A stretch of 64,000 nucleotides of DNA from Actinomycetales bacterium. Lineage in GTDB: Bacteria > Actinomycetota > Actinomycetes > Actinomycetales > Cellulomonadaceae. This document shows, in pieces, positions 1 to 64,000 of this stretch; within the stretch, counting starts at the first letter, position 1, and the number at the start of each line of letters is the position of its first letter. The DNA is taken from NCBI GenBank assembly GCA_020444245.1, contig JAHLLI010000010.1, positions 62,001 through 126,000 of the forward strand, in the 5' to 3' direction. Under the pieces are notes generated by a model. The model was not told the origin of the DNA, made no database searches, and worked only from the letters and a program-made list of their open reading frames with translations. A program made the translations under genes and the position numbers.

Positions 1-2
1 GT

Positions 3-275
3 GCTCGTGGACCCCGCCGCGACCCGGTGACCGTCCTGCCCTTCCAGTCGGGCCACGCGCCGGTCGAGCACGCGATGTCCCGCTACCACGCTCGCTGGTA
101 CCCGCTCACGCTGCTGTTCCTCGCCTTCGACGTGGAGATGCTGTTCATGTACCCCTGGGCCGTCGTGGTCGCGGCGATAGGGACGGCGGCGATCGTGGAG
201 ATGTTCGCCTTCCTCGGCGTGCTCCTGGCGGGCGTGGTGTGGGCCTGGCGCGAGGGGGTCATGCGATGGGTGTGA
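3..275 (+). CDS. nuoA: NuoA-like complex I subunit, 5' end outside window
   Basis: Small membrane subunit of the proton-pumping arm of complex I. The visible part has the loop PFQSG (bacterial NuoA usually has PFESG or YECG) followed by the hallmark LLFLAFDVEMLFMYPW and a last membrane helix. The frame stays open to the window edge, and the Arg-rich stretch before PFQSG matches the region after NuoA helix 1, so the true start lies upstream; the GTG at 27 would remove helix 1 and is probably internal. The loop has no Cys. The 3' end overlaps the next gene start at 266. Confidence 0.85.
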   Translation, partial: ARGPRRDPVTVLPFQSGHAPVEHAMSRYHARWYPLTLLFLAFDVEMLFMYPWAVVVAAIGTAAIVEMFAFLGVLLAGVVWAWREGVMRWV

Positions 276-1378
276 CCCGCATCCGCCGTGGCGTGCACGT
301 GTTGACCTCCACCGCCGCTGACGGCGTCCTGGTACGCCTGGCGGCCGAGCGCGCGGTGCGGACGCTCGGGTGGGTCCTGGCGTGGTCGCCGGCCGATGCC
401 GACGTGCTGGTGGTGTGCGGCACGCCGGAAGGCGCCGAGGCGGACGCCGTCGAGCGGGTGTGGCAGCAGTTGCCGGGACCGCGGGCCCGTGTTCGGCTCG
501 ACGACCCCCAGGACGTCTCCGACGCTCTGGTGGCGGCCGCGGCAGCACTCGAGGACCGGGCCGCCCAGGAGGGGCTCGCGCACGACGCCGACATGGTTGC
601 GCAGATGAGCACCCAGGGCGGCGAGGACATGGACCACGCAGGGATGGACCACGAGGACATGGACCACGGCGACATGGACCACAGCGGGATGAACCACGAC
701 CAGATGGACCACAGCCACATGGACCACGGCGGGATGTCCACGGGAGGTCCGGCCGGGATCCCGTTGGCGGAGGGCGCGAGCAAAGACCGGGACGACCTGG
801 AGATGGATGCGTGGCACGTCGTGCTCGGCCAAGGCCTCCCGGGCTGGCCGGCGGGTCTGGTCCTCCGGGTCGAGCTGCACGGGGACGTCGTGACGGACCT
901 GCTCGTGCTCGCCGAGCCGACCCCGCACGGGCGGCGCGACACCCCCGTGCAGGCGGCGCTCCTGCTCGACGCCGCGGCGAGCGTGCTGGACCTGGCCGGG
1001 TGGTCGCTGGCCGCGTCCGCATCGCGTCGCGCTCGGGACGACGTGATGGAGGGACGTGACCCCGCTGAGGTCGCTCCCCGGGTCGAGCGTCTCGCCCGGC
1101 GCATGCGGCGCTCGGTGCTGCTGCGCTGGTCGCTGGAAGGGCCCCGCCGCCGCACCACAGGCGACGCGCCCTCAGCCGGCCACCTCGTCCGTTCGCGCGC
1201 GATCGGCCTCCTTGAGGCGGCCGGGTCGATGCTGACGGCACCCGAGCGCGGCGCGCCGGCGCAGCGCCCCTACGACCTGGATGACCTGCCCGCACTCGCG
1301 GTCGGGCAGGAGCTGGCGACACTGCGCCTGCTGGTGGCCGGCCTGGCCCTGGACGCGCGGGTGGCGGCCGATGTCTGA
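266..1378 (+). CDS. NuoB/NuoD-like protein with MDH repeats and no cluster cysteines
   Basis: 370 aa, soluble. I chose ATG 266 because it overlaps the nuoA end and follows a GAGGGGG ribosome site. Around residues 50-80 the text ADVLVVCGTPEGAEADAVERV aligns loosely with the NuoB segment around ADVLIVSGT...RR(V/L)YDQMP, but no Cys-Cys pair or later cluster cysteines follow. Residues 122-157 are seven tandem pentapeptides M(D/N)Hxx, like the Met/His metal-binding repeats of periplasmic copper proteins. After them, WPAGLVLRVELHGDVV loosely recalls the start of NuoD. It sits where nuoB-C-D would be in a nuo operon. I infer a degenerate peripheral-arm subunit that may bind copper or another soft metal; this rests on weak similarity and position. 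No signal peptide is seen, so the repeats would face the cytoplasm. Confidence 0.55.
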   Translation: MGVTRIRRGVHVLTSTAADGVLVRLAAERAVRTLGWVLAWSPADADVLVVCGTPEGAEADAVERVWQQLPGPRARVRLDDPQDVSDALVAAAAALEDRAAQEGLAHDADMVAQMSTQGGEDMDHAGMDHEDMDHGDMDHSGMNHDQMDHSHMDHGGMSTGGPAGIPLAEGASKDRDDLEMDAWHVVLGQGLPGWPAGLVLRVELHGDVVTDLLVLAEPTPHGRRDTPVQAALLLDAAASVLDLAGWSLAASASRRARDDVMEGRDPAEVAPRVERLARRMRRSVLLRWSLEGPRRRTTGDAPSAGHLVRSRAIGLLEAAGSMLTAPERGAPAQRPYDLDDLPALAVGQELATLRLLVAGLALDARVAADV

Positions 1379-2309
1379 GGTGACCGAGGCCGGACCGCTC
1401 TGGGCCGCGCTCGCTCCGGTCGCACTCCTCGCACTGGCCACGGTGGGCGCTGCCGTGGCGCACACCCAGGCCGCACGGGCCCGCGGCGAGGCGGCGCTGA
1501 GCGGTGTCGGGCTCCCGTTCGTGGAGAGTGCGCGGCTGCTGCGTCAACGGCGGCGGGTGACGGTCGCGGCCGACCGGGTGCTGTGGCAGGTGGCCATCGG
1601 CGGCCTGCCCGTGGTGGCCGTCCTGATGGCCGTGGTGGTGCCCGTCGGTCCCGTGGTGCTGGTCGACAGCCCGGTCGGCGTCGTGTGGTTCAACGCGATG
1701 GACGTCATGCTGTGGGCGCTGTGGTGGTTGGCCGGCTGGGGACCGAACAGCGCGCACTCGCTCATGGCCGGCCACCGGTTCCTGGGACTCGCCCTGGCCT
1801 ACGAGCTGCCCCTCATGTTCGCGCTGACCTCCCCCGCGATCGCTGCGCACAGCCTGCGCGTGGCAGACCTGGCCGCGGCCCAGCAGGGCCTGTGGTTCGC
1901 GGTGTGGATGCCGGTCGCGTTCCTGGTCTTCCTCGGGGCCGCCGTGGCGTTCGCCTCCTGGGGGCCGTTCGCGGTCGCCGCGCACGCGGACCTGGCCGGC
2001 GGCGTGCTCGCCGAGACATCGGGTGTGGACCGGTGGCTGGTGCTGGTGGGTCGCCACCTGGTGCTGGCCGCGGCCGCGCTGATGGCGGTGCCGTTGTTCC
2101 TGGGCGGCGGTGCCGGTCCGTTGCTCGGCCCGGTCGCCTGGACTGTCGTCAAGGCGGTGGTCGTGCTGGCCGGTCTGGAGCTGGTCGCGGGTCGCGTGCC
2201 GCTGGTGCGACCCGAGCGGTTCGCGGAGGTGGGCTGGATGGTGCTGCTGCCGGCCACGGTGCTGCAGATGCTCGTCGCCGCCGTGGTGGCGCTGGGAGGT
2301 GCGTCGTGA
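1371..2309 (+). CDS. nuoH: NuoH-like complex I subunit, divergent
   Basis: 312 aa, about eight hydrophobic helices. Start ATG 1371 overlaps the preceding stop. It keeps LAYELPLMFAL (NuoH has a YE-x-P motif) and the C-terminal VRPERFAEVGWMVLLP (NuoH R-x-D-Q-x-x-x-x-W-K-x-L-L-P). The usual N-terminal ERK-x-x-A-x-x-Q-x-R-x-GPN motif and the acidic EGE/EYSG loop of the quinone site are not recognisable (here DLAGGVLAETSG). NuoH normally links the quinone chamber to the pump modules; this copy may not react with quinone in the usual way. Translationally coupled on both sides. Confidence 0.8.
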   Translation: MSEVTEAGPLWAALAPVALLALATVGAAVAHTQAARARGEAALSGVGLPFVESARLLRQRRRVTVAADRVLWQVAIGGLPVVAVLMAVVVPVGPVVLVDSPVGVVWFNAMDVMLWALWWLAGWGPNSAHSLMAGHRFLGLALAYELPLMFALTSPAIAAHSLRVADLAAAQQGLWFAVWMPVAFLVFLGAAVAFASWGPFAVAAHADLAGGVLAETSGVDRWLVLVGRHLVLAAAALMAVPLFLGGGAGPLLGPVAWTVVKAVVVLAGLELVAGRVPLVRPERFAEVGWMVLLPATVLQMLVAAVVALGGAS

Positions 2310-2866
2310 CCGAGGTCGTCTTCTGGGTCGCCGCGGTGGTCTCGGTCGCGGCCGGGGTCGCGGTGTTCCGCACCGACTCGATGGCGCGGGCGACCTACGC
2401 GCTGGCGGCCTCTTTCGTCGCCGTCGGAGTGATCCTGCTCGCCTTCGACCTGGACTACCTGGGCGTGATCGTCATCCTGATGATGATCATGGAGATGGCC
2501 ATCATGGCCCTGTTCATGATCATGTTGATGGGGATGAACCCTGCGCTGATGCCGATGTCCATGGTGCACAGCAAGCGGACGGCGACCGCGATCGCCGTCG
2601 TGGTGTTCCTCGGGCTCGCGACGGCCGCCCTGGCGATCCCGTGGCCCGGTCGCTCCGGTGCACCCGCCGCCGATCTGACGCGGAGCCTGGGCGAGGCCGT
2701 GATGGGTTCGAAGATGCTCGTCATGCTCACGATCAGCCCGGTGCTGTTCGCGACCATCGTCGGGACGCTGGTCCTGGGGCACCCCCGGGACCGCTACCAG
2801 CGCTACGGCGACGACCTGGACCGCGCGCGTCCCGACGACCCGATCGAGGGCGGTGTCGGGCGATGA
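2306..2866 (+). CDS. nuoJ: NuoJ-like complex I subunit
   Basis: 186 aa from GTG 2306, which overlaps the nuoH stop (GTGA). Five predicted membrane helices with the NuoJ pattern: ATYALAASFVAVGVILLAFDLDYLGVIVIL followed by a Met-rich helix containing MMIMEMAIMALFMIM. NuoJ carries the pi-bulge helix that transmits conformational change to NuoK. The helix at about residues 53-76 is unusually rich in Met. Length is close to the family norm. Coupled to nuoK by ATGA at 2863. Confidence 0.85.
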   Translation: MTEVVFWVAAVVSVAAGVAVFRTDSMARATYALAASFVAVGVILLAFDLDYLGVIVILMMIMEMAIMALFMIMLMGMNPALMPMSMVHSKRTATAIAVVVFLGLATAALAIPWPGRSGAPAADLTRSLGEAVMGSKMLVMLTISPVLFATIVGTLVLGHPRDRYQRYGDDLDRARPDDPIEGGVGR

Positions 2867-3165
2867 CACTCTCACTGGTGCTGGTCGTGGCCGCCGCGCT
2901 GTTCGCCGTCGGACTGTGGGGCGCGCTGTCCCAGCAGGTCGTGGTCATGGTCATGATGGGCCTGGAGCTCATGATCAACGCGGTGATCCTCGCGGCGGGG
3001 GCCTTCTGGTGGTTCACCAGCCCCTCACCGGACGGCCAGGTGCTGCTGCTGGTGGTGGTCGCGGCGATGACCGTGGAGATGGCGATGGGCTTCGCGGTCG
3101 CGCTCCTGCTGCACCGTCGCCGTGGCACGGACATGACCGACATGGCCGGGGAGCTGAACCGATGA
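2863..3165 (+). CDS. nuoK: NuoK-like complex I subunit
   Basis: 100 aa, three membrane helices, the standard NuoK size. The family signature GLELMINAVIL is present with its conserved membrane Glu, and a second Glu sits in AAMTVEMAMGFAVALLL. These acidic residues belong to the proton path. Overlaps nuoJ and nuoL by ATGA junctions, so the operon is translated as a coupled block. Confidence 0.9.
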   Translation: MTLSLVLVVAAALFAVGLWGALSQQVVVMVMMGLELMINAVILAAGAFWWFTSPSPDGQVLLLVVVAAMTVEMAMGFAVALLLHRRRGTDMTDMAGELNR

Positions 3166-5054
3166 GCGGCGCCTGGCTGGTGGCGCTCGTCCTGGTGCCC
3201 GCGGTCACGGGCGGCGGCCTGGCGATCCGTGGGGTCGCTCGCGCGCGATCCGGCGCCGGGCCGGACCGTCCGGCGGCTCCGGTGGCCCTCGTGGCCGCTG
3301 CGCTGAGCGTGCTGCTCGCGGCGGTGGTCGCGGCAGAACGGCCGACCCTCGAGTGGTCGTTCCTGCCCGGCGGGGCGTTCGCGCTCGGCGCTGACGGGCT
3401 GTCAGCCCTGCTGCTGCCGGGCGTCACGGCGGTCGCACTGCTGGTCCTGGTGGTCGCGGCGGTGGAGCGGACCGCTCCGGCGGCGCGGTTCCACGGCCTG
3501 ATGCTGCTGTTCGTCGCGGCCGTGGCGATCACGCTGACCGCGGTCACGCTGCCTGCGCTCCTGCTCGGCTGGGAGCTGATGGGCGCCGCGTCGTGGGCCC
3601 TGATCGGGTTCCGGTGGCGAGACCCGGATCGCACGACGGCGGGTCTCGTGGCGTTCGTGACGACGCGGACGGCAGACCTGGGGCTGTACCTGGCCGCCGG
3701 CGCGGCCGCTGCCGGGGCGGCCTCGGCCGGCGGTGCCGGGCTCGGACTGGGTCTGGCGGACCTGCCGCAGCTGCCCTCCCCGTGGCGCGAGGTGGCGGCG
3801 GTCGGTCTCGTGGTGGCCGCTGCGGGCAAGGCGGCGCAGCTGCCGTTCAGCTTCTGGCTGTCCCGGGCGATGCTGGGACCCAGCCCGGTCAGCGCCCTGC
3901 TGCACTCGGCGGCGATGGTCGCGATGGGTGGCTACCTGCTGCTGCGGGCGGAGCCGCTCCTGGCGGCGACCCCGGCGGTCGCCCTGGCGACGGCCTGGGT
4001 CGGGGCGCTCACCGCGGTCGGGCTGGGGGTCGTGGCGATGGCCCAGCGCGACCTGAAGCAGCTGCTGGCCGCGTCGACGGCGGCGCAGCTGGGCTTCGTG
4101 GTGATGGCCGCGGGGGTGGGTGACGTCCCCGGTGGGGCGGAGCACCTGCTGGGTCACGCCGCGACGAAGGCGCTGCTGTTCCTGGTCGCGGGCCTCTGGC
4201 TGGCCGCGCTGGGGACCAAGCAGCTGGACGCGATCGCCGGGGTGGCGCGCTGGTGGCGCCCGGTCGGTGTGCTGTTCACGTTCGCGGCGCTGACGCTCGC
4301 CGGGCTCCCGCCGTTGGGCCTGTGGGTGACCAAGGACCACGTGCTCGCCGCCGCGGGCGAGCGCAGCGGGTGGCTGTACGTCGTCGGGCTGGCCGGCGCC
4401 GTCCTGTCGGCCGGGTACGCGGCGGTCGCACTGCGGGCGGCGTGGCACGGACCTGACCGGCGCCCGGACCACCGCCCCGGCTGGGACAGCGAGGAGGACG
4501 GTGACCGCCACGTGCCGGCGCAGGCCACGGTGCCTCTCGCCGTGCTGGCGGTCGGGGCCCTGGTGCCCGTCGCGCTGCTCGTACCCGCGGTCTCGGGTGC
4601 GGTCGACCGGTTGCTCGGTGCGAACGGCGCAGTGACGCCGGGGGCCGCCGAGATGGCGGCGTCGGCCGGTCTGGCGCTGGCCGTGTTCGGCCTGGTCCTG
4701 AGGCGGCTGCCGCGGGCGGTGCCCGGTGCCGCACGGTGGTGGTACCTGGAGCGCGTCGCGACGGCCACGGTGGTGGCACCTGTCGAGTGGCTCGCCACCC
4801 GCGCCGACCGGCTCGACCGGGCACTGGACCGCGCGGTCGTGGGGGTGGCACGCACGACGGCCGCCGTGTCCGCCGCTGCGTCCCGCCTGGACGTCTCGGT
4901 GGTGGACGGGGCCGTGCGCGGGGTCGTCGGGTCGGTGCGCGCCGCCGGCCGGGCCGCCCTGCGGCCGCAGTCCGGACTCGTCCATCAGTACCTGGGTGCC
5001 GCGGCGGTCGTGCTCGCCGTCGGTGCCGTCCTGCTCGTGGTGGTGAGGCCCTGA
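3162..5054 (+). CDS. nuoL: NuoL-like antiporter-type complex I subunit
   Basis: 630 aa, many membrane helices. The proton-conducting core is visible: LLGWELMGAASWALIGF (conserved Glu), AAGKAAQLPFSFWLSRAMLGPSPVSALLHSAAMVAMGGYLLLR (Lys and His of the pump channel), and FAALTLAGLPPLGLWVTKDHVL. NuoL is the distal pump subunit with the lateral helix HL; the long C-terminal part with Arg-rich loops from about residue 510 fits this. It is the most typical member of the cluster. ATG 3162 overlaps the nuoK stop. Confidence 0.92.
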   Translation: MSGAWLVALVLVPAVTGGGLAIRGVARARSGAGPDRPAAPVALVAAALSVLLAAVVAAERPTLEWSFLPGGAFALGADGLSALLLPGVTAVALLVLVVAAVERTAPAARFHGLMLLFVAAVAITLTAVTLPALLLGWELMGAASWALIGFRWRDPDRTTAGLVAFVTTRTADLGLYLAAGAAAAGAASAGGAGLGLGLADLPQLPSPWREVAAVGLVVAAAGKAAQLPFSFWLSRAMLGPSPVSALLHSAAMVAMGGYLLLRAEPLLAATPAVALATAWVGALTAVGLGVVAMAQRDLKQLLAASTAAQLGFVVMAAGVGDVPGGAEHLLGHAATKALLFLVAGLWLAALGTKQLDAIAGVARWWRPVGVLFTFAALTLAGLPPLGLWVTKDHVLAAAGERSGWLYVVGLAGAVLSAGYAAVALRAAWHGPDRRPDHRPGWDSEEDGDRHVPAQATVPLAVLAVGALVPVALLVPAVSGAVDRLLGANGAVTPGAAEMAASAGLALAVFGLVLRRLPRAVPGAARWWYLERVATATVVAPVEWLATRADRLDRALDRAVVGVARTTAAVSAAASRLDVSVVDGAVRGVVGSVRAAGRAALRPQSGLVHQYLGAAAVVLAVGAVLLVVVRP

Positions 5055-6541
5055 TGGTGTCCGTGGTCGTGTTCCTGCCGCTGCTCGGTGCGGCCGTGCT
5101 GGCGTTCACCCGGGCCGGGCCGCGGCTCGCGCGTGGTGTGTGGCTCGCCGTCACCGGGCTGGACCTGGTGCTCGTGCTCGCCATGACGGCCGGGTACAGC
5201 ACTCCCCCTCCCGGTGGTCTGGCGTACGCCGAGCAGGTCGCCTGGATCCCTGGGGCGGGGGTGTCCTACCACGTGGGGGTGGACGGCCTGTCGTTGCCGA
5301 TGCTGCTGGTCACCGACGTGCTGTTCGTGGCGTGCGCGGTGTGGGCGCTGCGCGCCGACGATCGCGTCCGGCGCCTGGCCGCGCTGTTCCTGGCCCTGCA
5401 GACCACGTGCCTGGGCTTGTTCGCGGCCCAGGACCTGATCCTGTTCTTCCTGTTCTTCGACCTGTCGATCGTGGCGATGTACGCGGTCATCGCCGGGTGG
5501 GGTCACGGAGAGCAGGCCAAGCGGTCGGCGCTGCAGTTCTTCCTGTACACGTTCCTGGGGTCGCTGGCGCTGCTCGTGGGCTTCATCGGTCTGTACCTGG
5601 GCTCGACGCCGCACACCTTCGACATCCCGACGCTCGTGGCCCGCGCCCAGGGCGGCACCGTCCTGGCCGGCGGTGTGGTCCTCGGGCTGATCCTGCTGGG
5701 CCTGGCCATCAAGACCCCGACCGTCCCGTTCCACACCTGGCTGCCCCCGGCCCACACGGACGCACCGGCGATCGGCTCAGCGATCCTGGCCGGGGTGCTG
5801 CTGAAGATGGGCACCTACGGATTCCTGCGTGTCGGGATGCCGCTGCTGCCCGACGCGTGGCGCTCGTGGGCCTGGGTGATCGTGGTGGTCGGGCTGGTCT
5901 CGGTGCTGTTCGGCGCGCTGGTCGCACTGGCCCAGACCAACGTCAAGCGGATGATCGCCTACACCTCGGTGAACCACATGGGCTACGTGGTCCTGGCAGT
6001 CGGGGCGGCCGGCCTGGTGGCGTCCGACACCGCCACGGCACGGGAGGTGGCCGTGACGGGCGCCGTGACGCAGATGGTCAGCCACGGGTTGATCACCGGG
6101 GCTCTGTTCCTGCTCGCCGGGGTGCTTGACAGCCGCTCGGGGACGTACGAGATGGACAGCTTCGGCGGCCTGGCGGCCGCGGCCCCGCGCTACACGGCCC
6201 TGTTCGCGGTCGGTGCGCTCGGATCGCTCGGCCTGCCGGCCCTGTCCGGGTTCATCGCGGAGTTCCAGATCTTCACCGGGGCGATCGCGGCCACCTGGGT
6301 CGCCGCGCTCGCGCTCCCGGGGATCCTGCTGACCGCGGCGCTGTTCCTGCGGGCCTTCCACCGGGTGTTCACCGGCCCCGACGGCCCGGCCACCGGCGGC
6401 TTCACGGACGTGCGCGGCCCGGAGCTGGTGGCCGCGGGCGGCCTGCTCGCGCTGTCGATCGCCCTCGGCATCGTTCCCGGCCCGCTGCTCGACCTGATCC
6501 GGCCGTTCGCCGCGTCGGTCGTCGCGGCGCTCGGCGGGTGA
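5054..6541 (+). CDS. nuoM: NuoM-like antiporter-type complex I subunit
   Basis: 495 aa. Proton-antiporter fold signature regions: LILFFLFFDLSIVAMYAVIAGWGHG (NuoM usually has EWxLLPMYFLI; here the conserved Glu is replaced by Asp in FFDLS), FLGLAIKTPTVPFHTWLPPAHTDAPAIGSAILAGVLLKMGTYG, and VKRMIAYTSVNHMGYVVL. Second of three pump subunits. Start ATG shares one base with the nuoL stop (TGATG). In many complexes the TM5 acid is Glu, so the Asp version is a mild oddity. Confidence 0.92.
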   Translation: MVSVVVFLPLLGAAVLAFTRAGPRLARGVWLAVTGLDLVLVLAMTAGYSTPPPGGLAYAEQVAWIPGAGVSYHVGVDGLSLPMLLVTDVLFVACAVWALRADDRVRRLAALFLALQTTCLGLFAAQDLILFFLFFDLSIVAMYAVIAGWGHGEQAKRSALQFFLYTFLGSLALLVGFIGLYLGSTPHTFDIPTLVARAQGGTVLAGGVVLGLILLGLAIKTPTVPFHTWLPPAHTDAPAIGSAILAGVLLKMGTYGFLRVGMPLLPDAWRSWAWVIVVVGLVSVLFGALVALAQTNVKRMIAYTSVNHMGYVVLAVGAAGLVASDTATAREVAVTGAVTQMVSHGLITGALFLLAGVLDSRSGTYEMDSFGGLAAAAPRYTALFAVGALGSLGLPALSGFIAEFQIFTGAIAATWVAALALPGILLTAALFLRAFHRVFTGPDGPATGGFTDVRGPELVAAGGLLALSIALGIVPGPLLDLIRPFAASVVAALGG

Positions 6542-6566
6542 GCGGGGTGGACGCAGGGAGCACGCG

Positions 6567-7970
6567 GTGAGCGGTCACGACTACGGCGCGCTGCTGCCCG
6601 AGGGCCTCCTGGTCGCCGGAGCCGTGGTCGTGCTGCTGCTCGGGTCGTTCCTGCCCCGGCGACGCCTGCCGGTCACCCGGTGGGTGGCCAGCGCGGCGCT
6701 GCTCGGCTCGGTGGCGGCCGCGTCGGTGGCCGGCACCGGCGCGATCTTCGACCACAGCTACGCGCTGGACCCCGCCACCACCGTCGCCCGCGTCGTCGCG
6801 CCGCTGGCGAGCCTGGGCGTGGTGTGGCTGGGATCCGGGGAGCTCGCCCGCACCACCCGCGAGGCCGAGACCTACTCCTTGGTGCTGCTCGGAACCGCCG
6901 GCGCGGTCGTGATGGCCGGCGCGACGGATCTCGCCGTGCTCGCCGCCGCCTACCTGCTGGCCACGGTGCCTGTGTACGCGCTCGTCGGGCTCGCGCGCAC
7001 CCCGATCGCCGCCGAGGCCGCGCTGAAGACGTACCTGCTGGGGGCACTGCTCGGCGTGATGATGCTCCTGGGCACGGTGGTGCTCTTCGGAGTCGGCGGG
7101 GCGACGGGCTACCGGGACCTGCACGCGGGGCTGGCGGCCGCCCCGCCCGCCGGCGTGGCGGTCGGGCTGGTCGCCCTGCTCGCCGGCCTGGCGTTCAAGG
7201 CCGGCGCGGTGCCCGGGCACTTCTGGGTCCCCGACGCGGCGCAAGGCGCCGGAGTGACGGCCGCCGCGTTCGTCACCACGGTGCCCAAGGTGGGGGCGCT
7301 CCTGGCCATCGTCCGCGTGGTCGACCTGCTGGGCGGGGTCCCGGTCGCCGCCGTCTGGGCCGTCGCGGTGCTCGCCGCGGTGTCGATGACGGTCGGCAAC
7401 CTCGCGGCGCTCGGTCAGGACGACGCCCGGCGCCTGCTCGGGTGGTCCGCCGTGGCGCAGGTCGGGTTCCTCCTCATGGCGCCCGCCGCGATCGCCGACC
7501 CGGGTGCCCTCCCGGCGCTCGGCCTGTACCTGGCCGGGTACGCCGCGACCAACCTGACCGCATTCGCCGTCGCCGCCGCCCACCCCGACCGGCGGCGGAT
7601 GGGCGAGTGGGCCGGTCTGGCCCACCGCCACCCGCTCAGCGCCACGGCCCTGGTCATCGCGATGCTCGGCCTGGCGGGGACCCCGCCGACCGCGGTCTTC
7701 GCCGGCAAGCTCACGGTCTTCACCGCTGCGTGGGGCGCCGGATTGCCGTGGCTCGTCGTCCTCGCCGCCGTGCTCAGCGTGGTGAGCCTGGCCTACTACC
7801 TGCGGTGGATCAGGGCGGCGTTCGCACCGGACGAGCCCACCGCGGAGCCCCGCCCGGCACCCCAGCGCGCCGGCGTCGTGGTGGCGGTCGTGGCGGCCGT
7901 GGTCGTCCTGGCGCTAGGGCTGGCGGCCGGCCCCGTGCTCGGGGCGCTGGCCGGACCGCTCGTCTCGTGA
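6567..7970 (+). CDS. nuoN: NuoN-like antiporter-type complex I subunit
   Basis: 467 aa from GTG 6567, 25 bases after nuoM. Shows the Mrp-antiporter repeats: GLAFKAGAVPGHFWVPDAAQGAGVTAAAFVTTVPKVGAL (channel Lys residues) and DDARRLLGWSAVAQVGFLLM. Last gene of the + strand complex-I-like operon; the next genes converge on it with a gap of only 13 bases. No nuoE, F, G or I homologue is visible in the window, so the NADH module is missing here (it could lie upstream or elsewhere). Confidence 0.88.
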   Translation: MSGHDYGALLPEGLLVAGAVVVLLLGSFLPRRRLPVTRWVASAALLGSVAAASVAGTGAIFDHSYALDPATTVARVVAPLASLGVVWLGSGELARTTREAETYSLVLLGTAGAVVMAGATDLAVLAAAYLLATVPVYALVGLARTPIAAEAALKTYLLGALLGVMMLLGTVVLFGVGGATGYRDLHAGLAAAPPAGVAVGLVALLAGLAFKAGAVPGHFWVPDAAQGAGVTAAAFVTTVPKVGALLAIVRVVDLLGGVPVAAVWAVAVLAAVSMTVGNLAALGQDDARRLLGWSAVAQVGFLLMAPAAIADPGALPALGLYLAGYAATNLTAFAVAAAHPDRRRMGEWAGLAHRHPLSATALVIAMLGLAGTPPTAVFAGKLTVFTAAWGAGLPWLVVLAAVLSVVSLAYYLRWIRAAFAPDEPTAEPRPAPQRAGVVVAVVAAVVVLALGLAAGPVLGALAGPLVS

Positions 7971-7983
7971 CGGCGCGCCGCCC

Positions 7984-9090
7984 TCACGCGATCGGCACGC
8001 GCAGCGTGAACGTGGCCCCGGCCCCGGGCCCGGGGCTCGCGGCCTCGAGCGACCCATCGTGGGCGCGCGCGATGGCCCGGGCGATCGACAGGCCGATCCC
8101 GGAGCCGCCGTGGCGGCGGTCACGCGCGGTGTCGACCCGGTAGAAGCGGTCGAAGACCCGCGCGAGGTGCTCGGCGGCGATTCCCTCGCCGGTGTCGGTC
8201 ACGGTGACCACCGCGTCGTCGTGGTCCCGGCTCGCGCGGACGGTGACGCGCCCACCGGCGGGCGTGTGCCGCACGGCGTTGTCGAGCAGGTTGGTCAGCA
8301 CCTGCCCGATGCGGTCGGGATCCGCGTCCACGGTCAGCTCGTCGGGGGCTTCGGCGAGCACGGTCACGTCGGCGTCGGCGTGCCGGGCCTGTGCCTGGGT
8401 GACCGCCTCGAGCGCCACCTGGGCGAGGTCGGTGGGCCGCCGTTCGAGCCGCAGGCGCCCCTCCTCCGCGCTGGTGACCAGCGCGACGTCCTCGCTGAGG
8501 CGGGCCAGGCGGTCCACCTGCTCGCGCAGCATCCGGACGGTCTCCTCGTCGGGTGCCTCGACCCCCTCGGCGAACGCCTCCAGGTACCCGCCCAGGACGG
8601 CCACGGGAGTGCGCATCTCGTGGGCCAGGTCCGCCAGGAGCTGGGTCCGGGTCTGCTCGACCCGGGCCAGCTCTGCGGCCATCGCGGTGAAGGCTCCGGC
8701 GAGTTGGTCGAACTCCGGTCCGACACCCGGCGGGTCGACCCGGACCGTCAGGTCCCCCGCCGCGACCCGCCCCGCCGCCGCGCCCAAGGGCGCCAAGGAC
8801 CGCCGGATCCTGCGAGCGAGCACCACGCTGACCGCAGCCGACGCCCCCAAGGCGGCCAGCAGCGCGAGCGAGAGGGCGAGCGCCGACGCGGTCGCGAAGG
8901 CCCGTTCGGCGTGCTCGGTGGCGCTCTCGGCCGTTCCCGTGGTGCGCAGCATGTGCTCGTGGAACAGTCCCGGCCCGACCGCCGCGCCGACCGCCCAGGC
9001 CGTCGCGGCACCGACGAGCACCACCACGACGATGGCCAGCAGCAGCCGGGTCGCGAGGTCCGCTCGCTCGGCGCGTTCGATCAGGCGCAC
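7984..9090 (-). CDS. CutS-like sensor histidine kinase
   Basis: 368 aa. Membrane helix at residues 15-38, a short outside loop with GPGLFHEHM, second helix at 70-95, HAMP domain (RRIRRSLAPLGAAAGRVAAGDLTVRVD), H-box LLADLAHEMRTPVAVLGGY with the phosphorylated His, then N-box NLLDNAVRHTPAGG, G1 DTGEGI and G2 GGSGIGLSIA. The small His-containing sensor loop resembles CutS-type kinases of actinobacteria, which respond to copper or envelope redox state; this is inference from family and context. Start overlaps the regulator stop by 10 bases; same operon as copA. Confidence 0.88.
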   Translation of the reverse strand: MRLIERAERADLATRLLLAIVVVVLVGAATAWAVGAAVGPGLFHEHMLRTTGTAESATEHAERAFATASALALSLALLAALGASAAVSVVLARRIRRSLAPLGAAAGRVAAGDLTVRVDPPGVGPEFDQLAGAFTAMAAELARVEQTRTQLLADLAHEMRTPVAVLGGYLEAFAEGVEAPDEETVRMLREQVDRLARLSEDVALVTSAEEGRLRLERRPTDLAQVALEAVTQAQARHADADVTVLAEAPDELTVDADPDRIGQVLTNLLDNAVRHTPAGGRVTVRASRDHDDAVVTVTDTGEGIAAEHLARVFDRFYRVDTARDRRHGGSGIGLSIARAIARAHDGSLEAASPGPGAGATFTLRVPIA

Positions 9091-9815
9091 GGGCCCAACC
9101 GGTATCCGTAGCCACGGACCGTCTGGACGAACTGCGGAGCCGAGGCGTCATCGCCGAGCTTGCGGCGCACGTGGCCCAGGTGCACGTCCACCAGGTGCGG
9201 ATCGCCCACCCACCCTTCGCCCCAGACCTCACCGATCAGCTGGTCGCGGGAGAACGCTCGCCGGGGTTGGGACACCAGGACGGCGAGCACGTCAAACTCC
9301 GTGCGGGTCAGCCCCACCGGCTCCCCGTCAAGGGTGACCTCACGCGCGGCCAGGTCCATCCGGAGCCGGCCGACCTCGCGCACGTCGTGCTCTGCCTCGG
9401 CCGTGGAAGCGCGAGCGCCGATACCCCGCGGGCGGCGCAGCATCGCCTGGACCCGCGCGACCACCTCACGCGGGCTGAACGGCTTGGTGACGTAGTCGTC
9501 CGCGCCCACGGACAGCCCGATCAGCCGGTCGACCTCCTCGGCGCGTGCGGTGAGCATGATCACGTAGCAGTCGCTGAACGTCCGGATCGCCCGGCAGACC
9601 TCGACGCCGTCCGCACCCGGCAGGCCCAGGTCCAGCACCAGCACGTCGGGGTGCCAGGTCCGGACGCGGTCAATGGCCTCCAGCCCGTCGCCGAGCGTCT
9701 GGACGTCGAAGCCCTCACGGGTGAGGTAGGAGCCGATGAGCCGGGCGAGGGCGGCCTCGTCCTCCACGACCAGGACGGTGCCCTTGGTGCCCGGCGGGGG
9801 CGGGGCAGGAGCCAT
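9081..9815 (-). CDS. OmpR/PhoB-family response regulator
   Basis: 244 aa using ATG 9815 (the longer frame adds a Pro/Arg run without similarity). Receiver domain: VLVVEDEAA, LVLDLGLPGADGVEV with the phospho-Asp, VIMLTARAE, TKPFSPREV with the conserved Lys. C-terminal winged helix: DVHLGHVRRKLGDD and TVRGYGYRL. Starts 32 bases after copA and is coupled to the kinase. Closely similar to the regulator at 48341-49084, so the two systems are paralogues. It may bind the 11-bp direct repeats described in this window. Confidence 0.9.
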   Translation of the reverse strand: MAPAPPPPGTKGTVLVVEDEAALARLIGSYLTREGFDVQTLGDGLEAIDRVRTWHPDVLVLDLGLPGADGVEVCRAIRTFSDCYVIMLTARAEEVDRLIGLSVGADDYVTKPFSPREVVARVQAMLRRPRGIGARASTAEAEHDVREVGRLRMDLAAREVTLDGEPVGLTRTEFDVLAVLVSQPRRAFSRDQLIGEVWGEGWVGDPHLVDVHLGHVRRKLGDDASAPQFVQTVRGYGYRLGPCA

Positions 9816-9846
9816 GGCCCCATCCTCGCGCCCCCGCCGGACCGGG

Positions 9847-12150
9847 TCAGGCCGACGCACCGACGGGCTCCGGCACGCGCGCTGCGCTCGGCGTGGTGTC
9901 GCCCGCCTCGAGCGAGACGGCGGTGAACCGGCGCAGCCGCAGGCTGTTGGTCACGACGAACACCGACGAGAACGCCATCGCCGCGCCGGCGATCAGCGGG
10001 TTGAGCATCCCGGCGATCGCGAGCGGGATCGCGGCGGTGTTGTAGGCGAACGCCCAGAACAGGTTGCCCTTGATCGTCGCCAGCGTCCGCCGCGACAGGC
10101 GGATGGCGTCCACGGCGGCGCGCAGGTCGCCACGGACCAGCGTCAGGTCGGAGGCCTCGATGGCCACATCCGTCCCGGTGCCCATCGCGATGCCCAGGTC
10201 GGACTGGGCCAGGGCGGCCGCGTCGTTCACGCCGTCGCCGACCATCGCGACCACGCGGCCCTCGGCCTGCAGGCGTCGCACGACGTCGACCTTGTCCTGG
10301 GGCAGCACGTCGGCGATGACCTCGGTGATGCCCACCTGGCCGGCCACCGTCGCGGCAGCCCGTGCATTGTCCCCGGTCAGCAGGACGGGTGTGAGACCCA
10401 GCCCGACCAGCTCGCGGACAGCCTGGGCCGAGGTCGGCTTGAGGGTGTCGGCGACCATGAGCACACCCTTGACCTCACCGTCCCAGCCCACGGCGACCAC
10501 GGTGTGGCCCGCCTCCTGGGCGCGGTCCACCGCGACCCTGGCCTGGCCCGGTAGCGCGACGGTAAGCGCCTCCGCGAGCCACGCCGGGCGGCCGGCCAGC
10601 ACGGCGCGCTCGTCGACCGTGCCGGTCACGCCGCGTCCCTGCACGTTGGCGAAGTCACCCACGGCCGGCAGCGGCCCGAGGCGGTCGTTGGCCGCGGTGG
10701 CGATTGCTGCGGCGATCGGGTGCTCCGACGCGTCCTCGACCGCTCCGGCCAGGCGCAGCAGCTCGTCGGCGTCGGTGGCACCGACCGGGACGACGCCCAC
10801 CAGCTGCATCCGGCCGGCGGTGACCGTGCCGGTCTTGTCCAGCACGATCGTGTCGACCCTGCGGGTGGACTCCAGGATCTGCGGGCCCTTGATGAGGATG
10901 CCCAGCTGGGCCCCACGGCCGGTGCCGACCATGAGTGCGGTTGGCGTCGCCAGCCCCAGGGCGCACGGGCACGCGATGATCAGCACGGCCACGGCCGCGG
11001 TGAAGGCAGCCTGGGCGCCGGCACCGGCGATCAGCCAGCCGATCAGCGTGATCAGCGCCAGCGAGATGACGACCGGGACGAATACCGCCGAGATCCGGTC
11101 GGCGAGGCGCTGCACGGGGGCCTTGCCGGTCTGGGCCTCCTCCACGAGCTTGGCCATCTGCGCCAGCTGGGTGTCCGCGCCAACCCTCGTTGCCTCGACC
11201 ACCAGCCGTCCGCCGGCGTTGACGGTGGCACCGACGACCTGGTCACCGACGGTCACCTCGACCGGCACCGGCTCGCCGGTGAGCATCGAGGCGTCCACTG
11301 CCGAGGCGCCCTCGACCACGCGCCCGTCGGTTGCGATCTTCTCGCCCGGGCGGACCACGAACCGGTCGCCCACGGCCAGCTGTGAGACCGGGATGTGCTG
11401 CTCGGCACCGTCGCGCAGCACGGCGACGTCCTTGGCGCCCATCTCCAGCAGGGCACGCAGGGCCGCGCCCGAGTGGCGCTTCGCGCGCGCCTCGAGGTAG
11501 CGGCCCAACAGGATGAAGACGGTCACCGCGGAGGCGACCTCGAGGTAGATCTCGGTCATGCCGCCGGCGCCGCGGGCGGGCAGCAGCGTGAACTCCATGC
11601 GCATGCCGGGTTCGCCGGCGCCGCCCAAGAAGAGCGCGGCCAGCGACCACAGGAAGGCCGCGCTCACGCCGACGCTGATCAGGGTGTCCATGGTCGCCGC
11701 ACGGTGGCGCAGGTTCGTCCACGTCGCCCGGTGGAACGGCAGAGCGCCCCACACCACGACGGGCGCAGCCAGCGTCAGGGACAGCCACTGCCAGTTGTCG
11801 AACTGCAACGGCCGCACCATCGACAGCAGCACGACAGGGGTCGTCAGCACCGCGGTGATGATGACCCTGCGGCGCAGCGCCTCGGTCTCGGCGTCGATCG
11901 GCTCACCGTCTGCCGGGTCGGCGTCGTCCTCCGGTGGCGCCGGCACGGCCGCCGAGTACCCGGTCGCCTCCACGGTCGCGATCGCGGTTGCGGCCTCGGT
12001 GCCCTCCGGAAGGACCACCCGCGCCTTCTCCGTGGCGAAGTTCACGCTCGCCTCGACACCCGGAAGCTTGTTGAGCTTGCGCTCGATCCGGGAGGCGCAC
12101 GACGAGCACGTCATCCCACCGATCTCCAACTCGATGATCTGCCCTGCCAT
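9847..12150 (-). CDS. copA: Copper-exporting P1B-1 ATPase CopA
   Basis: 767 aa. One N-terminal heavy-metal-associated domain with GMTCSSC (Cys15, Cys18); membrane CPC motif in [13 protein letters not shown] near residue 393; phosphorylation motif DKTGTVTAG near 437; TGEPVPVE actuator loop; SEHPIAAAI with the P1B-specific His-Pro; hinge [14 protein letters not shown] near 637; last helices with YNTAAIPLA and [16 protein letters not shown], the P1B-1 pattern for Cu(I). Pumps Cu(I) out of the cytoplasm. Downstream of the YHS gene and upstream of the two-component genes on the same strand; the promoter is probably the one at 12440-12540. Confidence 0.93.
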
Positions 12151-12177
12151 CTCGTTCCTCTCCTCCCGTCTCGGTCC

Positions 12178-12210
12178 CGGTCGGGTCCGTGCTCGGCACG
12201 GACCCGACCG
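12178..12210 (-). terminator. Perfect 15-bp hairpin between YHS gene and copA
   Basis: Arms 12178-12192 and 12196-12210 are perfectly complementary with a 3-base loop and are very GC-rich. No U-run follows, so this may be a partial (attenuating) terminator or an RNA stabiliser that lets the small YHS gene be expressed more than copA. Confidence 0.5.
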
Positions 12211-12215
12211 TGCTG

Positions 12216-12434
12216 TCAGTGGTGGTGCCCGCCGTGCCCGTGGTCGTGGCCGCCGTGCCCGTGGTGCCCGCCGTGCTCATGGCCACCCCCCAGGTACGCC
12301 GACGGGTCCGCCATGAAGGCCTTACGGCACCCCGGTGCGCAGAAGTAGTACGTCGTCCCGTCGACCTCCGCGCTCGGCGCCGTCGCCGGATCCACGCTCA
12401 TCCCGCACACCGGGTCGATCGTCGTCTCCGCCAT
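12216..12434 (-). CDS. Small YHS-domain protein with His-rich tail
   Basis: 72 aa from ATG 12434. [10 protein letters not shown] and [20 protein letters not shown] form a YHS domain, a treble-clef-like fold that binds metal through its cysteines and is common next to copper ATPases. The tail is about half His and Gly ([20 protein letters not shown]), so it can bind many metal ions. Probably a cytoplasmic copper buffer or donor to CopA, encoded just downstream. The same YHS module is fused to the C-terminus of the ATPase at 32089-34881. A CsoR-type operator lies about 30 bases upstream of the start. Confidence 0.85.
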
Positions 12435-12462
12435 CTCGTCCTCCTCGTGTTGCTCCAACCAG

Positions 12463-12479
12463 ATACCCCCATGGGGTAT
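12463..12479. promoter_or_regulatory. CsoR-type operator A (YHS-copA)
   Basis: ATACCCCCATGGGGTAT, a near-perfect G/C-tract inverted repeat matching actinobacterial CsoR sites. It lies just upstream of the YHS gene start (12434), and a possible -10 (TAGCCT or TAGGAA on the - strand, 12479-12489) abuts it, so bound CsoR would block RNA polymerase until Cu(I) binds. Confidence 0.75.
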
Positions 12480-12522
12480 TCCTAGGCTACTCCCGACGCA
12501 ACAAGGAACCACCTCCCAACGA

Positions 12523-12538
12523 TGAAGATGCGGTCAAG
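12523..12538. promoter_or_regulatory. Direct-repeat response-regulator box A
   Basis: TGAAG-N6-TCAAG (11-bp period), 43 bases beyond CsoR operator A and about 90 bases from the YHS start. Same pattern as boxes B-K. Proposed binding site of an OmpR-family regulator. Confidence 0.6.
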
Positions 12539-12559
12539 TCCGCGCCGCCGGCCGGGGCC

Positions 12560-13973
12560 TCACGCCCGCAGCGACGTCATGCGACGGAAGACGAGGACGG
12601 CCGCGACACCGGTGACGGCCAGCCACCCGACGGCGAGCGGCAGCGCCCCCGTGACATCCATCGTCGACGTGAAGGCGCCGTCGACCAGGAGCCGGACGGC
12701 GCCGCGGGCCGGGAGCCAGACGCCCCACCCCGGCGGGGCGGCGTCGAACATGACGTTCTGCGCGATGCCCACGTCCAGGAACGGCAGGACGAACATCGCG
12801 TAGAGGCCTCCGAGCCGTCCGAGCAGTGGCCCCAGAACGACGCCGATCATGGCGTAGGTGAGGGCCACGAGGACGGTGGCAGCGGCGAACGGGAACCATT
12901 GCCGCGGAGTGAAGTCCGCGGCCGTCACGGCCAACGAGACGCCGCTGACGAGGACGGCGGCCGCGACGATCACCGCCAGCCGAGACGAAGAGGCCCGCGA
13001 GGCCGGCCAGGAACGCGACCGTGATGGGGATCATGACGGCGCCGTGGACGTCAGCCATCGACAGCATCGTCGTGGTGGTGACTCCTGCGTCGACGAGATC
13101 CACGGGTGTCGGCTCGTCCGGGGTGATGGCGATCGAAGCGCTGATGAACAGGACCGGGAGGCCGAGCAGCAGCACCCACAGAGCCGGGCTCCGACGGTAC
13201 TCGTGCCAGGCGAACCGCGCGCCGGCCACCAACCGGGCCACGGCGGACACGCTGCGTGCGTGCCCACTCGAGGGTCGAGTGGTCAGCACGAGGGGGACCG
13301 CAGCGAGCGCGAGTCCGGCGCCGGTCCACACCAGGGCCGCCCCTAGGACGCCCAGGCGGCCTCCCTCGTGCGATGTCGGGTCGAGCAGGTACAGGGTTGC
13401 GAAGTGCCCGGGGAAGGCCCTGGTGATGCCTCCGGTCGCCCCGCCCATGGCGGGACCGAAGAACACGTCGAGCATCCAGATGAAAGTGATCACCAGCGAC
13501 CCGTTCATCTCCGACCGCACCACCGACCCCACGGCCGCCCCGATGCCTAGGTAGACCAGCACCGACATGAGGGTCGCTGCGACCACCCGACCGGGCGAGG
13601 ACAGATCGGTGCGCAGCGCCAGGGCAAGCAGGGCGGCCACGGCCGCCAGGAGCGCGAGCACGACGGACGAGCCGAGCCTGGCCCACGCGACCCGCCCCGC
13701 ACCGGCACCAGCCGCGGCGAGCCGGCGATCGATGTTTCGGGAGCCCGCCACATGGAAGAAGCCTGCGACGCCGGCAAGGAAGGACGCGGCCCACGGGGCC
13801 GTCGCAGCTTCCAGCTGCCCGACGCCCGCGGCCCCGCCGAGAATCCGCGCGAAGTCGGCGATCGCGCCCGCCGACGCGAGGACGAACACGACCGGCACGA
13901 TGGCGAGGAGCGCGACGTTGAGGGGCCGGCGTGCGTACTCCTTCAGGAACCGTTTGAGCAGCAGGCCGGTCAT
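12560..13973 (-). pseudogene. ABC-2 type permease, frameshifted near 12980
   Basis: Two frames together make one long membrane protein. The N-terminal part runs from ATG 13973 (MTGLLLKRFLKEYARRPLNVALLAI) with helices and a repeated second half that begins LVAGARFAWHEYRRSPALWVL. At about 12976-12984 the text LAGLFVSA switches frame and continues as LAVIVAAAVLVSGVSLAVTAADF down to 12560. One base too many (or two too few) separates the halves. The protein would be the membrane half of an exporter with the ATPase directly upstream. Either a real mutation or a sequencing error; the adjacent gene has one too. Confidence 0.8.
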
Positions 13974-14646
13974 CGTTCGACCGTCCGCCCCTGACTCAGG
14001 TCGTACACGCGGTCGAACCGCTCGGCGTCGGTGACGAAGTGGCTGACGACGAGCAGGCTCCGGCCCGCGTCGCGACGCTCGCTCGTGAGCGCCCAGAACC
14101 TTGGTAGGTGTCCCAGTCGAACCCGGCGTACGGCTCGTCGAGGAGCAGCACGTCGGGATCCGGGAGCAAGGCCAGTGCCAGGTTCAGCTTGGCCCTCGTC
14201 CCTCCGGAGAGCTCATCCACCCGCACATCGGCCCATTCGCCGAAGCCGAAGGTGGCATAGAGGCTCTCTCGCGCGCGGTCGACGTCGACGGCGGACATCC
14301 GGTAGGCCTTGCCGAACAGCTCCAGGTGCTCATCGCACGTGAGCCGCGCGTAGAGGATCGGCTCCTGGGGGCAGTATCCGAGCCGCCCCCGCAGATCCAC
14401 CTCTCCCGCGTCGTGGCCCACCGCGCCGACGATCACCTTCAAGAGCGTGGACTTGCCGGCACCGTTCTCGCCGACCAGGCCCACCACCTCCCCTGGCCGC
14501 AGCTCCAGGTCGGCCCCCCGAAGGACGGCCCGACCGCGTCCACGCCGCCATCCGCGGCGATACGTCTTGACCACGCCCGCGACGGTGAGGGTCGGGTGGG
14601 GCACCTCAACCGCTCGCGCTGCCAGGTCCTGCTGCCGATCCGTCAT
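13970..14646 (-). pseudogene. ABC transporter ATPase, frameshifted near 14098
   Basis: From ATG 14646: Walker A GLVGENGAGKSTLLKV, Q-loop YCPQEPIL, signature ELSGGTRAKLNLALAL, Walker B VLLLDEPYAGFDWDTY. After DWDTYQG the frame is lost; the shifted frame reads on naturally as FWALTSERRDAGRSLLVVSHFV...YDLSQGR and ends at 13970 in an ATGA overlap with the permease. A single missing base in the CCTTGG region (about 14096-14103) explains it. The unshifted reading ends at 13996 and would lack the H-loop His (SHFV). Energises the neighbouring permease; substrate unknown, but it has a CsoR operator upstream. Confidence 0.82.
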
Positions 14647-14662
14647 CTCAGAACCCTCCTCG

Positions 14663-14679
14663 ATACCCCATAGGGGTAT
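14663..14679. promoter_or_regulatory. CsoR-type operator B (ABC exporter)
   Basis: ATACCCCATAGGGGTAT, a nearly perfect inverted repeat 17 bases upstream of the ATPase start. A possible -10 (TACAGA, - strand) abuts it at about 14679-14684. Confidence 0.75.
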
Positions 14680-14722
14680 CTGTAGCGCGCCCGACGGCCG
14701 AGGGGAAGGGACCGGGGCCAGA

Positions 14723-14738
14723 CTTCGGCAAACCTTCA
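14723..14738. promoter_or_regulatory. Direct-repeat box B
   Basis: On the - strand TGAAG-N6-CGAAG, exactly 43 bases from operator B, the same spacing as at operator A. Upstream of the ABC exporter. Confidence 0.6.
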
Positions 14739-14845
14739 TGCCCGCAGGCACCGCTGCTCACCCGAGGACGCGGCGCCTCGCACGCGGGTCTGCAGGCCAC
14801 GCGCTGACGGGCCTACCGGGCCGGCACGGACCCTCGGGTCACCGA

Positions 14846-14861
14846 CGAAGAATCGGTCAAG
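14846..14861. promoter_or_regulatory. Direct-repeat box C (DUF302 gene)
   Basis: CGAAG-AATCGG-TCAAG, 11-bp period, 90 bases upstream of the DUF302 start. A TATATG at 14898-14903 could be the -10, 36 bases downstream. No CsoR site here. Confidence 0.6.
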
Positions 14862-14950
14862 AACGACCGGGTACGGACGCGCGCCCACGCGTACCGGTAT
14901 ATGCAGGAGGAGGAGCAACCCATCGCTCTGAGGGCTGCAAAGGAGTCTCC

Positions 14951-15343
14951 ATGAGCTTCGAGCGCACAGTCGAGGTCCGACTGTCGTTCAAGGACGCGCT
15001 GGCGCGCACCCGTGAGGCGCTCGCCGCGCACGGCTTCGGTGTCCTCACCGAGATCGACATGCAGGCGACACTGCGGGCCAAACGGGGCACACAGATCGCC
15101 CCCTACACCATCCTCGGAGCCTGCAACCCTGCCCTTGCCGAAGGTGCACTCGCCACCGACCCGCGCGTCGGCGTCCCGCTGCCCTGCAGTGTCGTGGTCA
15201 GGTCGAGTGGCGCGGGCACCTCTACGGTGCACGTCTTCGAGCCCGGTCTCCTGCCGGCGCTGGCCGAGAACGTGGATCTCGCCGGCTACGCCGACGAGGC
15301 CGGATCGCTGCTCGAGGGAGTGCTCGCCGAACTGGCGACATGA
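14951..15343 (+). CDS. DUF302 domain protein
   Basis: 130 aa from ATG 14951 behind AAAGGAG. The whole protein is one DUF302 domain: SFKDALARTREALAAHGFGVLTEIDMQATLRAKRG, then YTILGACNPALAEGAL, PLPCSVVV and VHVFEP. DUF302 is a small alpha/beta fold often found in metal and sulfur gene clusters; its biochemical role is not established. The Cys in GACNP and in LPCSV are conserved in the family as I know it. Located between the copper operons and likely co-regulated by box C. Confidence 0.85.
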   Translation: MSFERTVEVRLSFKDALARTREALAAHGFGVLTEIDMQATLRAKRGTQIAPYTILGACNPALAEGALATDPRVGVPLPCSVVVRSSGAGTSTVHVFEPGLLPALAENVDLAGYADEAGSLLEGVLAELAT

Positions 15344-15357
15344 TCGCCTCCGGATGT

Positions 15358-15373
15358 CTTGACCGAATCTTCG
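15358..15373. promoter_or_regulatory. Direct-repeat box D
   Basis: On the - strand CGAAG-ATTCGG-TCAAG, almost identical to box C. It overlaps the TTG that opens the next reading frame, which suggests that this TTG is not the true start. Confidence 0.5.
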
Positions 15374-15802
15374 CAGCTTCGCGACCGGAACCCTCTGCTC
15401 CTGCCCGACGATGACTCCGTGACAGTCGTAGACACCCGGGGGCCGGCGATCGGCCCCGCACCCCGTCGGCGCGGCGCCCTGGGCTCGCTCGCGACGGGCA
15501 CGCTCGGCGGCATCGGTGGCCTGGCACCGCACGTGCTCCACCACGTGGGGCCTCTGGTCGGCACGGCGCTGGTCGCGGGCGGCTCGGGAACGGCGATCTT
15601 CGGCGCGCTCGGGTTCGTGGCATCGGTGCCGATGCTGATGCGCCTGCGTCGCAGGTTCGCGAGCTGGTTGGCGCCGGGGATCGCGCTCGCCGCGTTCGCC
15701 GCGATGTTCGCGTTCTCCTCGTTCGTGATCGGTCCGCTGGTCAGCGGAAGCTCTCCGGCACAGGTCCAGGAGGCGCCGGCACACGAGAGCCACCACGGCT
15801 GA
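15359..15802 (+). CDS. Small membrane protein, unknown function
   Basis: 147 aa if TTG 15359 is used, 127 aa from the in-frame GTG 15419 (VTVVDTRGP). I recognise no family. Three hydrophobic segments: LGSLATGTLGGIGGLAPHV, VGTALVAGGSGTAIFGALGFVASVPML, and LAPGIALAAFAAMFAFSSFVIG, ending with a short His-rich tail (HESHHG). Similar small membrane proteins occur in actinobacterial metal islands. Box D overlaps the TTG, so the GTG start is preferred. Follows the DUF302 gene by 15 bases. Confidence 0.6.
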   Translation: MTESSQLRDRNPLLLPDDDSVTVVDTRGPAIGPAPRRRGALGSLATGTLGGIGGLAPHVLHHVGPLVGTALVAGGSGTAIFGALGFVASVPMLMRLRRRFASWLAPGIALAAFAAMFAFSSFVIGPLVSGSSPAQVQEAPAHESHHG

Positions 15803-15881
15803 GGTGCCCGCACGTCCTGCGGGGCGGGCCCGTCCTCGGTGTGCCGTTCGGCGCCGTGGTCGCGGACGGCGATCCCTCCGA

Positions 15882-16781
15882 CTATGGCGACGAGGCCCGC
15901 CCACGGCGTATCGGGATGCCGGCCGATCTGGCCGCACGAGCGACGGACGACCATCTGGCGAAGCGGGGTCGCAGGACCAGCCACATGGACCCGAGCACGA
16001 CAGCCAACCCCACGGCCGTCCACCCGGTGGGCACCTCACCCAGCACCGCGCCACCGAGCACGATCCCGAAGACCGGCGTCAGGAACGTCCACGCGCTGAG
16101 CGCATCCAACCGGGAGTCACGCACTTCCGCGAACCAGGCCAGGGTCGTCGCCGCAGTACCGACGAGGCCGAGGAACGCCACCACCGCCACGAAACGCGGC
16201 GTCCACGAGATAGAAGGACTGCCCTCGACGACCGCGGCGGCGACCGTCAGGACCACGCCGCCGAGGACCAGGTGCCAGCCCCCGGCGACCACCAGATCGA
16301 CCCCCACCAACCGGCGCGCGAGGAGCGTGCCGGTGGTGATCGCTACCGCCGAGAGCAGGGCCAGCCCCGCACCTCGCCCGCCACCGCCAGGCACCGCGAC
16401 GACGAGCAGGCCGACGAACCCGACCAGGAGCGCACCCGTCGTCCGCGCGGACACGGCCTCTCCGTACAGCCACCACGCAGGCAGCAGGATCAGCAGCGGC
16501 TGGGCGTTCGAGAGGACGGCGGCCGTTCCCGTGGCGAGCCCGGACACACCCCCGAACATCGCCGCGAAGCCGATCGCGACGTTGACCACCCCCAAGAGGG
16601 CGATCAGCCGCCAGATCGACGCGCCGCGAGGAGCCGGCCTGCGCTGGGCCCCGGCGACCACCAGGAGCGCCACTCCGGCAACCAGGGCACGCAGCGCCGC
16701 GAACCACAGCAGCGGCGCGTCGCGCAGCCCCCACTGGATGCCGATGAAGCAGGCACCGTAGGCGGCCGTGACCCAGAGCAT
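15882..16781 (-). CDS. EamA-family (DMT) transporter
   Basis: About ten membrane helices in two EamA repeats, from GIQWGLRDAPLLWFAALRALVAG to TFLTPVFGIVLGGAVLGEVPTGWTAVGLAVVLGSMWLVL. Start uncertain: ATG 16781 is placed where the paralogue at 28104 begins; the frame is open to 16895 with a Pro/Arg-rich extension. Exports or imports an unknown small metabolite. It directly follows a CPD-type metal ATPase, and the same pair recurs at 27243-30556, so it probably works with the ATPase or was copied along with it. Confidence 0.85.
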   Translation of the reverse strand: MLWVTAAYGACFIGIQWGLRDAPLLWFAALRALVAGVALLVVAGAQRRPAPRGASIWRLIALLGVVNVAIGFAAMFGGVSGLATGTAAVLSNAQPLLILLPAWWLYGEAVSARTTGALLVGFVGLLVVAVPGGGGRGAGLALLSAVAITTGTLLARRLVGVDLVVAGGWHLVLGGVVLTVAAAVVEGSPSISWTPRFVAVVAFLGLVGTAATTLAWFAEVRDSRLDALSAWTFLTPVFGIVLGGAVLGEVPTGWTAVGLAVVLGSMWLVLRPRFARWSSVARAARSAGIPIRRGRASSP

Positions 16782-16923
16782 CCGTCCGGCGCGTGGTGGC
16801 CGTCGTGCGTCCGGCCCTCGCGAGCTCGTCGTGGGTCGAGCATCAGGCGGCGCAGCACCGCGGCGATGCCTCTGACCAGGTGCCCGCCTCAGCACGCCCG
16901 CTCCGCACGAGCGCAGCCGGAGC

Positions 16924-19389
16924 TCATCGGACGGGCACCGGCTGCTCGCGCGAGCTCGCCTGTGGCAGACGTGGCGCGTCCGATGCCGTCTCGCCCGCGA
17001 CCGGCAGCTTCATGCGTCTGAGGAGCAGCGCGTTCACTGCGACGATCAGAGACGACCCGGACATCGTCAGGGCGGCGACCTCAGGGCGCAGGACGAGGCC
17101 GAACGCCGCGGCGAAGGCGCCCGCCGCGACCGGCAGGGCGACGACGTTGTAGCCGACGGCCCAGGCGAGGTTCTGTCGCATCGTCCGGAGCGTGCCTCGA
17201 CCGATCCGCAGCGCGACGGGAACGTCCAGCGGGTCCGAGCGCATCAGCACGACATCCGCAGTCTCCACGGCCACATCGGTTCCGGCGCCGATCGCGATGC
17301 CCACGTCCGCGGTCGCCAGGGCCGGCGCGTCGTTGACGCCGTCGCCCACCATCGCCACCCGCCGACCCGCCGCCTGGAGCTCGGAGACCCGGGCCGCCTT
17401 GTCGCCGGGCAGGACCTCGGCCATCACCTGGTCGATGCCGAGCGAGTCGGCGATCCGCTCTGCCGTGGCCCGGTTGTCCCCGGTGAGCATGACGACGTGC
17501 ACGCCCGCCGCTCGTAGCGACGCGATGGCGTCGGCCGCCCCTTCGCGAACGGCGTCGGCCAGCGTGATCACCCCGACAGCCCGCCCGTCGATCGCGACCG
17601 CCACGCAGGTGTGCCCTGCGGCCGTCAGGCGCCCCAGCGCCTCGCCCAGGCGGCCGAGGACGACCCCTTCGCGGTCGAGGAGGCGGCGGTTGCCGACCAC
17701 GATCTGGTGGCCGTCGACCGTGGCGATCGCCCCGTGGCCGGGGACGTTGCGGAACTCGGTGACGTCAGGGAGCGACACCCCCCGCTGGGCCGCGTAGCGC
17801 CCGATCGCCCGCGCCACGGGATGCTCGGACTCCCGCTCCACGGCGCCGACCATCGCGAGGATGCGCTCCTCGTCGATGCCGTCGACCTCGATCGCCGACA
17901 CCGCGGGCTCACCCTTGGTCAGGGTTCCAGTCTTGTCCATGACCACGGTGTCGATCCGGGCCGCGGCCTCGAGCGCGGCTGCGTTCTTGAACAGGACGCC
18001 CCGCTTGGCTGCCCGCCCGGTCCCCACCATGATCGCCATCGGGGTCGCGAGGCCCAGGGCGTCCGGGCAGGTGATGACCACGACCGTGATGGCGAAGAGC
18101 ATCGCCGTCTGGACCCCTGCACCGGCTCCCAGCCACGCGAGGAACGTCGCGGTCCCCCCGAGAAGCGCCACGAGCACCAGCCAGAAGGCCGCGCGGTCGG
18201 CCAGTCGCTGGCCGGGCGCCTTCGAGTTCTGGGCCTCCTGGACCATCGCGACGATCCGGGCCAGGGCGGTGTCCGCGCCGACCTTGGCGGCCCTCGCACG
18301 CAACGTCCCCGTGGTGTTCATCGAACCGCCGGTGACCGCGTCGCCGACGGACTTCGGGACGGGCATCGACTCGCCGGTCACCATGGACTCGTCGATCTCC
18401 GACTGCCCGTCCTCGACGACCGCGTCGACCGGGACCTTCGCACCGGGGCGGATCAGCAGGAGATCGCCGACGACGACCTGTGCCGTCGGCACCTCGTGCG
18501 GCACGCCGTCGTGGAGCACGACCGCGTGCGACGGCGCCAGCTCGAGAAGCGTGCGCACCGCCTCGTTGGCGCCGCCCCGTGCGCGCATCTCGAACCAGTG
18601 TCCGAGGAGCACGAACGTGGTCAGCACGCTGGCGGCCTCGTAGAAGACCTCGCCCCCGCCGGTGAGGGTCACGGCGAGGCTGTAGGCCCAACCGGCTCCG
18701 ACACCCACCGCGACCAGGACCATCATGTCCAGCGTCCTGGCCCTCAGGGCCCGCCAGGCACCCTCGAAGAACACCCAGGATGCGCCGAACAGCACCGGGA
18801 TAGACAGCAGCAGGGCGAAGACGTCGTCACGGAGGCCGAACGGCGCCGGCACCCCGAAGGACAGCGCCTGCCGCCCGACCGGGGACCACAGCGCGATCGG
18901 CACCGACAGCGCGGCGGCGAGCAGGAAGCGGTTGCGCATGTCACGGACCATCGCCGCCATCGACATCGCACCGTGAGCGTGCCCGGCGGATCCGTGCTCG
19001 GTCCCCGCAGCCACGGGTCCGTGCTGGTGCGGGTCCACGGCGTCGGCACTGGCTCGGCGCGTGCCGTGCGCAGGGTGGTGCTCGTGGTCGTGCGCGGCCG
19101 GGCCGCCCCCGGGGACGCGGATCGAGGGCAGCGGCCCCACCTCGCGCACCGGGTCGCACAGGTGGTCGGGGACGGCACGGCCCGCGCAATGCAGCCCGCA
19201 GGCACGGATCCACCCTGTGAGGTCGTCGGCGGTCACCTTTGCCGGGTCGAAGTCGACCGTAGCGGTCTGGTTGGCCGCGTTGGCTCGGACCGAGATCACG
19301 CCCGGTTGCCTCGCCAGTGTCGCCTCGACCACGCCCGCAGACGTGGCCCACCCCAGGCCTCGCACGTCCATCGTCACCGTCGAGCTCAT
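16924..19389 (-). CDS. P1B-type metal ATPase with CPD membrane motif
   Basis: 821 aa. N-terminal ferredoxin-like fold of the HMA type, but WATS stands where the CxxC ligand pair should be (LGWATSAGVVEATLARQPGV). Then a Cys-x3-Cys/His-rich linker (CGLHCAG, HDHEHHPAHG) as in CopB-type pumps. Membrane motif [13 protein letters not shown] near residue 440 instead of CPC or CPH, DKTGTLTKGEP near 484, SEHPVARAI, GDGVNDAPALATADVG. Final helices VGYNVVALPVAAG and MSGSSLIVAVNALLL resemble the CopB (P1B-3) pattern. Likely exports a soft metal ion; metal identity is open because the membrane ligand is Asp. Same-strand EamA gene follows. Confidence 0.88.
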   Translation of the reverse strand: MSSTVTMDVRGLGWATSAGVVEATLARQPGVISVRANAANQTATVDFDPAKVTADDLTGWIRACGLHCAGRAVPDHLCDPVREVGPLPSIRVPGGGPAAHDHEHHPAHGTRRASADAVDPHQHGPVAAGTEHGSAGHAHGAMSMAAMVRDMRNRFLLAAALSVPIALWSPVGRQALSFGVPAPFGLRDDVFALLLSIPVLFGASWVFFEGAWRALRARTLDMMVLVAVGVGAGWAYSLAVTLTGGGEVFYEAASVLTTFVLLGHWFEMRARGGANEAVRTLLELAPSHAVVLHDGVPHEVPTAQVVVGDLLLIRPGAKVPVDAVVEDGQSEIDESMVTGESMPVPKSVGDAVTGGSMNTTGTLRARAAKVGADTALARIVAMVQEAQNSKAPGQRLADRAAFWLVLVALLGGTATFLAWLGAGAGVQTAMLFAITVVVITCPDALGLATPMAIMVGTGRAAKRGVLFKNAAALEAAARIDTVVMDKTGTLTKGEPAVSAIEVDGIDEERILAMVGAVERESEHPVARAIGRYAAQRGVSLPDVTEFRNVPGHGAIATVDGHQIVVGNRRLLDREGVVLGRLGEALGRLTAAGHTCVAVAIDGRAVGVITLADAVREGAADAIASLRAAGVHVVMLTGDNRATAERIADSLGIDQVMAEVLPGDKAARVSELQAAGRRVAMVGDGVNDAPALATADVGIAIGAGTDVAVETADVVLMRSDPLDVPVALRIGRGTLRTMRQNLAWAVGYNVVALPVAAGAFAAAFGLVLRPEVAALTMSGSSLIVAVNALLLRRMKLPVAGETASDAPRLPQASSREQPVPVR

Positions 19390-19457
19390 CCGCCCCTCTC
19401 CCTTCCCCGCGACCGCCGCCCCGAGCCTCGGTTCGGGCGGTTCCGCGCCCTACCGGT

Positions 19458-19474
19458 GTACCCCCTAGGGGTAT
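19458..19474. promoter_or_regulatory. CsoR-type operator E (CPD ATPase 1)
   Basis: GTACCCCCTAGGGGTAT, inverted repeat, 69 bases upstream of the ATPase start (19389). The DUF305 gene on the other strand starts at 19605, so the site may affect both. Confidence 0.7.
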
Positions 19475-19498
19475 CGAGCGGCAACGCCGCGGCCAGAC

Positions 19499-19514
19499 CT
19501 TCGTCGAACGTTGA
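19499..19514. promoter_or_regulatory. Direct-repeat box E
   Basis: On the - strand TCAAC-GTTCGA-CGAAG, 24 bases from operator E in the divergent region between the ATPase and the DUF305 gene. The spacer GTTCGA is shared with boxes F and I. Confidence 0.55.
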
Positions 19515-19604
19515 TCGCATGGGGGGACCGCCTTCGCAATCGACGGTCACCCTTGCCCGAAGGGGCGCCGGACCCGGCCCCGGAACAACGAAGGAGGCGG
19601 CGCC

Positions 19605-20255
19605 GTGACGACGCACGCAGACCTCGGGCGGCTCCCTCATCGTCACACCCGATCGGCGCCACCCGCGCGCCCGCGCCCGGCCTGGCCCGTCATGGCGAGC
19701 CTGGCCGTGCTGGCCATCGGGTGTGCCGATGCGCCGGTCGCTTCGACACCCGCGACGTCGCCCGCCCCGATCACGCAGCCTGCGACGGGTACTCCGAGCC
19801 CTCGATCGAACAACGCGGCGGACGTCTCGTTCGTCCGCGAGGCGGTGGGCCACCTACGGGCCGGCACAGGCGTCGCCGATCGGGCCGCGCGACAGGCGTC
19901 GTCACCCGAGGTCCGCGCCCTCGCTCAGAGCATCGGCTCGTCCCAGACGGCCCGGCTCACGCGGCTGTCGCGTTGGGCCGAGGAGTGGACCGCGCGACCA
20001 GAGGGCACCGACCAGGCGGAGACGCGCGCGTCGGGTACGGAGCAGCTCGCCGACGGCGCGGACCTGGACCGCGCGTTCATCGACGAGATGCTCACCCACC
20101 ACCGTCAGGGCGTGACGCTGGCCGAGGAGGAGCGCGAGCGAGGCGCCGATCCCCGCGCCCTGGGCGAGGCGGGGCAGATGATCGACGACCTCATCGTCGA
20201 GATGACGGCGCTCGAGAATGCCCGGCTCACCCTGGACGGCTGGCGAGCGGGCTGA
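19605..20255 (+). CDS. DUF305 lipoprotein
   Basis: 216 aa from GTG 19605 (AAGGAGGCGGCGCC ribosome site). Signal region MASLAVLAIGCADAP gives a lipoprotein Cys near residue 41. After a Thr/Pro/Ser-rich linker comes the DUF305 ferritin-like helical domain, with the second half keeping DLDRAFIDEMLTHHRQGVTLA (His-His metal motif) and QMIDDLIVEMTALENARL. DUF305 proteins are extracytoplasmic and common in copper gene sets; they are thought to bind metal. The first domain half (SFVREAVGHLRAGTGVADRAARQ) has diverged. Divergent from the metal ATPase, sharing its regulatory region. Confidence 0.85.
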   Translation: MTTHADLGRLPHRHTRSAPPARPRPAWPVMASLAVLAIGCADAPVASTPATSPAPITQPATGTPSPRSNNAADVSFVREAVGHLRAGTGVADRAARQASSPEVRALAQSIGSSQTARLTRLSRWAEEWTARPEGTDQAETRASGTEQLADGADLDRAFIDEMLTHHRQGVTLAEEERERGADPRALGEAGQMIDDLIVEMTALENARLTLDGWRAG

Positions 20256-20264
20256 GCGGCGATC

Positions 20265-20297
20265 GCGGTCGGCCGCCCCGCGCGGGCCGGGCACCGC
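20265..20297. terminator. Imperfect hairpin between convergent genes
   Basis: GCGGT...ACCGC ends with an inner GGCC/GGCC pairing between the stops of the DUF305 gene and the Lgt-like gene. GC-rich, no U-run; possible bidirectional terminator. Confidence 0.35.
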
Positions 20298-21704
20298 TTA
20301 CCCGAGGAACCCGAGGGCCACAGCACCGACCACGGCCACGCCCGCACCGACCAGGGACGCGGTGCGCCCGTAGCTCGTCGCGCGTGGCAGAGCCCGAAGC
20401 GGAAACAGCAGCTGGCGGACCAGCACGTAGGCCCCGAACCCACCGACGAACAGGACGCCGCGCGGCGTCGGCTGCACCTGCCATGCGACCACGGCCGCCA
20501 CCGCGGCGAGCGCAGCCGCCGACACCGACTCCATCAGCTGCACCGGGACACGTCGGGTGCCGACCCGCCGGTCGGAGGACCACACGGCCCAACGGGACCG
20601 CGAGGGTACGCCCACGCAGCACCCACCGAGGAGGCACCCCTGACGCCCCACCGCCTGCCCGAGGAGCAGAGCCGGCACCGTGACGTCGAGCACGTCCCCG
20701 ATGGACGCGCCCAGAACACCGGCGCCGAGGGCGAGGGCGCCGGCGGCACCCAGGACGAAGCCCTGGACGCTCAGCCCCGAGAGCCATGTCACGGCCTGTT
20801 CGTGGCGGTGGGTGAGGCGGTAGTAGAGCCTGGCGCCGACCAGCCCGACCAGACTCGCGACGAGTGACAGCACCAGCAACGGTCCCCGGGGCAGCCCGTA
20901 CGCGGGCGCCAGGGCCGCCTGGAGACCCAAGCCGAGCACCGCGCCGAGAGCCACCAGCGCGGGCCAGGCTCCGAGCACGACCCCGGGGGCACGTGCACCG
21001 GCCACCAGGGCGAGCGTGGACCGGCCGACGCCTTCGGCGTGGGGCAGACGTTTGCGAGCGCCTGAGGCGCCGCCGGACGGGATCGCCTCCGCGTCCGCGT
21101 GCACCTGCCAGCGCCCAGCAGCCTTGTCGTGGACCCGGTGGGTCAGGGACGTCCTGCCGGCCCGCGGCGGCAGGCCCTGGAGCCGGGTCTCCGAGACGAA
21201 CTCGTCCGCGGGCGTCCGGGGGCCTTCGACGTCGAGTCTGCGCCCCGTCAGGCGCAGCACGACGTCGTGCGCTTCGTCGGTGTCGGGAGCGTCGAACCAG
21301 TAGGTGATACCTAGGCCTTGTGGGCCGGCTTCGTCCACGACCGCGGAGCCGAAGCGCACGAACTCGAGTGCCGGCCCGATGCGCCCGCCGCCCGCCAGGC
21401 GTGCCAGCAGCGGCCGGCGCACAGGCGGGGCGGCCACCGGCCTCGGACGTGAAGACCGATCGCGAGGTGCAGCGGGAACGTTCCCGCCGGGCTCTCCCTT
21501 GCCCTCACCCCGACGCGCGTCCCCACTCGGCCACCAGATAGGGTCCCTCGCCCCAGCTGCGGGCGCCCCCCGGGTCGGGTCCGCCTGAACGCCGCCGAGT
21601 CCGAACGCAGCGCCACGAGGCGAGCTCTGCTGGCTGCCGCCGGACGCACGCTCGCGGTCGCCCGCTCCACGCGAGGCCGGTCCCCCCTTCGAGCGGTCAG
21701 CCAC
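20298..21704 (-). CDS. Lgt-like membrane protein with extra N-terminal domain
   Basis: 468 aa from GTG 21704 (coupled to the upstream gene). Residues 1-100 are low-complexity Gly/Arg/Pro. Residues about 105-225 form an extra domain (EFVRFGSAVVDEAGPQGLGI, DEAHDVVLRLTGRRLDVEGPRTPADEFVSET) that I do not recognise. From about 225 there are seven helices with Lgt-like text: GARLYYRLTH, VGRQGCLLGGCCVGVPSRS, RRVPVQLMES. In true Lgt the last is RHPTQLYE, so the catalytic surroundings differ; a second, standard Lgt lies at 37924. It may act on another lipid or lipoprotein substrate. Downstream of cytochrome b. Confidence 0.65.
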   Translation of the reverse strand: MADRSKGGPASRGAGDRERASGGSQQSSPRGAAFGLGGVQADPTRGAPAAGARDPIWWPSGDARRGEGKGEPGGNVPAAPRDRSSRPRPVAAPPVRRPLLARLAGGGRIGPALEFVRFGSAVVDEAGPQGLGITYWFDAPDTDEAHDVVLRLTGRRLDVEGPRTPADEFVSETRLQGLPPRAGRTSLTHRVHDKAAGRWQVHADAEAIPSGGASGARKRLPHAEGVGRSTLALVAGARAPGVVLGAWPALVALGAVLGLGLQAALAPAYGLPRGPLLVLSLVASLVGLVGARLYYRLTHRHEQAVTWLSGLSVQGFVLGAAGALALGAGVLGASIGDVLDVTVPALLLGQAVGRQGCLLGGCCVGVPSRSRWAVWSSDRRVGTRRVPVQLMESVSAAALAAVAAVVAWQVQPTPRGVLFVGGFGAYVLVRQLLFPLRALPRATSYGRTASLVGAGVAVVGAVALGFLG

Positions 21705-22008
21705 GGCCTGACTCGGTGCGACGCGGCCGGGTTGCGACCAGGGCCCGCCGGCGAGACATCGACGTGGACCCCTGCGGCGACGCCCCGACGTGGGCCAGCG
21801 CGCTCATGACACGCAGCGCCAGACCCAGGGAGACGACGACCGCGAGTGCACTCGCCACGAACCACAACCCGGTGGCCGGCGACGGTGGGGCACTGACAGC
21901 GCCGCTGAGCGACCCGGTCGCCGCGATCGCCATAGCGGTCAGGATCCAGAAGGACCGGCGGGCACGCCTCGTTGCTGCACGCATCAGTTCACGTTCAAGC
22001 GTCGACAC
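21697..22008 (-). CDS. Small membrane protein in cytochrome b operon
   Basis: 103 aa with two hydrophobic helices (FWILTAMAIAATGSLSGAV and GLWFVASALAVVVSLGLALRVM) and a basic C-terminus. No family recognised. Lies 7 bases after cytochrome b and overlaps the Lgt-like gene, so it belongs to that operon and could be an accessory subunit or assembly factor. Confidence 0.6.
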   Translation of the reverse strand: MSTLERELMRAATRRARRSFWILTAMAIAATGSLSGAVSAPPSPATGLWFVASALAVVVSLGLALRVMSALAHVGASPQGSTSMSRRRALVATRPRRTESGRG

Positions 22009-22015
22009 GTGCGCC

Positions 22016-23140
22016 TCACATCCCCAGGTGCTGCTTGGCGGGCGTGACCGCCATCAGGATCGTCAGGACGGCGACGATGGCGACGAGGAGTACACCGCCG
22101 ATGATGACGACCGGGCGCTTCCGCCACAGGCGCTGGGGGCTACGGTCGATGAAGGGCAGCGCGACGAGGATCGCGAAGAAGGCCAGCTCGCCCCACAGGA
22201 TCCCGGCCAGCCCGACCCAGTTCTCCAGGGTGAAGACCCACCAGAACATCCACGGTGGGCGGGTGATCTCGATGCCCTCGACCGACGGCGCCCCGACCCC
22301 CGGCGGCAGCAGCACCGCGAGGATCCCGATGATGCCGAACAGCGCGACCCCGAACGCCGCGATCCGGCGCAGGTGGTGCGTGAACGGCGCGGTCGGCTCC
22401 TCGGTCGGCGCCTGCGTTCCCGAGGCGTCCGTGGGTAGCGCCGGGTGCGGGGAGATCTTGTGCTTCTTGACCAGGAGCCCGTGCAGGACCGCGAGCACGA
22501 TGATCAGGCCGGGGACGATGACGGTGTGGGCGGCGTACAGCCGCACCAGGATCGGCACCTGGTCGGCGAACTGGGGCGAGAACCACGACCCGACCCCGCC
22601 CAGCAGGTTGCCGATCTCGATGTTGTGGCCGAGGGCCTCGAAGCCCTCCTGGTCCCACTTCAGGACCGTGCCGGTGAAGATCGCGAGGGTGACCAGCCCG
22701 AGCATCGCGACACCGACGAGGTAGTTGCCCTCGCGCGGGCGCTTGTACGAGCCCGTGACGAACACCCGACCTAGGTGGAGCAGCGCGGTGACGTACATCG
22801 CCTGGGCGGCCCAGAAGTGCACGCCGCGGACGAAGCGCCCGCCCCAGACGTCGGTCACGATGTGCCGCACCGACGCGTTCGCAGCCTCGGGGACCGGGCT
22901 GTAGAACTGCACCAGCAGGATCCCGGTGACGATCAGGATCCCCAGCGACGCGGCCGTGATCCCGCCAAGGCTCCAGGCGAGGTTGTTGGCATGGCCTGGA
23001 ACGGGATACTCCAGGGCACTGATGCCCAGTCGTTCGTCGATCGCGTCCAGGACCACACGGCCACGGCTCCGGCGGGCAGCGTCCGGGGGAGGGCTCGATG
23101 GGGCGCTCGTGCTCGGTGCCGGTCCGGCGTTGGTGGTCAT
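22016..23140 (-). CDS. Cytochrome b (b6-like, with subunit IV region)
   Basis: 374 aa from ATG 23140, which overlaps the upstream stop (ATGA). Four-helix haem domain with VHFWAAQAMYVTALLHLGRVFV and LYAAHTVIVPGLIIVLAVLHGLLVKKHKISPHP, whose His residues are the expected two haem b ligand pairs. The C-terminal third (PPWMFWWVFTLENWVGLAG, ELAFFAILVALPFIDRSPQR) matches the subunit IV part, with PPW in place of the PEW quinol motif. Carries electrons across the membrane between quinol and an unknown acceptor: no Rieske protein or c-type cytochrome gene is adjacent. Confidence 0.88.
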   Translation of the reverse strand: MTTNAGPAPSTSAPSSPPPDAARRSRGRVVLDAIDERLGISALEYPVPGHANNLAWSLGGITAASLGILIVTGILLVQFYSPVPEAANASVRHIVTDVWGGRFVRGVHFWAAQAMYVTALLHLGRVFVTGSYKRPREGNYLVGVAMLGLVTLAIFTGTVLKWDQEGFEALGHNIEIGNLLGGVGSWFSPQFADQVPILVRLYAAHTVIVPGLIIVLAVLHGLLVKKHKISPHPALPTDASGTQAPTEEPTAPFTHHLRRIAAFGVALFGIIGILAVLLPPGVGAPSVEGIEITRPPWMFWWVFTLENWVGLAGILWGELAFFAILVALPFIDRSPQRLWRKRPVVIIGGVLLVAIVAVLTILMAVTPAKQHLGM

Positions 23141-23739
23141 GCCTGCTCCATCCCTGCTGCCTGCTCGTCCACGTCGAGGGGTTGCGCGCCACCCAGCCGC
23201 GCCTGGAGCGAGCGAACGGTATCGGCCGGCCGGAGCCTGACCGCGAGCCACGCTCCGACCGCCAGGAGCAGCACCGACAGGCCGAGGAATGCCCAGTCCA
23301 GGCCGCCGAGCGGGCCGCGCCCGGGCAGGTCGGAGGGGATGACCGTGGTGCCGGTCTCCGAGCCGACGGCCGGGGGAAGGTCGCTCACGGCCTCGGTGAT
23401 CGACTCCTGGAGCAGCGCCTGACCACCTGCCACGTCGCCAGCCTCCAAAGCGCCCTGGGCTTCCACGACAAGGCCCACGTCAACGCCCTCCTGGTCGGTG
23501 GTGGCGAGGGTGTCGTCGATCTTCTCCAGCGCGGCATCGATGCCGTCCTCACCCGCATGGGCAAGGTGCCCGAGCGCCTGCTGGACCAGGAGGTAGCCCT
23601 CCTGGGTCTCACCCTCGCCATCCCCATGCGCCCACGCGGCCGGGGCGACGGACATGATCCCCGCCACGGCCAACGCGCACACCACGAGCGCCGTCCTCCA
23701 CCAGGACCGTCGGCCCGGCCCTCGTCGCGGTCTGCGCAT
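23137..23739 (-). CDS. Exported membrane-anchored protein, unknown function
   Basis: 200 aa from ATG 23739. Signal peptide (WWRTALVVCALAVAGIMSVAPAAWAHGDGEG), then an Ala/Glu-rich helical domain (EGYLLVQQALGHLAHAG, AALEKIDDTLATTDQEGVD, AQGALEAGDVAGGQALLQESI) facing outside, a Pro/Gly linker, and one C-terminal membrane helix (LDWAFLGLSVLLLAVGAWLAV). Family not recognised by me. Immediately upstream of and coupled to cytochrome b, so it is likely a periplasm-side partner of that protein. Promoter region is shared with the divergent NarL-type regulator. Confidence 0.7.
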   Translation of the reverse strand: MRRPRRGPGRRSWWRTALVVCALAVAGIMSVAPAAWAHGDGEGETQEGYLLVQQALGHLAHAGEDGIDAALEKIDDTLATTDQEGVDVGLVVEAQGALEAGDVAGGQALLQESITEAVSDLPPAVGSETGTTVIPSDLPGRGPLGGLDWAFLGLSVLLLAVGAWLAVRLRPADTVRSLQARLGGAQPLDVDEQAAGMEQA

Positions 23740-23907
23740 CGCTCTGGCTCCTCCTCGTGACTCTCCGGCCGGCATCGCCGGACACACCAGTCCCATCCTT
23801 TGAAGGAAGCCGACCGCGAGCCAGGGTCCTAACCCCCGACCTGGTGGCGGCACCTACCCATGCCGGGTGCGTGATACCACCCATCGGCGCACGCGACCGC
23901 GTGACGT

Positions 23908-24573
23908 ATGGTTCGAGACGTGACGCCGGTGACCCGCGTACTCGTCGTTGACGACCACGCGCTGCACCGGGACGGCGCCAGAGGGATCCTTGCCCAGCAC
24001 GCGGACATCGAAGTGGTCGGCGAGGCGGACACCGGCGAGATGGCCGTCGCCCTCGTCGGCCGCCTGGAGCCCGATGTCGTCCTCATGGACGTCCGGCTAC
24101 CAGGGATGAGCGGCATCGAGGCGACCCGGACCATCCGCGACGCTCACCCCGACGTCCGGGTGCTCGTCGTCAGCGCGTACGAGGACGACGAATACGTCCG
24201 GGGCGCCCTTCAGGCAGGCGCCTCCGGCCATCTCAGCAAGGCCGCGCCCGGCCACGAGCTGGTGGACGCGATCAGGTCGGTGGTGGCCGGCCGGAGCGTG
24301 GTCCGCCAGGACGTGCTCGCCCGCCTGCTCGCCACTGACGCAGATGCACCGGACCCGGTCCCGGTGCTCAGCGAACGCGAGAGTGCGGTGCTCGACCTCC
24401 TGGCCCAGGGCCTTGCGAACAAGCGCATCGCCGGCGCGCTTCACATCAGTCCCAGGACCGTGGAGCGGCACTGCGAGAGCATCTACACCAAGCTCGGGGT
24501 GCACTCCCGGACCGAGGCCGTCGTGACGGCCTTCGGGATCGGCCTGCTGCGGGGCCCGGATGCCCCGCACTGA
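23908..24573 (+). CDS. NarL/FixJ-family response regulator
   Basis: 221 aa from ATG 23908; GTG 23920 is equally likely, because a TATGGT (23907-23912) would be a good -10 for a leaderless mRNA there. Receiver: VLVVDDHALHRDG, VVLMDVRLPGMSGIE with the phospho-Asp, VVSAYEDDEYV. LuxR-type helix-turn-helix: LSERESAVLDLLAQGLANKRIAGALHISPRTVERHCESIYTKLGV. Overlaps the kinase gene by 14 bases. Divergent from the cytochrome b operon, which it probably controls. Confidence 0.9.
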   Translation: MVRDVTPVTRVLVVDDHALHRDGARGILAQHADIEVVGEADTGEMAVALVGRLEPDVVLMDVRLPGMSGIEATRTIRDAHPDVRVLVVSAYEDDEYVRGALQAGASGHLSKAAPGHELVDAIRSVVAGRSVVRQDVLARLLATDADAPDPVPVLSERESAVLDLLAQGLANKRIAGALHISPRTVERHCESIYTKLGVHSRTEAVVTAFGIGLLRGPDAPH

Positions 24574-25945
24574 ACCGCGCGGCGCTCGGCGCCGCCTGTC
24601 GGTCCCCGTACGCTCGCGGCGCTTCTGGGGTCTCCAGGCCACCATCCTCGCGATCATGACCCTCCACACGCTGGTGCTGGCCTCCCTCGGCGGCCGGGAC
24701 CTGGCCGGCATCCCCGCGCCGCTCACCTCGAGCCTCATGCTCATCCCGGTGCTCTACGCAGCTGTGAGCTTCGGGGCCGCCGGTGCGATGGCCACAGCCA
24801 CGTGGGCGACCGCGTTGTTCGCCCTGCATTGGCTGGTCGTCCACCGTGACCCCGTCACGAGCGCGCACCTGTGGATCGAGCTGGTCAGCATGCTCGTCCT
24901 GGCCGCGAGCGGCGCCGTCGTCGGCCAGCGGGTGGACGCCGAGCGCGCCGCCCGCACGCGCACGGAGCATGCACTCCAGCAGGTCGCCGTGGCCGAGGCC
25001 CGGTTCCACGACCTGTTCGAGCACCAGCCGTCACCGGTCGTCGTCACCGACACCGAGGACGTCGTCCTCGAGGCCAACAGCGCCGCCCACCGCCTGCTCG
25101 GAGACGCGGTCGTCGGTCAACCGCTCGTGCTGGTCGCGGGCCACACCACCGGTGACCTCCTCGCGCGCGACGCACCACTGCCGATCACCGCGGCGGACGG
25201 CACCGTCCACCAGTACATGCCGTCGACCCACACACTCACCGACGGGAACGGCCGCACGGTGACCCAGGTGGTTCTCGCCGACGTCTCCCAAGAGCACCGG
25301 CGGCGCGAGGTGCAGCGCGCCTTCACGGGCCGCGTCCTGGAGGCCCAGGAGCAGGAGCGCCTCCACCTCTCACGGGAGCTGCACGACGAACCGCTGCAGC
25401 AGCTGACCTACCTCACGCGGAACCTCGACGAGCTCGGCAGCGACCCGCGGCTGCCCTCGGACCTTGCACACCCCGTGCACGAGGGGGAGGATCTCGCGCG
25501 CGCCGCGTCGGCCTCCTTGCGGCACCTGATCCAGGGCCTTCGGCCACCCGTGCTGGACGATCTCGGCCTCGTGCCCGCCTTACGCCAGCTCGCCGAGACG
25601 GTGCATGGGCGGGCCGGGCTGACCGTGCGCGTCAGGACGGTCGGTGAGATGACTCGCGCTCCGGCTGAGATCGAGCTCGCCGTCTACCGCATCGCCCAGG
25701 AGGCGCTGACCAATGCCGTCAAGCACGCCCACGCGCGGCACGTTGCGCTGGAGGTCGAGATCGGTGCGGGGCTAGTCGTGACGGTGCGCGACGACGGTCA
25801 GGGCTTCGACCTCGGCCGGGGCGGCGATGGCGGCTTGGGACTCATCGGCGCCCGCGAGCGCGCCGAGCGGATAGGCGCGAGCCTCGCGGTCGAGTCCCGG
25901 CCCGGCGCCGGGGCCACGATCCGGGTGTCCGTACCTCTCGAGTAG
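24560..25945 (+). CDS. HisKA_3-type sensor kinase with PAS domain
   Basis: 461 aa. Four to five membrane helices at residues 25-135 (MASE-like), a PAS domain at about 150-255 (ARFHDLFEHQPSPVVVTDTEDVVLEANSAAHRLLG), dimerisation helix with the phospho-His in LHLSRELHDEPLQQLTYL, and HATPase with EALTNAVKHAHARH and DDGQGFDLG. This is the NarX/DegS class that pairs with NarL-type regulators, here the preceding gene. The signal is unknown; membrane sensor plus neighbouring cytochrome b suggests quinone or redox state. Confidence 0.9.
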   Translation: MPRTEPRGARRRLSVPVRSRRFWGLQATILAIMTLHTLVLASLGGRDLAGIPAPLTSSLMLIPVLYAAVSFGAAGAMATATWATALFALHWLVVHRDPVTSAHLWIELVSMLVLAASGAVVGQRVDAERAARTRTEHALQQVAVAEARFHDLFEHQPSPVVVTDTEDVVLEANSAAHRLLGDAVVGQPLVLVAGHTTGDLLARDAPLPITAADGTVHQYMPSTHTLTDGNGRTVTQVVLADVSQEHRRREVQRAFTGRVLEAQEQERLHLSRELHDEPLQQLTYLTRNLDELGSDPRLPSDLAHPVHEGEDLARAASASLRHLIQGLRPPVLDDLGLVPALRQLAETVHGRAGLTVRVRTVGEMTRAPAEIELAVYRIAQEALTNAVKHAHARHVALEVEIGAGLVVTVRDDGQGFDLGRGGDGGLGLIGARERAERIGASLAVESRPGAGATIRVSVPLE

Positions 25946-26000
25946 CCCGGTCACGCTCCGAGCAGTCGCCACCCTCGGTCTCGACGCGACGAACGAAATC

Positions 26001-27116
26001 CTACCCGAGATGTCCCACGGTGCCAGGTGCCCCGCCCATGGCCAGCCCTGTGATCGTGGAGGCCAGCCCGCGGTTGTGTGCCCCTGCAACGACGAGGGCC
26101 GTGACCGCCCTACGGTGCCGGTAGCCAGTTGCGGCCCATCGGAGCCGACGAAGCCGGCGACCCAGGCGCACCTGCATGGCGTGGCGGTAGGCGGGAAGGG
26201 CCGCGCCCGGAGCCGCGACGGCAGCTCGCCCGGCCAGCATCCCGGAGATGAGGGCCGTGTGTACGCCTTCCCCGGTGAGTGGGTCGACGAGGGCGGCCGC
26301 GTCGCCCACGAGGAGCACCCGCCCGAGGCCGAGACGGGGGCCACCGCTCGAGAGCGGGAGCAGGCGACCCGAGAGGCTGGCCGGGTCCACGGCCGCATCG
26401 CCGAACTGGGCATGCAGCGCCTCGACGAGGGTCAGGCGGGTCGGACAGGTGGTGACGTCGAAGGTCCCCACCCCGACGTTCGTGAAGGTGTCCGAGTGGA
26501 ACGCCCAACCGTATGCGGGCCACAGTCGACCCGGGATGAAACGGACGTCCAGACCACCTTGGCCGGGCCGACCGGGACCGTACCCGCGTATCGCCAGGCC
26601 GGTCTGCCGCCGCGGATGTGCACCGAGGCCGATGCTGGCGCGCACGCTCGACCCTGCGCCGTCGGCGCCGACCACCACACGGGCCCGCCATCGCTCGTCC
26701 ACGAGCACGTACCCGTCCTCCACGGCCAGGCGCCGCACGCGTGCACGCAGGAGCTCTGCCCCGTGCGCGACAGCCGCGGCGGCGAGGCGTGCGTCCAGAA
26801 CCCGTCGCGGCAGCAGGTACGCCGAGCGCGGCAGCGTTGAGGACAGGCGTGGGGCCCCGGCCGGAGCCGTGATGGTGAAGCCGTCGATGGGGAAGGCGTC
26901 GCGTAGCACCTCCGACACTCCGAGCTCTCGAAGGGTCGCGGCGGCTGACCACGTGAGCCCATCACCGCAGGCCTTGTCGCGGGGGAACGCAGCCCGGTCG
27001 ACCAGCGCTACCCGCGCAGCGGGCGCCGCTTGCAGAGCGGCGAGCGCCGCGGCCGAGCCCGCCGGCCCGGCGCCTACGACCAGCAGGTCGTAGGGCTGCA
27101 CGTTCTGAGCACTCAT
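26001..27116 (-). CDS. Geranylgeranyl-reductase-family flavoprotein
   Basis: 371 aa from ATG 27116. FAD-binding GxGxxG motif in YDLLVVGAGPAGSAAALAAL, the family motif VDRAAFPRDKACGDGL, then VVVGADGAGSSVRASIGL and VLLVGDAAALVDPLTGEGVHTALISG. The family saturates isoprenoid chains of membrane lipids or quinones; MenJ of mycobacteria, which reduces menaquinone, is a member. Here it may modify the quinone used by cytochrome b or the complex-I-like proteins. Converges with the sensor kinase gene. Confidence 0.88.
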   Translation of the reverse strand: MSAQNVQPYDLLVVGAGPAGSAAALAALQAAPAARVALVDRAAFPRDKACGDGLTWSAAATLRELGVSEVLRDAFPIDGFTITAPAGAPRLSSTLPRSAYLLPRRVLDARLAAAAVAHGAELLRARVRRLAVEDGYVLVDERWRARVVVGADGAGSSVRASIGLGAHPRRQTGLAIRGYGPGRPGQGGLDVRFIPGRLWPAYGWAFHSDTFTNVGVGTFDVTTCPTRLTLVEALHAQFGDAAVDPASLSGRLLPLSSGGPRLGLGRVLLVGDAAALVDPLTGEGVHTALISGMLAGRAAVAAPGAALPAYRHAMQVRLGRRLRRLRWAATGYRHRRAVTALVVAGAHNRGLASTITGLAMGGAPGTVGHLG

Positions 27117-27242
27117 GTCTGCTCCTGTTCGGGCCCTTCGCACCCGAGATGACGGTGGTCCAAGGTCGCCGGGCCGCCGAGACCATCCCCATCATCGGCG
27201 AGCCCCGCGCCCCGCGCCTCGGGACGTCGCGGCCGTCTCGGA

Positions 27243-28104
27243 TCAGGGGAGAGCTGATGGCGCATTGTGTTCAGCGGCATGTTTGCGAGGCTGCACCACC
27301 ACCCACATCGCGACCAGCACGCCGCCAAGGCCTGCCGCGGTCCACCCGGTGGGCATTGCGCCGAAGGCCGCGGCAGACAGTGCAATCCCGAACACGGGGG
27401 GTGAGGAAGGTCCACGTGGTCAGGACGTCGAGGCGCGAGCGGCGCGCCTCGACGAACCAGGCCACAGTGGTGCCCGCCGTGCCCAGCAGACCAAGGAACA
27501 GCAGGAGCAGGATGAACCGGGGCGTCCAGGCGATCACCGGAGCTCCTTCCACCGCCGCGGCGAGCGCGGCGAGTGCAGCTCCCCCGATGAGCAGATGCCA
27601 TCCTGTGAACATCATCACGTCCAGGTGGCCCAGACGCCTCGAGAGCAGGGTCCCGGCGGTGATCGCCGCGGCGGAGAGCAGCGCGAGCCCGGCACCGCTG
27701 CCACCACCACCGGGAACGGCGACGAGCACGAGCCCCGTGAAGCCGACCGAGAGCGCCACAGCGATGCGGACGGAGGGCTTCTCACCGAAGAGCCACCACG
27801 CCGGTAGCACGATCAGCAGGGGTTGGGCGTTGGCGAGCACCGCCGCTGTACCGGTGGCCAGTCCCGCGACGCTGGCGAACATGGTCGCGAACGCCAACGT
27901 CACGTTGACCAACCCGAGCACCGTGATCCGCGCCCAGTCCCGCGCCCCCGACGGGCCAGGGCGGTGCTGGACCGCCCCCAGAGCCAGCAGGGCAGCCCCT
28001 GCGAGCAGGGCCCGCATGGTCGGATACCACAGAACTGGCGCGTCCCGCAAGCCCCACTCGATCGCCACGAGGCATGCGGCCAGGGCTGCGGTGATCCCCA
28101 CCAT
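27243..28104 (-). pseudogene. EamA transporter, frameshifted in a run of C
   Basis: Paralogue of the transporter at 15882 (same GLRDAP, AAVLANAQPLLIVLPAWWLFGE, VPGGGGSGAGLALLSAAAITAGTLL). The reading is intact from ATG 28104 to LTTWTFLTP, where six G on the + strand (27396-27401) put it out of frame; removing one base restores VFGIALSAAAFGAMPTGWT and a stop at 27243. The final helix is lost in the shifted product, whose frame is open to 27271. Homopolymer length makes a sequencing error possible. Follows the second CPD ATPase with 34 bases between. Confidence 0.85.
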
Positions 28105-28138
28105 GCGCCGCGGCCTGGGGGGCCGCAGCGCCCGACCG

Positions 28139-30556
28139 TCATCTCCCGGTGCCCGCGGGCAGCGGGGCCGTGGGCTCCACGTCTCGGGCGACAGGCTGTG
28201 ACGCGGCCGGGCCGTGATGCTGGGGCAGTCGTAGCCGCTTGAGCAGCAAGGCGTTGACTGCGACGATCAGCGACGAGCCCGACATCGTCAGTGCTGCGAT
28301 CTCCGGGCTCAGGCCCAGCCCGAACGCAGGGTAGAAGACCCCGGCTGCGATGGGCAGGGCGATGGCGTTGTATCCGATGGCCCAGCCCAGGTTCTGCCGC
28401 ATCTTGCGAAGCGTGCCCTTGCCGATCCGCAGCGCGACGGGGACGTCCAGGGGATCCGAACGCATCAGCACGAGGTCTGCGGTCTCGACGGCGACGTCCG
28501 TCCCGGCACCGATGGCTACGCCGATGTCGGCGGTGGCCAGCGCTGGGGCGTCGTTGACGCCGTCGCCGACCATGGCAACCTTCTTCCCGGCTCGTTGCAG
28601 CTCGGTGACCTTGTCGGCCTTGTCCGCGGGCAGCACCTCCGCGATGACGGTGTCGATGCCGAGCTGCCCAGCGATCCGGCGAGCCGTGGCCTCGTTGTCG
28701 CCGGTGAGCATGACGACCTCGACGCCCATCTCGTGCAGAGCGGCCACCGCCGCGGCGGCGGTCTCACGCGGGGCGTCGGCGAGGGCGATGACAGCAACCG
28801 CGCGCCCGTCCACCGCGACGAGAACCGCGGTGCGCCCGACGCCCGCAAGCTCGTCGCGAACCCCGGCGAGCTTCCCGAGGTCGACGCCTTCCGCGGCCAT
28901 CAACCGGCGGTTGCCCACCACCACCCGGCGGCGCCGCACTGTGGCGACGGCGCCGTGCCCGGCCACGTTGCGGAAGTCCGATGCCGGATGGACCGGGACG
29001 TCCGCCTCCTCGGCCCGGGCCACGACCGCGCGGGCCAGGGGATGCTCCGACTCCCGCTCGACAGCCGCGACCAGCGCGAGCACTTCGTCCTCGCCCATCG
29101 CTGCCGTGACGATGTCAGTGACCTCGGGCTGCCCCCGGGTCAGGGTGCCGGTCTTGTCCATCACCACGGTGTCGATCCGCGCGGAGGTCTCCAGCGCGGT
29201 GGCGTTCTTGAACAGGACCCCCCGTCTGGCGCCCAGCCCGGTGCCTACCATGATCGCCGTCGGCGTCGCCAGGCCTAAGGCGTCCGGGCAGGTGATTACC
29301 ACGACGGTGATCGCGAAGAGGATCGCCGCGGGCACGCCCGCCCCGGCAAGAAGCCACACCAGGAACGTGCCGGTGCCACCGATGAGAGCGACGAGTACCA
29401 ACCAGAACGCCGCCCGATCGGCCTGTCGCTGCCCAGGGGCCTTGGAGTTCTGCGCCTCCTGGACCATCGCCACGATCTGTGCGAGGGCGGTGTCCTCCCC
29501 GACCTTGGTCGCTCGTGCCCGCAGGGCGCCCGAGACGTTGATCGAGGCGCCGATGATCTCCGCCCCCGGCGCCTTGCTCACCGGCATGGACTCTCCGGTC
29601 ACCATGGACTCGTCGACCTCGGACTCACCGGCCTCGACGACGGCGTCCACCGGGACCTTCGCGCCGGGTCGCACCAGCAGCAGGTCGCCGACGACGACCT
29701 CAGCGGTCGGGATCTCGATCTCGGTGCCCTCGCGGAGCACGACGGCCTTTGGCGGGGCCATCTCGAGCAGCGTGCGCACAGCGTCGTTGGCCCCACCCCG
29801 GGCACGCATCTCGAACCAGTGGCCCAGCAGCACGAAGGACGCCAGCACCGTCGCGGCTTCGTAGAACACGTCGCCGCCACCCGTGAGGGTGACGACCAGG
29901 CTGTAGAGCCAGCCGGCGCCGATCGCGACGGCGACCAGCACCATCATGTCCAACGTCCGCGCCCGGAGCGCTCGGTAGGCGCCGTCGAAGAAGATCCAAC
30001 CCGAGTAGAAGATCACCGGCAGGGACAGGACCAGCGCGAAGACGTCGTCGCGCAGGCCGAACGGCGCGGGAGCCGCGAAACCGAGGAAGTCTCGTCCGAT
30101 CGGCGACCACAATGTCACCGGAACCGCGAAGATCAGCGCCACCAGGAACCGGTTGCGCATGTCGCGGACCATGTCCTCCATCGACCCGCCGCCGTGGTGG
30201 CCGCCGTGCCCCATCACTTCCTGCGCCGAGCGACCGCCTCCATCGTGCTCGGCGTGGGCGGCGTGCCCGGCGTGGGCGTCGTGCCCAGCGTGGGCCCGCT
30301 TGGGCTCATCCATCGGGGCGCAGACGTGCTGCGGCACTGACCGACCCTCGCAGTGATACCCGCACTCTTCGACCCAACCCACCAGCTGAGCCACCGAGGT
30401 CCGCTCCGGGTCGTACGTCACCGTCGCAGTCTGCGACGCCGCACTCGCCTGAACGGCCTGCACACCGGGACGGCGCAGCAGCGTGTTCTCGATGACCGGC
30501 TCGGAGGTGGCCCAGTACAGGCCTCCGACCTGCACGACAATCGTCTGACTCTTCAT
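28139..30556 (-). CDS. P1B-type metal ATPase with CPD membrane motif (second copy)
   Basis: 805 aa, colinear with the ATPase at 16924. N-terminal HMA-like fold lacks CxxC (LYWATSEPVIENTLLRRPGV). Cys/His linker (CGYHCEGRSVPQHVC, HAGHDAHAGHAAHAEH). Membrane motif ITCPDALGLATP near residue 422, DKTGTLTRGQP near 467, [55 protein letters not shown]. Probably the same soft-metal export role. It has its own good ribosome site (GAAGGGAAG) but no CsoR operator or box in the 94 bases upstream, so it may be transcribed together with the GAPDH gene. Confidence 0.88.
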   Translation of the reverse strand: MKSQTIVVQVGGLYWATSEPVIENTLLRRPGVQAVQASAASQTATVTYDPERTSVAQLVGWVEECGYHCEGRSVPQHVCAPMDEPKRAHAGHDAHAGHAAHAEHDGGGRSAQEVMGHGGHHGGGSMEDMVRDMRNRFLVALIFAVPVTLWSPIGRDFLGFAAPAPFGLRDDVFALVLSLPVIFYSGWIFFDGAYRALRARTLDMMVLVAVAIGAGWLYSLVVTLTGGGDVFYEAATVLASFVLLGHWFEMRARGGANDAVRTLLEMAPPKAVVLREGTEIEIPTAEVVVGDLLLVRPGAKVPVDAVVEAGESEVDESMVTGESMPVSKAPGAEIIGASINVSGALRARATKVGEDTALAQIVAMVQEAQNSKAPGQRQADRAAFWLVLVALIGGTGTFLVWLLAGAGVPAAILFAITVVVITCPDALGLATPTAIMVGTGLGARRGVLFKNATALETSARIDTVVMDKTGTLTRGQPEVTDIVTAAMGEDEVLALVAAVERESEHPLARAVVARAEEADVPVHPASDFRNVAGHGAVATVRRRRVVVGNRRLMAAEGVDLGKLAGVRDELAGVGRTAVLVAVDGRAVAVIALADAPRETAAAAVAALHEMGVEVVMLTGDNEATARRIAGQLGIDTVIAEVLPADKADKVTELQRAGKKVAMVGDGVNDAPALATADIGVAIGAGTDVAVETADLVLMRSDPLDVPVALRIGKGTLRKMRQNLGWAIGYNAIALPIAAGVFYPAFGLGLSPEIAALTMSGSSLIVAVNALLLKRLRLPQHHGPAASQPVARDVEPTAPLPAGTGR

Positions 30557-30650
30557 GGTGAACGCTTCCCTTCAACTCCCGGATGGCCGACCAGCACGTC
30601 GCACGGGCCCGGACGCCGCCGAGTCCGTGCGACGTGCCTCACCGGCGCCA

Positions 30651-31697
30651 CTACGCGCCGACCGTGGCGGGCAGGAACTCCTGGCGAATCCCGAGGACCT
30701 CGTCGGTCAGTGCTATGGAGCTGGCGCCGTCGCTCACCGTGCCGCTCAGTGCACGGACGGCGTCGATCGTCTCGGGGACGACGATGGCCTCGTTGTAGAC
30801 CTGGTAGGTCAGATACGCCTCGTCCCCCTGGACGCTGAGGACGTCCTCCCACAGCGCGACCTCCCACATGTCCCCTCGGGGCCGGCCCAGGTCGCGCATG
30901 AGCTCGACGGTCGTGTTGAGCGCGGTCAGGCCGTCGGCCATGCGGACGAATGCGATGCGCGGCGCCGCCCGCAGAGCACCGAGGACCTCCTCCCGGGAGG
31001 TCGGGCGCGTCAGCTGCAGCGTCCAGAAGTGCTGGTGGGTCTGGGTGTGGGACGCCTTGGCGGCGATGGTCACCACGTCCAGCTCGGGCCGTACCGTCGT
31101 GGCGTCCGGGCCCTGGTGTGAGGGTATGGCGGCTTCGGGGGCCATCGTGTTCATGATCCCGCCCAGGTGCGACTCGCCGGGATCGGTGGCCCGCCGGATG
31201 AGCACGCCACGTGCACGGGCAAGCAGTCCGGCGTCCTGCAGTGCACCAAGGACACGAACCACGCTGGTGGTGTTGCAGGAGACCACCCGGGTCATGTCCC
31301 TGCCCACGGCGGTGGCGTAGTTCGCCTGGGCGACGAAGGAGTGCCCGGTGGTGGCGTGGGACTCCCCACCCTGGAGGACCGCCTTGACTCCGGCCGCCCG
31401 GTAGCCGGGCAGGTTGGCCGCGGCGACCCGCTTCGGTGTGGTGTCCACGACGACGTCGACCCGTCCGAGCAGGTCGCCGAGGTTGCCGGCCACCGGCAAG
31501 CCGACCGCGGACATCGCACCTGCGGCTGCCTCGGTGGCCCCGTACACCGCGATGCCGAGTCCGACCGCGGTGCGGACCCGCCAATCCGTGGCGATGTCGG
31601 CGACGCCCACCAGATCCATGTCCGGCATCGCACGCACCGCGTCCGCGACCCGCTTACCGATCACACCGTATCCGTTGACGGCAACTCGAATGGTCAT
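30651..31697 (-). CDS. Archaeal-type (type II) glyceraldehyde-3-phosphate dehydrogenase
   Basis: 348 aa from ATG 31697. Rossmann start MTIRVAVNGYGVIGKRVADAV, catalytic Cys in VVSCNTTSVVRVL, and the type II text RRATDPGESHLGGIMNTM with HQGPDATTV. Type II enzymes oxidise glyceraldehyde 3-phosphate with NADP or NAD and are typical of archaea, with few bacterial copies. It lies inside a metal-resistance block between a CsoR gene and a metal ATPase. A role as a GAPDH that resists copper or other thiol-reactive metals is an idea, not shown by the sequence. Confidence 0.85.
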   Translation of the reverse strand: MTIRVAVNGYGVIGKRVADAVRAMPDMDLVGVADIATDWRVRTAVGLGIAVYGATEAAAGAMSAVGLPVAGNLGDLLGRVDVVVDTTPKRVAAANLPGYRAAGVKAVLQGGESHATTGHSFVAQANYATAVGRDMTRVVSCNTTSVVRVLGALQDAGLLARARGVLIRRATDPGESHLGGIMNTMAPEAAIPSHQGPDATTVRPELDVVTIAAKASHTQTHQHFWTLQLTRPTSREEVLGALRAAPRIAFVRMADGLTALNTTVELMRDLGRPRGDMWEVALWEDVLSVQGDEAYLTYQVYNEAIVVPETIDAVRALSGTVSDGASSIALTDEVLGIRQEFLPATVGA

Positions 31698-31769
31698 CGA
31701 CTCTCCGTTCCTCACACAACCTCACCGGTCTCGCGTGCCGGCGCTGGGCCAGGGTGCTGGCCTCGTCCC

Positions 31770-32048
31770 TCAGCTACGAACCAGACGCGCGATCGCGTCT
31801 GCAGCCTCCTTGAGCTTGCTTTCCTGGGCGGTCCCGCCGATGCGGGCGGCATCGACGAGGCAGTGGCTCATGTGAGCCTCCAACCGGTCCAGGGCCACGC
31901 ACTGCAGGGCGTGGTTGGCATCGGAGACCTCCGTCATGATGCCGATGCAGTACGTGTCCTTCTCGACCATGCGGGCGATCCCCCGGACCTGGCCCTCGAT
32001 CCGGCGAAGCTGCACGTGCGTGTCGTTCGCCGTCGGCGAGCTGGTCAT
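31770..32048 (-). CDS. csoR: CsoR-family copper repressor 1
   Basis: 92 aa from ATG 32048 (the longer frame adds only Pro/Arg text). All-helical CsoR fold with QLRRIEGQVRGIARMVEKDTYCIGIMTEV and the Cu(I) ligand set Cys34, His59, Cys63 (TYC; AHMSHC). Apo-CsoR binds G/C-tract palindromes such as those marked here and lets go when Cu(I) binds. It lies 40 bases after the cupredoxin-ATPase fusion and is presumably transcribed from operator F at 35277. Confidence 0.9.
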   Translation of the reverse strand: MTSSPTANDTHVQLRRIEGQVRGIARMVEKDTYCIGIMTEVSDANHALQCVALDRLEAHMSHCLVDAARIGGTAQESKLKEAADAIARLVRS

Positions 32049-32088
32049 CGTTCCTCCTGGACCGGGCGGGCGGGCGGCATCCATCGGC

Positions 32089-34881
32089 TCAGTGCGCCCC
32101 TGCGGCGGTGTACGCGGCCGGGTCGGCCTGGAAGCTCGCCGCGCAGTGGGCGGAGCAGAAGTAGTAGGTGCCACCCTCGTGCTCGGCGCTGCCCGCCGCG
32201 GACGTGGGGTCGATGCTCATCCCGCAGACAGGGTCGGTGACCGTGCGCGGGTCGGCGGCACTCTCGGGCATCTGCTCCTCCACCCCTTCATCGCGCCCGA
32301 CCTCCACCACCGGTTCGATGGCTGGGACGTGGGCGATGTCGGGGACGGCTGGCGGGGTGAAGCCGCGCAGCCGGTTGGCGTTGGTCACCACTGACAGCGA
32401 GGACAGCGCCATCGCCACCGCGGCGATGATCGGGCTGAGCATCCAGCCCAGCGCCGGATACAGGGCGCCTGCGGCGATCGGGATGCCGATTCCGTTGTAG
32501 AGGAACGCGAACACGAGGTTCTGGTGGATGTTGCGCATCGTGGCGCGCGACAGGTCCACAGCTGTGACCAGCCCGGACAGGGCACCCGAGACCAGGGTGA
32601 TGTCGGAGGACTCGATCGCCACGTCCGTGCCGGTGCCGATGGCCGAGCCGACGTCGGCCTGGGCAAGGGCAGGGGCGTCGTTGATCCCGTCGCCGACCAT
32701 GCCGACCACGCGGCCCTCGCCCTGCAACCGCTTCACCTCTGCGGCCTTGTGCTCGGGCATGACCTCGGCCACGACCCGCCGGATGCCGACCTGACGGGCG
32801 ATCGCCGCTGCGGTGGCCCGGTTGTCGCCGGTCATCATCACGACGTCGATCCCGCGGGCCTGCAGGGCGGCGACGGCGGCAGCGGAACCGTACTTGAGCG
32901 TGTCGGCCACGCCGACCACCCCGGCGAAACGGCCGTCCACGACCGCGATCATGGGCGTCTTGCCGACGTTCGCCAATGACTCGACGTCTGCGACGCCGAC
33001 CGAGGACCCCGCGGCGGCGACCAGCCGACGGTTTCCGACGAGCACCTCCCGGCCCTCGACGAAGGCCCGGACGCCCTGGCCGGTCACCGAGTCGAAGGCT
33101 GTCGCCTCGGGAAGCTGGAGGCCGCGCTCGACGGCTCCGGCCACGATGGCCGTCGCCAGCGGGTGCTCCGAGGACCGCTCCACGGACGCCACGAGCCTCA
33201 GGAGTTCGGTCTCGGTGAACCCCTCGGCCGGCAGCACGTCCGTCAGCGCCGGCGCCCCCTTCGTGATGGTGCCGGTCTTGTCGAGCACCACGGTGTTGAG
33301 CTTGTGCGCCGTCTCCAACGCCTCGGCGGACCGGATGAGGATGCCCGCCGTGGCGCCCTTGCCGGTGCCGACCGTGATCGACATCGGCGTGGCGAGGCCC
33401 AACGCGCACGGGCAGGCGATGATCAGGACCGACACACCTGCCACGAGCGCGAGGACGAACGCCGGCGGTGGGCCGAACAGCGCCCAGGCGACGGAGGCCC
33501 AGATCGCGATGAAGATCACTGCGGGCACGAAGTAGCTGGAGACCTTGTCGGCCAGCCGCTGGATCGGCGCCCTGGAGCCCTGCGCCTCGCGGACCAGCTT
33601 GATGATCTGCGCCAGCATCGTCTCGGCGCCGACCTTCGTGGCGGTGTACCGGAACGAGCCGGTCTGGTTGATGGTGGCGCCGATGACCGTGTCGCCGATC
33701 CTCTTGGTGACCGGGATCGGCTCGCCCGTGACCATCGACTCGTCGACGGCGGACGTGCCCTCGGACACCTCACCGTCCACCGGCAGCTTCTCGCCGGGGC
33801 GGACCACGACACTGTCGCCGACGACCACGTCGTCGATGGGCACCTCGCGTTCCACACCGGCACGGACCACCCGCGCGGTGCGTGGCTGCAGGCCGATCAG
33901 CGTGCGGATCGCCTCGCCGGTGCCGGCCTTCGCCTTGGTCTCCATCATCCGGCCCAGCAGGATCAGCGTGATGATGACCCCGACTGCCTCGAAGTAGACC
34001 TCACGCGCGTTCTCCGGCACCACCGTGGGGATGAAGGTCACCACCAGGCTGTAGCCGTAGGCAGCGATGGTGCCCAGTGTGATCAAGGAGTTCATGTCCG
34101 CTGTGCGGTGGGACAGCGCCAGCCAGCCGGTCTTGTGGATCGGCCATCCCGTCCAGAGGAACACCGGGGTGATCAGGATCAGCTGGACGAACTGGTTCAT
34201 CATGATCGGGGGCACCCAGGTCACGCCGAACAACTCCTCCGCCATGACCGCGAACAGCACGGGCAGGGTGAGGACCGTGCCGAGGACCACTCGGTGACCC
34301 AGGTCCCTGATCTCCGCCGCTCGCTCGCGCGCCTCGGAGTCCTGGGAGTCCTCGACGTCCGCAGACGCCGCAGGCGCCTGCACCGCAGCAGCCGGCGGCC
34401 GCGCACCGTGGCTGTGGCCGTGCTCGGCCGCCACGGCGTCTCGGACGTGGGCGTCGGAGGCGCCGCGGACACCCCGAGCCGCTCCGTCCGTGTCCCCGGC
34501 CTCCGCGCCGCTCACGACGTTGATGCGGCCGCGCAGCATGTTCATGCCGCACGCGAAGGAGTACTCCCCCGGCTCGTCGGGAACGAACTCCACCGTCGTC
34601 GTCTCGTTCGCCGGCAGCAGCTGGTTGATCCTGAAGTCCGGGAGCACCACCCGTGACGAGCAGTCCCCGCTCTCCTGCCGGTCGAACGACAGCCGCACCG
34701 GCACACCGGCAACCACCTCGATGAAGTCGGGGGTGTAGCCGCCCTTGACCGTGACCGTGACGTGCTGCACCCCGTCGGCAACCGCTGCTCGGCTCGATCT
34801 CTTCGGTCCGAAGAAGAACCAGACGACGAACCCCGTCAGGAGCACAGCCCCACCGATGACTAGCCAGCTAACAGGTCCCAT
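32089..34881 (-). CDS. Cupredoxin / P1B-1 ATPase / YHS fusion protein
   Basis: 930 aa. ATG 34881 has a well-spaced GGGAGGT; an upstream GTG sits on that site. Domains: membrane helix 3-25; cupredoxin-like domain about 35-125 ([49 protein letters not shown]) with Cys and Met ligands; His-containing linker; ATPase with [11 protein letters not shown] in [15 protein letters not shown] near 491, DKTGTITKG near 532, [16 protein letters not shown]; a C-terminal YHS domain ([26 protein letters not shown]). No CxxC HMA domain in the protein; the separate HMA protein just upstream may serve. Cu(I) export is likely. Confidence 0.9.
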
Positions 34882-35221
34882 GACCCGCACCTCCCTCGAT
34901 CCCGTTTCGATCTACCCGCCGATTCACGAGCCCTGGCAGGTCCACACCATCGCGCTCCGTGCCGACCGACGTCCTCGCACCGTCACTGCCGCCGGCCCTG
35001 GGCCTCCCCGCTGCGAACTCGAAACCCGAAGCCCGGACGGCTTCGCGCACCCGGGCCGGCTCCACCCGCACCGGCGAGGCGATCCGCAGGCGTGAAGCGC
35101 CTCCCACCGCCAGGTCCACCGAGACCCTCCTCACACCCGCCAGTGCGCGGACCCGCTCCATCAGATGCGCCATGCACACGCCGCAGACAAGACCACGAAC
35201 GGCGTACGTCACAGTTCTCAT
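34868..35221 (-). CDS. HMA-domain metallochaperone-like protein
   Basis: 117 aa. Residues 1-70 form an HMA fold with the metal loop [13 protein letters not shown] (CxxC), related to CopZ. The remaining 45 residues are Gly/Arg-rich and end in GHGTC. The stop overlaps the start of the fusion ATPase by 14 bases, so the tail may mainly serve translational coupling. Probably delivers Cu(I) to that ATPase, which lacks its own HMA domain. First gene after CsoR operator F. Confidence 0.8.
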
Positions 35222-35276
35222 CGCCCCTCCACCCCCCAGGCGGGGTTCGGCGGGCCCGGTGGCCCGACAACTCCCG

Positions 35277-35293
35277 ATACCCCCCTAGGGTAC
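35277..35293. promoter_or_regulatory. CsoR-type operator F (HMA-ATPase-csoR operon)
   Basis: ATACCCCCCTAGGGTAC, inverted repeat with one weaker arm, 56 bases upstream of the HMA gene start. It would make CsoR 1 autoregulated. Confidence 0.65.
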
Positions 35294-35658
35294 CCACGCG
35301 TCCACAACGGATCAGGAAGCAATCGATGAAGGTTCGATGCATCCGAGGACTGGCGTCCTGGGCAGAGCCATCCCTCGCCGAACACCTCGGCTTGTGGCCC
35401 ATGGCACGCCAGGGCGCCGTCGGGCCAGCGCTCCGCTGCGAGCCGCGACCGGGACCGGCGCGGCCGGGCGGTCGACCTCCGTGATCGGGACGCTGTCGGC
35501 GCTGCGCGCGGATCGCGAAACGGGCCGCCCAGTCGTGCCATCGCTCCGCAGCCGCCGGCGCCCGGGGAGATCCGTGCCCATGCGTCGCTCCAGGTGGCCT
35601 CAGGACGTCATCGACAGTCCCGAGACGCCCCGTGTACGGGCAAAAGCCTCGCTCCCCG
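35294..35658. other. Region without a recognisable gene
   Basis: 365 bases between operator F and the lnt stop. Open frames exist on both strands but show only Arg/Pro-rich text typical of GC-rich shadows. The left end holds the weak box F. Confidence 0.5.
35327..35342. promoter_or_regulatory. Direct-repeat box F (weak)
   Basis: TGAAG-GTTCGA-TGCAT, 33 bases from operator F. Only the first half-site fits well; the shared GTTCGA spacer and position next to a CsoR operator support it. Confidence 0.4.
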
Positions 35659-37299
35659 TCACGAATTGCCCCGGTGCCGTCCGGAGCGCCCGCGAACGAT
35701 CGCGCCGGCCGCGACGAGGACCGCCAGACCCTCCGCGATCCATCCGGGCCACTCCCCGAGCCGCGTCGCCGGCGTGCGGCTCGTACGTAGCGGGAGCTCG
35801 CCCACCATCTGCTCTGCCGTGAAGAGACCCGTGCGCGCCAGGACGCTGCCGTCCGGGAGGATGAGACCACTCACGCCGACGGTCGAGATCTGCACGACCG
35901 CCCGTCCGTTCTCGACCGCGCGGAGGCGCCCCATCGCGAGCTGCTGCGTCGACTCCTGCGTCAGCCCGAAGGACGCGTTGTTCGTCGGGACGACGATGAT
36001 CTCACCGCCGCGCCGCACGCCCTCACGGATCAGGTCGTCGAACGCGACCTCGAAGCAGATGGCCGTGGCCACCGGGACGGGCCGCCCGAGCCGCGCGATG
36101 TCGATGTTCAGGACTCCCGGCTCGGCGCCGGCGACCATGTCCGTACCGATCCGATCCACGACCGGCGCGATCCGGCGGAAGAAGCTCCGGTAGGGCACAT
36201 ACTCACCGAACGGCACAGGGCGCTGTTTGGTGTACACGACCGCGGGATCCGCACCACGACCAGGCGCCCACAGGATGAGGTCGTTGTAGCGGCGTCCCGG
36301 GACGAAGCGTTGCGTGCCCAGCAGGATCGGCGCCTCGACGGCCTCAGCGGCGTCATCGATCGCAGCGGCGACCTCGAGGTCCGCACGCGGGTCGATGTCC
36401 GATGCGGACTCGGGCCACAGGACGAGATCCAGCTCCCCCGGCTCCACTGCGCCCAGGAGGGCGCGGGTGCCGTCAGCGTGGTTGGCCGCCACCTCCCGCG
36501 CCTGGCCCATGGCGTCGGCGCCCCTCGCGGGGACGTTCCCCTGCACCGCGCCGACCCTCAGCTTCCCCGACTCCGCCGCGGTGCCCAACGGGACGAGACT
36601 CGGAACGACGACGGCCGCCACGGCCCCGGCGGCCATCGCCAGACCGCGTCCCGATACGCGACCCCGCAGTGGCAGCAACGCGGTGGCGAGCACTGCTGCC
36701 ACGGCCACCACGGTTCCGCTCACCAGCGGGACCCCGCCGACGGACGCCAGTCGCAGGACGGGTGCGTCCGTCTGCGAGAAGGCGACCTTGCCCCAGGGGA
36801 ATCCGCCGAACGGCCAACTGCCTCGCACCTGCTCGACGGCGATCCAGATGATCGTGATGGTCGCGACGTGCCATCCGGCGCTACGACCGGGAAGAAGGGT
36901 TCGCCGGGCCGTGACCCACACGGCGCCGAAGGCACCCAGGTACAGCGCCTGGAACGTCGAGAGCGCAACCCAACCAATGGGCTGCCCGACGGACTCGTTC
37001 GCCCACCACAACAGAGGCAAGAAGAAGCCGAGGCCGTACACAGAGCCGACCACGAAACCCCAGCGTGCCGAGTCCCGCCGAAGGGCGAGCAGCAACAGCG
37101 CCACGCCTACATAGGCCATCGGCCACCAGGAACGGCCGGGGAAGGCGGATTCGGTGACCAGGCCGCCGGCACCCGCGACCAGGAGCGTCGCCCAGCGGTA
37201 CGGCCGGCGGCGCACTGCGGGCACCGGCCCGAACGGGGAGCGGACGACCGCCGGGGCGTCCGCCGCCGCGGCGGGCGCCCCGGTACGGCCTCTGGTCAT
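35659..37299 (-). CDS. lnt: Apolipoprotein N-acyltransferase
   Basis: 546 aa from ATG 37299. N-terminal membrane helices, then a nitrilase-fold domain. The Glu-Lys-Cys triad is visible: LVLWPESASD (Glu near 296), YTKQRPVPFGEYVPYR (Lys near 358) and ATAICFEVAFDDL (Cys near 415). Also VVPTNNASFGLTQESTQQLAMGRLRAVENGR and STVGVSGLILPDGS. Lnt adds the third acyl chain to lipoproteins; in actinobacteria it is present in some groups. It shares the strand with lgt (37924) and the small genes between, so the block may be one lipoprotein-maturation unit. Confidence 0.9.
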   Translation of the reverse strand: MTRGRTGAPAAAADAPAVVRSPFGPVPAVRRRPYRWATLLVAGAGGLVTESAFPGRSWWPMAYVGVALLLLALRRDSARWGFVVGSVYGLGFFLPLLWWANESVGQPIGWVALSTFQALYLGAFGAVWVTARRTLLPGRSAGWHVATITIIWIAVEQVRGSWPFGGFPWGKVAFSQTDAPVLRLASVGGVPLVSGTVVAVAAVLATALLPLRGRVSGRGLAMAAGAVAAVVVPSLVPLGTAAESGKLRVGAVQGNVPARGADAMGQAREVAANHADGTRALLGAVEPGELDLVLWPESASDIDPRADLEVAAAIDDAAEAVEAPILLGTQRFVPGRRYNDLILWAPGRGADPAVVYTKQRPVPFGEYVPYRSFFRRIAPVVDRIGTDMVAGAEPGVLNIDIARLGRPVPVATAICFEVAFDDLIREGVRRGGEIIVVPTNNASFGLTQESTQQLAMGRLRAVENGRAVVQISTVGVSGLILPDGSVLARTGLFTAEQMVGELPLRTSRTPATRLGEWPGWIAEGLAVLVAAGAIVRGRSGRHRGNS

Positions 37300-37349
37300 G
37301 CGCGACTCACTCCGGGCTCCCTGGCGCACCGCCCGAACCGGGCGGCGCC

Positions 37350-37598
37350 TCACCGGCCGTCGTGCTCCATGCCGGCGTGCCCGGACCCGGTCCTGCCGGC
37401 CGCCTCGGGTCGCGTGTCGTCGTGGTGGCCCCCCTGGGTGCCGTGGCCGTGGCCGTGGCCCCCGAGGTGCATCACCACCATCAACCCCACGAGGAGGATG
37501 GTCCAGATCGTCTGGCCGGCGACCCCGAACCACCACATGCCCAGGGCCAAGACCGCCAAAGCTAGAACGGCATACTTGGGTGTCATCACCTTGCTCAA
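37350..37598 (-). CDS. Small His-rich membrane protein (DUF2933-like)
   Basis: 82 aa. Two short membrane helices (YAVLALAVLALGMWWFGVAG and TIWTILLVGLMVVMHLGGH) followed by a His/Gly/Met tail (GGHGHGHG, GHHDD, GHAGMEHDGR). The layout is like DUF2933 proteins of metal-resistance loci, but I am not certain. The tail could bind Cu or Ag. Start is ATG 37598, with ATG 37586 as an alternative. 50 bases upstream of lnt. Confidence 0.65.
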   Translation of the reverse strand: MSKVMTPKYAVLALAVLALGMWWFGVAGQTIWTILLVGLMVVMHLGGHGHGHGTQGGHHDDTRPEAAGRTGSGHAGMEHDGR

Positions 37599-37643
37599 GA
37601 GCTCACCTCTCGTCGACCTACGCCCGGACGCGGGCCTCCACGC

Positions 37644-37745
37644 TCAGGACCGCTCCTCGTCACCGCAGCAGCCGGATTCGTCACCACCGCAGCAGCCGCC
37701 AGACGACGTCGTGCTCGTGCTGGTGCTCGTGCAGCACCCGCTCAT
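37644..37745 (-). CDS. 33-residue Cys-pair peptide, metallothionein-like
   Basis: MSGCCTSTSTSTTSSGGCCG continues to GCCGDEERS: three Cys-Cys pairs separated by Ser/Thr/Gly, 33 aa. ATG 37745 overlaps the preceding stop (ATGA) and has a strong GGGGAGGTGAAG ribosome site, so it looks translated. Six cysteines in 33 residues suggest a soft-metal or Cu(I) binder, but no known metallothionein family is matched. The fairly regular spacing and lack of aromatic residues fit that. Downstream of a small membrane protein and lgt. Confidence 0.6.
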   Translation of the reverse strand: MSGCCTSTSTSTTSSGGCCGGDESGCCGDEERS

Positions 37746-37927
37746 CGCTTCACCTCCCCTCGCCGGTCTCGCCTGTCTGGGCCCCCCTGTTGAGGGGTCG
37801 CGCCCTCGTGCCCGCGCAGCACCGGCCCGGACCTGGGCGCGGGGAAGATCTGGGCGATCGCCCACACACCGAGGCCGATGAAGATCAGCCCGATGAGCGA
37901 GACCACCACCACGGCCGCGACTGTCAT
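37742..37927 (-). CDS. Small single-helix membrane protein
   Basis: 61 aa. One helix (VAAVVVVSLIGLIFIGLGVWAIAQIF) and a basic tail. Overlaps lgt by ATGA at 37924-37927 and the Cys-pair peptide by ATGA, so the three are translated as a set. Function unknown; the tail ends in GEVKR because the same bases form the ribosome site of the next gene. Confidence 0.65.
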   Translation of the reverse strand: MTVAAVVVVSLIGLIFIGLGVWAIAQIFPAPRSGPVLRGHEGATPQQGGPDRRDRRGEVKR

Positions 37928-38751
37928 CTGAAGACCTCCGTCCTGCTCTCGGGGCGCGGGTCGTCATCGGCCTGCGCGTCGTCGCCCGGCGCCCGGCCTG
38001 CCCGCTCGGCCTCCCGCGGGATGCCGGCGCGAACGACCCACGCCATCAGGCCGGCGCCAACGAGGATGCTGACGATCGACCACAGCTGGGGCTGGGTCAG
38101 TCCGAGCAGGGCCGGCTGGTTGATGCGAACGGTCTCGACCAGGAAGCGTGAGATGCCGCTGAGGACGAGGTAGGCACCGAAGACCACCCCGCCCACGGAC
38201 GTGCGCCGGGCCAGGGCCCACAGGACGCCTGCGATGAGCACCGCGGTGATCGCCTCGTAGAGCGGGGTGGGATGCACGGGGACCGTCGTGGGCACGACGC
38301 CGTGGGGGAAGGCCATGCCCCACGGCAACGTGGTCGGCTTGCCGTAGGTGCCGTCGCCGGACAGGAAGCACCCGAGCCGTCCGATGCCGTAGGCCAGGGT
38401 GAGGGGGATGGCCGCGGCGTCGGCGACGGTGGCCAACGGCAACCGGTGGCGCCGAATGATGACGACCGCGGCGGTGATGCCGCCGATCAGGCCGCCGTAC
38501 CAGGTGAAGCCCATGCCGCCCAAGTGGTGCCAGGTGAGCTCGGGCAGGTGCTCGAGCAGGTAGTAGATCTTGGCCCCGACGAACCCCCAGATGGTCGCCC
38601 AGAACACCAGGCTGTGCGCTCGTTCCTTGGCGAGCCCGGCGCGGTGGAAGGCGCGACCCAGGAGCCACGCCGCCACGAGCGCGGCGAGGGCCTTGCTGGC
38701 GCCGTAGGACTGGATGTCCAGCCCGAGGATCGAGAACAGCACGGGTCGCAC
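37924..38751 (-). CDS. lgt: Prolipoprotein diacylglyceryl transferase
   Basis: 275 aa, seven membrane helices. Lgt core: GLDIQSYGASKALAAL, WATIWGFVGAKIYYLLEH, GFTWYGGLIGG, YGIGRLGCFLSGDGTYGKPTTLPWGMAFPHG, and VPVHPTPLYEAITAV. The HPTPLYE motif and the Arg in GIGRLGCFLSGDG are the usual active-site features. Transfers diacylglycerol to the lipobox Cys of prolipoproteins. The C-terminal 40 residues are acidic/basic and cytoplasmic. Box G lies 73 bases upstream. Confidence 0.93.
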   Translation of the reverse strand: MRPVLFSILGLDIQSYGASKALAALVAAWLLGRAFHRAGLAKERAHSLVFWATIWGFVGAKIYYLLEHLPELTWHHLGGMGFTWYGGLIGGITAAVVIIRRHRLPLATVADAAAIPLTLAYGIGRLGCFLSGDGTYGKPTTLPWGMAFPHGVVPTTVPVHPTPLYEAITAVLIAGVLWALARRTSVGGVVFGAYLVLSGISRFLVETVRINQPALLGLTQPQLWSIVSILVGAGLMAWVVRAGIPREAERAGRAPGDDAQADDDPRPESRTEVFR

Positions 38752-38823
38752 GACGCCTCCTGGGTGGTCGATCAGCTATGTCCCAGCATCACCGGCGTGC
38801 GCGAACTCTCCGGGCAGAGCGCG

Positions 38824-38839
38824 TCAACCTTCGGTCAAG
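38824..38839. promoter_or_regulatory. Direct-repeat box G (lgt operon)
   Basis: TCAAC-CTTCGG-TCAAG, 11-bp period, upstream of lgt. No CsoR-type palindrome nearby. A CATAGC on the - strand at 38775-38780 could be the -10. Confidence 0.55.
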
Positions 38840-38880
38840 ATTCGCCGCGCCGGTGATCCCGGGTCTCGCGGGACGCTTGC

Positions 38881-39660
38881 CTACTCGCCGGTGCCCGAGT
38901 CGATCGCCGCGACGGCGTCGGTGAACTCCCAGTGCCAGGGCTCGTAGGGCCCGGCGCCTCCGCGGTGCGCCCAGGGCGGGTTCGCCCAGCCGTAGACCGG
39001 ACCGACCTCGTCGAGCCACCTGCCGCGTTCCCCGGTGTAGTCGGACTCGCAGATGTCGATCGCGAGCCCCCAGCCGTGGTTGCTGGTGCCCGGTGGTGCC
39101 GCCAGGCCGCCCTTGGCAGCGCGTAGCGCGGCCTGCTGCTCGAGGGTGCGGTACCCCGAGGTCAGGCAGAGGTCGCGCCCGAAGGCCGCCCGGAAGTCGT
39201 CGTTGAGGGCGAACAGGGTCACCACCGCGTCGGCGCGATCCTGGTAGGGCGCCTGCCACAGGTCGCACAGCACCGACGCCGGAAGGCGTCCGTTGTGCCC
39301 GGGCGACGTCACCACACCCGAGCACTTAGGCGCAGGGTCGCGCGTGACCAAGGAACGGGAGACGAGCTCGACACCACGACGCTCGATCGTCACCTGGTCG
39401 AGAGTCACGGCCAGCGACTCAGGCACTGTCGGCTCAGGGGCGGGCGCACCCAGGACCTCGCTGACGGGTGGTCCCGCGGCCACCGGGGCAGCCTCGACCG
39501 CCGTGGTGCGCTCCAAAGCGGGGTAGGCGATGGTGGTCGCTGCGATGGCCACCACGACGGCTGCCCGGGCGCCCAGTCGGCGACGACGGTGCCGAGCCGC
39601 GTGGGCGCGGGCCGGACGTCGGGCGCCGAGCGTGCGTCCGACCGCGTGAGCTCCGCTCAC
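38881..39660 (-). CDS. M15-family D-Ala-D-Ala carboxypeptidase-like protein
   Basis: 259 aa from GTG 39660, which overlaps the upstream stop. One N-terminal membrane anchor (LGARAAVVVAIAATTIAYPAL), a linker, then the VanY-type zinc peptidase core: LTSGYRTLEQQAAL, GTSNHGWGLAIDI (His and Asp ligands) and PYEPWHWEFTD (last His). Cuts or edits peptidoglycan stems outside the cell. Last gene of an operon whose other members are redoxin, CcdA-like and glutaredoxin-like proteins; four Cys in the middle (PKCSG, VLCDL, RDLCL, DICES) suggest disulfides that the redox genes may maintain. Confidence 0.85.
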   Translation of the reverse strand: MSGAHAVGRTLGARRPARAHAARHRRRRLGARAAVVVAIAATTIAYPALERTTAVEAAPVAAGPPVSEVLGAPAPEPTVPESLAVTLDQVTIERRGVELVSRSLVTRDPAPKCSGVVTSPGHNGRLPASVLCDLWQAPYQDRADAVVTLFALNDDFRAAFGRDLCLTSGYRTLEQQAALRAAKGGLAAPPGTSNHGWGLAIDICESDYTGERGRWLDEVGPVYGWANPPWAHRGGAGPYEPWHWEFTDAVAAIDSGTGE

Positions 39661-40283
39661 GCCTCGAGCCGCGAGGTGATCTCCTTGAGGAGGTCGGCGG
39701 GGTCGAGCCACATCGAGGGGTACTCGCCGTACCACAGCTGGGTGCCCTTGCCGTCGATGAGGATGAACGAGTGGCCTGGCAGGCCGGCGTGCATGCCCTT
39801 GCCCAAGGTGTCGTAGGCCTTGGAGACCGTGCCGTCGTCCAGCAGCACCGGGGTGGTCACGTCAAACCGGTCGAGATCGGCCTGGATCTGCTCACGGGAG
39901 TTCATCACGATCGGCAGGATCGCGACGTCCAGCGCGTCGAAGGCCGCGCGGTTCTGCTCGATGGCCGCGAGCTGGGCCGTGCAGGCATCGCACCCCGCGC
40001 CCTCGTTGAAGTACAGCAGCACCGGGCGTCCGCGGAAGTCGGACAGCGACACGGTCGTGCCCGCGGTCGTCGGGAGGGTGAAGTCGGGAGCCGCGCGCCG
40101 GTCGTCGCTGTTGGTGGGGCGCGAGGTGACGAGCGCGGCGGTCGTGAACGCGGCGACCAAGAGCAGGACCCCGACCCACAGCGAGATCGTGCCGAGCCGG
40201 CGGTTGCGGGCGGCCTTGGCGCGCAGCGGTGCCAGGATCGCCTGCCGCTGCGCCTCGCGGCGACGCGGACTGGTCGAGCTCAT
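39657..40283 (-). CDS. Membrane-anchored redoxin with CDAC site
   Basis: 208 aa. Basic N-terminus, one helix (LGTISLWVGVLLLVAAFTTAALV), then an AhpC/TSA-type thioredoxin fold outside the membrane: APDFTLPTTAGTTVSLSDFRGRPVLLYFNEGAGCDACTAQL with a CxxC site. LPGHSFILIDGKG follows. Presumably receives electrons from the CcdA-like protein encoded upstream and reduces or oxidises extracytoplasmic thiols. Overlaps neighbours at both ends. Confidence 0.88.
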   Translation of the reverse strand: MSSTSPRRREAQRQAILAPLRAKAARNRRLGTISLWVGVLLLVAAFTTAALVTSRPTNSDDRRAAPDFTLPTTAGTTVSLSDFRGRPVLLYFNEGAGCDACTAQLAAIEQNRAAFDALDVAILPIVMNSREQIQADLDRFDVTTPVLLDDGTVSKAYDTLGKGMHAGLPGHSFILIDGKGTQLWYGEYPSMWLDPADLLKEITSRLEA

Positions 40284-41218
40284 CGAGTGTGCTCCTCACG
40301 GTCGGTGGTGGTGTGGCAGGCCGGGGCCTCGTGGGCCTCGGCGTCCTCAGGCGGTGCCGAGGCGGGGCGCCGGCGCAAGGTGGCGACCACGAAGATCGCC
40401 GCGGCCGCGAGCAGGCCGAGCCCGAGGACGGGTTCTGGCACCGGAGCGAGCCAGTCGGCCAGCGCTCCGAAGGCACCGGTCAGCGCCTCAGCGATCGCGG
40501 CCTGGGCCCCGGTGCCACCGGTCATCTCACCTGCGGCGGCCAGCCAGGCCACCAGCCCGGCCATGATCGCGAACACGATCGCGACGGCGAGGTTGACGGT
40601 GTTGGTGACCAGCGTCCGCCCGGCCACGGTCAGGCGCAGTGGCTTGGCGCGCATCCAGCGGCGCTCGGAAAGCCTGGCCTTGTCCCACACCAGGGCCATG
40701 ATGAACAGCGGGAACGTCATCCCGAACACGTACGCCAGGCCCAGTGCGACGCCGCCGACCGCCGAGCCGGACAGCGCGGACAGGGTCATCACGCCGACGA
40801 GCACCGGTGCGCAGCAGCTCGAGGCGATGCCCGAGAAGACCCCGAGGGCGAAGAAGCTCGCCGTGTCGCCGCGGCTGGTATCCGGTGAGGCGAGGAAGGA
40901 GGGCAGCGACCACATCCGCCCCGACAGGCTCAGCACCGCCAGGGCCAGCATCAGCACCGCGCCGCCGTAGTACAGCACCGAGTGGTAGGACGCGATTGCC
41001 GCCGAGAGAAGGCTGGCCCCGATGGTGATCGGGACCAGCACGAGCGCCAGACCGGCGGCGAACACGAAGGTCAACGGAAGCAGCCGCCAGCGGCGGTTCT
41101 TCGCAGCGACCGCGAGATAGCTCGGTGCGAGGAACACGATGCAGCAAGGCGCGAACAGCGCGACCCCGCCGGCGAAGAAGGCCGCCAGGACGCTGCCCGT
41201 GGTCAGCAGGGTGCCCAT
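40280..41218 (-). CDS. CcdA/DsbD-like electron transporter
   Basis: 312 aa from ATG 41218. Helices with Cys in the expected places: LFAPCCIVFLAPSYLAVAA (first reactive Cys region with Pro) and GIASSCCAPVLVGVMTLSALSGSAVGG (second region). Passes electrons from cytoplasmic thioredoxin or glutaredoxin to outside thiol proteins. Both sites hold Cys-Cys pairs rather than a single Cys. The His/Asp/Glu tail ends HEAPACHTTTDREEH. Its likely partners are the redoxin downstream and the CHFC protein upstream. Confidence 0.85.
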   Translation of the reverse strand: MGTLLTTGSVLAAFFAGGVALFAPCCIVFLAPSYLAVAAKNRRWRLLPLTFVFAAGLALVLVPITIGASLLSAAIASYHSVLYYGGAVLMLALAVLSLSGRMWSLPSFLASPDTSRGDTASFFALGVFSGIASSCCAPVLVGVMTLSALSGSAVGGVALGLAYVFGMTFPLFIMALVWDKARLSERRWMRAKPLRLTVAGRTLVTNTVNLAVAIVFAIMAGLVAWLAAAGEMTGGTGAQAAIAEALTGAFGALADWLAPVPEPVLGLGLLAAAAIFVVATLRRRPASAPPEDAEAHEAPACHTTTDREEHTR

Positions 41219-41520
41219 CAGCCCTCCAGGACGGGAGAACCGGTCGCGCCGAGGCGCTCGAGGTGCCGGGTCAGCTTCTTGACCGGCAGACGACCGGCGC
41301 TGAAGAACTCCCCGTCCACCAGGACGAGCGGGTTCATCGCGGGGCGGTGCCGCGCGACGAGCGAGGCGCCTTCCTTCGACTCGATCGGCACGGCGCGGAT
41401 CTCGATCGGGAACCGAGGTGCGAGGCGTGCCAGGTCCTGCTGCGCCTGGTCGCAGAAATGACACGCCTCACTCGTCACGACGGTCACCTGAACCGTGGGG
41501 CCGGCCTGGGCTGCGTCCAT
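41218..41520 (-). CDS. Glutaredoxin-like protein (CHFC)
   Basis: 100 aa from ATG 41520. Thioredoxin-like fold with VTVVTSEACHFCDQAQQDLARLA (CxxC) and NPLVLVDGEFFSAGRLPVKKLTRHL. Cytoplasmic, no signal. Probably the electron donor or a thiol partner of the CcdA-like protein coupled to it. First gene of the - strand redox operon; box H lies 84 bases upstream. Confidence 0.85.
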   Translation of the reverse strand: MDAAQAGPTVQVTVVTSEACHFCDQAQQDLARLAPRFPIEIRAVPIESKEGASLVARHRPAMNPLVLVDGEFFSAGRLPVKKLTRHLERLGATGSPVLEG

Positions 41521-41603
41521 CGGGCGCTCTCCATTCGGGTCGTGTCCAGCGGCGGGCAGACCCAGCCTCACGGACCAACCCGAAGCAACGGCCGGCCAAA
41601 CCA

Positions 41604-41619
41604 CGAAGAGTCCGTCAAG
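41604..41619. promoter_or_regulatory. Direct-repeat box H (divergent redox operons)
   Basis: CGAAG-AGTCCG-TCAAG in the 151-base divergent region between the glutaredoxin-like gene (-) and the TlpA-like gene (+). Could act on either or both. Confidence 0.55.
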
Positions 41620-41671
41620 ATCCGCTCCGGGCGGTCGACATCGCCGTCCCGCTCTGGGACTTTGGGCTCTT

Positions 41672-42301
41672 GTGAGTCCCGCCTCGTCCATCCTGAGACC
41701 GGCCGCGCGCGGCAGGCGTCGCTCGTATGCGCTGATCGCGGCCGTGGCCGTGCTGCTCGCGGGATGCAGCAGCACGGGCGTCGCGGGCTACACCGACGCG
41801 GGTGAGCAGGCCGGCTACGTCTCCGGCGACGGCTCCGTGACCACCTGGGACCCCGCCCGGCGCCCGGGCCCGATCACGCTCCAGGGCACGGCGTTCTCCG
41901 GCGAGACGATCGACGTCGCCGCCTGGCGCGGCGACGTGGTCCTGATCAACACCTGGTACGCCGAGTGCCCGCCGTGCCGCGCCGAGGCACCCGACCTGAC
42001 CGCCATCGTCAACGAGTACGCGCCCAGCGGCCTGCACGCAGTAGGCGTCAACGGCGTGAACGACGCCGGGACCGTCACGGCGTTCGAGCGACGTTTCTCG
42101 ACCCCCTACACGTCCATCCAGGACGCCGACGCCACTGCGGTCGCCGCGCTCCAAGGCGTCGTCCCGCTCCAGGCAGTGCCTACCACGGTGCTGCTCGACC
42201 GTCAGGGGCGTGTCGCGGCCCGCGTGATCGGACAGATCGACGCATCGACGCTGCGGACGCTCATCGACGAGCTCCTCGGCGCAACCGACCAGAGGGAGTG
42301 A
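41672..42301 (+). CDS. TlpA/ResA-like thioredoxin lipoprotein
   Basis: 209 aa from GTG 41672. Lipoprotein signal ALIAAVAVLLAGCSSTG. Thioredoxin domain with DVVLINTWYAECPPCRAEAPDLTAIV (CPPC) and the cis-Pro stretch LQAVPTTVLLDRQGRVAARVIGQID. ResA-type proteins keep apocytochrome c haem sites reduced for System II attachment. First gene of the + strand cytochrome c biogenesis operon. Confidence 0.9.
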   Translation: MSPASSILRPAARGRRRSYALIAAVAVLLAGCSSTGVAGYTDAGEQAGYVSGDGSVTTWDPARRPGPITLQGTAFSGETIDVAAWRGDVVLINTWYAECPPCRAEAPDLTAIVNEYAPSGLHAVGVNGVNDAGTVTAFERRFSTPYTSIQDADATAVAALQGVVPLQAVPTTVLLDRQGRVAARVIGQIDASTLRTLIDELLGATDQRE

Positions 42302-42304
42302 CCA

Positions 42305-42617
42305 TTGTCCCTCGCTGAGCTCAACACGTTCCTGGTGTGGGGCACGGCGGCGGGCGACGCCCCGGCGTTCGGGGCCTTTGCCGTCGATCTGGCGCGCCGC
42401 ACCGAGGTGAGCACGGCGCGGCGCGCGCCGATCAATGGCCACCGACCCGGCTCCGAACGCATCCGACGCCGTGCCCGCTGAGTACCGGCCCGGTCCCGTG
42501 CTGGATATCGCTGCGTCGGCGACGACCCTGGGCCCGGCACTGCCCCTGGGCGGCATCGTGCTGCGCTCGAGCACGTTGTGGACCGTCGTCACCGACCTGT
42601 TGAGCGAGTCCGGGTGA
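42305..42617 (+). pseudogene. Remnant of a ccsB 5' end
   Basis: Frame 1 reads LSLAELNTFLVWGTAAG...FGAFAVDLARRTEVSTARR, matching the first 41 residues of CcsB at 45192 (MNVAELSTIVVWG...FVAFAVDLARRAEVSTARR). A frameshift follows, then the other frame gives EYRPGPVLDIAASATTLGPALPLGGIVLR, matching EYRPGRALGIAMSVTTLGLVLELVGIVLR. It ends at a stop overlapping the ccdA start. A decayed partial duplication of ccsB, with the rest missing. It may still be translated as short peptides. Confidence 0.8.
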
Positions 42618-43483
42618 ACGCGGCCGGTGTTGTGGCCGGCGCGGTCGCCCTCGGCGCGGCGGCGTCCGTGGGTGGCAGTGTCCAGGCCACGGTGCTCGGC
42701 GGTTCGATGCTGCTCGCGGTGCCGCTCGCCGTGCTCGCGGGTCTGGTCTCGTTCGCCTCGCCGTGCGTGCTGCCGCTCGTGCCCGGGTACCTGGGGTTCG
42801 TCAGCGGGATGGCCGGCGGGCTGGCCGCCGAGGGCACGGTCGCGGGTGCGGCCCCGGGCGCGGCCCCCTCGGCGGGCGCGCCGTCCGGGGTCCTCGCCCG
42901 CGCGCGCCGCGGGCGGCTGATGCTGGGCGTGGTGCTGTTCGTCGCGGGGTTCACGGTGGTGTTCGTGCTGCTCGGGGTGCTGGCCGGCACGGTGGGTCAG
43001 GCCCTGCTGCGCCACGCGGACGTCCTCACGAGAGTGCTCGGCGTGGTGGTCGTGGTGATGGGCCTGGTGTTCGCCGGGTGGTTGCCGATCGGCCAGCGCG
43101 AGCGCCGGATCCACCTCGCGCCGACCGCGGGGCTGTGGGGTGCCCCGCTGCTCGGGCTGGTGTTCGGGCTCGGCTGGGTGCCGTGCATCGGGCCGACGCT
43201 CGTCGCGGTCTACACCCTCGCGCTCGACCAGGCCTCGGCGGGGCGCGGTGCGGTGCTCTCGGTGGCGTACTGCCTGGGGCTCGGCCTGCCGTTCGTGCTG
43301 GTGGCGCTGTCCCTGGAGCGCTCGCAGCGGGCTCTGAAGCTGCTGCGGGACCACAAGGTCGCGGTGATGCGGGTCGGCGGCGGGCTGCTGGTGCTGGTCG
43401 GCCTCGCGCTGGTCACCGGGCTGTGGTCGACGCTCACCGACGGTCTGCAGGGCCTGGTCGGCGGATTCGAGCCGGTGGTCTGA
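42614..43483 (+). CDS. ccdA: Cytochrome c biogenesis protein CcdA
   Basis: 289 aa from GTG 42614 (GTGA overlap). Reactive Cys in LVSFASPCVLPLVPGYLGFVSG and LGWVPCIGPTLVAVYTLAL, six membrane helices; an Ala/Gly/Pro-rich cytoplasmic loop lies between the first helices. Moves electrons across the membrane to ResA-type thioredoxins. Forms an operon with TlpA-like, ResB and CcsB. The second CcdA-like protein at 40280 is only distantly similar. Confidence 0.92.
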   Translation: MNAAGVVAGAVALGAAASVGGSVQATVLGGSMLLAVPLAVLAGLVSFASPCVLPLVPGYLGFVSGMAGGLAAEGTVAGAAPGAAPSAGAPSGVLARARRGRLMLGVVLFVAGFTVVFVLLGVLAGTVGQALLRHADVLTRVLGVVVVVMGLVFAGWLPIGQRERRIHLAPTAGLWGAPLLGLVFGLGWVPCIGPTLVAVYTLALDQASAGRGAVLSVAYCLGLGLPFVLVALSLERSQRALKLLRDHKVAVMRVGGGLLVLVGLALVTGLWSTLTDGLQGLVGGFEPVV

Positions 43484-45195
43484 TGGCGAGGACCTCGACG
43501 CCGGCCCCGCTCCCGGCCCCCGCGCCCGCCGCGCCCGGGCCGGCACTGCCTCGCCTGGGCGTGCGGGGCGCGCTGCGCTGGGTCTGGCGCCAGCTGACCA
43601 GCATGCGGGTCGCGCTGATGCTGCTGATGCTGCTCGCGGTGGTGTCGGTGCCCGGGTCGATGCTGCCGCAGCGGCCCCAGAACCCCGCGGCGGTGGCCCG
43701 GTACCTGCGTGACAACCCCGACCTGGGCACGTGGCTGGACCGGCTCGGGTTCTTCGACGTGTACTCGTCGGTCTGGTTCTCCGCGGTGTACCTGCTGCTG
43801 TTCACGTCGCTGGTCGGCTGCATCCTGCCGCGCATCGCGGTGCACGCGCGCGGCTGGCGGGCCAGGCCGCCTCGGGCGCCGCGCCGCTTCGAGCGGTTCG
43901 AGGTCCACGACGCGCTGGTCACCGACGCGGACCCGGAGGCCGCCCTCGAGGCGGCACGGGCCTCCCTCGCCGCCGGCCGCCGGTTCCGGGTGGACACCGA
44001 CACCGAACCCGCCACCGCACGCACGCCCGCGGCACGCACCGTGTCCGCCGAGCGGGGCTACCTGCGCGAGACCGGCAACATCGTCTTCCACCTGGCGCTG
44101 CTGGGGCTCCTGGTGGCCGTCGCGACCGGGCAGATGCTGCACTACCGCGGCCAGGCCCTGGTCGTGGAGGGGCGAGGCTTCGCGAACACCCCGGCCGCCT
44201 ACGACACGTTCGAGGCGGGCACCGCCGTGAACCCGGACTCGCTGGTGCCGTTCACGCTCGAGCTCGACTCGTTCACCGCCCGCTTCGACACGGCGGGCAA
44301 GCCGACGTTCTTCGAGGCCGCGGTCACCCTGACCGAGCCCGGCGCCGCGCCCCAGGACCACACGATCCGGGTCAACCGCCCGCTGGACGCCGGCGGTGCG
44401 CACGTCTACCTGGCCGGCAACGGGTACGCGCCGCAGGTCACCGTGCGCGACTCGGCGGGCCAGGTCGCGTTCTCGGGAGCCGTGCCGTTCCTGCCCCAGG
44501 ACGCGTCCTACCGGTCGCGCGGCGTGCTCAAGGTGCCGGACGTGTCGACCGGCGACCAGATCGGGCTGGTGGGCTTCCTGCTGCCCACCGCGGTGATCAA
44601 CGGCGACTCGGCGTACTCGGCCTACCCGCAGCCGGGCAACCCGGCGCTGGTGCTCCAGGTGTGGCGCGGGAACCTCGGGCTGGACAGCGGGGTTCCGCAG
44701 AACGTCTACCAGCTGGACACCGCCGGGATGACCCAGGTCGCCGGGGCGGACGGGGCGCCGGCCACCGTCGTCGTGCCGCTCGGCGAGACCGTCGACCTGC
44801 CGGACGGCCTGGGCTCGCTCAGCTTCGACAAGCTGCCCCGGTACGTGGCCCTCGACCTGCGCTACGACCCGTCGCTGGGCTGGGTGCTCGGGTTCGCGGT
44901 CACGGCCCTGATCGGGCTCGCGCTGTCGCTGTTCGTCCCGCGCCGCCGGGTGTGGGTGCGGGTGACCGAGGAGGGCGGACGTACCCTGGTGCGCACCGCG
45001 GCGCTGGCGCGGTCGGAGGACGTCGGGCTGGTGGGCGAGGTCGAGCAGGTGCTCGACGCCGTGCGCGAGCTCGGGCCCGCCGAACCGTTCGCCCCGCTCG
45101 ACGAGCCGAACGGCGCTGCGTCGGCCAGACTGTCCGGCGCGGACGCGCACGAGGTGGGTGCTGCCCGCGGACGGGGACACGGAGGACGAAGATGA
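43483..45195 (+). CDS. resB: Cytochrome c biogenesis protein ResB
   Basis: 570 aa; ATG 43483 shares a base with the ccdA stop. Helices: LTSMRVALMLLMLLAVVSVPGSMLPQRPQNP, SVWFSAVYLLLFTSLVGCILPRI, GNIVFHLALLGLLVAVATGQML and a last one at LGWVLGFAVTALIGLALSLFVPRRRVWVRV, with a large outside domain between the last two. This is the ResB part of the System II haem-attachment complex with CcsB. Overlaps ccsB by 4 bases. Confidence 0.92.
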   Translation: MARTSTPAPLPAPAPAAPGPALPRLGVRGALRWVWRQLTSMRVALMLLMLLAVVSVPGSMLPQRPQNPAAVARYLRDNPDLGTWLDRLGFFDVYSSVWFSAVYLLLFTSLVGCILPRIAVHARGWRARPPRAPRRFERFEVHDALVTDADPEAALEAARASLAAGRRFRVDTDTEPATARTPAARTVSAERGYLRETGNIVFHLALLGLLVAVATGQMLHYRGQALVVEGRGFANTPAAYDTFEAGTAVNPDSLVPFTLELDSFTARFDTAGKPTFFEAAVTLTEPGAAPQDHTIRVNRPLDAGGAHVYLAGNGYAPQVTVRDSAGQVAFSGAVPFLPQDASYRSRGVLKVPDVSTGDQIGLVGFLLPTAVINGDSAYSAYPQPGNPALVLQVWRGNLGLDSGVPQNVYQLDTAGMTQVAGADGAPATVVVPLGETVDLPDGLGSLSFDKLPRYVALDLRYDPSLGWVLGFAVTALIGLALSLFVPRRRVWVRVTEEGGRTLVRTAALARSEDVGLVGEVEQVLDAVRELGPAEPFAPLDEPNGAASARLSGADAHEVGAARGRGHGGRR

Positions 45196-46286
45196 ACGTC
45201 GCTGAGCTCAGCACGATCGTGGTCTGGGGTGCGACGACGGCCTACGCGCTGGCGTTCGTGGCCTTCGCCGTCGACCTGGCCCGCCGCGCCGAGGTGAGCA
45301 CCGCGCGCCGCGTCCGGGTGAGGCAGCCGGCGCTGGTGGGGGCCGCGACCGGATCGGTGGCCGACCCGACCGGCGGTGCGTCGAGCACCACCCGCCCCGC
45401 CGAGGACGGCGCGGCCGGCGCCGCCGGCGAGCCGGACGGGGACGCCGCGGACGCCGAAGCCACGGGGGGTGCGGAGGCGACCGTCACCGAGGACGACGCG
45501 CCCACCGAGTACCGCCCCGGGCGCGCCCTGGGCATCGCGATGTCGGTGACCACGCTCGGCCTGGTGCTCGAGCTGGTCGGGATCGTGCTGCGGGGGATCG
45601 CCGCCCACCGGGTGCCGTGGGCCAACATGTACGAGTTCACCGTGGTCGGCACGTTCGTCGCCGTGCTGACGTTCCGGCTGCTGACCCTGCGCCGGGACGT
45701 GCGGTTCCTTGGCGCGTTCGTGCTCGGCCTCTCGGTGGTGGCCCTCGGCCTGGGCCTGACGGTGTTCTACACCCGGGCCGGCGCGGTCGTACCCGCGCTG
45801 CAGAGCTACTGGCTGGTCATCCACGTCACGATCGCCGTGATCGCCACCGGCATGTTCACCGTCGGCGTCAGCGCGAGCGGGTTGCAGCTCCTCAAGGAGT
45901 CCCGCGAGTCCGGTTCGCCGCGGCTGTCCCACCCGCGCTTCGCGATGCTCGACCAGCTCCCCAGCGTGCGCGCGCTGGAGGGTCTGGCGTTCCGGATCAA
46001 CGCGATCGGGTTCGTGCTGTGGACGTTCACCGTGATGGCCGGGGCGGTGTGGGCCGAGCACGCCTGGTCACGCTTCTGGGGCTGGGACCCCAAGGAGGTC
46101 TGGAGCTTCATCGTCTGGGTGGTCTACGCCGCCTACCTGCACGCCCGCACCACCCGCGGCTGGTCACCCAAGGCGATCGCGTGGTTCTCCATCGCGGGCT
46201 TCGCCGTCCTGATCTTCAACTTCACCGGCGTCAACCTGCTCCTACCCGGCAAGCACTCCTACTCCGGGCTCGACCTGAACAACTGA
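45192..46286 (+). CDS. ccsB: Cytochrome c biogenesis protein CcsB
   Basis: 364 aa. Haem-handling WGWDPKEVWSFIVW motif, flanking His residues (HVTIAVIATG; YLHARTTRGW), membrane helices throughout, and an acidic/Ala-rich linker at about residues 50-105. Together with ResB transports haem and attaches it to apocytochrome c. No CxxCH protein was seen in the window, so the client cytochromes lie elsewhere. Converges with csoR 2. Confidence 0.93.
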   Translation: MNVAELSTIVVWGATTAYALAFVAFAVDLARRAEVSTARRVRVRQPALVGAATGSVADPTGGASSTTRPAEDGAAGAAGEPDGDAADAEATGGAEATVTEDDAPTEYRPGRALGIAMSVTTLGLVLELVGIVLRGIAAHRVPWANMYEFTVVGTFVAVLTFRLLTLRRDVRFLGAFVLGLSVVALGLGLTVFYTRAGAVVPALQSYWLVIHVTIAVIATGMFTVGVSASGLQLLKESRESGSPRLSHPRFAMLDQLPSVRALEGLAFRINAIGFVLWTFTVMAGAVWAEHAWSRFWGWDPKEVWSFIVWVVYAAYLHARTTRGWSPKAIAWFSIAGFAVLIFNFTGVNLLLPGKHSYSGLDLNN

Positions 46287-46299
46287 GGCCCGGACGGGC

Positions 46300-46590
46300 T
46301 CAGCTGCGAACCAGGCGCGCGATCGCATCGGCAGCCTCGCGGAGCTTGACCTCCTGCTCGTCACCGCCCGTGCGGGCGGCAGCGACCAGGCATGTGGCCA
46401 TGTGGCGGTCGAGCAGCTCGAGTGCAAACGACTGCAGAGCCCGTGAGGTCGCGGCGACCTGCGTCAGGGTGTCGATGCAGTAGGACCCGTCCTCCACCAT
46501 CCTGGCCAGGCCGCGGACCTGCCCCTCGATGCGGGCCAGCCTCCGCAGCAGGTCAGGCGTGTGCCCCGACGCCGGCGCCTCGGTGGTCAT
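46300..46590 (-). CDS. csoR: CsoR-family copper repressor 2
   Basis: 96 aa. RRLARIEGQVRGLARMVEDGSYCIDTLTQV with Cys38, His63 and Cys67 (SYC; DRHMATC), the complete Cu(I) ligand set. Differs from CsoR 1 mostly outside the motif; the C-termini are identical (EAADAIARLVRS). ATGA overlap with copZ. Likely represses its own operon through operator I. Confidence 0.92.
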   Translation of the reverse strand: MTTEAPASGHTPDLLRRLARIEGQVRGLARMVEDGSYCIDTLTQVAATSRALQSFALELLDRHMATCLVAAARTGGDEQEVKLREAADAIARLVRS

Positions 46591-46820
46591 GCCGCAGCCC
46601 CGACGACGGCGTAGCCCTCGTCGGCCACGGCCGCACGAACCAGGTGCCGGTCCACCGGCGAGCTCGAACTGACCGTGACCTGGGACACCCCTTCAGGCAC
46701 CAGGAGCACCTCGACGTTCGTCACCGTCTCGATGGCCAGGAGGGCCGACGTGACAGCGCGCACGCAGTGCGCGCAGGTCATTCCTGCGACGGTATAGGTG
46801 GTCGTCACGATGACACCCAT
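46587..46820 (-). CDS. copZ: CopZ-like copper chaperone
   Basis: 77 aa HMA domain with TYTVAGMTCAHCVRAVTSALLAI (CxxC) and the end EGYAVVG. Cytoplasmic Cu(I) carrier for the CopA pump. First gene of the copZ-csoR operon, with operator I 31 bases upstream. Confidence 0.9.
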   Translation of the reverse strand: MGVIVTTTYTVAGMTCAHCVRAVTSALLAIETVTNVEVLLVPEGVSQVTVSSSSPVDRHLVRAAVADEGYAVVGAAA

Positions 46821-46850
46821 CAGCCCTCCTCGTGTCTCCTGCGTCCATTG

Positions 46851-46867
46851 ATACCCCCCACCGGTAT
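46851..46867. promoter_or_regulatory. CsoR-type operator I (copZ-csoR)
   Basis: ATACCCCCCACCGGTAT; outer arms match the other operators, one inner arm is degenerate. Confidence 0.6.
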
Positions 46868-46890
46868 TCGCGCAAGGGCTCGGCGGTGGG

Positions 46891-46906
46891 CTTCATCGAA
46901 CCTTGG
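46891..46906. promoter_or_regulatory. Direct-repeat box I
   Basis: On the - strand CCAAG-GTTCGA-TGAAG, 23 bases beyond operator I and overlapping the stop of the small membrane protein gene (46893). Confidence 0.5.
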
Positions 46907-47195
46907 TCACACCCGCGCCAGGTCTTGACGTGCGCGACCTGCCCCGACCCCGCCGTCGGGCAGGACCTGCGATCCACCAGGCCACGCCGGCCAGCACGGC
47001 GACGGCAGCGCCGGCGACCAACCAGGCCGTGAGGCTCGACCACCCACTGCCGGCACTCACCTGGCCCACGCTGGTCACCTGCCCCGCGCTCTGCGCGAGA
47101 GCAACGTCGAGTACCACTGCCACCAATGCCGTCCCTCCTACTGCCGCCGTCCGGATGTCGACCGCTCCGCCGAGGCGGAGTCGGCCGCGCCTCAC
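46893..47195 (-). CDS. Small membrane protein after the sensor kinase
   Basis: 100 aa from GTG 47195, nine bases after the kinase stop, with a GAGGAACGAAC ribosome site. A first hydrophobic segment (GTALVAVVLDVALAQSAG) looks like a signal or anchor; a second helix (LTAWLVAGAAVAVLAGVAWWIAG) is followed by a very basic tail. Family unknown. Could be a membrane accessory of the neighbouring two-component system. Confidence 0.6.
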   Translation of the reverse strand: MRRGRLRLGGAVDIRTAAVGGTALVAVVLDVALAQSAGQVTSVGQVSAGSGWSSLTAWLVAGAAVAVLAGVAWWIAGPARRRGRGRSRTSRPGAGVTKVR

Positions 47196-47204
47196 GTTCG
47201 TTCC

Positions 47205-48341
47205 TCAGTGCCCGGGGAGTGTCCCCGCCCGCGGCAGGGTGACCTCGAAGGTCGCCCCGTGCCCGCGCCCGGCACTCCGGGCGCGGATGCGCCCCCCGTG
47301 CGCTTGGATCAGTGCACGGGCGATCGCAAGCCCGATCCCACTACCTCCGGCAGCGCGGGACCGGCCGCCGTCGACACGGAAGAAGCGCTCGAAGACCCGT
47401 GGAAGGTCTTCGGCGTCGATGCCATCTCCGGTGTCGCGAACGATGATCGAGAAGCCGCCAGGACTCGGTTGAGCGCTCAGAAGCACGCTGCCACCGGCCG
47501 GCGTGTGCCGCAGAGCGTTGTCGAGCAAGTTCGCAAGGACTTCCTGGATACGGTCGGGGTCGACGAGAATCGAAGGGTCGACCGCATCGGTCTCGACCGC
47601 ATCGGTCTCGACCGCGAGGCGGACGCCACACGCCTGGTACTCGGGTGCCGCGGCGCGGGCTCCGGCCCTGACCACGTCACCGACAGCGACCCGGCGCACG
47701 TCGAGGTCGAGGGCTCGCTCCTCCGCGCGGGAGACGCGCCCGACATCATCGACCAGGCGCTCGATCCGGGAGATCTCGGCGGCGACACGCTGGAAGTTGG
47801 CTGGGGTCGCGGGCAAGATCCCGTCAGCGACCGCCTCGTGGTAGCCACGCACGGTGCTCAACGGTGTGCGCAGCTCGTGGGCGAGGTCACGTAGTACCCG
47901 CGCGCGGGTCCGCTCGGTGCGGGCGATGTTCGTCGCCATCTGCGTGAAGGCCTCGGCGAGCGAGTCGAACTCGGCACCGTAGCCCGCCGCGTCGATGCGA
48001 ACCGCGTAGTCGCCCGCGGCAACCGCCGCGGCTGCATCGGACAGCTGGCGCAGCGGGCGGGCCGCACGTCGGGACACGAACCAGCCCACAGCCAGTGCAG
48101 TCACGGTTGCGATGGTGACCGCCACACCCAGCGAGATCATGATCGCCCGGGAGAAGGCGATGTCGAGGTGGGTGGCAAGCTCGGCGGTGACGGGACCGAC
48201 TGCCCGTTCGACGTGGTCGCGAAACATTCCTGGCGCCAGGCCGAGCGCGACGACGAGCAACGTGGTCCCGCCGGCGACGATGACCAGAACGTGCGAGAGC
48301 AACAGCCGCGCGCCGAACCCGCCTCGCTGGCCCACAGCCAT
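47205..48341 (-). CDS. CutS-like sensor histidine kinase (second copy)
   Basis: 378 aa from ATG 48341, which overlaps the regulator stop. Helix 12-35, short outside loop with APGMFRDHVERAVG, helix 65-88, HAMP, H-box VLRDLAHELRTPLSTVRGY, N-box NLLDNALRHTPAGG, DTGDGIDAEDLPRVFERFFRVDGG and GGSGIGLAIA. The sensor loop is parallel to that of the kinase at 7984 (GPGLFHEHM), so both probably sense a similar envelope signal such as copper or thiol state. A 15-bp tandem duplication at 47582 repeats VETDA. Confidence 0.9.
   Translation of the reverse strand: MAVGQRGGFGARLLLSHVLVIVAGGTTLLVVALGLAPGMFRDHVERAVGPVTAELATHLDIAFSRAIMISLGVAVTIATVTALAVGWFVSRRAARPLRQLSDAAAAVAAGDYAVRIDAAGYGAEFDSLAEAFTQMATNIARTERTRARVLRDLAHELRTPLSTVRGYHEAVADGILPATPANFQRVAAEISRIERLVDDVGRVSRAEERALDLDVRRVAVGDVVRAGARAAAPEYQACGVRLAVETDAVETDAVDPSILVDPDRIQEVLANLLDNALRHTPAGGSVLLSAQPSPGGFSIIVRDTGDGIDAEDLPRVFERFFRVDGGRSRAAGGSGIGLAIARALIQAHGGRIRARSAGRGHGATFEVTLPRAGTLPGH
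47582..47611. repeat. In-frame 15-bp tandem repeat in the kinase gene
   Basis: CCGCATCGGTCTCGA occurs twice in a row. In the protein this gives VETDAVETDAVD between the dimerisation and ATP-binding parts. It keeps the frame and looks like recent slippage. Confidence 0.85.
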
Positions 48342-49084
48342 CACCGCCCGTCGCCCATTCGGTAGCCCACGCCCCTGACCGTGCGGACGTATCGGGGCTC
48401 GGCGGGGTCGTCGCCGAGCTTGCGTCGTAGGTTGCCGATGTGCACCTCGGTGACGTGGTCGTCGCCGAACCAGTCGTCGCCCCACACGGCTTCGAGCAGC
48501 CCGCGCCGAGACAGCACGGCCCGAGGCCGGCTGGACAAGGCGTCCAGGATGTCGAACTCGGTCCGGGTCAGATCGACCCGGACACCCGAGACCTCGACCT
48601 CGCGGGCGGCGACGTCGATCACCAGGTCCCCGAACACCCTCGCGTGCTCTCCGGCACTGGGACTGCGGGGGCGGCGCAGCACCGCTCGAACACGCGCGGT
48701 GAGCTCTCGTGGGGAGAACGGCTTGGAGAGGTAGTCGTCCGCGCCGACCGACAGCCCGATCAAGCGGTCCACCTCTTCCGCACGCGCCGTCACCATGATC
48801 ACGTAGACGTCGGAGAAGGTCCTCACCCGACGACACACCTCGACCCCGTCGATTCCTGGGAGCATGAGGTCCAGAAGGATCACATCCGGCTCCCACGACC
48901 GCGCGAGGTCGACTCCCGCCTCGCCGTCCGCCGCGACCTTCACCGCGAACCCTTCGGCTTCCACGTAGTCGGCGATCAGGCGCGCGATCGCCGCGTCATC
49001 CTCGATGGCGAGCACTCGGCGACGCCGCCCGGCACCTGCCTGGGCACCACCGGGACGCGTGGGTCCCGCTCCGGGGCTGGTCAT
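48341..49084 (-). CDS. OmpR/PhoB-family response regulator (second copy)
   Basis: 247 aa from ATG 49084. Receiver: VLAIEDDAAIARL, VILLDLMLPGIDGVEV with the phospho-Asp, VIMVTARAE, SKPFSPREL. Winged helix: RTEFDILDALSSRPRAVLSR, HVTEVHIGNLRRKLGDD, TVRGVGYRM. Very close to the regulator at 9081 in the receiver, and similar in the recognition helix. Its operon has box J upstream, so it is my first candidate for the protein that binds the 11-bp direct repeats. Confidence 0.92.
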   Translation of the reverse strand: MTSPGAGPTRPGGAQAGAGRRRRVLAIEDDAAIARLIADYVEAEGFAVKVAADGEAGVDLARSWEPDVILLDLMLPGIDGVEVCRRVRTFSDVYVIMVTARAEEVDRLIGLSVGADDYLSKPFSPRELTARVRAVLRRPRSPSAGEHARVFGDLVIDVAAREVEVSGVRVDLTRTEFDILDALSSRPRAVLSRRGLLEAVWGDDWFGDDHVTEVHIGNLRRKLGDDPAEPRYVRTVRGVGYRMGDGR

Positions 49085-49752
49085 GGCGCCTCGGACATGG
49101 CCACGAATCCCCCATGCCATGAGTGGTACCAGACGTCGCCGGTCGTGGCGTCCACCGAGAGCATCCCCTCGACCTGCCCGTCGCGCAGGGTGTGAAGCGT
49201 GTAGTAGCCCGGGAAGGGATCGACCGCGCCGGCGGTGAGAGCTGGCGCGTCGCCCTGGTCGGCCAGCCACCGATCAGCGACCTGGCGCGCTTCGACCGCG
49301 TCGATCTCAGCGCTCGTGGACCTGCGCGCCATCATGCCGTAGCGGGCATTCCACATCCGGGCCGGCCCGGGTTCGATCTGCACCGCACCGGAGCCGGGAT
49401 CGATCAGCACCTCGGTCGCCAGGGAGCCATCGGGCTGGACGAGCTCTGCGTAGTACTGGCGCTGGAACTGCATCACCTCACCAACCGTCATCCCGGGCCC
49501 GAGATCAGCCGCGAAGGCCTGCGCTCGGGTCCGCGCCTCGGCCAGGCCAAGGACCGGTGCGCTGTCCCCGCCCGGCTCGGCGCCGCCGTACCAGCCGTCG
49601 CCCATCATCCCGTAGCCGTCAACCACGCCGGCACCCCAGACGCCGACGCCCTGCCCCTGCGTGAGCATCCAGGCACCCGAGCCCACCATCGCCGCGATGG
49701 CGACAGCAGGAACGGCCCACGCACGGTACGCGCGCTTCATCGTCACCGTCAC
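49081..49752 (-). CDS. Exported protein with PepSY-like region, unknown function
   Basis: 223 aa from GTG 49752 (GTGA overlap); ATG 49740 is also possible. N-terminal anchor (WAVPAVAIAAMVGSGAWMLTQG), then Gly/Met/Tyr-rich GYGMMGDGWYGG, followed by LAEARTRAQAFAADLGPGMTVGEVMQFQRQYYAELV and a second similar half ending GQVEGMLSVDATTGDVWYHSWHG. The alternating layout recalls PepSY-type domains. It is encoded between a SHOCT protein and the two-component genes, so it may modulate the sensor from outside; the Met/His/Tyr content could bind copper. Confidence 0.7.
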   Translation of the reverse strand: MTVTMKRAYRAWAVPAVAIAAMVGSGAWMLTQGQGVGVWGAGVVDGYGMMGDGWYGGAEPGGDSAPVLGLAEARTRAQAFAADLGPGMTVGEVMQFQRQYYAELVQPDGSLATEVLIDPGSGAVQIEPGPARMWNARYGMMARRSTSAEIDAVEARQVADRWLADQGDAPALTAGAVDPFPGYYTLHTLRDGQVEGMLSVDATTGDVWYHSWHGGFVAMSEAP

Positions 49753-50018
49753 TCCCCGGTGCGGGTCGCGCGCAAGGTGGTGCGCACGGACTCGTAGGTC
49801 GCGGTGTCGATCTCACCGGCGGCGAGGCGCCGGTCAAGCACGTCCTGCGGTGTCTCGCTCGGCGTGGCACCGGGGTGACCCCCCGGCACTGCGTCGTCGC
49901 GCCGGCTTCCCGGCAGGGCGCGCACCGCCAGCCAAACGACCAGCGCGATGAGCGCGATCCAGAACACCGCCATGCCGATCCAGCCGCCGACGCCCATGCC
50001 GAATCCGTATCCCATCAT
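49749..50018 (-). CDS. SHOCT-domain membrane protein
   Basis: 89 aa. Gly/Met start (MMGYGFGMGVGGWIG), one helix (MAVFWIALIALVVWLAVRAL), and a C-terminal SHOCT motif VLDRRLAAGEIDTATYESVRTTL. SHOCT is a short oligomerisation motif. First gene of the regulator-kinase operon, with box J 85 bases upstream. Confidence 0.85.
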   Translation of the reverse strand: MMGYGFGMGVGGWIGMAVFWIALIALVVWLAVRALPGSRRDDAVPGGHPGATPSETPQDVLDRRLAAGEIDTATYESVRTTLRATRTGE

Positions 50019-50102
50019 CGTGACAGACCTCCTGGTTGAGTGCTTCGTCCGTGAACAACCCCATCGTGCTGGGGCCCTCTCAAGGAGCGCCCGGGCGTAG
50101 CC

Positions 50103-50118
50103 TCAAGGTTTCGTCAAG
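50103..50118. promoter_or_regulatory. Direct-repeat box J (two-component operon)
   Basis: TCAAG-GTTTCG-TCAAG, a perfect 5-base direct repeat with 11-bp period, upstream of the SHOCT-regulator-kinase operon. Suggests autoregulation by the response regulator. Confidence 0.65.
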
Positions 50119-50304
50119 CCGATGCGTCCGTCCTCGCCGGCCGACGGCCCTCTCCATCCCGGCCCCGAACTCCACAGCTGGACGCTGCACTGTGGCCAGC
50201 CGCTGAGGGCGTGCGCACTCTTCATCGATTCTTCGCCGTTTCCGGGGGCTGGCACACAGCCGCGGCCCGCACGATGGAATCGAGACGCCGAGAGGAGGGC
50301 ACGA

Positions 50305-50457
50305 ATGACGATGGACTGGGACGGCGACGAAGGAGCCGGCCTCGGCCGGCCGGGTTTCGACACGGTCGAGCACACCCTGTTCCACCCGACCATCGGGCCC
50401 GCGGTCGGCCCGGCGGGGCTGCGCGGACTCACCGACGTGCGGGGTGACGCACGATGA
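50305..50457 (+). CDS. 50-residue protein, unknown
   Basis: 50 aa from ATG 50305 behind AGAGGAGGG. Reads MTMDWDGDEGAGLGRPGFDT... then VEHTLFHPTIGPAVGPAGLRGLTDVRG; no family recognised. Its stop overlaps the next start (ATGA), which supports both being real. Divergent from the two-component operon. Confidence 0.5.
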   Translation: MTMDWDGDEGAGLGRPGFDTVEHTLFHPTIGPAVGPAGLRGLTDVRGDAR

Positions 50458-50555
50458 CCCCCCGAGCGCAGGGCTGGATGCTCGCCGCCCTCGTCGCAGC
50501 GGCCGTGCTGCTCGTGGTGCTGGACGCGTGGGCGTTCGGGACCAGCTGGGCGTGA
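50454..50555 (+). CDS. 33-residue single-helix membrane peptide
   Basis: 33 aa: MTPRAQGW followed by one helix (MLAALVAAAVLLVVLDAWAF) and GTSWA. Coupled to the preceding small gene by ATGA. Too small for family assignment. Confidence 0.5.
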   Translation: MTPRAQGWMLAALVAAAVLLVVLDAWAFGTSWA

Positions 50556-50670
50556 CCCCGGCAGCTGTGGGGGATCTGCCGATCTCCTCACCTTGGGCCG
50601 CCCGCAGGCGCAGCCCGGCCGAGGGCGGAGCGTGCCGTCGTCAGGAACGAGTCGCACGAGAGGAGCACAC

Positions 50671-52110
50671 GTGAGCGACCAACTCGCTTCGATCGCGGTG
50701 ATCGGCACCGGCATCCTGTTGGCCATCCTCGGTGTGCTGGTGACGATCTTCGTGGCCAGCGGTCGCCGGGACGCGAGACGACGGCGCGGGGAGCCGGTCA
50801 TCGGTGCGGGCGACCGCGGTCGCGTCGAGAGCGATGCCGCGTCGACCGCGTCGCTGCGCAGGCGCGCCAACGCCTCGCTCGTCGCGATCGACGACGCGCT
50901 CAGGAACTGGGAGCAGGAACTCGGCTTCGCCCAGGCGCAGTTCGGGTCCCGGGCGGCGGCGCCGCTGCAGGCAGCCGTTGCCACCGCGAAGGGTCGCGTC
51001 GCTCGTGCGTTCGCCCTGCGAGGTGGGCTCGACGACGCCGCGCCCTCGAGTGAGGCTCGGGTCCGCGAGGTCGCGACCGAGATCATCCGCATCTGCCACG
51101 AGGTCACGCGTGACCTCGACACCCATGCGCACGACTTCGACTCCGAGCGCGCCGCCCAGGCACACACCCCGGCCCTGCTGGATGAGCTCTCCCGCAAGGG
51201 TCGGCTGCTCGGTGCGCGCAGCGCTGCCGCGCGAAGGACCCTCGAGGCCCTGGCGCACTCGTACCCCGCCGTCGCACTCGCCGCGGTCAGCGCGAACCCC
51301 GATCTGGTCGACGCACTCGCGGATGAGGCAGCCGCGAGTGTCGCGGCGGGTCGCGACGCACTCGCGGAGGCGGACCGGGCGGCAGCGGCCGCGGCAGCCC
51401 GTGCCGCACAGTCCGCCGTCGACCGGGCGACCGGGCTTCTCGATGACGTCGATCAGCTCCCCGCGCAGCTCCAGGACGCCGCGAGCCACCTCGACGCAGC
51501 TGTTGCGGTCCTGCGCGAGGAGATCGCCCGGGCCGAGCAGTTGGCGCCCGCGGATCCCACGGTCGGCTCCGCGGCGTCTGCCGCGACCGCTGCGCTCGCA
51601 GCCGCGCAGGACGCTCGCGCCGATGGTGACCTCGTCAGCGCGCTGCGCGCCGTCACGCAGCAGCGGGCCGAGCTCGCAACCGCCCTGGCCACGTCGCGCG
51701 AGCGCGCGGGCCGCGCCGAGCAGGCGCGCTCCCGGCTCACCGAACTCCTTGACCAGACGAATGCCCGGATCGGCGCCGTGACCGCCTACATCGACACGCA
51801 CCGCGACGCCGTCGGAGCCGACGCTCGCACACGACTGGCCGCGGGCGTCCGCCACGCCGACCAGGCGCTGGCTCAGACCGACGGCGAACCTGAGAAGGCC
51901 CTCATGGCGGCGGCCACCGCCGCCCGACTCGTCGGGGAGGCGCAGGCGCTCGCGGAGCACGACGTAGCCACCGCGGGGGGCAATGGCCCGCAATGGCTCG
52001 GTGGAGCCTCGCCCGGCTCCTCCGGGAGCGCGGAGCTGGTGCTCGGAGGGGTCCTCGTCGACCAGCTTCTCCGAGGCCACGGTCGCGGCCTTCGCGGCCG
52101 GGGCTGCTGA
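50671..52110 (+). CDS. Anchored coiled-coil protein, resembles the rear half of TPM-domain proteins
   Basis: 479 aa from GTG 50671. N-terminal helix (IAVIGTGILLAILGVLVTIFVAS), then about 400 residues of Ala/Arg/Asp/Leu-rich helical heptads, and a short Gly-rich end (LLRGHGRGLRGRGC). In actinobacteria the gene just before pspA often encodes a TPM-domain protein with such a coiled-coil C-terminal part; here the TPM domain is missing. Likely works with PspA at the membrane during envelope stress. Confidence 0.6.
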   Translation: MSDQLASIAVIGTGILLAILGVLVTIFVASGRRDARRRRGEPVIGAGDRGRVESDAASTASLRRRANASLVAIDDALRNWEQELGFAQAQFGSRAAAPLQAAVATAKGRVARAFALRGGLDDAAPSSEARVREVATEIIRICHEVTRDLDTHAHDFDSERAAQAHTPALLDELSRKGRLLGARSAAARRTLEALAHSYPAVALAAVSANPDLVDALADEAAASVAAGRDALAEADRAAAAAAARAAQSAVDRATGLLDDVDQLPAQLQDAASHLDAAVAVLREEIARAEQLAPADPTVGSAASAATAALAAAQDARADGDLVSALRAVTQQRAELATALATSRERAGRAEQARSRLTELLDQTNARIGAVTAYIDTHRDAVGADARTRLAAGVRHADQALAQTDGEPEKALMAAATAARLVGEAQALAEHDVATAGGNGPQWLGGASPGSSGSAELVLGGVLVDQLLRGHGRGLRGRGC

Positions 52111-52178
52111 CCCGACACCGACACCCCGTCCCGACACGTGTCGCCGGACGGCAGGACTGCTGACGAAAGGAACGACCC

Positions 52179-52898
52179 ATGGCAGACAAGCAGACCGTGC
52201 TCGGTCGAATCTCCCAGCTCGCGAAGGCGAACATCAACTCGCTGCTGGACCGCGCGGAGGACCCCGGCACGATGATCGACCAGCTCATCCGCGACTACCG
52301 GAACAACATCGCCGAGGCCCAGGACGCCGTTGCCCAGACGATCGGCAACCTCCGACTGGCGCAGCAGGATCATGCTGCTGACGTCGCGGCGGCGGCGGAC
52401 TGGGGGCGCAAGGCGCTCGCCGCGTCGAGCCGCGCGGACGAGCTGCGGGCCGCTGGAGAGACGGCAGACACCGACAGGTTCGACAGCCTCGCCAAGGCCG
52501 CGATCAGCAGGCAGATCACCGCCGAGCGGGACGCCGCCACGGCCGAGCCGGTGATCGCCGCGCAGGCCGAGGTCGTCGACAAGCTCAAGTCCGGGCTGAC
52601 CGCGATGAAGGAGACGCTTGCCGACCTCCAGACCCGCCGAGACTCGCTGGTAGCCCGGCAGAAGAGCACCGAAGCCCAGTCCAAGGTCCAAGGTGCGTTC
52701 TCGGCGATCGACGTCCTCGACCCGACGAGCGAGATCGCCCGCTTCGAGGACAAGGTGCGGCGCGACGAGGCCCACGCCGCCGGCCAGGCCGAAGTCGCAG
52801 CCTCGTCGATCGAGGCGCAGTTCGAAGAGCTCGAGACGTCCGGCGGGGCCCTGGAGGTCGAGGCCCGGCTCGCCGCGCTCAAGCACCGGGACGCCTGA
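52179..52898 (+). CDS. pspA: PspA/IM30 family membrane-stress protein
   Basis: 239 aa. Helical PspA fold throughout: VLGRISQLAKANINSLLDRAEDPGTMIDQLIRDYRNNIAEAQDAVAQTIGN is the classic helix 1-2 region. PspA binds stressed membranes from inside, forming large assemblies. It follows the coiled-coil protein by 68 bases. In this context it may answer membrane damage by copper. Confidence 0.92.
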   Translation: MADKQTVLGRISQLAKANINSLLDRAEDPGTMIDQLIRDYRNNIAEAQDAVAQTIGNLRLAQQDHAADVAAAADWGRKALAASSRADELRAAGETADTDRFDSLAKAAISRQITAERDAATAEPVIAAQAEVVDKLKSGLTAMKETLADLQTRRDSLVARQKSTEAQSKVQGAFSAIDVLDPTSEIARFEDKVRRDEAHAAGQAEVAASSIEAQFEELETSGGALEVEARLAALKHRDA

Positions 52899-52929
52899 CA
52901 GGGTTCGACGTCCTGAGGCTTCGCCGGGC

Positions 52930-52956
52930 TGAAGGCTCGATCAAGGAACCGTCAAG
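52930..52956. promoter_or_regulatory. Triple direct-repeat box K (amino acid importer)
   Basis: TGAAG-GCTCGA-TCAAG and then GAACCG-TCAAG: three half-sites at exact 11-bp steps. A TTTCAT at 52995-53000 could be the -10, 38 bases downstream; no good -35 is present, which suits activation. Confidence 0.65.
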
Positions 52957-53006
52957 ATGCTGCCCACTCGGTGGGCGGGCGGGCCGAGGTCTGGTTTCAT
53001 TCCGCC

Positions 53007-53084
53007 ATGCGTGAGATGACGACACACCGGTGCACCGCGGCCGCCGCGGTGCACCGGTGTCGCCTCCGCAGCTCCTGTCGCTGA
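53007..53084 (+). CDS. 25-residue Cys-containing leader peptide
   Basis: MREMTTHRCTAAAAVHRCRL then RSSCR and a stop. Three Cys codons at positions 9, 18 and 24. A possible -10 (TTTCAT) ends 6 bases before the ATG, so the mRNA may be leaderless. Actinobacteria often place short Cys-bearing leader ORFs before sulfur and cysteine genes, where ribosome stalling on scarce Cys-tRNA controls expression. Here the next genes encode an amino acid importer. Most of the coding region is folded into the hairpin at 53024-53060. Confidence 0.6.
   Translation: MREMTTHRCTAAAAVHRCRLRSSCR
53024..53060. promoter_or_regulatory. Perfect 17-bp hairpin inside the leader ORF
   Basis: Arms 53024-53040 and 53044-53060 are perfectly complementary with a 3-base loop; each arm contains GGTGCACC, itself a palindrome. 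A second small hairpin (TGTCGCT-G-AGCGACA, 53076-53090) overlaps the leader stop. Ribosome position on the leader would decide which structure forms, typical of attenuation. Confidence 0.65.
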
Positions 53085-53187
53085 GCGACACCGCGGACTG
53101 CCCAGCAGCCGCCCGCGCGCCGTGCGCGCGCCCCAGGGACTCCCGCGCGACGCGGCCCGACCCGCCCACCCACCGAAAGGCTCTGCC

Positions 53188-54015
53188 ATGCGTTCGTTCG
53201 CTCGCCCACGCACCCATCGCACCGCGGCCGCCGCTGCCTTCGTCGCCCTCACGCTCGCCACGGCCGCTTGCTCCGCGGCCGGACCGACGCCGTCGGCCTC
53301 GGCCGCCGACGCCTCGCTCACCGCTGTGCAGGAGTCCGGAACCCTGGTCGTGGCGACCGAGGGCACCTACCGGCCCTTCTCGTTCCACGACGCCGGGACG
53401 GGAGAGCTGACCGGCTACGACGTCGAGGTCGCCCGAGCCGTCGCCGAGCGGCTCGGCGTCCGTGTCACGTTCGAGGAGACGCAGTGGGACGGCATCTTCG
53501 CCGGCCTGGACGCCGGGCGGTTCGACATGATCGCCAACCAGGTCTCGATCACCCCGGAGCGGGAACAGGCCTACGGCTTCTCCACGCCCTACACAGTCTC
53601 GACCGGTGCGATCGTGGTGCGATCTGACGACACCTCGATCTCCTCCTTCGCGGACCTGGCGGGCAAGCGCACAGCGCAGTCCCTGACGAGCAACTGGTAC
53701 GACCTCGCCGAGTCCAGCGGCGCTCAGATCGAACCGATCGAGGGCTGGGCTCAAGCGGTCGCACTGGTCGAGCAGGGGCGGGTCGACGCCACCATCAACG
53801 ACACCCTCACCTTCCTCGACTACCAGCAGCAGACCGGCGACACCGGTCTCCGCATCGCCGCGCGCACGACCGACACGTCGTCCAGCGCGTTCGCGTTCCG
53901 GCAGGGCAGCACCGCCCTCGTGAGCGCCGTCGACGACGCGCTGGAGTCGCTGCGGGCAGACGGCACCCTCGCCCGGATCTCCACGACATACTTCGGCGAG
54001 GACGTGTCCGGGTGA
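53188..54015 (+). CDS. Amino acid-binding lipoprotein (SBP_bac_3)
   Basis: 275 aa from ATG 53188 (GAAAGGC upstream). Lipobox in LTLATAACSAAG. Family 3 solute-binding text: SGTLVVATEGTYRPFSFHDAGTGELTGYDVEVARAVAERLGVRVTFEETQWDGIFAGLDAGRFDMIANQVSITPEREQ. The closest known group includes cystine and polar amino acid binders (FliY/TcyJ types). First main gene of the importer operon after the leader peptide. Confidence 0.9.
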   Translation: MRSFARPRTHRTAAAAAFVALTLATAACSAAGPTPSASAADASLTAVQESGTLVVATEGTYRPFSFHDAGTGELTGYDVEVARAVAERLGVRVTFEETQWDGIFAGLDAGRFDMIANQVSITPEREQAYGFSTPYTVSTGAIVVRSDDTSISSFADLAGKRTAQSLTSNWYDLAESSGAQIEPIEGWAQAVALVEQGRVDATINDTLTFLDYQQQTGDTGLRIAARTTDTSSSAFAFRQGSTALVSAVDDALESLRADGTLARISTTYFGEDVSG

Positions 54016-54040
54016 GCGGCCACGCCTCGAGGCCCAGGCC

Positions 54041-54703
54041 GTGAGTGACGGGTGGACGCAGGCGCTGCACGCGCTGGGGCCGATGATCACCGGGGCGTTG
54101 CTCGGTACCGTCCCGCTGGCGCTCGCGTCCTTCAGCCTCGGTCTGGCTCTGGCGCTCGGGGTCGCACTCATGAGGCTGTCCCGGCACCGCATGCTGGTCG
54201 CGCCGGCCCGGGCGTACGTCTCGGTGATCCGCGGTACGCCGTTGCTCGTCCAGCTGTTCGTGGTGTTCTACGGCCTGCCGGCGGTCGGCATCGTCATCCC
54301 GCCGTGGCCGAGCGCAATCCTCGCGTTCTCGCTCAACGTTGCCGGCTACACGGCCGAGACCGTACGCGCGGCGGTCGCGGCAGTCCCGCGAGGCCAGTGG
54401 GACGCCGCCTACATGATGGGCATGTCCCACACGATGACGCTACGCAAGGTCGTCCTCCCCCAGGCGGCCCGGATCGCGGTCCCACCGCTGTCGAACAGCT
54501 TCATCGCCCTGGTGAAAGACACATCGCTCGCCTCGCTCGTGCTGGTCACCGAGCTGTTCCGCCGCGCACAGCAGATCGCCGCGTTCACCCAGGACTTCAT
54601 GCGTCTGTACGTTGAAGCGGCCCTCGTCTACTGGGCGGTCTGCCTTGCCCTGTCCGCCGGCCAGTCGGCCCTCGAGAGGCGGTTGACGCGCTATGCCATC
54701 TGA
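54041..54703 (+). CDS. Amino acid ABC transporter permease
   Basis: 220 aa from GTG 54041. His/Glu/Gln-type permease: VSVIRGTPLLVQLFVVFYGLP, ETVRAAVAAVPRGQWDAAYMMGMSHTMTLRKVVLPQAARIAVPPLSNSFIALVKDTSLASLV with the EAA loop. Pairs with itself as a dimer because only one permease gene is present. Overlaps the ATPase start by 11 bases. Confidence 0.92.
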   Translation: MSDGWTQALHALGPMITGALLGTVPLALASFSLGLALALGVALMRLSRHRMLVAPARAYVSVIRGTPLLVQLFVVFYGLPAVGIVIPPWPSAILAFSLNVAGYTAETVRAAVAAVPRGQWDAAYMMGMSHTMTLRKVVLPQAARIAVPPLSNSFIALVKDTSLASLVLVTELFRRAQQIAAFTQDFMRLYVEAALVYWAVCLALSAGQSALERRLTRYAI

Positions 54704-55475
54704 ACGCCTCGAACCCAGCACACGCCGCACCCCCGTGCTGTCGGTACGCGGCCTACGGGCGAGCATCGCCGGGCGGAGCGTGCTGCGCGGCGTGGACCTC
54801 ACCGTGAACCGCTCCGGCGTCCTGGCCGTGATCGGACCGTCCGGCTCCGGCAAGACGACCCTGCTGCGCTGCCTCAACGGGCTGCACGTCGCCGACGCTG
54901 GCCGGATCACCGCCGGCACCGGGCCCGACGTCCACTTCGACGACGCCGCCGGGCGCCGAGACGCACCGCGCCTGCGCCACCGGTCGGCGATGGTCTTCCA
55001 GCACCACAACCTCTTCCCGCACATGACCGCGATGCAGAACGTGTGCGTGGGACCGATCGCCGTCCAACGTCGCGCCGCCGACCTGGTCGAGCAGGAGGCT
55101 CGCGCGCTGCTGGACAGATTCGGCATCGGCGACCGAGCGTCGAGCTATCCCAACGAGCTCTCCGGAGGCCAGCAGCAACGGGTGGGCCTCGCCCGAGCCC
55201 TCGCGCTGAGGCCGGACCTGCTCCTGGTCGACGAACCCACCTCCGCCCTGGATCCCGAGCTCGTCGGCGACGTGCTGCAGCTGATGTCGGAGCTCGCCGC
55301 CGAAGGATGGACGATGGTGGTGGTCACCCACGAGCTCGCGTTCGCCGCGGACATCGCCGACCACATCGCCTTCCTGCACGAAGGACGGGTGCTCGAGGAA
55401 GGTCCCCCGGGAGCGGTCCTCCGAAGCCCCGAGCACGACAGGACGCGCCAGTTCGTCGCCCGACTCGCCCACTGA
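54693..55475 (+). CDS. Amino acid ABC transporter ATPase
   Basis: 260 aa. Walker A GPSGSGKTTLLRCLNGL, Q-loop MVFQHHNLFPHMTAMQNV, signature ELSGGQQQRVGLARAL, Walker B LLLVDEPTSALDPEL, H-loop VVTHELAFA. Polar amino acid class (GlnQ/TcyN type). Completes a one-of-each importer. Since box K and a Cys leader precede the operon, cystine is my favoured substrate. Confidence 0.92.
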   Translation: MPSERLEPSTRRTPVLSVRGLRASIAGRSVLRGVDLTVNRSGVLAVIGPSGSGKTTLLRCLNGLHVADAGRITAGTGPDVHFDDAAGRRDAPRLRHRSAMVFQHHNLFPHMTAMQNVCVGPIAVQRRAADLVEQEARALLDRFGIGDRASSYPNELSGGQQQRVGLARALALRPDLLLVDEPTSALDPELVGDVLQLMSELAAEGWTMVVVTHELAFAADIADHIAFLHEGRVLEEGPPGAVLRSPEHDRTRQFVARLAH

Positions 55476-55523
55476 CCTCGTCGCTCGTGCGCCACGGCCG
55501 GCGGCCGGGTTCGATCGGCCTCG

Positions 55524-55607
55524 CCACCCGCCGAACTGGAAGAGACCTACTACCGTCAGAACACCGCCGAGGCGACCGCCGACGCGTCAGCTGCGAACCT
55601 CCACTGA
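55524..55607 (+). mobile_element. 3' remnant of an IS3-type transposase gene
   Basis: One frame reads PPAELEETYYRQNTAEATAD and ends AANLH before TGA, very like the C-terminal end of IS3-family OrfB transposases. Nothing upstream (which is the ABC ATPase end) continues the similarity. A short leftover of an insertion next to the truncated CDF gene. Confidence 0.5.
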
Positions 55608-55641
55608 ACCCGGGGCGAGACAGTCAGCCAGGTCAGTCGCG

Positions 55642-55815
55642 TCACGCACGTCGTTCTTGACCCGCCGGTAGCGATGAGGCGATCACACCAACAGTCACCT
55701 CGACGGCCATGAACGCCAAGATCAGCGCCAACGCCACCCGAGATAGCGACTGTCCCGGCTTTCGCCGTCGGGTGCGGTGCCGCCGACAGCGTGCTGGTGA
55801 CCCGTCATTGGGCAT
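55642..55815 (-). pseudogene. Truncated second CDF transporter gene
   Basis: 57 aa. RRRKPGQSLSRVALALILAFMAVEVTVGVIASSL matches the first helix of CDF (zinc/cadmium) transporters, where the text usually goes on as ALLADAAHM. Here it breaks after SSL and runs to a stop at 55642. ATG 55815 overlaps the intact CDF stop, so it was the third gene of the operon. The break lies about 65 bases from the IS3 remnant. Confidence 0.65.
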
Positions 55816-56530
55816 TCTCCGATCGGATGGGATCATCCCGGCTCGACCGGTCTTGACCCTTGTCGTTTTGGTCTTGCTCGTCGTGGTCGTGGACGAGTTC
55901 GCCTTCCCAGGCTTCGCGGCCCTCCTTGATGGCGAACACGGCGATGACGAGCCCGGCGACTGGGTCGAGCCAGCCGGCCCCGGTGACGGTGTACAGGACC
56001 AGTCCGGCCAGGGTGGAGATGCTGAGCAGTACACAGATCCGGGTCTCGGCCGCATCCGCCAGGATCAGCGGGTCTCCACCGAGCTGCTCTCCGACCCGAC
56101 GTTTGGCGCGGGCCAGTATCGGCATCACGATGATCGACAGTGCCAAGAGCACGATGCCGACGGTGCTGTGCCGAGGGCTGTCCCCACCGATCAGGGATCG
56201 GACGCCCTCGACCACCACGTAGCCGGCCAGCAGGAAGAACGTGACGGCGACCAGCTTCAACGCCCGGCGCTCCCGCCGTTCGTCGGCGTGTCCGTGGCGC
56301 AGCCGGGCCGACAGCCGCAGCCCGACCAGCACCGCCGAGATCGACTCGATTCCGGAGTCCAGGCCGAACCCGACCAGCGACACCAAGCCTGCCAGCAGTC
56401 CCGCGGTGACCGCCACCGCGCCTTCGACCACGTTGTAGGCGACCGTGAACTGGGCCAGCCGCAGTCCGCCTCGGGTGAGGTGTCGGACGCTGTCGTCGGC
56501 GAGGTCGGCCGGCTCAGCTTCCGGGCTCAC
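55805..56530 (-). CDS. Cation diffusion facilitator transporter
   Basis: 241 aa from GTG 56530 (overlaps the regulator stop). Six helices with LAQFTVAYNVVEGAVAVTAGLLAGLVSLVGFGLDSGIESISAVLVG (helix 2 Asp in GLDSGIES) and LADAAETRICVLLSISTLAGL (helix 5). Short His/Asp tail (ELVHDHDEQDQNDKG) and no large C-terminal cytoplasmic domain. Probably exports Zn, Cd or Pb under control of the CmtR-like regulator in the same operon. Confidence 0.88.
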   Translation of the reverse strand: MSPEAEPADLADDSVRHLTRGGLRLAQFTVAYNVVEGAVAVTAGLLAGLVSLVGFGLDSGIESISAVLVGLRLSARLRHGHADERRERRALKLVAVTFFLLAGYVVVEGVRSLIGGDSPRHSTVGIVLLALSIIVMPILARAKRRVGEQLGGDPLILADAAETRICVLLSISTLAGLVLYTVTGAGWLDPVAGLVIAVFAIKEGREAWEGELVHDHDEQDQNDKGQDRSSRDDPIRSENAQ

Positions 56531-56925
56531 GGCTGCTCTTCGATCCGGCTAGGCCCGCCTTGGTTGCCGTACACCGGGCACAGCACAACCGCGTCGCCGG
56601 TCGCAGCCAACAGACGCTCCGCCGCAGCCAACACCCCCAGGACGGCGTCGTCGTGACACAGCGAAAACACCGAGGCCCGGCCCACCGGGCGCGACTCGAC
56701 CAGGCCGCAGTCCCGCAGGCAGGCCAGGTGCGCCGACACCGTCGACTGCGCCAGTCCCAGATGCGCAACCAGATCCACCACCCGATGCTCACCCAGCGTC
56801 AGATGCCGCACGATCGTCAACCGGGCGGGCTCACCCAGGCTGCGGAACAGACACGCGGCCGCCGACAACGCCGCCGACTCATCCACCACGCCACGCCCCA
56901 CCACCCCAGTCACATCTATCGGCAT
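56527..56925 (-). CDS. ArsR-family CmtR-like metal repressor
   Basis: 132 aa from ATG 56925. Winged helix: FRSLGEPARLTIVRHLTLGEHRVVDLVAHLGLAQSTVSAHLACLRDCGLV. Cys69 and Cys73 in the recognition helix (ACLRDCGLV) and a C-terminal Cys116 (VVLCPVYG) match the Cys57/Cys61/Cys102 set of mycobacterial CmtR, a Cd(II)/Pb(II) sensor. Represses its own operon with the CDF gene. Confidence 0.88.
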   Translation of the reverse strand: MPIDVTGVVGRGVVDESAALSAAACLFRSLGEPARLTIVRHLTLGEHRVVDLVAHLGLAQSTVSAHLACLRDCGLVESRPVGRASVFSLCHDDAVLGVLAAAERLLAATGDAVVLCPVYGNQGGPSRIEEQP

Positions 56926-56931
56926 GAGACG

Positions 56932-56960
56932 ATGATAGCGGGACGAGGCGTTGCTGTCGT
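56932..56960 (-). promoter_or_regulatory. Leaderless promoter of the CmtR-like operon
   Basis: On the - strand ACGACA, 17 bases, TATCAT, then 6 bases to the ATG at 56925. The -10 lies within the short inverted repeat CTATC...GATAG (56916-56938), which could be the repressor site. Confidence 0.5.
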
Positions 56961-57084
56961 AGTCGGGACGAAGAGGTAGACCAGTGATCACTCAGACAGC
57001 CTGGAACTGCTACCCGTCAGCGGCGTCGAACCTGGCCGGGCCTCGAGCCCTGTTCTGGGGCCCGGAATGCGGTTCGAATTCAAC

Positions 57085-57768
57085 TCAGTCGACGATCTCG
57101 CCTGTCTCCGGGTCGACCTTCATGCCGTCGATGAGCTGCAGCCTCGGCCTCGACTCCGGGGACCCTCGGCGGCCCGCGGGCGGAGTCGGCACCTCGTCCT
57201 CGGCAGGCAGCGCGGCAAGGTCCGCAGCGAACACCGCCGCCCGGTCGGTCGCCGCGCCGTCGGCCAGGTGACGGGCGTGGCGCCCCTGACCGGGCCATGG
57301 TTGATGGCCGTTCGCGCAGTGCTGCCCGACGCGGTGACGCATCCGGTCGACGAACGCAGGTAGCGCGTACCGGTGCCACTCCTCGAGCGCGTCCCCGGTC
57401 AGAGCAAGACCCGCCCGCCGGCGCAGGTCCGCCAGCACGGCGAGCTCCTGGACCAGGTGTGGGTGGCGTGGCCAGCACGCCGGAACCATGGTCTCGGCGT
57501 CCCACATGTATTCCCGGTTGAGCCAGTTCACCGCCCCGTCGAGCCATTGCCACAGCTGGGCGCGCAACGTCGGGTCGGTGCAGGTGGCGGGGTCCCAGGG
57601 CCGGGCTAGCAGCCGCTGGTCACCGAGAGCGTTCTTCTGCTCGCCGGTCCCGTAGGCGGCAATGTCGAGCTCGGCGTAGGCGCGCTCGATGGCCCGGCCG
57701 GGCCGCGGGAACGCCGCGAGCATGGCCCGCGGGCGCGCGTCCGGCCTGGGGGTCGGCTGAGTAGTCAC
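57085..57768 (-). CDS. Conjugation-cluster protein, unknown
   Basis: 227 aa from GTG 57768 (overlaps the TraG stop). Conserved-looking core LRAQLWQWLDGAVNWLNREYMWDAETMVPACWPRHPHLVQELAVLADLRRRAG then EEWHRYALPAFVDRMRHRVG. Such Trp/His-rich proteins follow TraG-like genes in actinobacterial conjugative elements; role unknown. Last recognisable gene of the transfer operon on this side. Confidence 0.65.
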   Translation of the reverse strand: MTTQPTPRPDARPRAMLAAFPRPGRAIERAYAELDIAAYGTGEQKNALGDQRLLARPWDPATCTDPTLRAQLWQWLDGAVNWLNREYMWDAETMVPACWPRHPHLVQELAVLADLRRRAGLALTGDALEEWHRYALPAFVDRMRHRVGQHCANGHQPWPGQGRHARHLADGAATDRAAVFAADLAALPAEDEVPTPPAGRRGSPESRPRLQLIDGMKVDPETGEIVD

Positions 57769-59219
57769 CCTCCGACATCCTGACCGTCGCCGACCAGGCC
57801 GCGTCGGCGGGCTTCGACGACCGCAACCGTCGCGCGTGCCTCCGGGTCGATCTGGCGACCGCGGGCGGCGGCAAGCACGCCGCGCAACTCGTCCTGATCG
57901 GCGAGCAGCCGGCTACCGCCCTTGCCGTCGATGCACCGGTGCAGGTCGGCGATGATCGGCGGGCTGTTCTCGGCCAGCACCAGAGCGCGGCGCTCGGCGA
58001 GCTGTCGGATCTCGGCGGGAGTCATGATCGCGATGTCCTCTCCGGTCGCCTGCCGGCCGCCCATCTGCCCGGTCTGCCAGCTGGTGCGTGCCACCCGCAC
58101 CTGACCGAGGAGGTCGGAGATCTCCTGGTTGAAGGCGACGTCCTTGGACCCGCCGAACATGATCAGGTTGTTGGTCAGCCCGATCAGGGTGCGGGCCTCC
58201 TGCTCGCCGAAGACCGCCGCCAGCTGGGGCCACGCCTGAGCGGCCCAGATGAAGGCGATCCCCAGAGCCCGTTCGTTAGACATCCTGGTCCGCAGAGTCG
58301 GCAGGGGAGCGGTCGAGGGCAGCTCGTCGAGCACGGCATGGAACGGCGGGCACAACCGGCCCCACCGGCTCGTGTTCGCTACCGCCAGTGCGGTGTCGAG
58401 CACGTGCTCGGCGAACGCGGTCATCAGGGGCGACGCCGAGGCGTAGGGGTCCTCGCGGCCGAGCAGGTAGATCGTGCCGCCGCGGGCGATGACGTCGGCG
58501 ACATCGGTCGCCGGCCGGCCCGGACCCGGAACGCACCGCCGCCGGATGTCGGCCTGGAAGAACAGCGCCAGAGCCTGCTGGACGGTGGTGACAGTGTTGC
58601 CTGCCGTGCGGTCGTCGCCGTGAAGTGCTCCGTGCAGCAGGCCGTCCCAGAACGGTGCCGCGTGAGGGTGCTCGCGCAGGATCTCCACGGGTTGGCTGGC
58701 CGCGAGCGGCCGGGCGACCCAGCCCAGCACGTCGTCCAGGGTGCCGCCCGTCAGCGCTGCGGCGTGGAAGTAGCCCTGAAGGACCTTGGCGGCCTCGGCG
58801 GCGTAGAACCGTGCTGCGTCGTCGCGGTGCCCGCCGGCGACGGCGCCCTTGACCGTGCCGGCGGTGAACGCCTTCGCCCGGCGCTCGGCCACCAGCGGGT
58901 CCACGCACCCTCGCACGGGGTCCCACACGGCCTCGGGTAGGCCGGGCACGAGGCCGAACGGGTCCAGCACGACGCCAGGGCGTCCTCCACTGGTGCGCCT
59001 GGTGAAGGAAAGCAGAAGGTCGTCGACCTTGGTCAACGTGGACATGGCCGCGCCGGGTGCGGCCAGCAGTGCGGGGACGAGGAGGTCGAGGGTCTTGCCG
59101 GACCCCTGGGGGCCGATCACCCCGGCGGTCCGGTCCCATGCCACCCACAGCTGGCCGCCGCGCGGTTCCCGGCCGGTGCCCAGCTGCCAGCCGACCTCGG
59201 CCGGGCGAACGCGCCTCAC
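57765..59219 (-). CDS. TraG/VirD4-type coupling ATPase
   Basis: 484 aa. Walker A in GVIGPQGSGKTLDLLVPALL, Walker B-like FHAVLDELPSTAPL, and the TraM-recognition-like end with IGLTNNLIMFGGSKDVAFNQEISDLLG. Delivers DNA-protein substrate to the secretion channel. It lacks the usual N-terminal membrane helices; the small membrane protein at 59216 may supply them. GTGA and ATGA-type overlaps on both sides. Confidence 0.88.
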   Translation of the reverse strand: MRRVRPAEVGWQLGTGREPRGGQLWVAWDRTAGVIGPQGSGKTLDLLVPALLAAPGAAMSTLTKVDDLLLSFTRRTSGGRPGVVLDPFGLVPGLPEAVWDPVRGCVDPLVAERRAKAFTAGTVKGAVAGGHRDDAARFYAAEAAKVLQGYFHAAALTGGTLDDVLGWVARPLAASQPVEILREHPHAAPFWDGLLHGALHGDDRTAGNTVTTVQQALALFFQADIRRRCVPGPGRPATDVADVIARGGTIYLLGREDPYASASPLMTAFAEHVLDTALAVANTSRWGRLCPPFHAVLDELPSTAPLPTLRTRMSNERALGIAFIWAAQAWPQLAAVFGEQEARTLIGLTNNLIMFGGSKDVAFNQEISDLLGQVRVARTSWQTGQMGGRQATGEDIAIMTPAEIRQLAERRALVLAENSPPIIADLHRCIDGKGGSRLLADQDELRGVLAAARGRQIDPEARATVAVVEARRRGLVGDGQDVGG

Positions 59220-59674
59220 CGGTCACCTCCTCGCCCCGACCGGTACAGGTCGGGGCGGATGATCGACGCGTGCTTGCGTAGCCGAGCACGGCCCAGCACT
59301 GCCTCGGCCTGGGCCTGGGTAGCCATCCCTCGGATCCGGCCCGGTCCCCATCGGTCCATCCCCACCTTGATCGCCACGGCAGACGACGCCAGCACCGCCA
59401 GTTCGACAACGGCGATACATGTCCACATCAGCCCGGTGGCGGCCGGGTGGGCGACGCCCGTCAGCCCGGCCCCCGCGTGGCCGCCCAGCAACCCGCCGAT
59501 GGTGGAGAACAGGTCGGCACGCCCGACGAAGACCCAGCCGTTGCCTGCCAGGAGGTTCGCCACCGATCGGCCGACCTGCAGCCCGAGGACCTGTGCCAGC
59601 AGGAACGCGACGGCGAGCCCCGCGGGGATCTCCCAGGTGAACGGATACGGGTTGGTTCGTCGCGACTGTTGCAT
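59216..59674 (-). CDS. Membrane protein of the transfer operon
   Basis: 152 aa from ATG 59674. Two helices (IPAGLAVAFLLAQVLGLQVGRSV; GLMWTCIAVVELAVLASSAVAIKVG) and a basic C-terminus (AVLGRARLRKHASIIRPDLYRSG). Typically encoded just before the coupling protein in actinobacterial elements. Could be the membrane anchor of the coupling ATPase. Confidence 0.7.
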   Translation of the reverse strand: MQQSRRTNPYPFTWEIPAGLAVAFLLAQVLGLQVGRSVANLLAGNGWVFVGRADLFSTIGGLLGGHAGAGLTGVAHPAATGLMWTCIAVVELAVLASSAVAIKVGMDRWGPGRIRGMATQAQAEAVLGRARLRKHASIIRPDLYRSGRGGDR

Positions 59675-59765
59675 GGAATGCCCTCCACTGTGGTCCGTCG
59701 TCACCAACAAGCGCCCGGGTACTCACGGGCGGTCACCACCGCCGGCGATCCGGCCCGGGTGCGGC

Positions 59766-60851
59766 TCACGCGGACGCGCCCACCCGCCAGATGGAGAACA
59801 GGGGGTGGTCCTCCCAGTACGTGTAGGCGTAGTTGCCGACCCGGTCGCCGCCGGCCTCGATGGTGAGCTTCCGGGCAGGGTCGTAGACGATCATGACGTG
59901 CCCGATCTGGTTGGGGCCGAGGTAGCTGTCGACGAAGATCAGGTCGCCTGGTTGTTCCTGGCCGAGAGGAACCTGGTACCCGTTCCCGCGGGCGACCCAG
60001 TCGTGCTGCGCCGCTGCGGTACGCGGCAGGCTGATGCCGATCTGGGCGAAGGCCGCCCGCGTGAACCCCGAGCAGTCCCAGGCGCCGGGCCCACTGGCTC
60101 CGTAGACGTACGGCTGGCCCACGTGGGCCTCGGCCCAGGTCAGCAGCTGACCGACCGTCGCGTTGGGGATCGCAGCCAGGTCCGGGTTGCCGGCGCCTCC
60201 CGTCCCGCAGCCCGCCGGGTCCCCGGCGATCACCCCGCCGCCGTAGACCTGCGCGTAGTACAGGACATCGTTGACGTACCAGTCGGCGTGGTTGTAGGCG
60301 AACAGCGCGCGGCGGACCCCGTCGGCGCCGCCCGTGGTGACGCCGGAGACGGTGAGGTAGTTCGCGGCGCTCATCGCCGAGTCGGCCGGATCGGTGATCT
60401 CGACCCGTCCGTCGCCGTCGCCGTCGACGCCGTACGCGGCCCAGGTGGCGGGCATGAACTGCATGAGCCCCTTGGCCCCCGCCGAGCTGGTCGCGGTGGT
60501 CCGTCCGTGGCCGGTCTCTTCCATGCCGATCCCGGCCAGCAGCGTCCAGGGCAGGTGGTAGCGCTCGGCCGCCGCGGCGTAGTAGCCCTGGACCTCGGCG
60601 GGGATCGGGAGCGCCGGGTTCCGCAGCGAGGCCAGCCGTGGGGTGCCCGGCTCGGGCAGGGCGAACCCGATGCCGCCCTCGCCACTGGGGTCGCCTGCAT
60701 CGACGACCACCTGTCCCGTGGGCGACATCACCGTCGTGCACGTCGCCTGGTAGGCGCCGCCACTGGTCGAAACGATCGCCGCAGTGCCGGCGAGCATCCC
60801 GAGCAGCGGCACCAAGAGCGCTGCGGTCACCACGGTCAGCAACTTGTTCAC
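59766..60851 (-). CDS. Lytic transglycosylase / NlpC-P60 peptidoglycan hydrolase
   Basis: 361 aa from GTG 60851. Signal/anchor (VTAALLVPLLGMLAGTAAIV), SLT-like domain (HLPWTLLAGIGMEETGHG, AGAKGLMQFMPATWAAYGVDGDGDG, DSAMSAANYL), then NlpC/P60 with GQPYVYGASGPGAWDCSGFTRAAF (catalytic Cys), PGDLIFVDSYLGPNQIGHVMIVYD (His). Opens the cell wall for the conjugation channel, like VirB1 in type IV systems. Confidence 0.92.
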   Translation of the reverse strand: MNKLLTVVTAALLVPLLGMLAGTAAIVSTSGGAYQATCTTVMSPTGQVVVDAGDPSGEGGIGFALPEPGTPRLASLRNPALPIPAEVQGYYAAAAERYHLPWTLLAGIGMEETGHGRTTATSSAGAKGLMQFMPATWAAYGVDGDGDGRVEITDPADSAMSAANYLTVSGVTTGGADGVRRALFAYNHADWYVNDVLYYAQVYGGGVIAGDPAGCGTGGAGNPDLAAIPNATVGQLLTWAEAHVGQPYVYGASGPGAWDCSGFTRAAFAQIGISLPRTAAAQHDWVARGNGYQVPLGQEQPGDLIFVDSYLGPNQIGHVMIVYDPARKLTIEAGGDRVGNYAYTYWEDHPLFSIWRVGASA

Positions 60852-60871
60852 CGGGCGCCCCCCCGTCTGCC

Positions 60872-62389
60872 TCAGGCCGCGCCTTCCAGCGCTTCGTTGG
60901 TCCAGGTCAGAGCCGTCTCTGCGGGGTGCAGGTGGGTCTCGACCTTGTAGGCCCGTTCGCCGACCATCCACAGCGCCCGACCCCGCCGCTGCATCGCCCA
61001 CCCGGTGATGGCGTCGCTGGCTTGGGGGCCCAGGCCGAGCATGGTGTCGAGCTCGGCGGCGACGCCGGCCTTCTGCCCGTGGAGGATCTTCACGTCGGCC
61101 AGGTGCATCAGGTCGCGGGCGATGTTCGCTGCCTGGGAGCCGAGGTCACCGACGGTGAGCATGTCCGAGGGCTTGTGGGCGTTGACCCATTGGATGTCGC
61201 CGCCCTTGCCCGCCACCCCGCGTGAGAGCCGGAAGTCCTCGTCGAGGGCCTTGACCGCGTCGACCCCGAGGCGCATCACCTTCCACACCTCGTCGCGGAT
61301 CACCACCCGCAGGTCCCCCGGGGGTGCGACCTCCCGCATCCCCCGGCCCCAGCTGTTCAGCGCCAGCAGCGCGATACCGATCGCTTCGTCGCCCAGCGGG
61401 GACAACCGGGACAGCGACAGCGACTGGATCGGGGCGTCCCAGTCCACGTCGATGTTGGTGTGGTCGTCGAACAGCCCGGCCAGGACGCCGGACACCAGCT
61501 GTCCGAGGGCGTTGCGCAGCAGTCTCGTCTCGTCGAGGAACTGCTGGCGGTCGACGAAGCGGCACTGGGCGACGAGGTCGTCGTCCGGCTCGTCGAGGGC
61601 GCGCCAGAGCCTGGGGATCGTCGTCTCCCTCAGCGGCGAGCTGCCCGCCGCGTAGCCGGTCAGGCGCTCGAGCGCGGCTCGCACGACCGCCGCCTCGTTG
61701 GGCCCGAACGGCACCCGCTGGTCGCCGATCCTCTGGCTGCCGACCACGCCGCGCACCAGGTTGAGCCACCGGGTGAACACGACCGCCGACCTGGACCGGG
61801 CCTCGGACCCGCTCAACCGATCCCAGCCCTGCCCGAGGGGACCGAGGGCAAGGGGATTGACCCGCGCGGGCATGCCAGGACCGAGTGCGATGGGCGTCAC
61901 CCCGAAGAAGTGGCACAGGCGCTCGTACTCGTCCTTGGGATCCCCGAGCACCAGGATGCGGTAGCCGAAGTCGGTCATCCGCAACGCGAACGCCTTCGTG
62001 GTTGCGGACTTCCCGGTGCCCGGCTTGCCCATCGTGATGACGTTGGCGTTGGTCACCGGGATCTCGTCGCGCAGCACCCAACCGACCGGGTCGGCGCAGA
62101 ACGCGGCGCCGGACTGCACGTCGATGCCCATCTGGGCGCCGGTCGGAGGCAGGCCGGGGCCGGCGATGAACGGCCACAGGGCGGGGGCCTGGTCGGAGGT
62201 CATCTGGTAGGCGGCCACCGGCGGGCGCGCAGCAACCCACCCGCGGTCCGGTTCTCGCAGTCCCCGCACGCCGACGTGGCTGAACAGCCGCGCTGGCTTG
62301 GGCATGGCCACGGCCGGTGCCACCGCGGGGAGGTCGTGACCGAAGTCGGAGAGCAGGTCGGCGACGCCCCGCCCGCGCGGGCTTCTCAC
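60872..62389 (-). CDS. VirB4-like conjugation ATPase
   Basis: 505 aa from GTG 62389 (GTGA overlap). Walker A VITMGKPGTGKSATTKAFALR, Walker B LRVVIRDEVWKVM, and a VirB4/TraC-type C-terminal half (NAHKPSDMLTVGDLGSQAANIARDLMHLADVKILHGQKAG). Powers pilus or channel assembly in a type IV-like system. Shorter than Gram-negative VirB4; the missing N-terminal part corresponds to the separate SCO6880-like gene. Confidence 0.9.
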   Translation of the reverse strand: MRSPRGRGVADLLSDFGHDLPAVAPAVAMPKPARLFSHVGVRGLREPDRGWVAARPPVAAYQMTSDQAPALWPFIAGPGLPPTGAQMGIDVQSGAAFCADPVGWVLRDEIPVTNANVITMGKPGTGKSATTKAFALRMTDFGYRILVLGDPKDEYERLCHFFGVTPIALGPGMPARVNPLALGPLGQGWDRLSGSEARSRSAVVFTRWLNLVRGVVGSQRIGDQRVPFGPNEAAVVRAALERLTGYAAGSSPLRETTIPRLWRALDEPDDDLVAQCRFVDRQQFLDETRLLRNALGQLVSGVLAGLFDDHTNIDVDWDAPIQSLSLSRLSPLGDEAIGIALLALNSWGRGMREVAPPGDLRVVIRDEVWKVMRLGVDAVKALDEDFRLSRGVAGKGGDIQWVNAHKPSDMLTVGDLGSQAANIARDLMHLADVKILHGQKAGVAAELDTMLGLGPQASDAITGWAMQRRGRALWMVGERAYKVETHLHPAETALTWTNEALEGAA

Positions 62390-63894
62390 GCGGCCCCCTT
62401 GCGGGTGAGGCTGACCCCCAACGGGATCACCGACGCCGCGAAGGCCACGTCCTGACTCACGTCCAGGCGCAGGGGTGCGAACCCCGCCCGGCGGATCGAG
62501 GCGTCGAGCAGTCGCCCGTACTCGGCGATCCTGGCGGTCTTCGCCACCGTGACGGTGCACACCGCGTACGGGCGGACCAGCGCGCTGCCCCGCGACAGCT
62601 TGGCCTCGCGGCTACGCACCCGGTGCGCCTCGTCACGCAGCCGGGTGGTCTGCTTGACCCCGGCCCGCTCGCGCAGAGCCTGCCCCATGTCGGCGGCCCA
62701 CTCGCTGCTCGCCGCGGCGCGCGATGCCCTGGTGCGGGCGAGGATCGGGAAGGCAACCACCAGGCTGCGCCGTTCGCCGGGGGTCGTCGGGGCGAGCGCC
62801 GGGCCCAGGGCGCCGATCACCGCGCCTCTGTCGGGGAGCTTGAGGGTCGCGGACACCGAGTTCCACGCGTCGTGGCTGTAGTGCCGCACGGCAGCCTCGG
62901 CGCCCGACGGGGCCGCCAGAACCCACGGCACCCCGGCGTTGACGCCCTCGCCACGGCTGGCAGCGGCCAGCGCGTCGACGATGGAGGCGCGGTCCCCTGG
63001 GGCGAAGCCGGTGCGGCAGGCGATCGCCAGCTCCTGGCTGGACAACCACGACACGGCGTCCATCCCCATTCCCGCCTTCAACTGTGCCTCGACCTCAGCC
63101 ATCACGCCGTAGAGCACCTGGGCTCGGCCCTCGACCCCGCCGCCGGCCTCGCGGGCGGGCCTGGCGATCCGGGTCTCGGGGAGGACAACGGTCACGAACG
63201 CCTCGGTTCGCACCGAGGCGCCGGTCAGCACGCGTTGCAGGTCGTCGTTGATCGCGCGCGCCGCCACCGGTCCGTCGGTACGCCGGTGCCGGGAGATCCA
63301 GTCGTCGCGCTCGGCGCCGTCGTCCGGGACGGTGCGGACCACGAACAGCAGCTCGTCGATCAGGTCGGTACGTTCGGCCTCGTCGATCAGGTCAGACAGG
63401 CCCTTGCCCATGCGAGCGCGGTCGGCCGCGTCGCGCATGCCCAGCCCCGGGTGCACGACGCGCGCCGTCACCGCCCAGGTCCGGGTCGCGTGGTTCTGGA
63501 TGATGGCGATCCGCGCCGCGGCCAGCCCGGTCGGCGGGCCCTCGTGCAGTTCGATGCCGGCGAGCGAACCCGGGAGGTCGGCCACGTCGAGGTCGGCCGC
63601 CTGACCGGCCACGGCCCGGGAGCGCCACCGGGCCCAGCCGGTCAGCCCGCCCAGGGCGAACGCCGCCACCGCGCCGATCCAACCGATCGCCGACCGTCCG
63701 CGCACCGGAACGACGGTCACGACGGTGACTGCGGCGGAGATCGCCAGGAACAACCCGGCCGAGCCCCACGCCTGGCGTTGCACGGCCCACCACACCGGGA
63801 CCGTCGAGGCTGCGACGACGACCGCCTGCCACCCGGTGAGCCCGAGGAACCAGCCGACGCGGGCCTTGGAGTACTCGTCGTAGACCACGCTCAT
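62386..63894 (-). CDS. SCO6880-family conjugation protein
   Basis: 502 aa from ATG 63894 (GAGGGAG upstream). N-terminal PrgI-like part with two helices (VGWFLGLTGWQAVVVAASTVPVWWAV; GSAGLFLAISAAVTVVTVVPV), then a long soluble region. Family of actinobacterial transfer genes named after Streptomyces SCO6880; acts with the VirB4-like ATPase downstream. Confidence 0.8.
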   Translation of the reverse strand: MSVVYDEYSKARVGWFLGLTGWQAVVVAASTVPVWWAVQRQAWGSAGLFLAISAAVTVVTVVPVRGRSAIGWIGAVAAFALGGLTGWARWRSRAVAGQAADLDVADLPGSLAGIELHEGPPTGLAAARIAIIQNHATRTWAVTARVVHPGLGMRDAADRARMGKGLSDLIDEAERTDLIDELLFVVRTVPDDGAERDDWISRHRRTDGPVAARAINDDLQRVLTGASVRTEAFVTVVLPETRIARPAREAGGGVEGRAQVLYGVMAEVEAQLKAGMGMDAVSWLSSQELAIACRTGFAPGDRASIVDALAAASRGEGVNAGVPWVLAAPSGAEAAVRHYSHDAWNSVSATLKLPDRGAVIGALGPALAPTTPGERRSLVVAFPILARTRASRAAASSEWAADMGQALRERAGVKQTTRLRDEAHRVRSREAKLSRGSALVRPYAVCTVTVAKTARIAEYGRLLDASIRRAGFAPLRLDVSQDVAFAASVIPLGVSLTRKGAA

Positions 63895-63908
63895 GGCATC
63901 TCCCTCGC

Positions 63909-64000
63909 TCACAGGGCCGCGACTGCGGCGGCGTCGGCCGAGGCGCCGCCCGCGCCCGCGGCGCCAGCGCCCTGGCCACCTGCGCCTGCCGCGGGCGCGC
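63909..64000 (-). CDS. 3' end of an upstream conjugation gene, cut by the window
   Basis: Last 29 residues of an open frame (APAAGAGGQGAGAAGAGGAS and then ADAAAVAAL) ending at 63909, 14 bases before the SCO6880-like start. The Ala/Gly-rich tail is typical of the large membrane protein encoded at this place in such operons. Confidence 0.5.
   Translation of the reverse strand, partial: APAAGAGGQGAGAAGAGGASADAAAVAAL

Follow-up and report, generated by a model that had tools for sequence, protein, structure and literature searches.

The locus and its direct repeats

The window, by which we mean the whole 64-kb stretch of DNA analysed here, carries genes for copper pumps, copper chaperones, thiol-active proteins and two OmpR-type response regulators, and short direct repeats ("boxes") are found upstream of many of them (Table 1). 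An earlier sequence-only reading of this DNA had listed eleven such boxes, A to K, and all eleven sequences are present in the window. It had described every one of them as a pair of (T/C)(G/C)AAG-like half-sites with a period of 11 bp; boxes A, B, C, D, H, I, J and K fit this YSAAG rule, but E, F and G do not. Over the 64-kb window, YSAAG half-site pairs occur 11 times at period 11, versus 0 to 4 times at each other period between 6 and 26. These 11 pairs are the boxes that fit the rule together with 50220(-), 52941(+) and 52670(+), the last being a low-scoring pair inside the pspA gene.

Table 1. Boxes, operators and genes of the copper locus, with predicted targets and supporting evidence.
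Feature	Position	Strand	Context	Evidence
Box A	12523..12538	+	upstream of YHS-copA1-RR1-HK1 (genes -)	24.5 bits
Box B	14723..14738	-	upstream of ABC ATPase and possible permease (genes -)	21.9 bits
Box C	14846..14861	+	upstream of DUF302 gene	24.8 bits
Box D	15358..15373	-	between DUF302 gene and ORF without Pfam match; no clear target	23.8 bits
Box E	19499..19514	-	upstream of copA2 (start 19389, -)	18.4 bits; first half-site imperfect
Box F	35327..35342	+	upstream of HMA-copA4 (genes -)	16.6 bits; second half-site degenerate
Box G	38824..38839	+	~72 bp upstream of lgt (-)	18.4 bits
Box H	41604..41619	+	between glutaredoxin-ccdA-TlpA-VanY (-) and TlpA/ResA-type gene (+)	22.6 bits
Box I	46891..46906	-	upstream of copZ-csoR (-)	24.1 bits
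Box J	50103..50118	+	upstream of small membrane protein-orf-RR2-HK2 (genes -)	18.7 bits
Box J2	50220..50235	-	upstream of small ORFs from ~50305 (+)	22.9 bits; newly found
Box K	52930..52945	+	upstream of amino-acid (possibly cystine) importer	22.1 bits
Box K2	52941..52956	+	third half-site in register with K	20.6 bits; newly found
CsoR-type operator	12463..12479	.	between box A and gene	TAC-x9-GTA with G-tracts (consensus PMC3902906)
CsoR-type operator	14663..14679	.	between box B and gene	TAC-x9-GTA pattern
CsoR-type operator	19458..19474	.	between box E and gene	TAC-x9-GTA pattern
CsoR-type operator	35277..35293	.	between box F and gene	TAC-x9-GTA pattern
CsoR-type operator, asymmetric variant	46851..46867	.	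between box I and gene	by eye; missed by pattern searches
HK1, sensor kinase	7984..9090	-	HxHM in outward loop	Pfam; sequence
RR1, OmpR-type response regulator	9081..9860	-	CopR clade; overlaps copA1	Pfam; tree
copA1, copper-type P1B ATPase	9847..12150	-		Pfam; NCBIfam
YHS-domain protein	12216..12434	-		Pfam
DUF302 protein	14951..15343	+		Pfam
copA2, P1B ATPase	16924..19389	-	CPD motif	Pfam; NCBIfam
copA4, P-type ATPase	32089..34890	-	cupredoxin and YHS domains	Pfam
HMA-domain protein	34868..35221	-	before copA4	Pfam 23.8 bits, just under cut-off of 24.8
lgt, copper-island copy	37924..38751	-		Pfam
ccdA-type membrane thiol transporter	40280..41221	-		Pfam (longer frame)
Glutaredoxin-like protein	41218..41511	-		Pfam 25.5 bits, just under cut-off of 26
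TlpA/ResA-type thioredoxin-like protein	41675..42301	+		Pfam
CsoR/RicR-type repressor	46300..46590	-	C38, H63, C67	Pfam; NCBIfam RicR 112 of 175 bits
CopZ-type chaperone	46587..46820	-		Pfam HMA; sequence; NCBIfam under cut-off
HK2 open frame	47205..48896	-	true start probably near RR2 end	Pfam
RR2, OmpR-type response regulator	48341..49084	-	candidate of the earlier reading	Pfam; tree
Solute-binding protein	53182..54015	+	closest to cystine model	NCBIfam 194.8 bits, cut-off 312

A weight matrix was trained on 69 sites taken from relatives only, with none from this genome and with 9 of the 39 loci of relatives (L064-L069, L071-L073) excluded; the half-sites in this training set were chosen by rule, so that the independent information there is limited to the spacer and the flanks. 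At a threshold of at least 16 bits this matrix found 13 sites in the window, namely A to K and two boxes absent from the earlier list, 50220(-) and 52941(+). Control sequence was far poorer in matches. The reversed window gave 1 site, a further 400 kb from this genome (contigs 8 and 15) gave 1 and its reversal 0, and 60 first-order Markov resamples averaged 0.12 sites (0 in 54, 1 in 5, 2 in 1). These results confirm the box observation. The window sites span 16.6 to 24.8 of 36.4 bits and are thus diverged from the matrix maximum, E, F and G being among the weaker ones (16.6 to 18.4 bits) and the second half-site of F reading TGCAT. Boxes occur in both orientations, and several are reversed relative to their gene, which is unusual for a simple activator.

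The earlier proposal of a copper and thiol regulon is supported. The boxes sit at copper-defence genes and at operons of the regulators themselves, with RR1 behind box A and RR2 behind box J. The ABC ATPase behind box B has an ABC_tran Pfam match, and the matches of the possible permease are under the cut-off. Over the whole genome the relaxed pattern YSAAGN6TSAAG gave 34 matches, versus 9 in the reversed control; of the 34, 15 fall within one section of contig 24 (48.7 to 115.0 kb) and another 4 on contig 12. With the relatives-only matrix, at least 10 more sites of at least 20 bits were found at copper-type genes beyond the window, either immediately before it or on contig 12. The predicted regulon extends to both places, a continuation absent from the earlier reading. 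Duplicated genes with box promoters (VKOR, SoxE and DUF3105) are found outside the window on contigs 24 and 12.

A possible -10 element had also been proposed at 36-38 bases from several boxes, and this is weakly supported. When 123 sites from this genome and its relatives were pooled, TANNNT was most frequent exactly 38 bases past the box, with 9 occurrences, and no other offset had more than 4, but all 9 came from other organisms, in two groups of related ones. No -10 at a fixed distance was found in the 8 promoters of this genome that were examined, where the sole downstream TANNNT was a TATGAT at 28 bases, in front of two DUF3105 genes outside the window. The candidate -10 elements of boxes A and B lie directly against a CsoR-type operator or overlap one.

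Similarity to the CopR site

CusRS, CopRS and CinRS of proteobacteria are known systems in which a kinase and an OmpR-type regulator sense copper in the envelope. They are so described in PMC3140484, which also gives the proven CopR site of Corynebacterium glutamicum, TGAAGATTTgaTGAAGATTT, with a period of 11. The sequence-only reading had given this site correctly, and it fits our matrix, which was built without it: the proven site has the base ranked highest by the matrix at 18 of 19 positions, and its score is 32.1 of 36.4 bits in all 10 genomes that contain the exact site, falling below the maximum because of a T where the matrix prefers a preceding A. The window boxes are likewise period-11 direct repeats matching TGAAGATTTnnTGAAGATTT, as expected of CopR-type sites.

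Among 401 genomes, the exact C. glutamicum site is present in 10, which belong to a single genus, and each time it lies just upstream of a regulator. These regulators share 50 to 54% identity with RR1, RR2 and RR3, and in a tree 4 of the 10 form one clade with the four CopR-clade regulators of this genome, RR1-RR4 (support 100/100); Arthrobacter-group regulators without boxes fall outside this clade. By contrast, RR1 and RR2 are not members of the proteobacterial CopR/CusR family (TIGR01387), with 142.9 and 163.7 bits versus a cut-off of 279.2. We also rejected CutR (CutRS) as the regulator: its site as given in PMC12802291 is TAWATAAA, which the boxes lack.

The system resembles C. glutamicum CopRS (PMC3140484) in having an OmpR-type regulator of the same clade (judged via the regulators of the exact-site genomes), a kinase whose short loop contains His and Met, and targets among which are a multicopper oxidase and a P-type ATPase. 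It differs in that one site is reported for C. glutamicum, between copR and cg3286, whereas 13 are present in the window, and in having four clade regulators, both box orientations and a wider gene set.

Conservation of the boxes in relatives

In related species, too, a box lies at a nearly constant distance before lgt (box G) and before glutaredoxin-ccdA (box H). Counting the own locus in each case, a box of at least 16 bits lies at 88 to 124 bp in 9 of 11 lgt loci, and 17 of 19 ccdA loci have a box at one narrow position; reversed control of the upstream stretches gave a box in 0 of 74. Orthologous footprints have common ancestry, which counts against their weight. For the orf behind box J, a box is found at most 700 bp upstream in 4 of 6 loci (own included). 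The importer was rejected as a core member of the regulon, with a box in just 4 of 20 loci (3 other genomes and our own), and DUF302 was rejected as a conserved target, with a box in just 2 of 18 loci of its homologues.

Could the boxes be leftovers of duplicated promoters, or of a mobile repeat, rather than working sites? Some of the promoters outside the window do belong to duplicated genes (VKOR, SoxE, DUF3105), but the flanks of the window boxes differ, as judged by eye, and in the ccdA and lgt orthologues the box has been kept while its flanks diverged, being the best-conserved segment of an otherwise diverged leader. We therefore regard this explanation as extremely improbable.

Nor is it at all likely, although marginally less remote, that the boxes serve a general envelope-stress regulator of the MtrA, CutR or PhoP type, with the copper genes as a by-product. 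The neighbourhood does contain lgt, lnt, peptidoglycan hydrolases, PspA and thioredoxins, and MtrA is the best-scoring model for RR1 and RR2 (226.7 and 232.1 of 300 bits, under the cut-off). Against it stand the fit of the matrix to the proven CopR site, the different CutR site reported in PMC12802291, the concentration of 19 of the 34 relaxed genome-wide matches in two places, the contig 24 island and contig 12, and the lgt gene on contig 10, which has no box, unlike the lgt copy of the copper island.

Evidence for a CopR-type regulator also comes from the distribution of the boxes among genomes. A strict-pattern scan gave no strict box in this genome itself; among 245 other actinobacterial genomes it was found in 23 (35 sites, versus 1 match in the reversed control). 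An RR1-like gene of at least 54% identity is present in 32 of the 245, and 16 genomes hold both (Fisher p 2e-11), with the box at most 500 bp from the RR1-like gene in 9 of these 16. There are exceptions, as 16 of the 32 RR1-positive genomes lack a strict box and 7 of the 23 box genomes lack a regulator at this identity. The relaxed pattern gave 118 matches versus 17 in the reversed control in 18 genomes of the same genus, 38 versus 17 in 6 genomes of other genera of the family, and 134 versus 74 in 14 genomes of other families of the order, which argues against general use of the relaxed pattern.

The earlier suggestion of an OmpR-family regulator is supported by co-occurrence, linkage and common clade. 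Based on the matrix excess, the fit of the CopR site, the co-occurrence with RR1-like genes and the conservation of boxes G and H, we conclude that the predicted sites make up a CopR-type regulon, bigger than the single-site model. Searches of one open-access library, in which few of the subscription journals are represented, showed no multi-operon CopR regulon of this type.

Candidate regulators and kinases

Three OmpR-type regulators have an adjoining sensor kinase (RR1/HK1, RR2/HK2 and RR3/HK3). The sequence-only reading had proposed RR2 as the regulator, and this is possible since RR2 lies behind box J and since RR4 has a 26-bit box nearby; its paralogue RR1, however, is somewhat better supported. 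The operon behind box A contains RR1, whose gene overlaps copA1, and boxes of at least 18 bits are found at the loci of its nearest relatives (2 at L035, 2 at L036 and 1 at L076).

That RR2 alone regulates the window boxes, with RR1 and RR3 controlling other genes, seems to us unlikely. Besides box J in front of its operon and the box near RR4, its closest relative in the tree, RR2 shares an identical recognition-helix end, HIGNLRRKL, with the exact-site CopR proteins. This explanation is however at odds with the place of RR1 behind box A and against copA1, with the boxes at RR1-like loci from other genera, and with the tree, where the closest partner of RR2 is RR4 and a weak grouping joins it to a Streptomyces regulator without a box at its locus. 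It is also at odds with the kinases: the outward loop of HK1 and HK3 contains HxHM, and in HK2 the first His and the Met of this motif are missing. In relatives, where the loop was readable in 20 of 41 kinases, 7 have HxHM, 7 more have HxH, and 6 have neither. RR3 is preceded by a CsoR-type operator, and a box is absent within 120 bp.

CsoR-type operators at the same promoters

Five of the boxes adjoin CsoR-type operators (Table 1), which are absent from the earlier reading. Of 29 CsoR-type operators, 14 have a box within 120 bp. The predicted repressor encoded in the copZ-csoR operon carries C38, H63 and C67, which we take to match residues of M. tuberculosis CsoR. As in Streptomyces lividans (PMC3902906), the operators are of type 2, TAC-x9-GTA with G-tracts, and the predicted CsoR-family gene adjoins copZ and has the Cys-His-Cys set. 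In the C. glutamicum model of PMC3140484, CopR and CsoR act on separate operons, whereas here operators adjoin CopR boxes, so that both systems appear to share promoters. The four promoters, and a fifth by its variant operator, suggest joint control by outside and inside copper sensors. Helical phasing between box and operator was considered, as the gaps in the window (44, 44, 25, 34 and ~23, the last by eye) seemed to be turns of 11; the gaps of the 14 pairs spread from 25 to 82, and phasing is therefore not claimed.

Discussion

The sites, their excess and position, their conservation at two genes, their link to the CopR clade and the adjoining operators are features of the DNA itself. We consider it highly probable that the boxes are CopR-type binding sites for an activator governed by a copper-sensing kinase, with co-repression by CsoR. 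From these features we infer a copper signal, phosphorylation, binding, activation, a part for CsoR and a division of work among the paralogues, as follows. Excess copper outside the membrane would be sensed by a kinase with a short outward His/Met loop (HK1, HK3, perhaps HK2), which would phosphorylate its cognate regulator (RR1, RR3, perhaps RR2). Two regulator molecules would then occupy the half-sites, spaced by 11 bp, in head-to-tail arrangement (consensus A TGAAG R TTCGA TGAAG A), placing the bound protein a few tens of nucleotides ahead of the -10. This would switch on pumps, copper chaperones, a multicopper oxidase, cupredoxin-like proteins and thiol-repair proteins, as well as an additional lipoprotein diacylglyceryl transferase and what may be a cystine importer. 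CsoR, whose gene itself lies behind box I, would repress four of the operons, and a fifth by the variant operator, until copper rises inside the cell too.

We tentatively propose, judging the chances to be a little short of even, that in Cellulomonadaceae and relatives CopR has grown from a one-site switch to a regulon for envelope-thiol protection. Such a regulon would read copper on both sides of the membrane, through CopRS outside and CsoR inside acting on common promoters. It would include a copper-inducible extra Lgt (perhaps also Lnt), through which lipoproteins would stay lipidated while copper blocks the cysteine of the lipobox, and cystine import and thiol repair that restore reduced cysteine. 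According to a commentary (PMC6593411), copper blocks the cysteine modified by Lgt in E. coli. The island lgt, with its CopR box kept in related species, and the boxless lgt on contig 10 would make this link between copper and lipoproteins testable. CopR and CsoR on common promoters would make a natural two-sensor gate, and the single experimentally known site could now become a consensus usable across actinobacteria. The boxes also suggest a role in copper response for DUF302, DUF3105 and small membrane proteins.

Boxes A to K in the window

The eleven direct repeats of 11-bp period in the window (boxes A to K, with YSAAG-like half-sites) are predicted to form a real and expanded copper regulon of the CopR type, apparently under two sensors. 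All eleven were found where the sequence-only reading had placed them. The window (bases 62001-126000 of contig 24; genome of 4.41 Mb in 44 contigs) holds 11 pairs of YSAAG half-sites at period 11, and the remaining periods between 6 and 26 yield 0 to 4 each. Of the 11 pairs, eight are boxes of that reading, and the rest are 50220(-), 52941(+) and 52670(+), the last a low-scoring pair within the pspA gene.

So that the boxes were not tested with a rule derived from themselves, we used a weight matrix of 19 positions trained on 69 sites, none from this genome. These sites were taken by a half-site rule from other organisms' loci with a regulator like RR1, a response regulator of the window (30 of 39 loci, and 6 plasmid regions). 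The half-sites were picked by rule, but no constraint was set on the six-base spacer or on the flanks. Both nevertheless showed a strong bias, and the consensus, from the composition of 98 sites with this genome's included, is A TGAAG (A/G)TTCGA TGAAG A. The matrix found 13 sites of at least 16 bits in the window, namely all eleven boxes, 50220(-) and 52941(+). At this threshold the reversed window gave 1 site, 400 kb from elsewhere in the genome (contigs 8 and 15) 1, and the same 400 kb reversed 0; 60 resampled windows gave 0 sites in 54 cases, 1 in five and 2 in one. The earlier reading had named equally many matches in shuffled sequence as counting against the boxes; the resampled windows had 0 to 2 each, against 13. 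All 13 sites lie outside listed genes, which occupy 86% of the window in a gene list made with the boxes known. Ten more sites of at least 20 bits were found upstream of the window and on contig 12, near a second DUF302 gene and genes for SoxE-type, VKOR, DUF3105 and multicopper oxidase proteins.

Boxes, regulators and other features of the copper island
Feature	Position	Genes or context	Basis
Box A		Upstream of YHS-copA1-RR1-HK1	Pfam
Box B		Upstream of ABC ATPase and possible permease	Pfam
Box C		Upstream of DUF302	Pfam
Box D		No clear target	Pfam
Box E		Upstream of copA2	Pfam
Box F		Upstream of HMA protein and copA4	Pfam
Box G		Upstream of lgt	Pfam
Box H		Divergent: glutaredoxin-ccdA-TlpA-VanY; TlpA/ResA-type protein	Pfam
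Box I		Upstream of copZ-csoR	Pfam
Box J		Upstream of small membrane protein, orf, RR2, HK2	Pfam
Box K		Upstream of importer	Binding protein nearest cystine model, 194.8 bits vs cut-off 312
RR1	9081-9860	Overlaps copA1, behind box A	
RR2	48341-49084	Behind box J	
RR3	Contig 12	Adjoins boxes and second copper-type cluster	
RR4	Contig 12	26-bit box nearby	52% identical to RR1
Two lgt-family genes (one long and diverged) and one lnt	20298-21704(-), 35659-37536(-), 37924-38751(-)	Third lgt of the genome on contig 10	
SoxE-type, SHOCT, VKOR, DUF3105 set with boxes	L032:6652-9864, L034:8760-11651	Duplicated, contigs 24 / 12; third SoxE copy in L031	Proteins 74 to 96% identical
CPD ATPases	16924-19389(-), 28139-30556(-)	P1B-type	67% identical
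NarL-type two-component pair	23908-25945(+)	Mid-island, no matrix site nearby	
TraG/TraD-type coupling protein	57765-59219(-) and neighbours	Past last box	

The box probably corresponds to the CopR site

The CopR site of C. glutamicum, TGAAGATTTgaTGAAGATTT, was defined by EMSA and mutation (PMC3140484). It carries the matrix's best base at 18 of 19 positions and, with the preceding T found in ten genomes holding the site, scores 32.1 of 36.4 bits; the likeness suspected in the sequence-only reading is borne out by this matrix of relatives' sites. Among 401 genomes of one family, 10 have the exact site, each in a single copy and all in one genus; in 10 of 10 it is followed by a regulator that shares 50 to 54% identity with RR1, RR2 and RR3. 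In relatives' loci L035-L063, period-11 pairs numbered 72 versus 11 in reversed sequence, other periods being near control.

Across 246 actinobacterial genomes, this one included, a strict box, TSAAGRTTYGATSAAG, was present in 35 copies in 23 genomes against 1 reversed-control match; this genome has none. RR1-like genes (at least 54% identity) occur in 32 of the 245 other genomes, and box and gene coincide in 16 (Fisher p 2e-11), in line with the OmpR-family regulator that had been proposed. Seven of the 23 strict-box genomes lack the regulator at the 54% cut-off, and 16 of the 32 with the gene lack a strict box. Of the genomes with both, 9 have a box no more than 500 bp from the regulator gene, 5 have the nearest one 0.8 to 3.2 kb off and 2 have it on a separate contig. 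Near the regulator gene in three other genomes (L096, L101, L098), two strict boxes stand face to face, 16 to 20 bp apart.

A tree built from 47 regulators joins RR1-RR4, the relatives and four of the ten exact-site regulators in one clade (100/100). Four Arthrobacter-group regulators fall outside it, and their loci hold no site of at least 18 bits. Judged by regulator sequence, the closest named relatives belong to Actinotalea and Cellulomonas (RR1 shows 86% identity in Actinotalea lenta), so the host is probably a member of the Cellulomonadaceae. Like the copper island of the window, a copper plasmid region of Cellulomonas carries copies of lgt and lnt.

Four candidate regulators

The genome encodes four CopR-clade regulators, RR1-RR4. 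RR1 and RR3 are 75% identical, and RR2 is 56 to 59% identical to either. The outward loop of C. glutamicum CopS contains H39, H41, M42 and M44 (PMC3140484); HK1 and HK3, the kinases paired with RR1 and RR3, have HxHM, and HK2 has part only. RR2 pairs with RR4 in the tree (97/90) and groups weakly with a regulator from a Streptomyces locus that lacks boxes, and the loci of RR1's nearest relatives (L035, L036, L076) have 2, 2 and 1 boxes. RR2, the regulator favoured in the sequence-only reading, does stand behind box J, but these observations make RR1 and RR3 somewhat better candidates for binding the boxes. It is likely that the paralogues share this binding.

Conservation of the boxes in relatives

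Upstream of lgt, 9 of the 11 loci, counting the window's own, have a box of at least 16 bits at 88 to 124 bp; one further locus has a 14.9-bit box at the same place, and in L153 the only boxes are some 500 bp distant. Within 1.5 kb of the contig 10 lgt there is no box of at least 12 bits. For the glutaredoxin-ccdA operon, 17 of 19 loci carry a box 366 to 416 bp before ccdA, and no other part of this leader is as well conserved. At both genes the conserved box is in reverse orientation relative to the gene. Boxes were also found within 700 bp of the RR2-operon orf (4/6 loci), at the importer (4/20) and at DUF302 (2/18); the reversed control of 74 upstream stretches gave 0 matches.

CsoR-type operators beside the boxes

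Boxes A, B, E and F each adjoin an operator of the CsoR type described in S. lividans (PMC3902906), and box I adjoins a variant. The window also encodes a CsoR-family protein with Cys38, His63 and Cys67, so that joint control by both sensors, CopR-type and CsoR, is likely at these promoters. Of 29 such operators across 39 sources, 14 lie no more than 120 bp from a box and 15 have none so near.

Other features of the island

Past the last box, the TraG/TraD-type coupling protein and an NlpC/P60-transglycosylase hint at a conjugative element bordering the island. In two P1B-type ATPases of the window, CPD replaces CPC in the metal-site motif and the HMA domains lack CxxC. These CPD ATPases are a conserved subtype, since a scan of 49 sources turned up 8 copies in 7 of them, the window's pair included.
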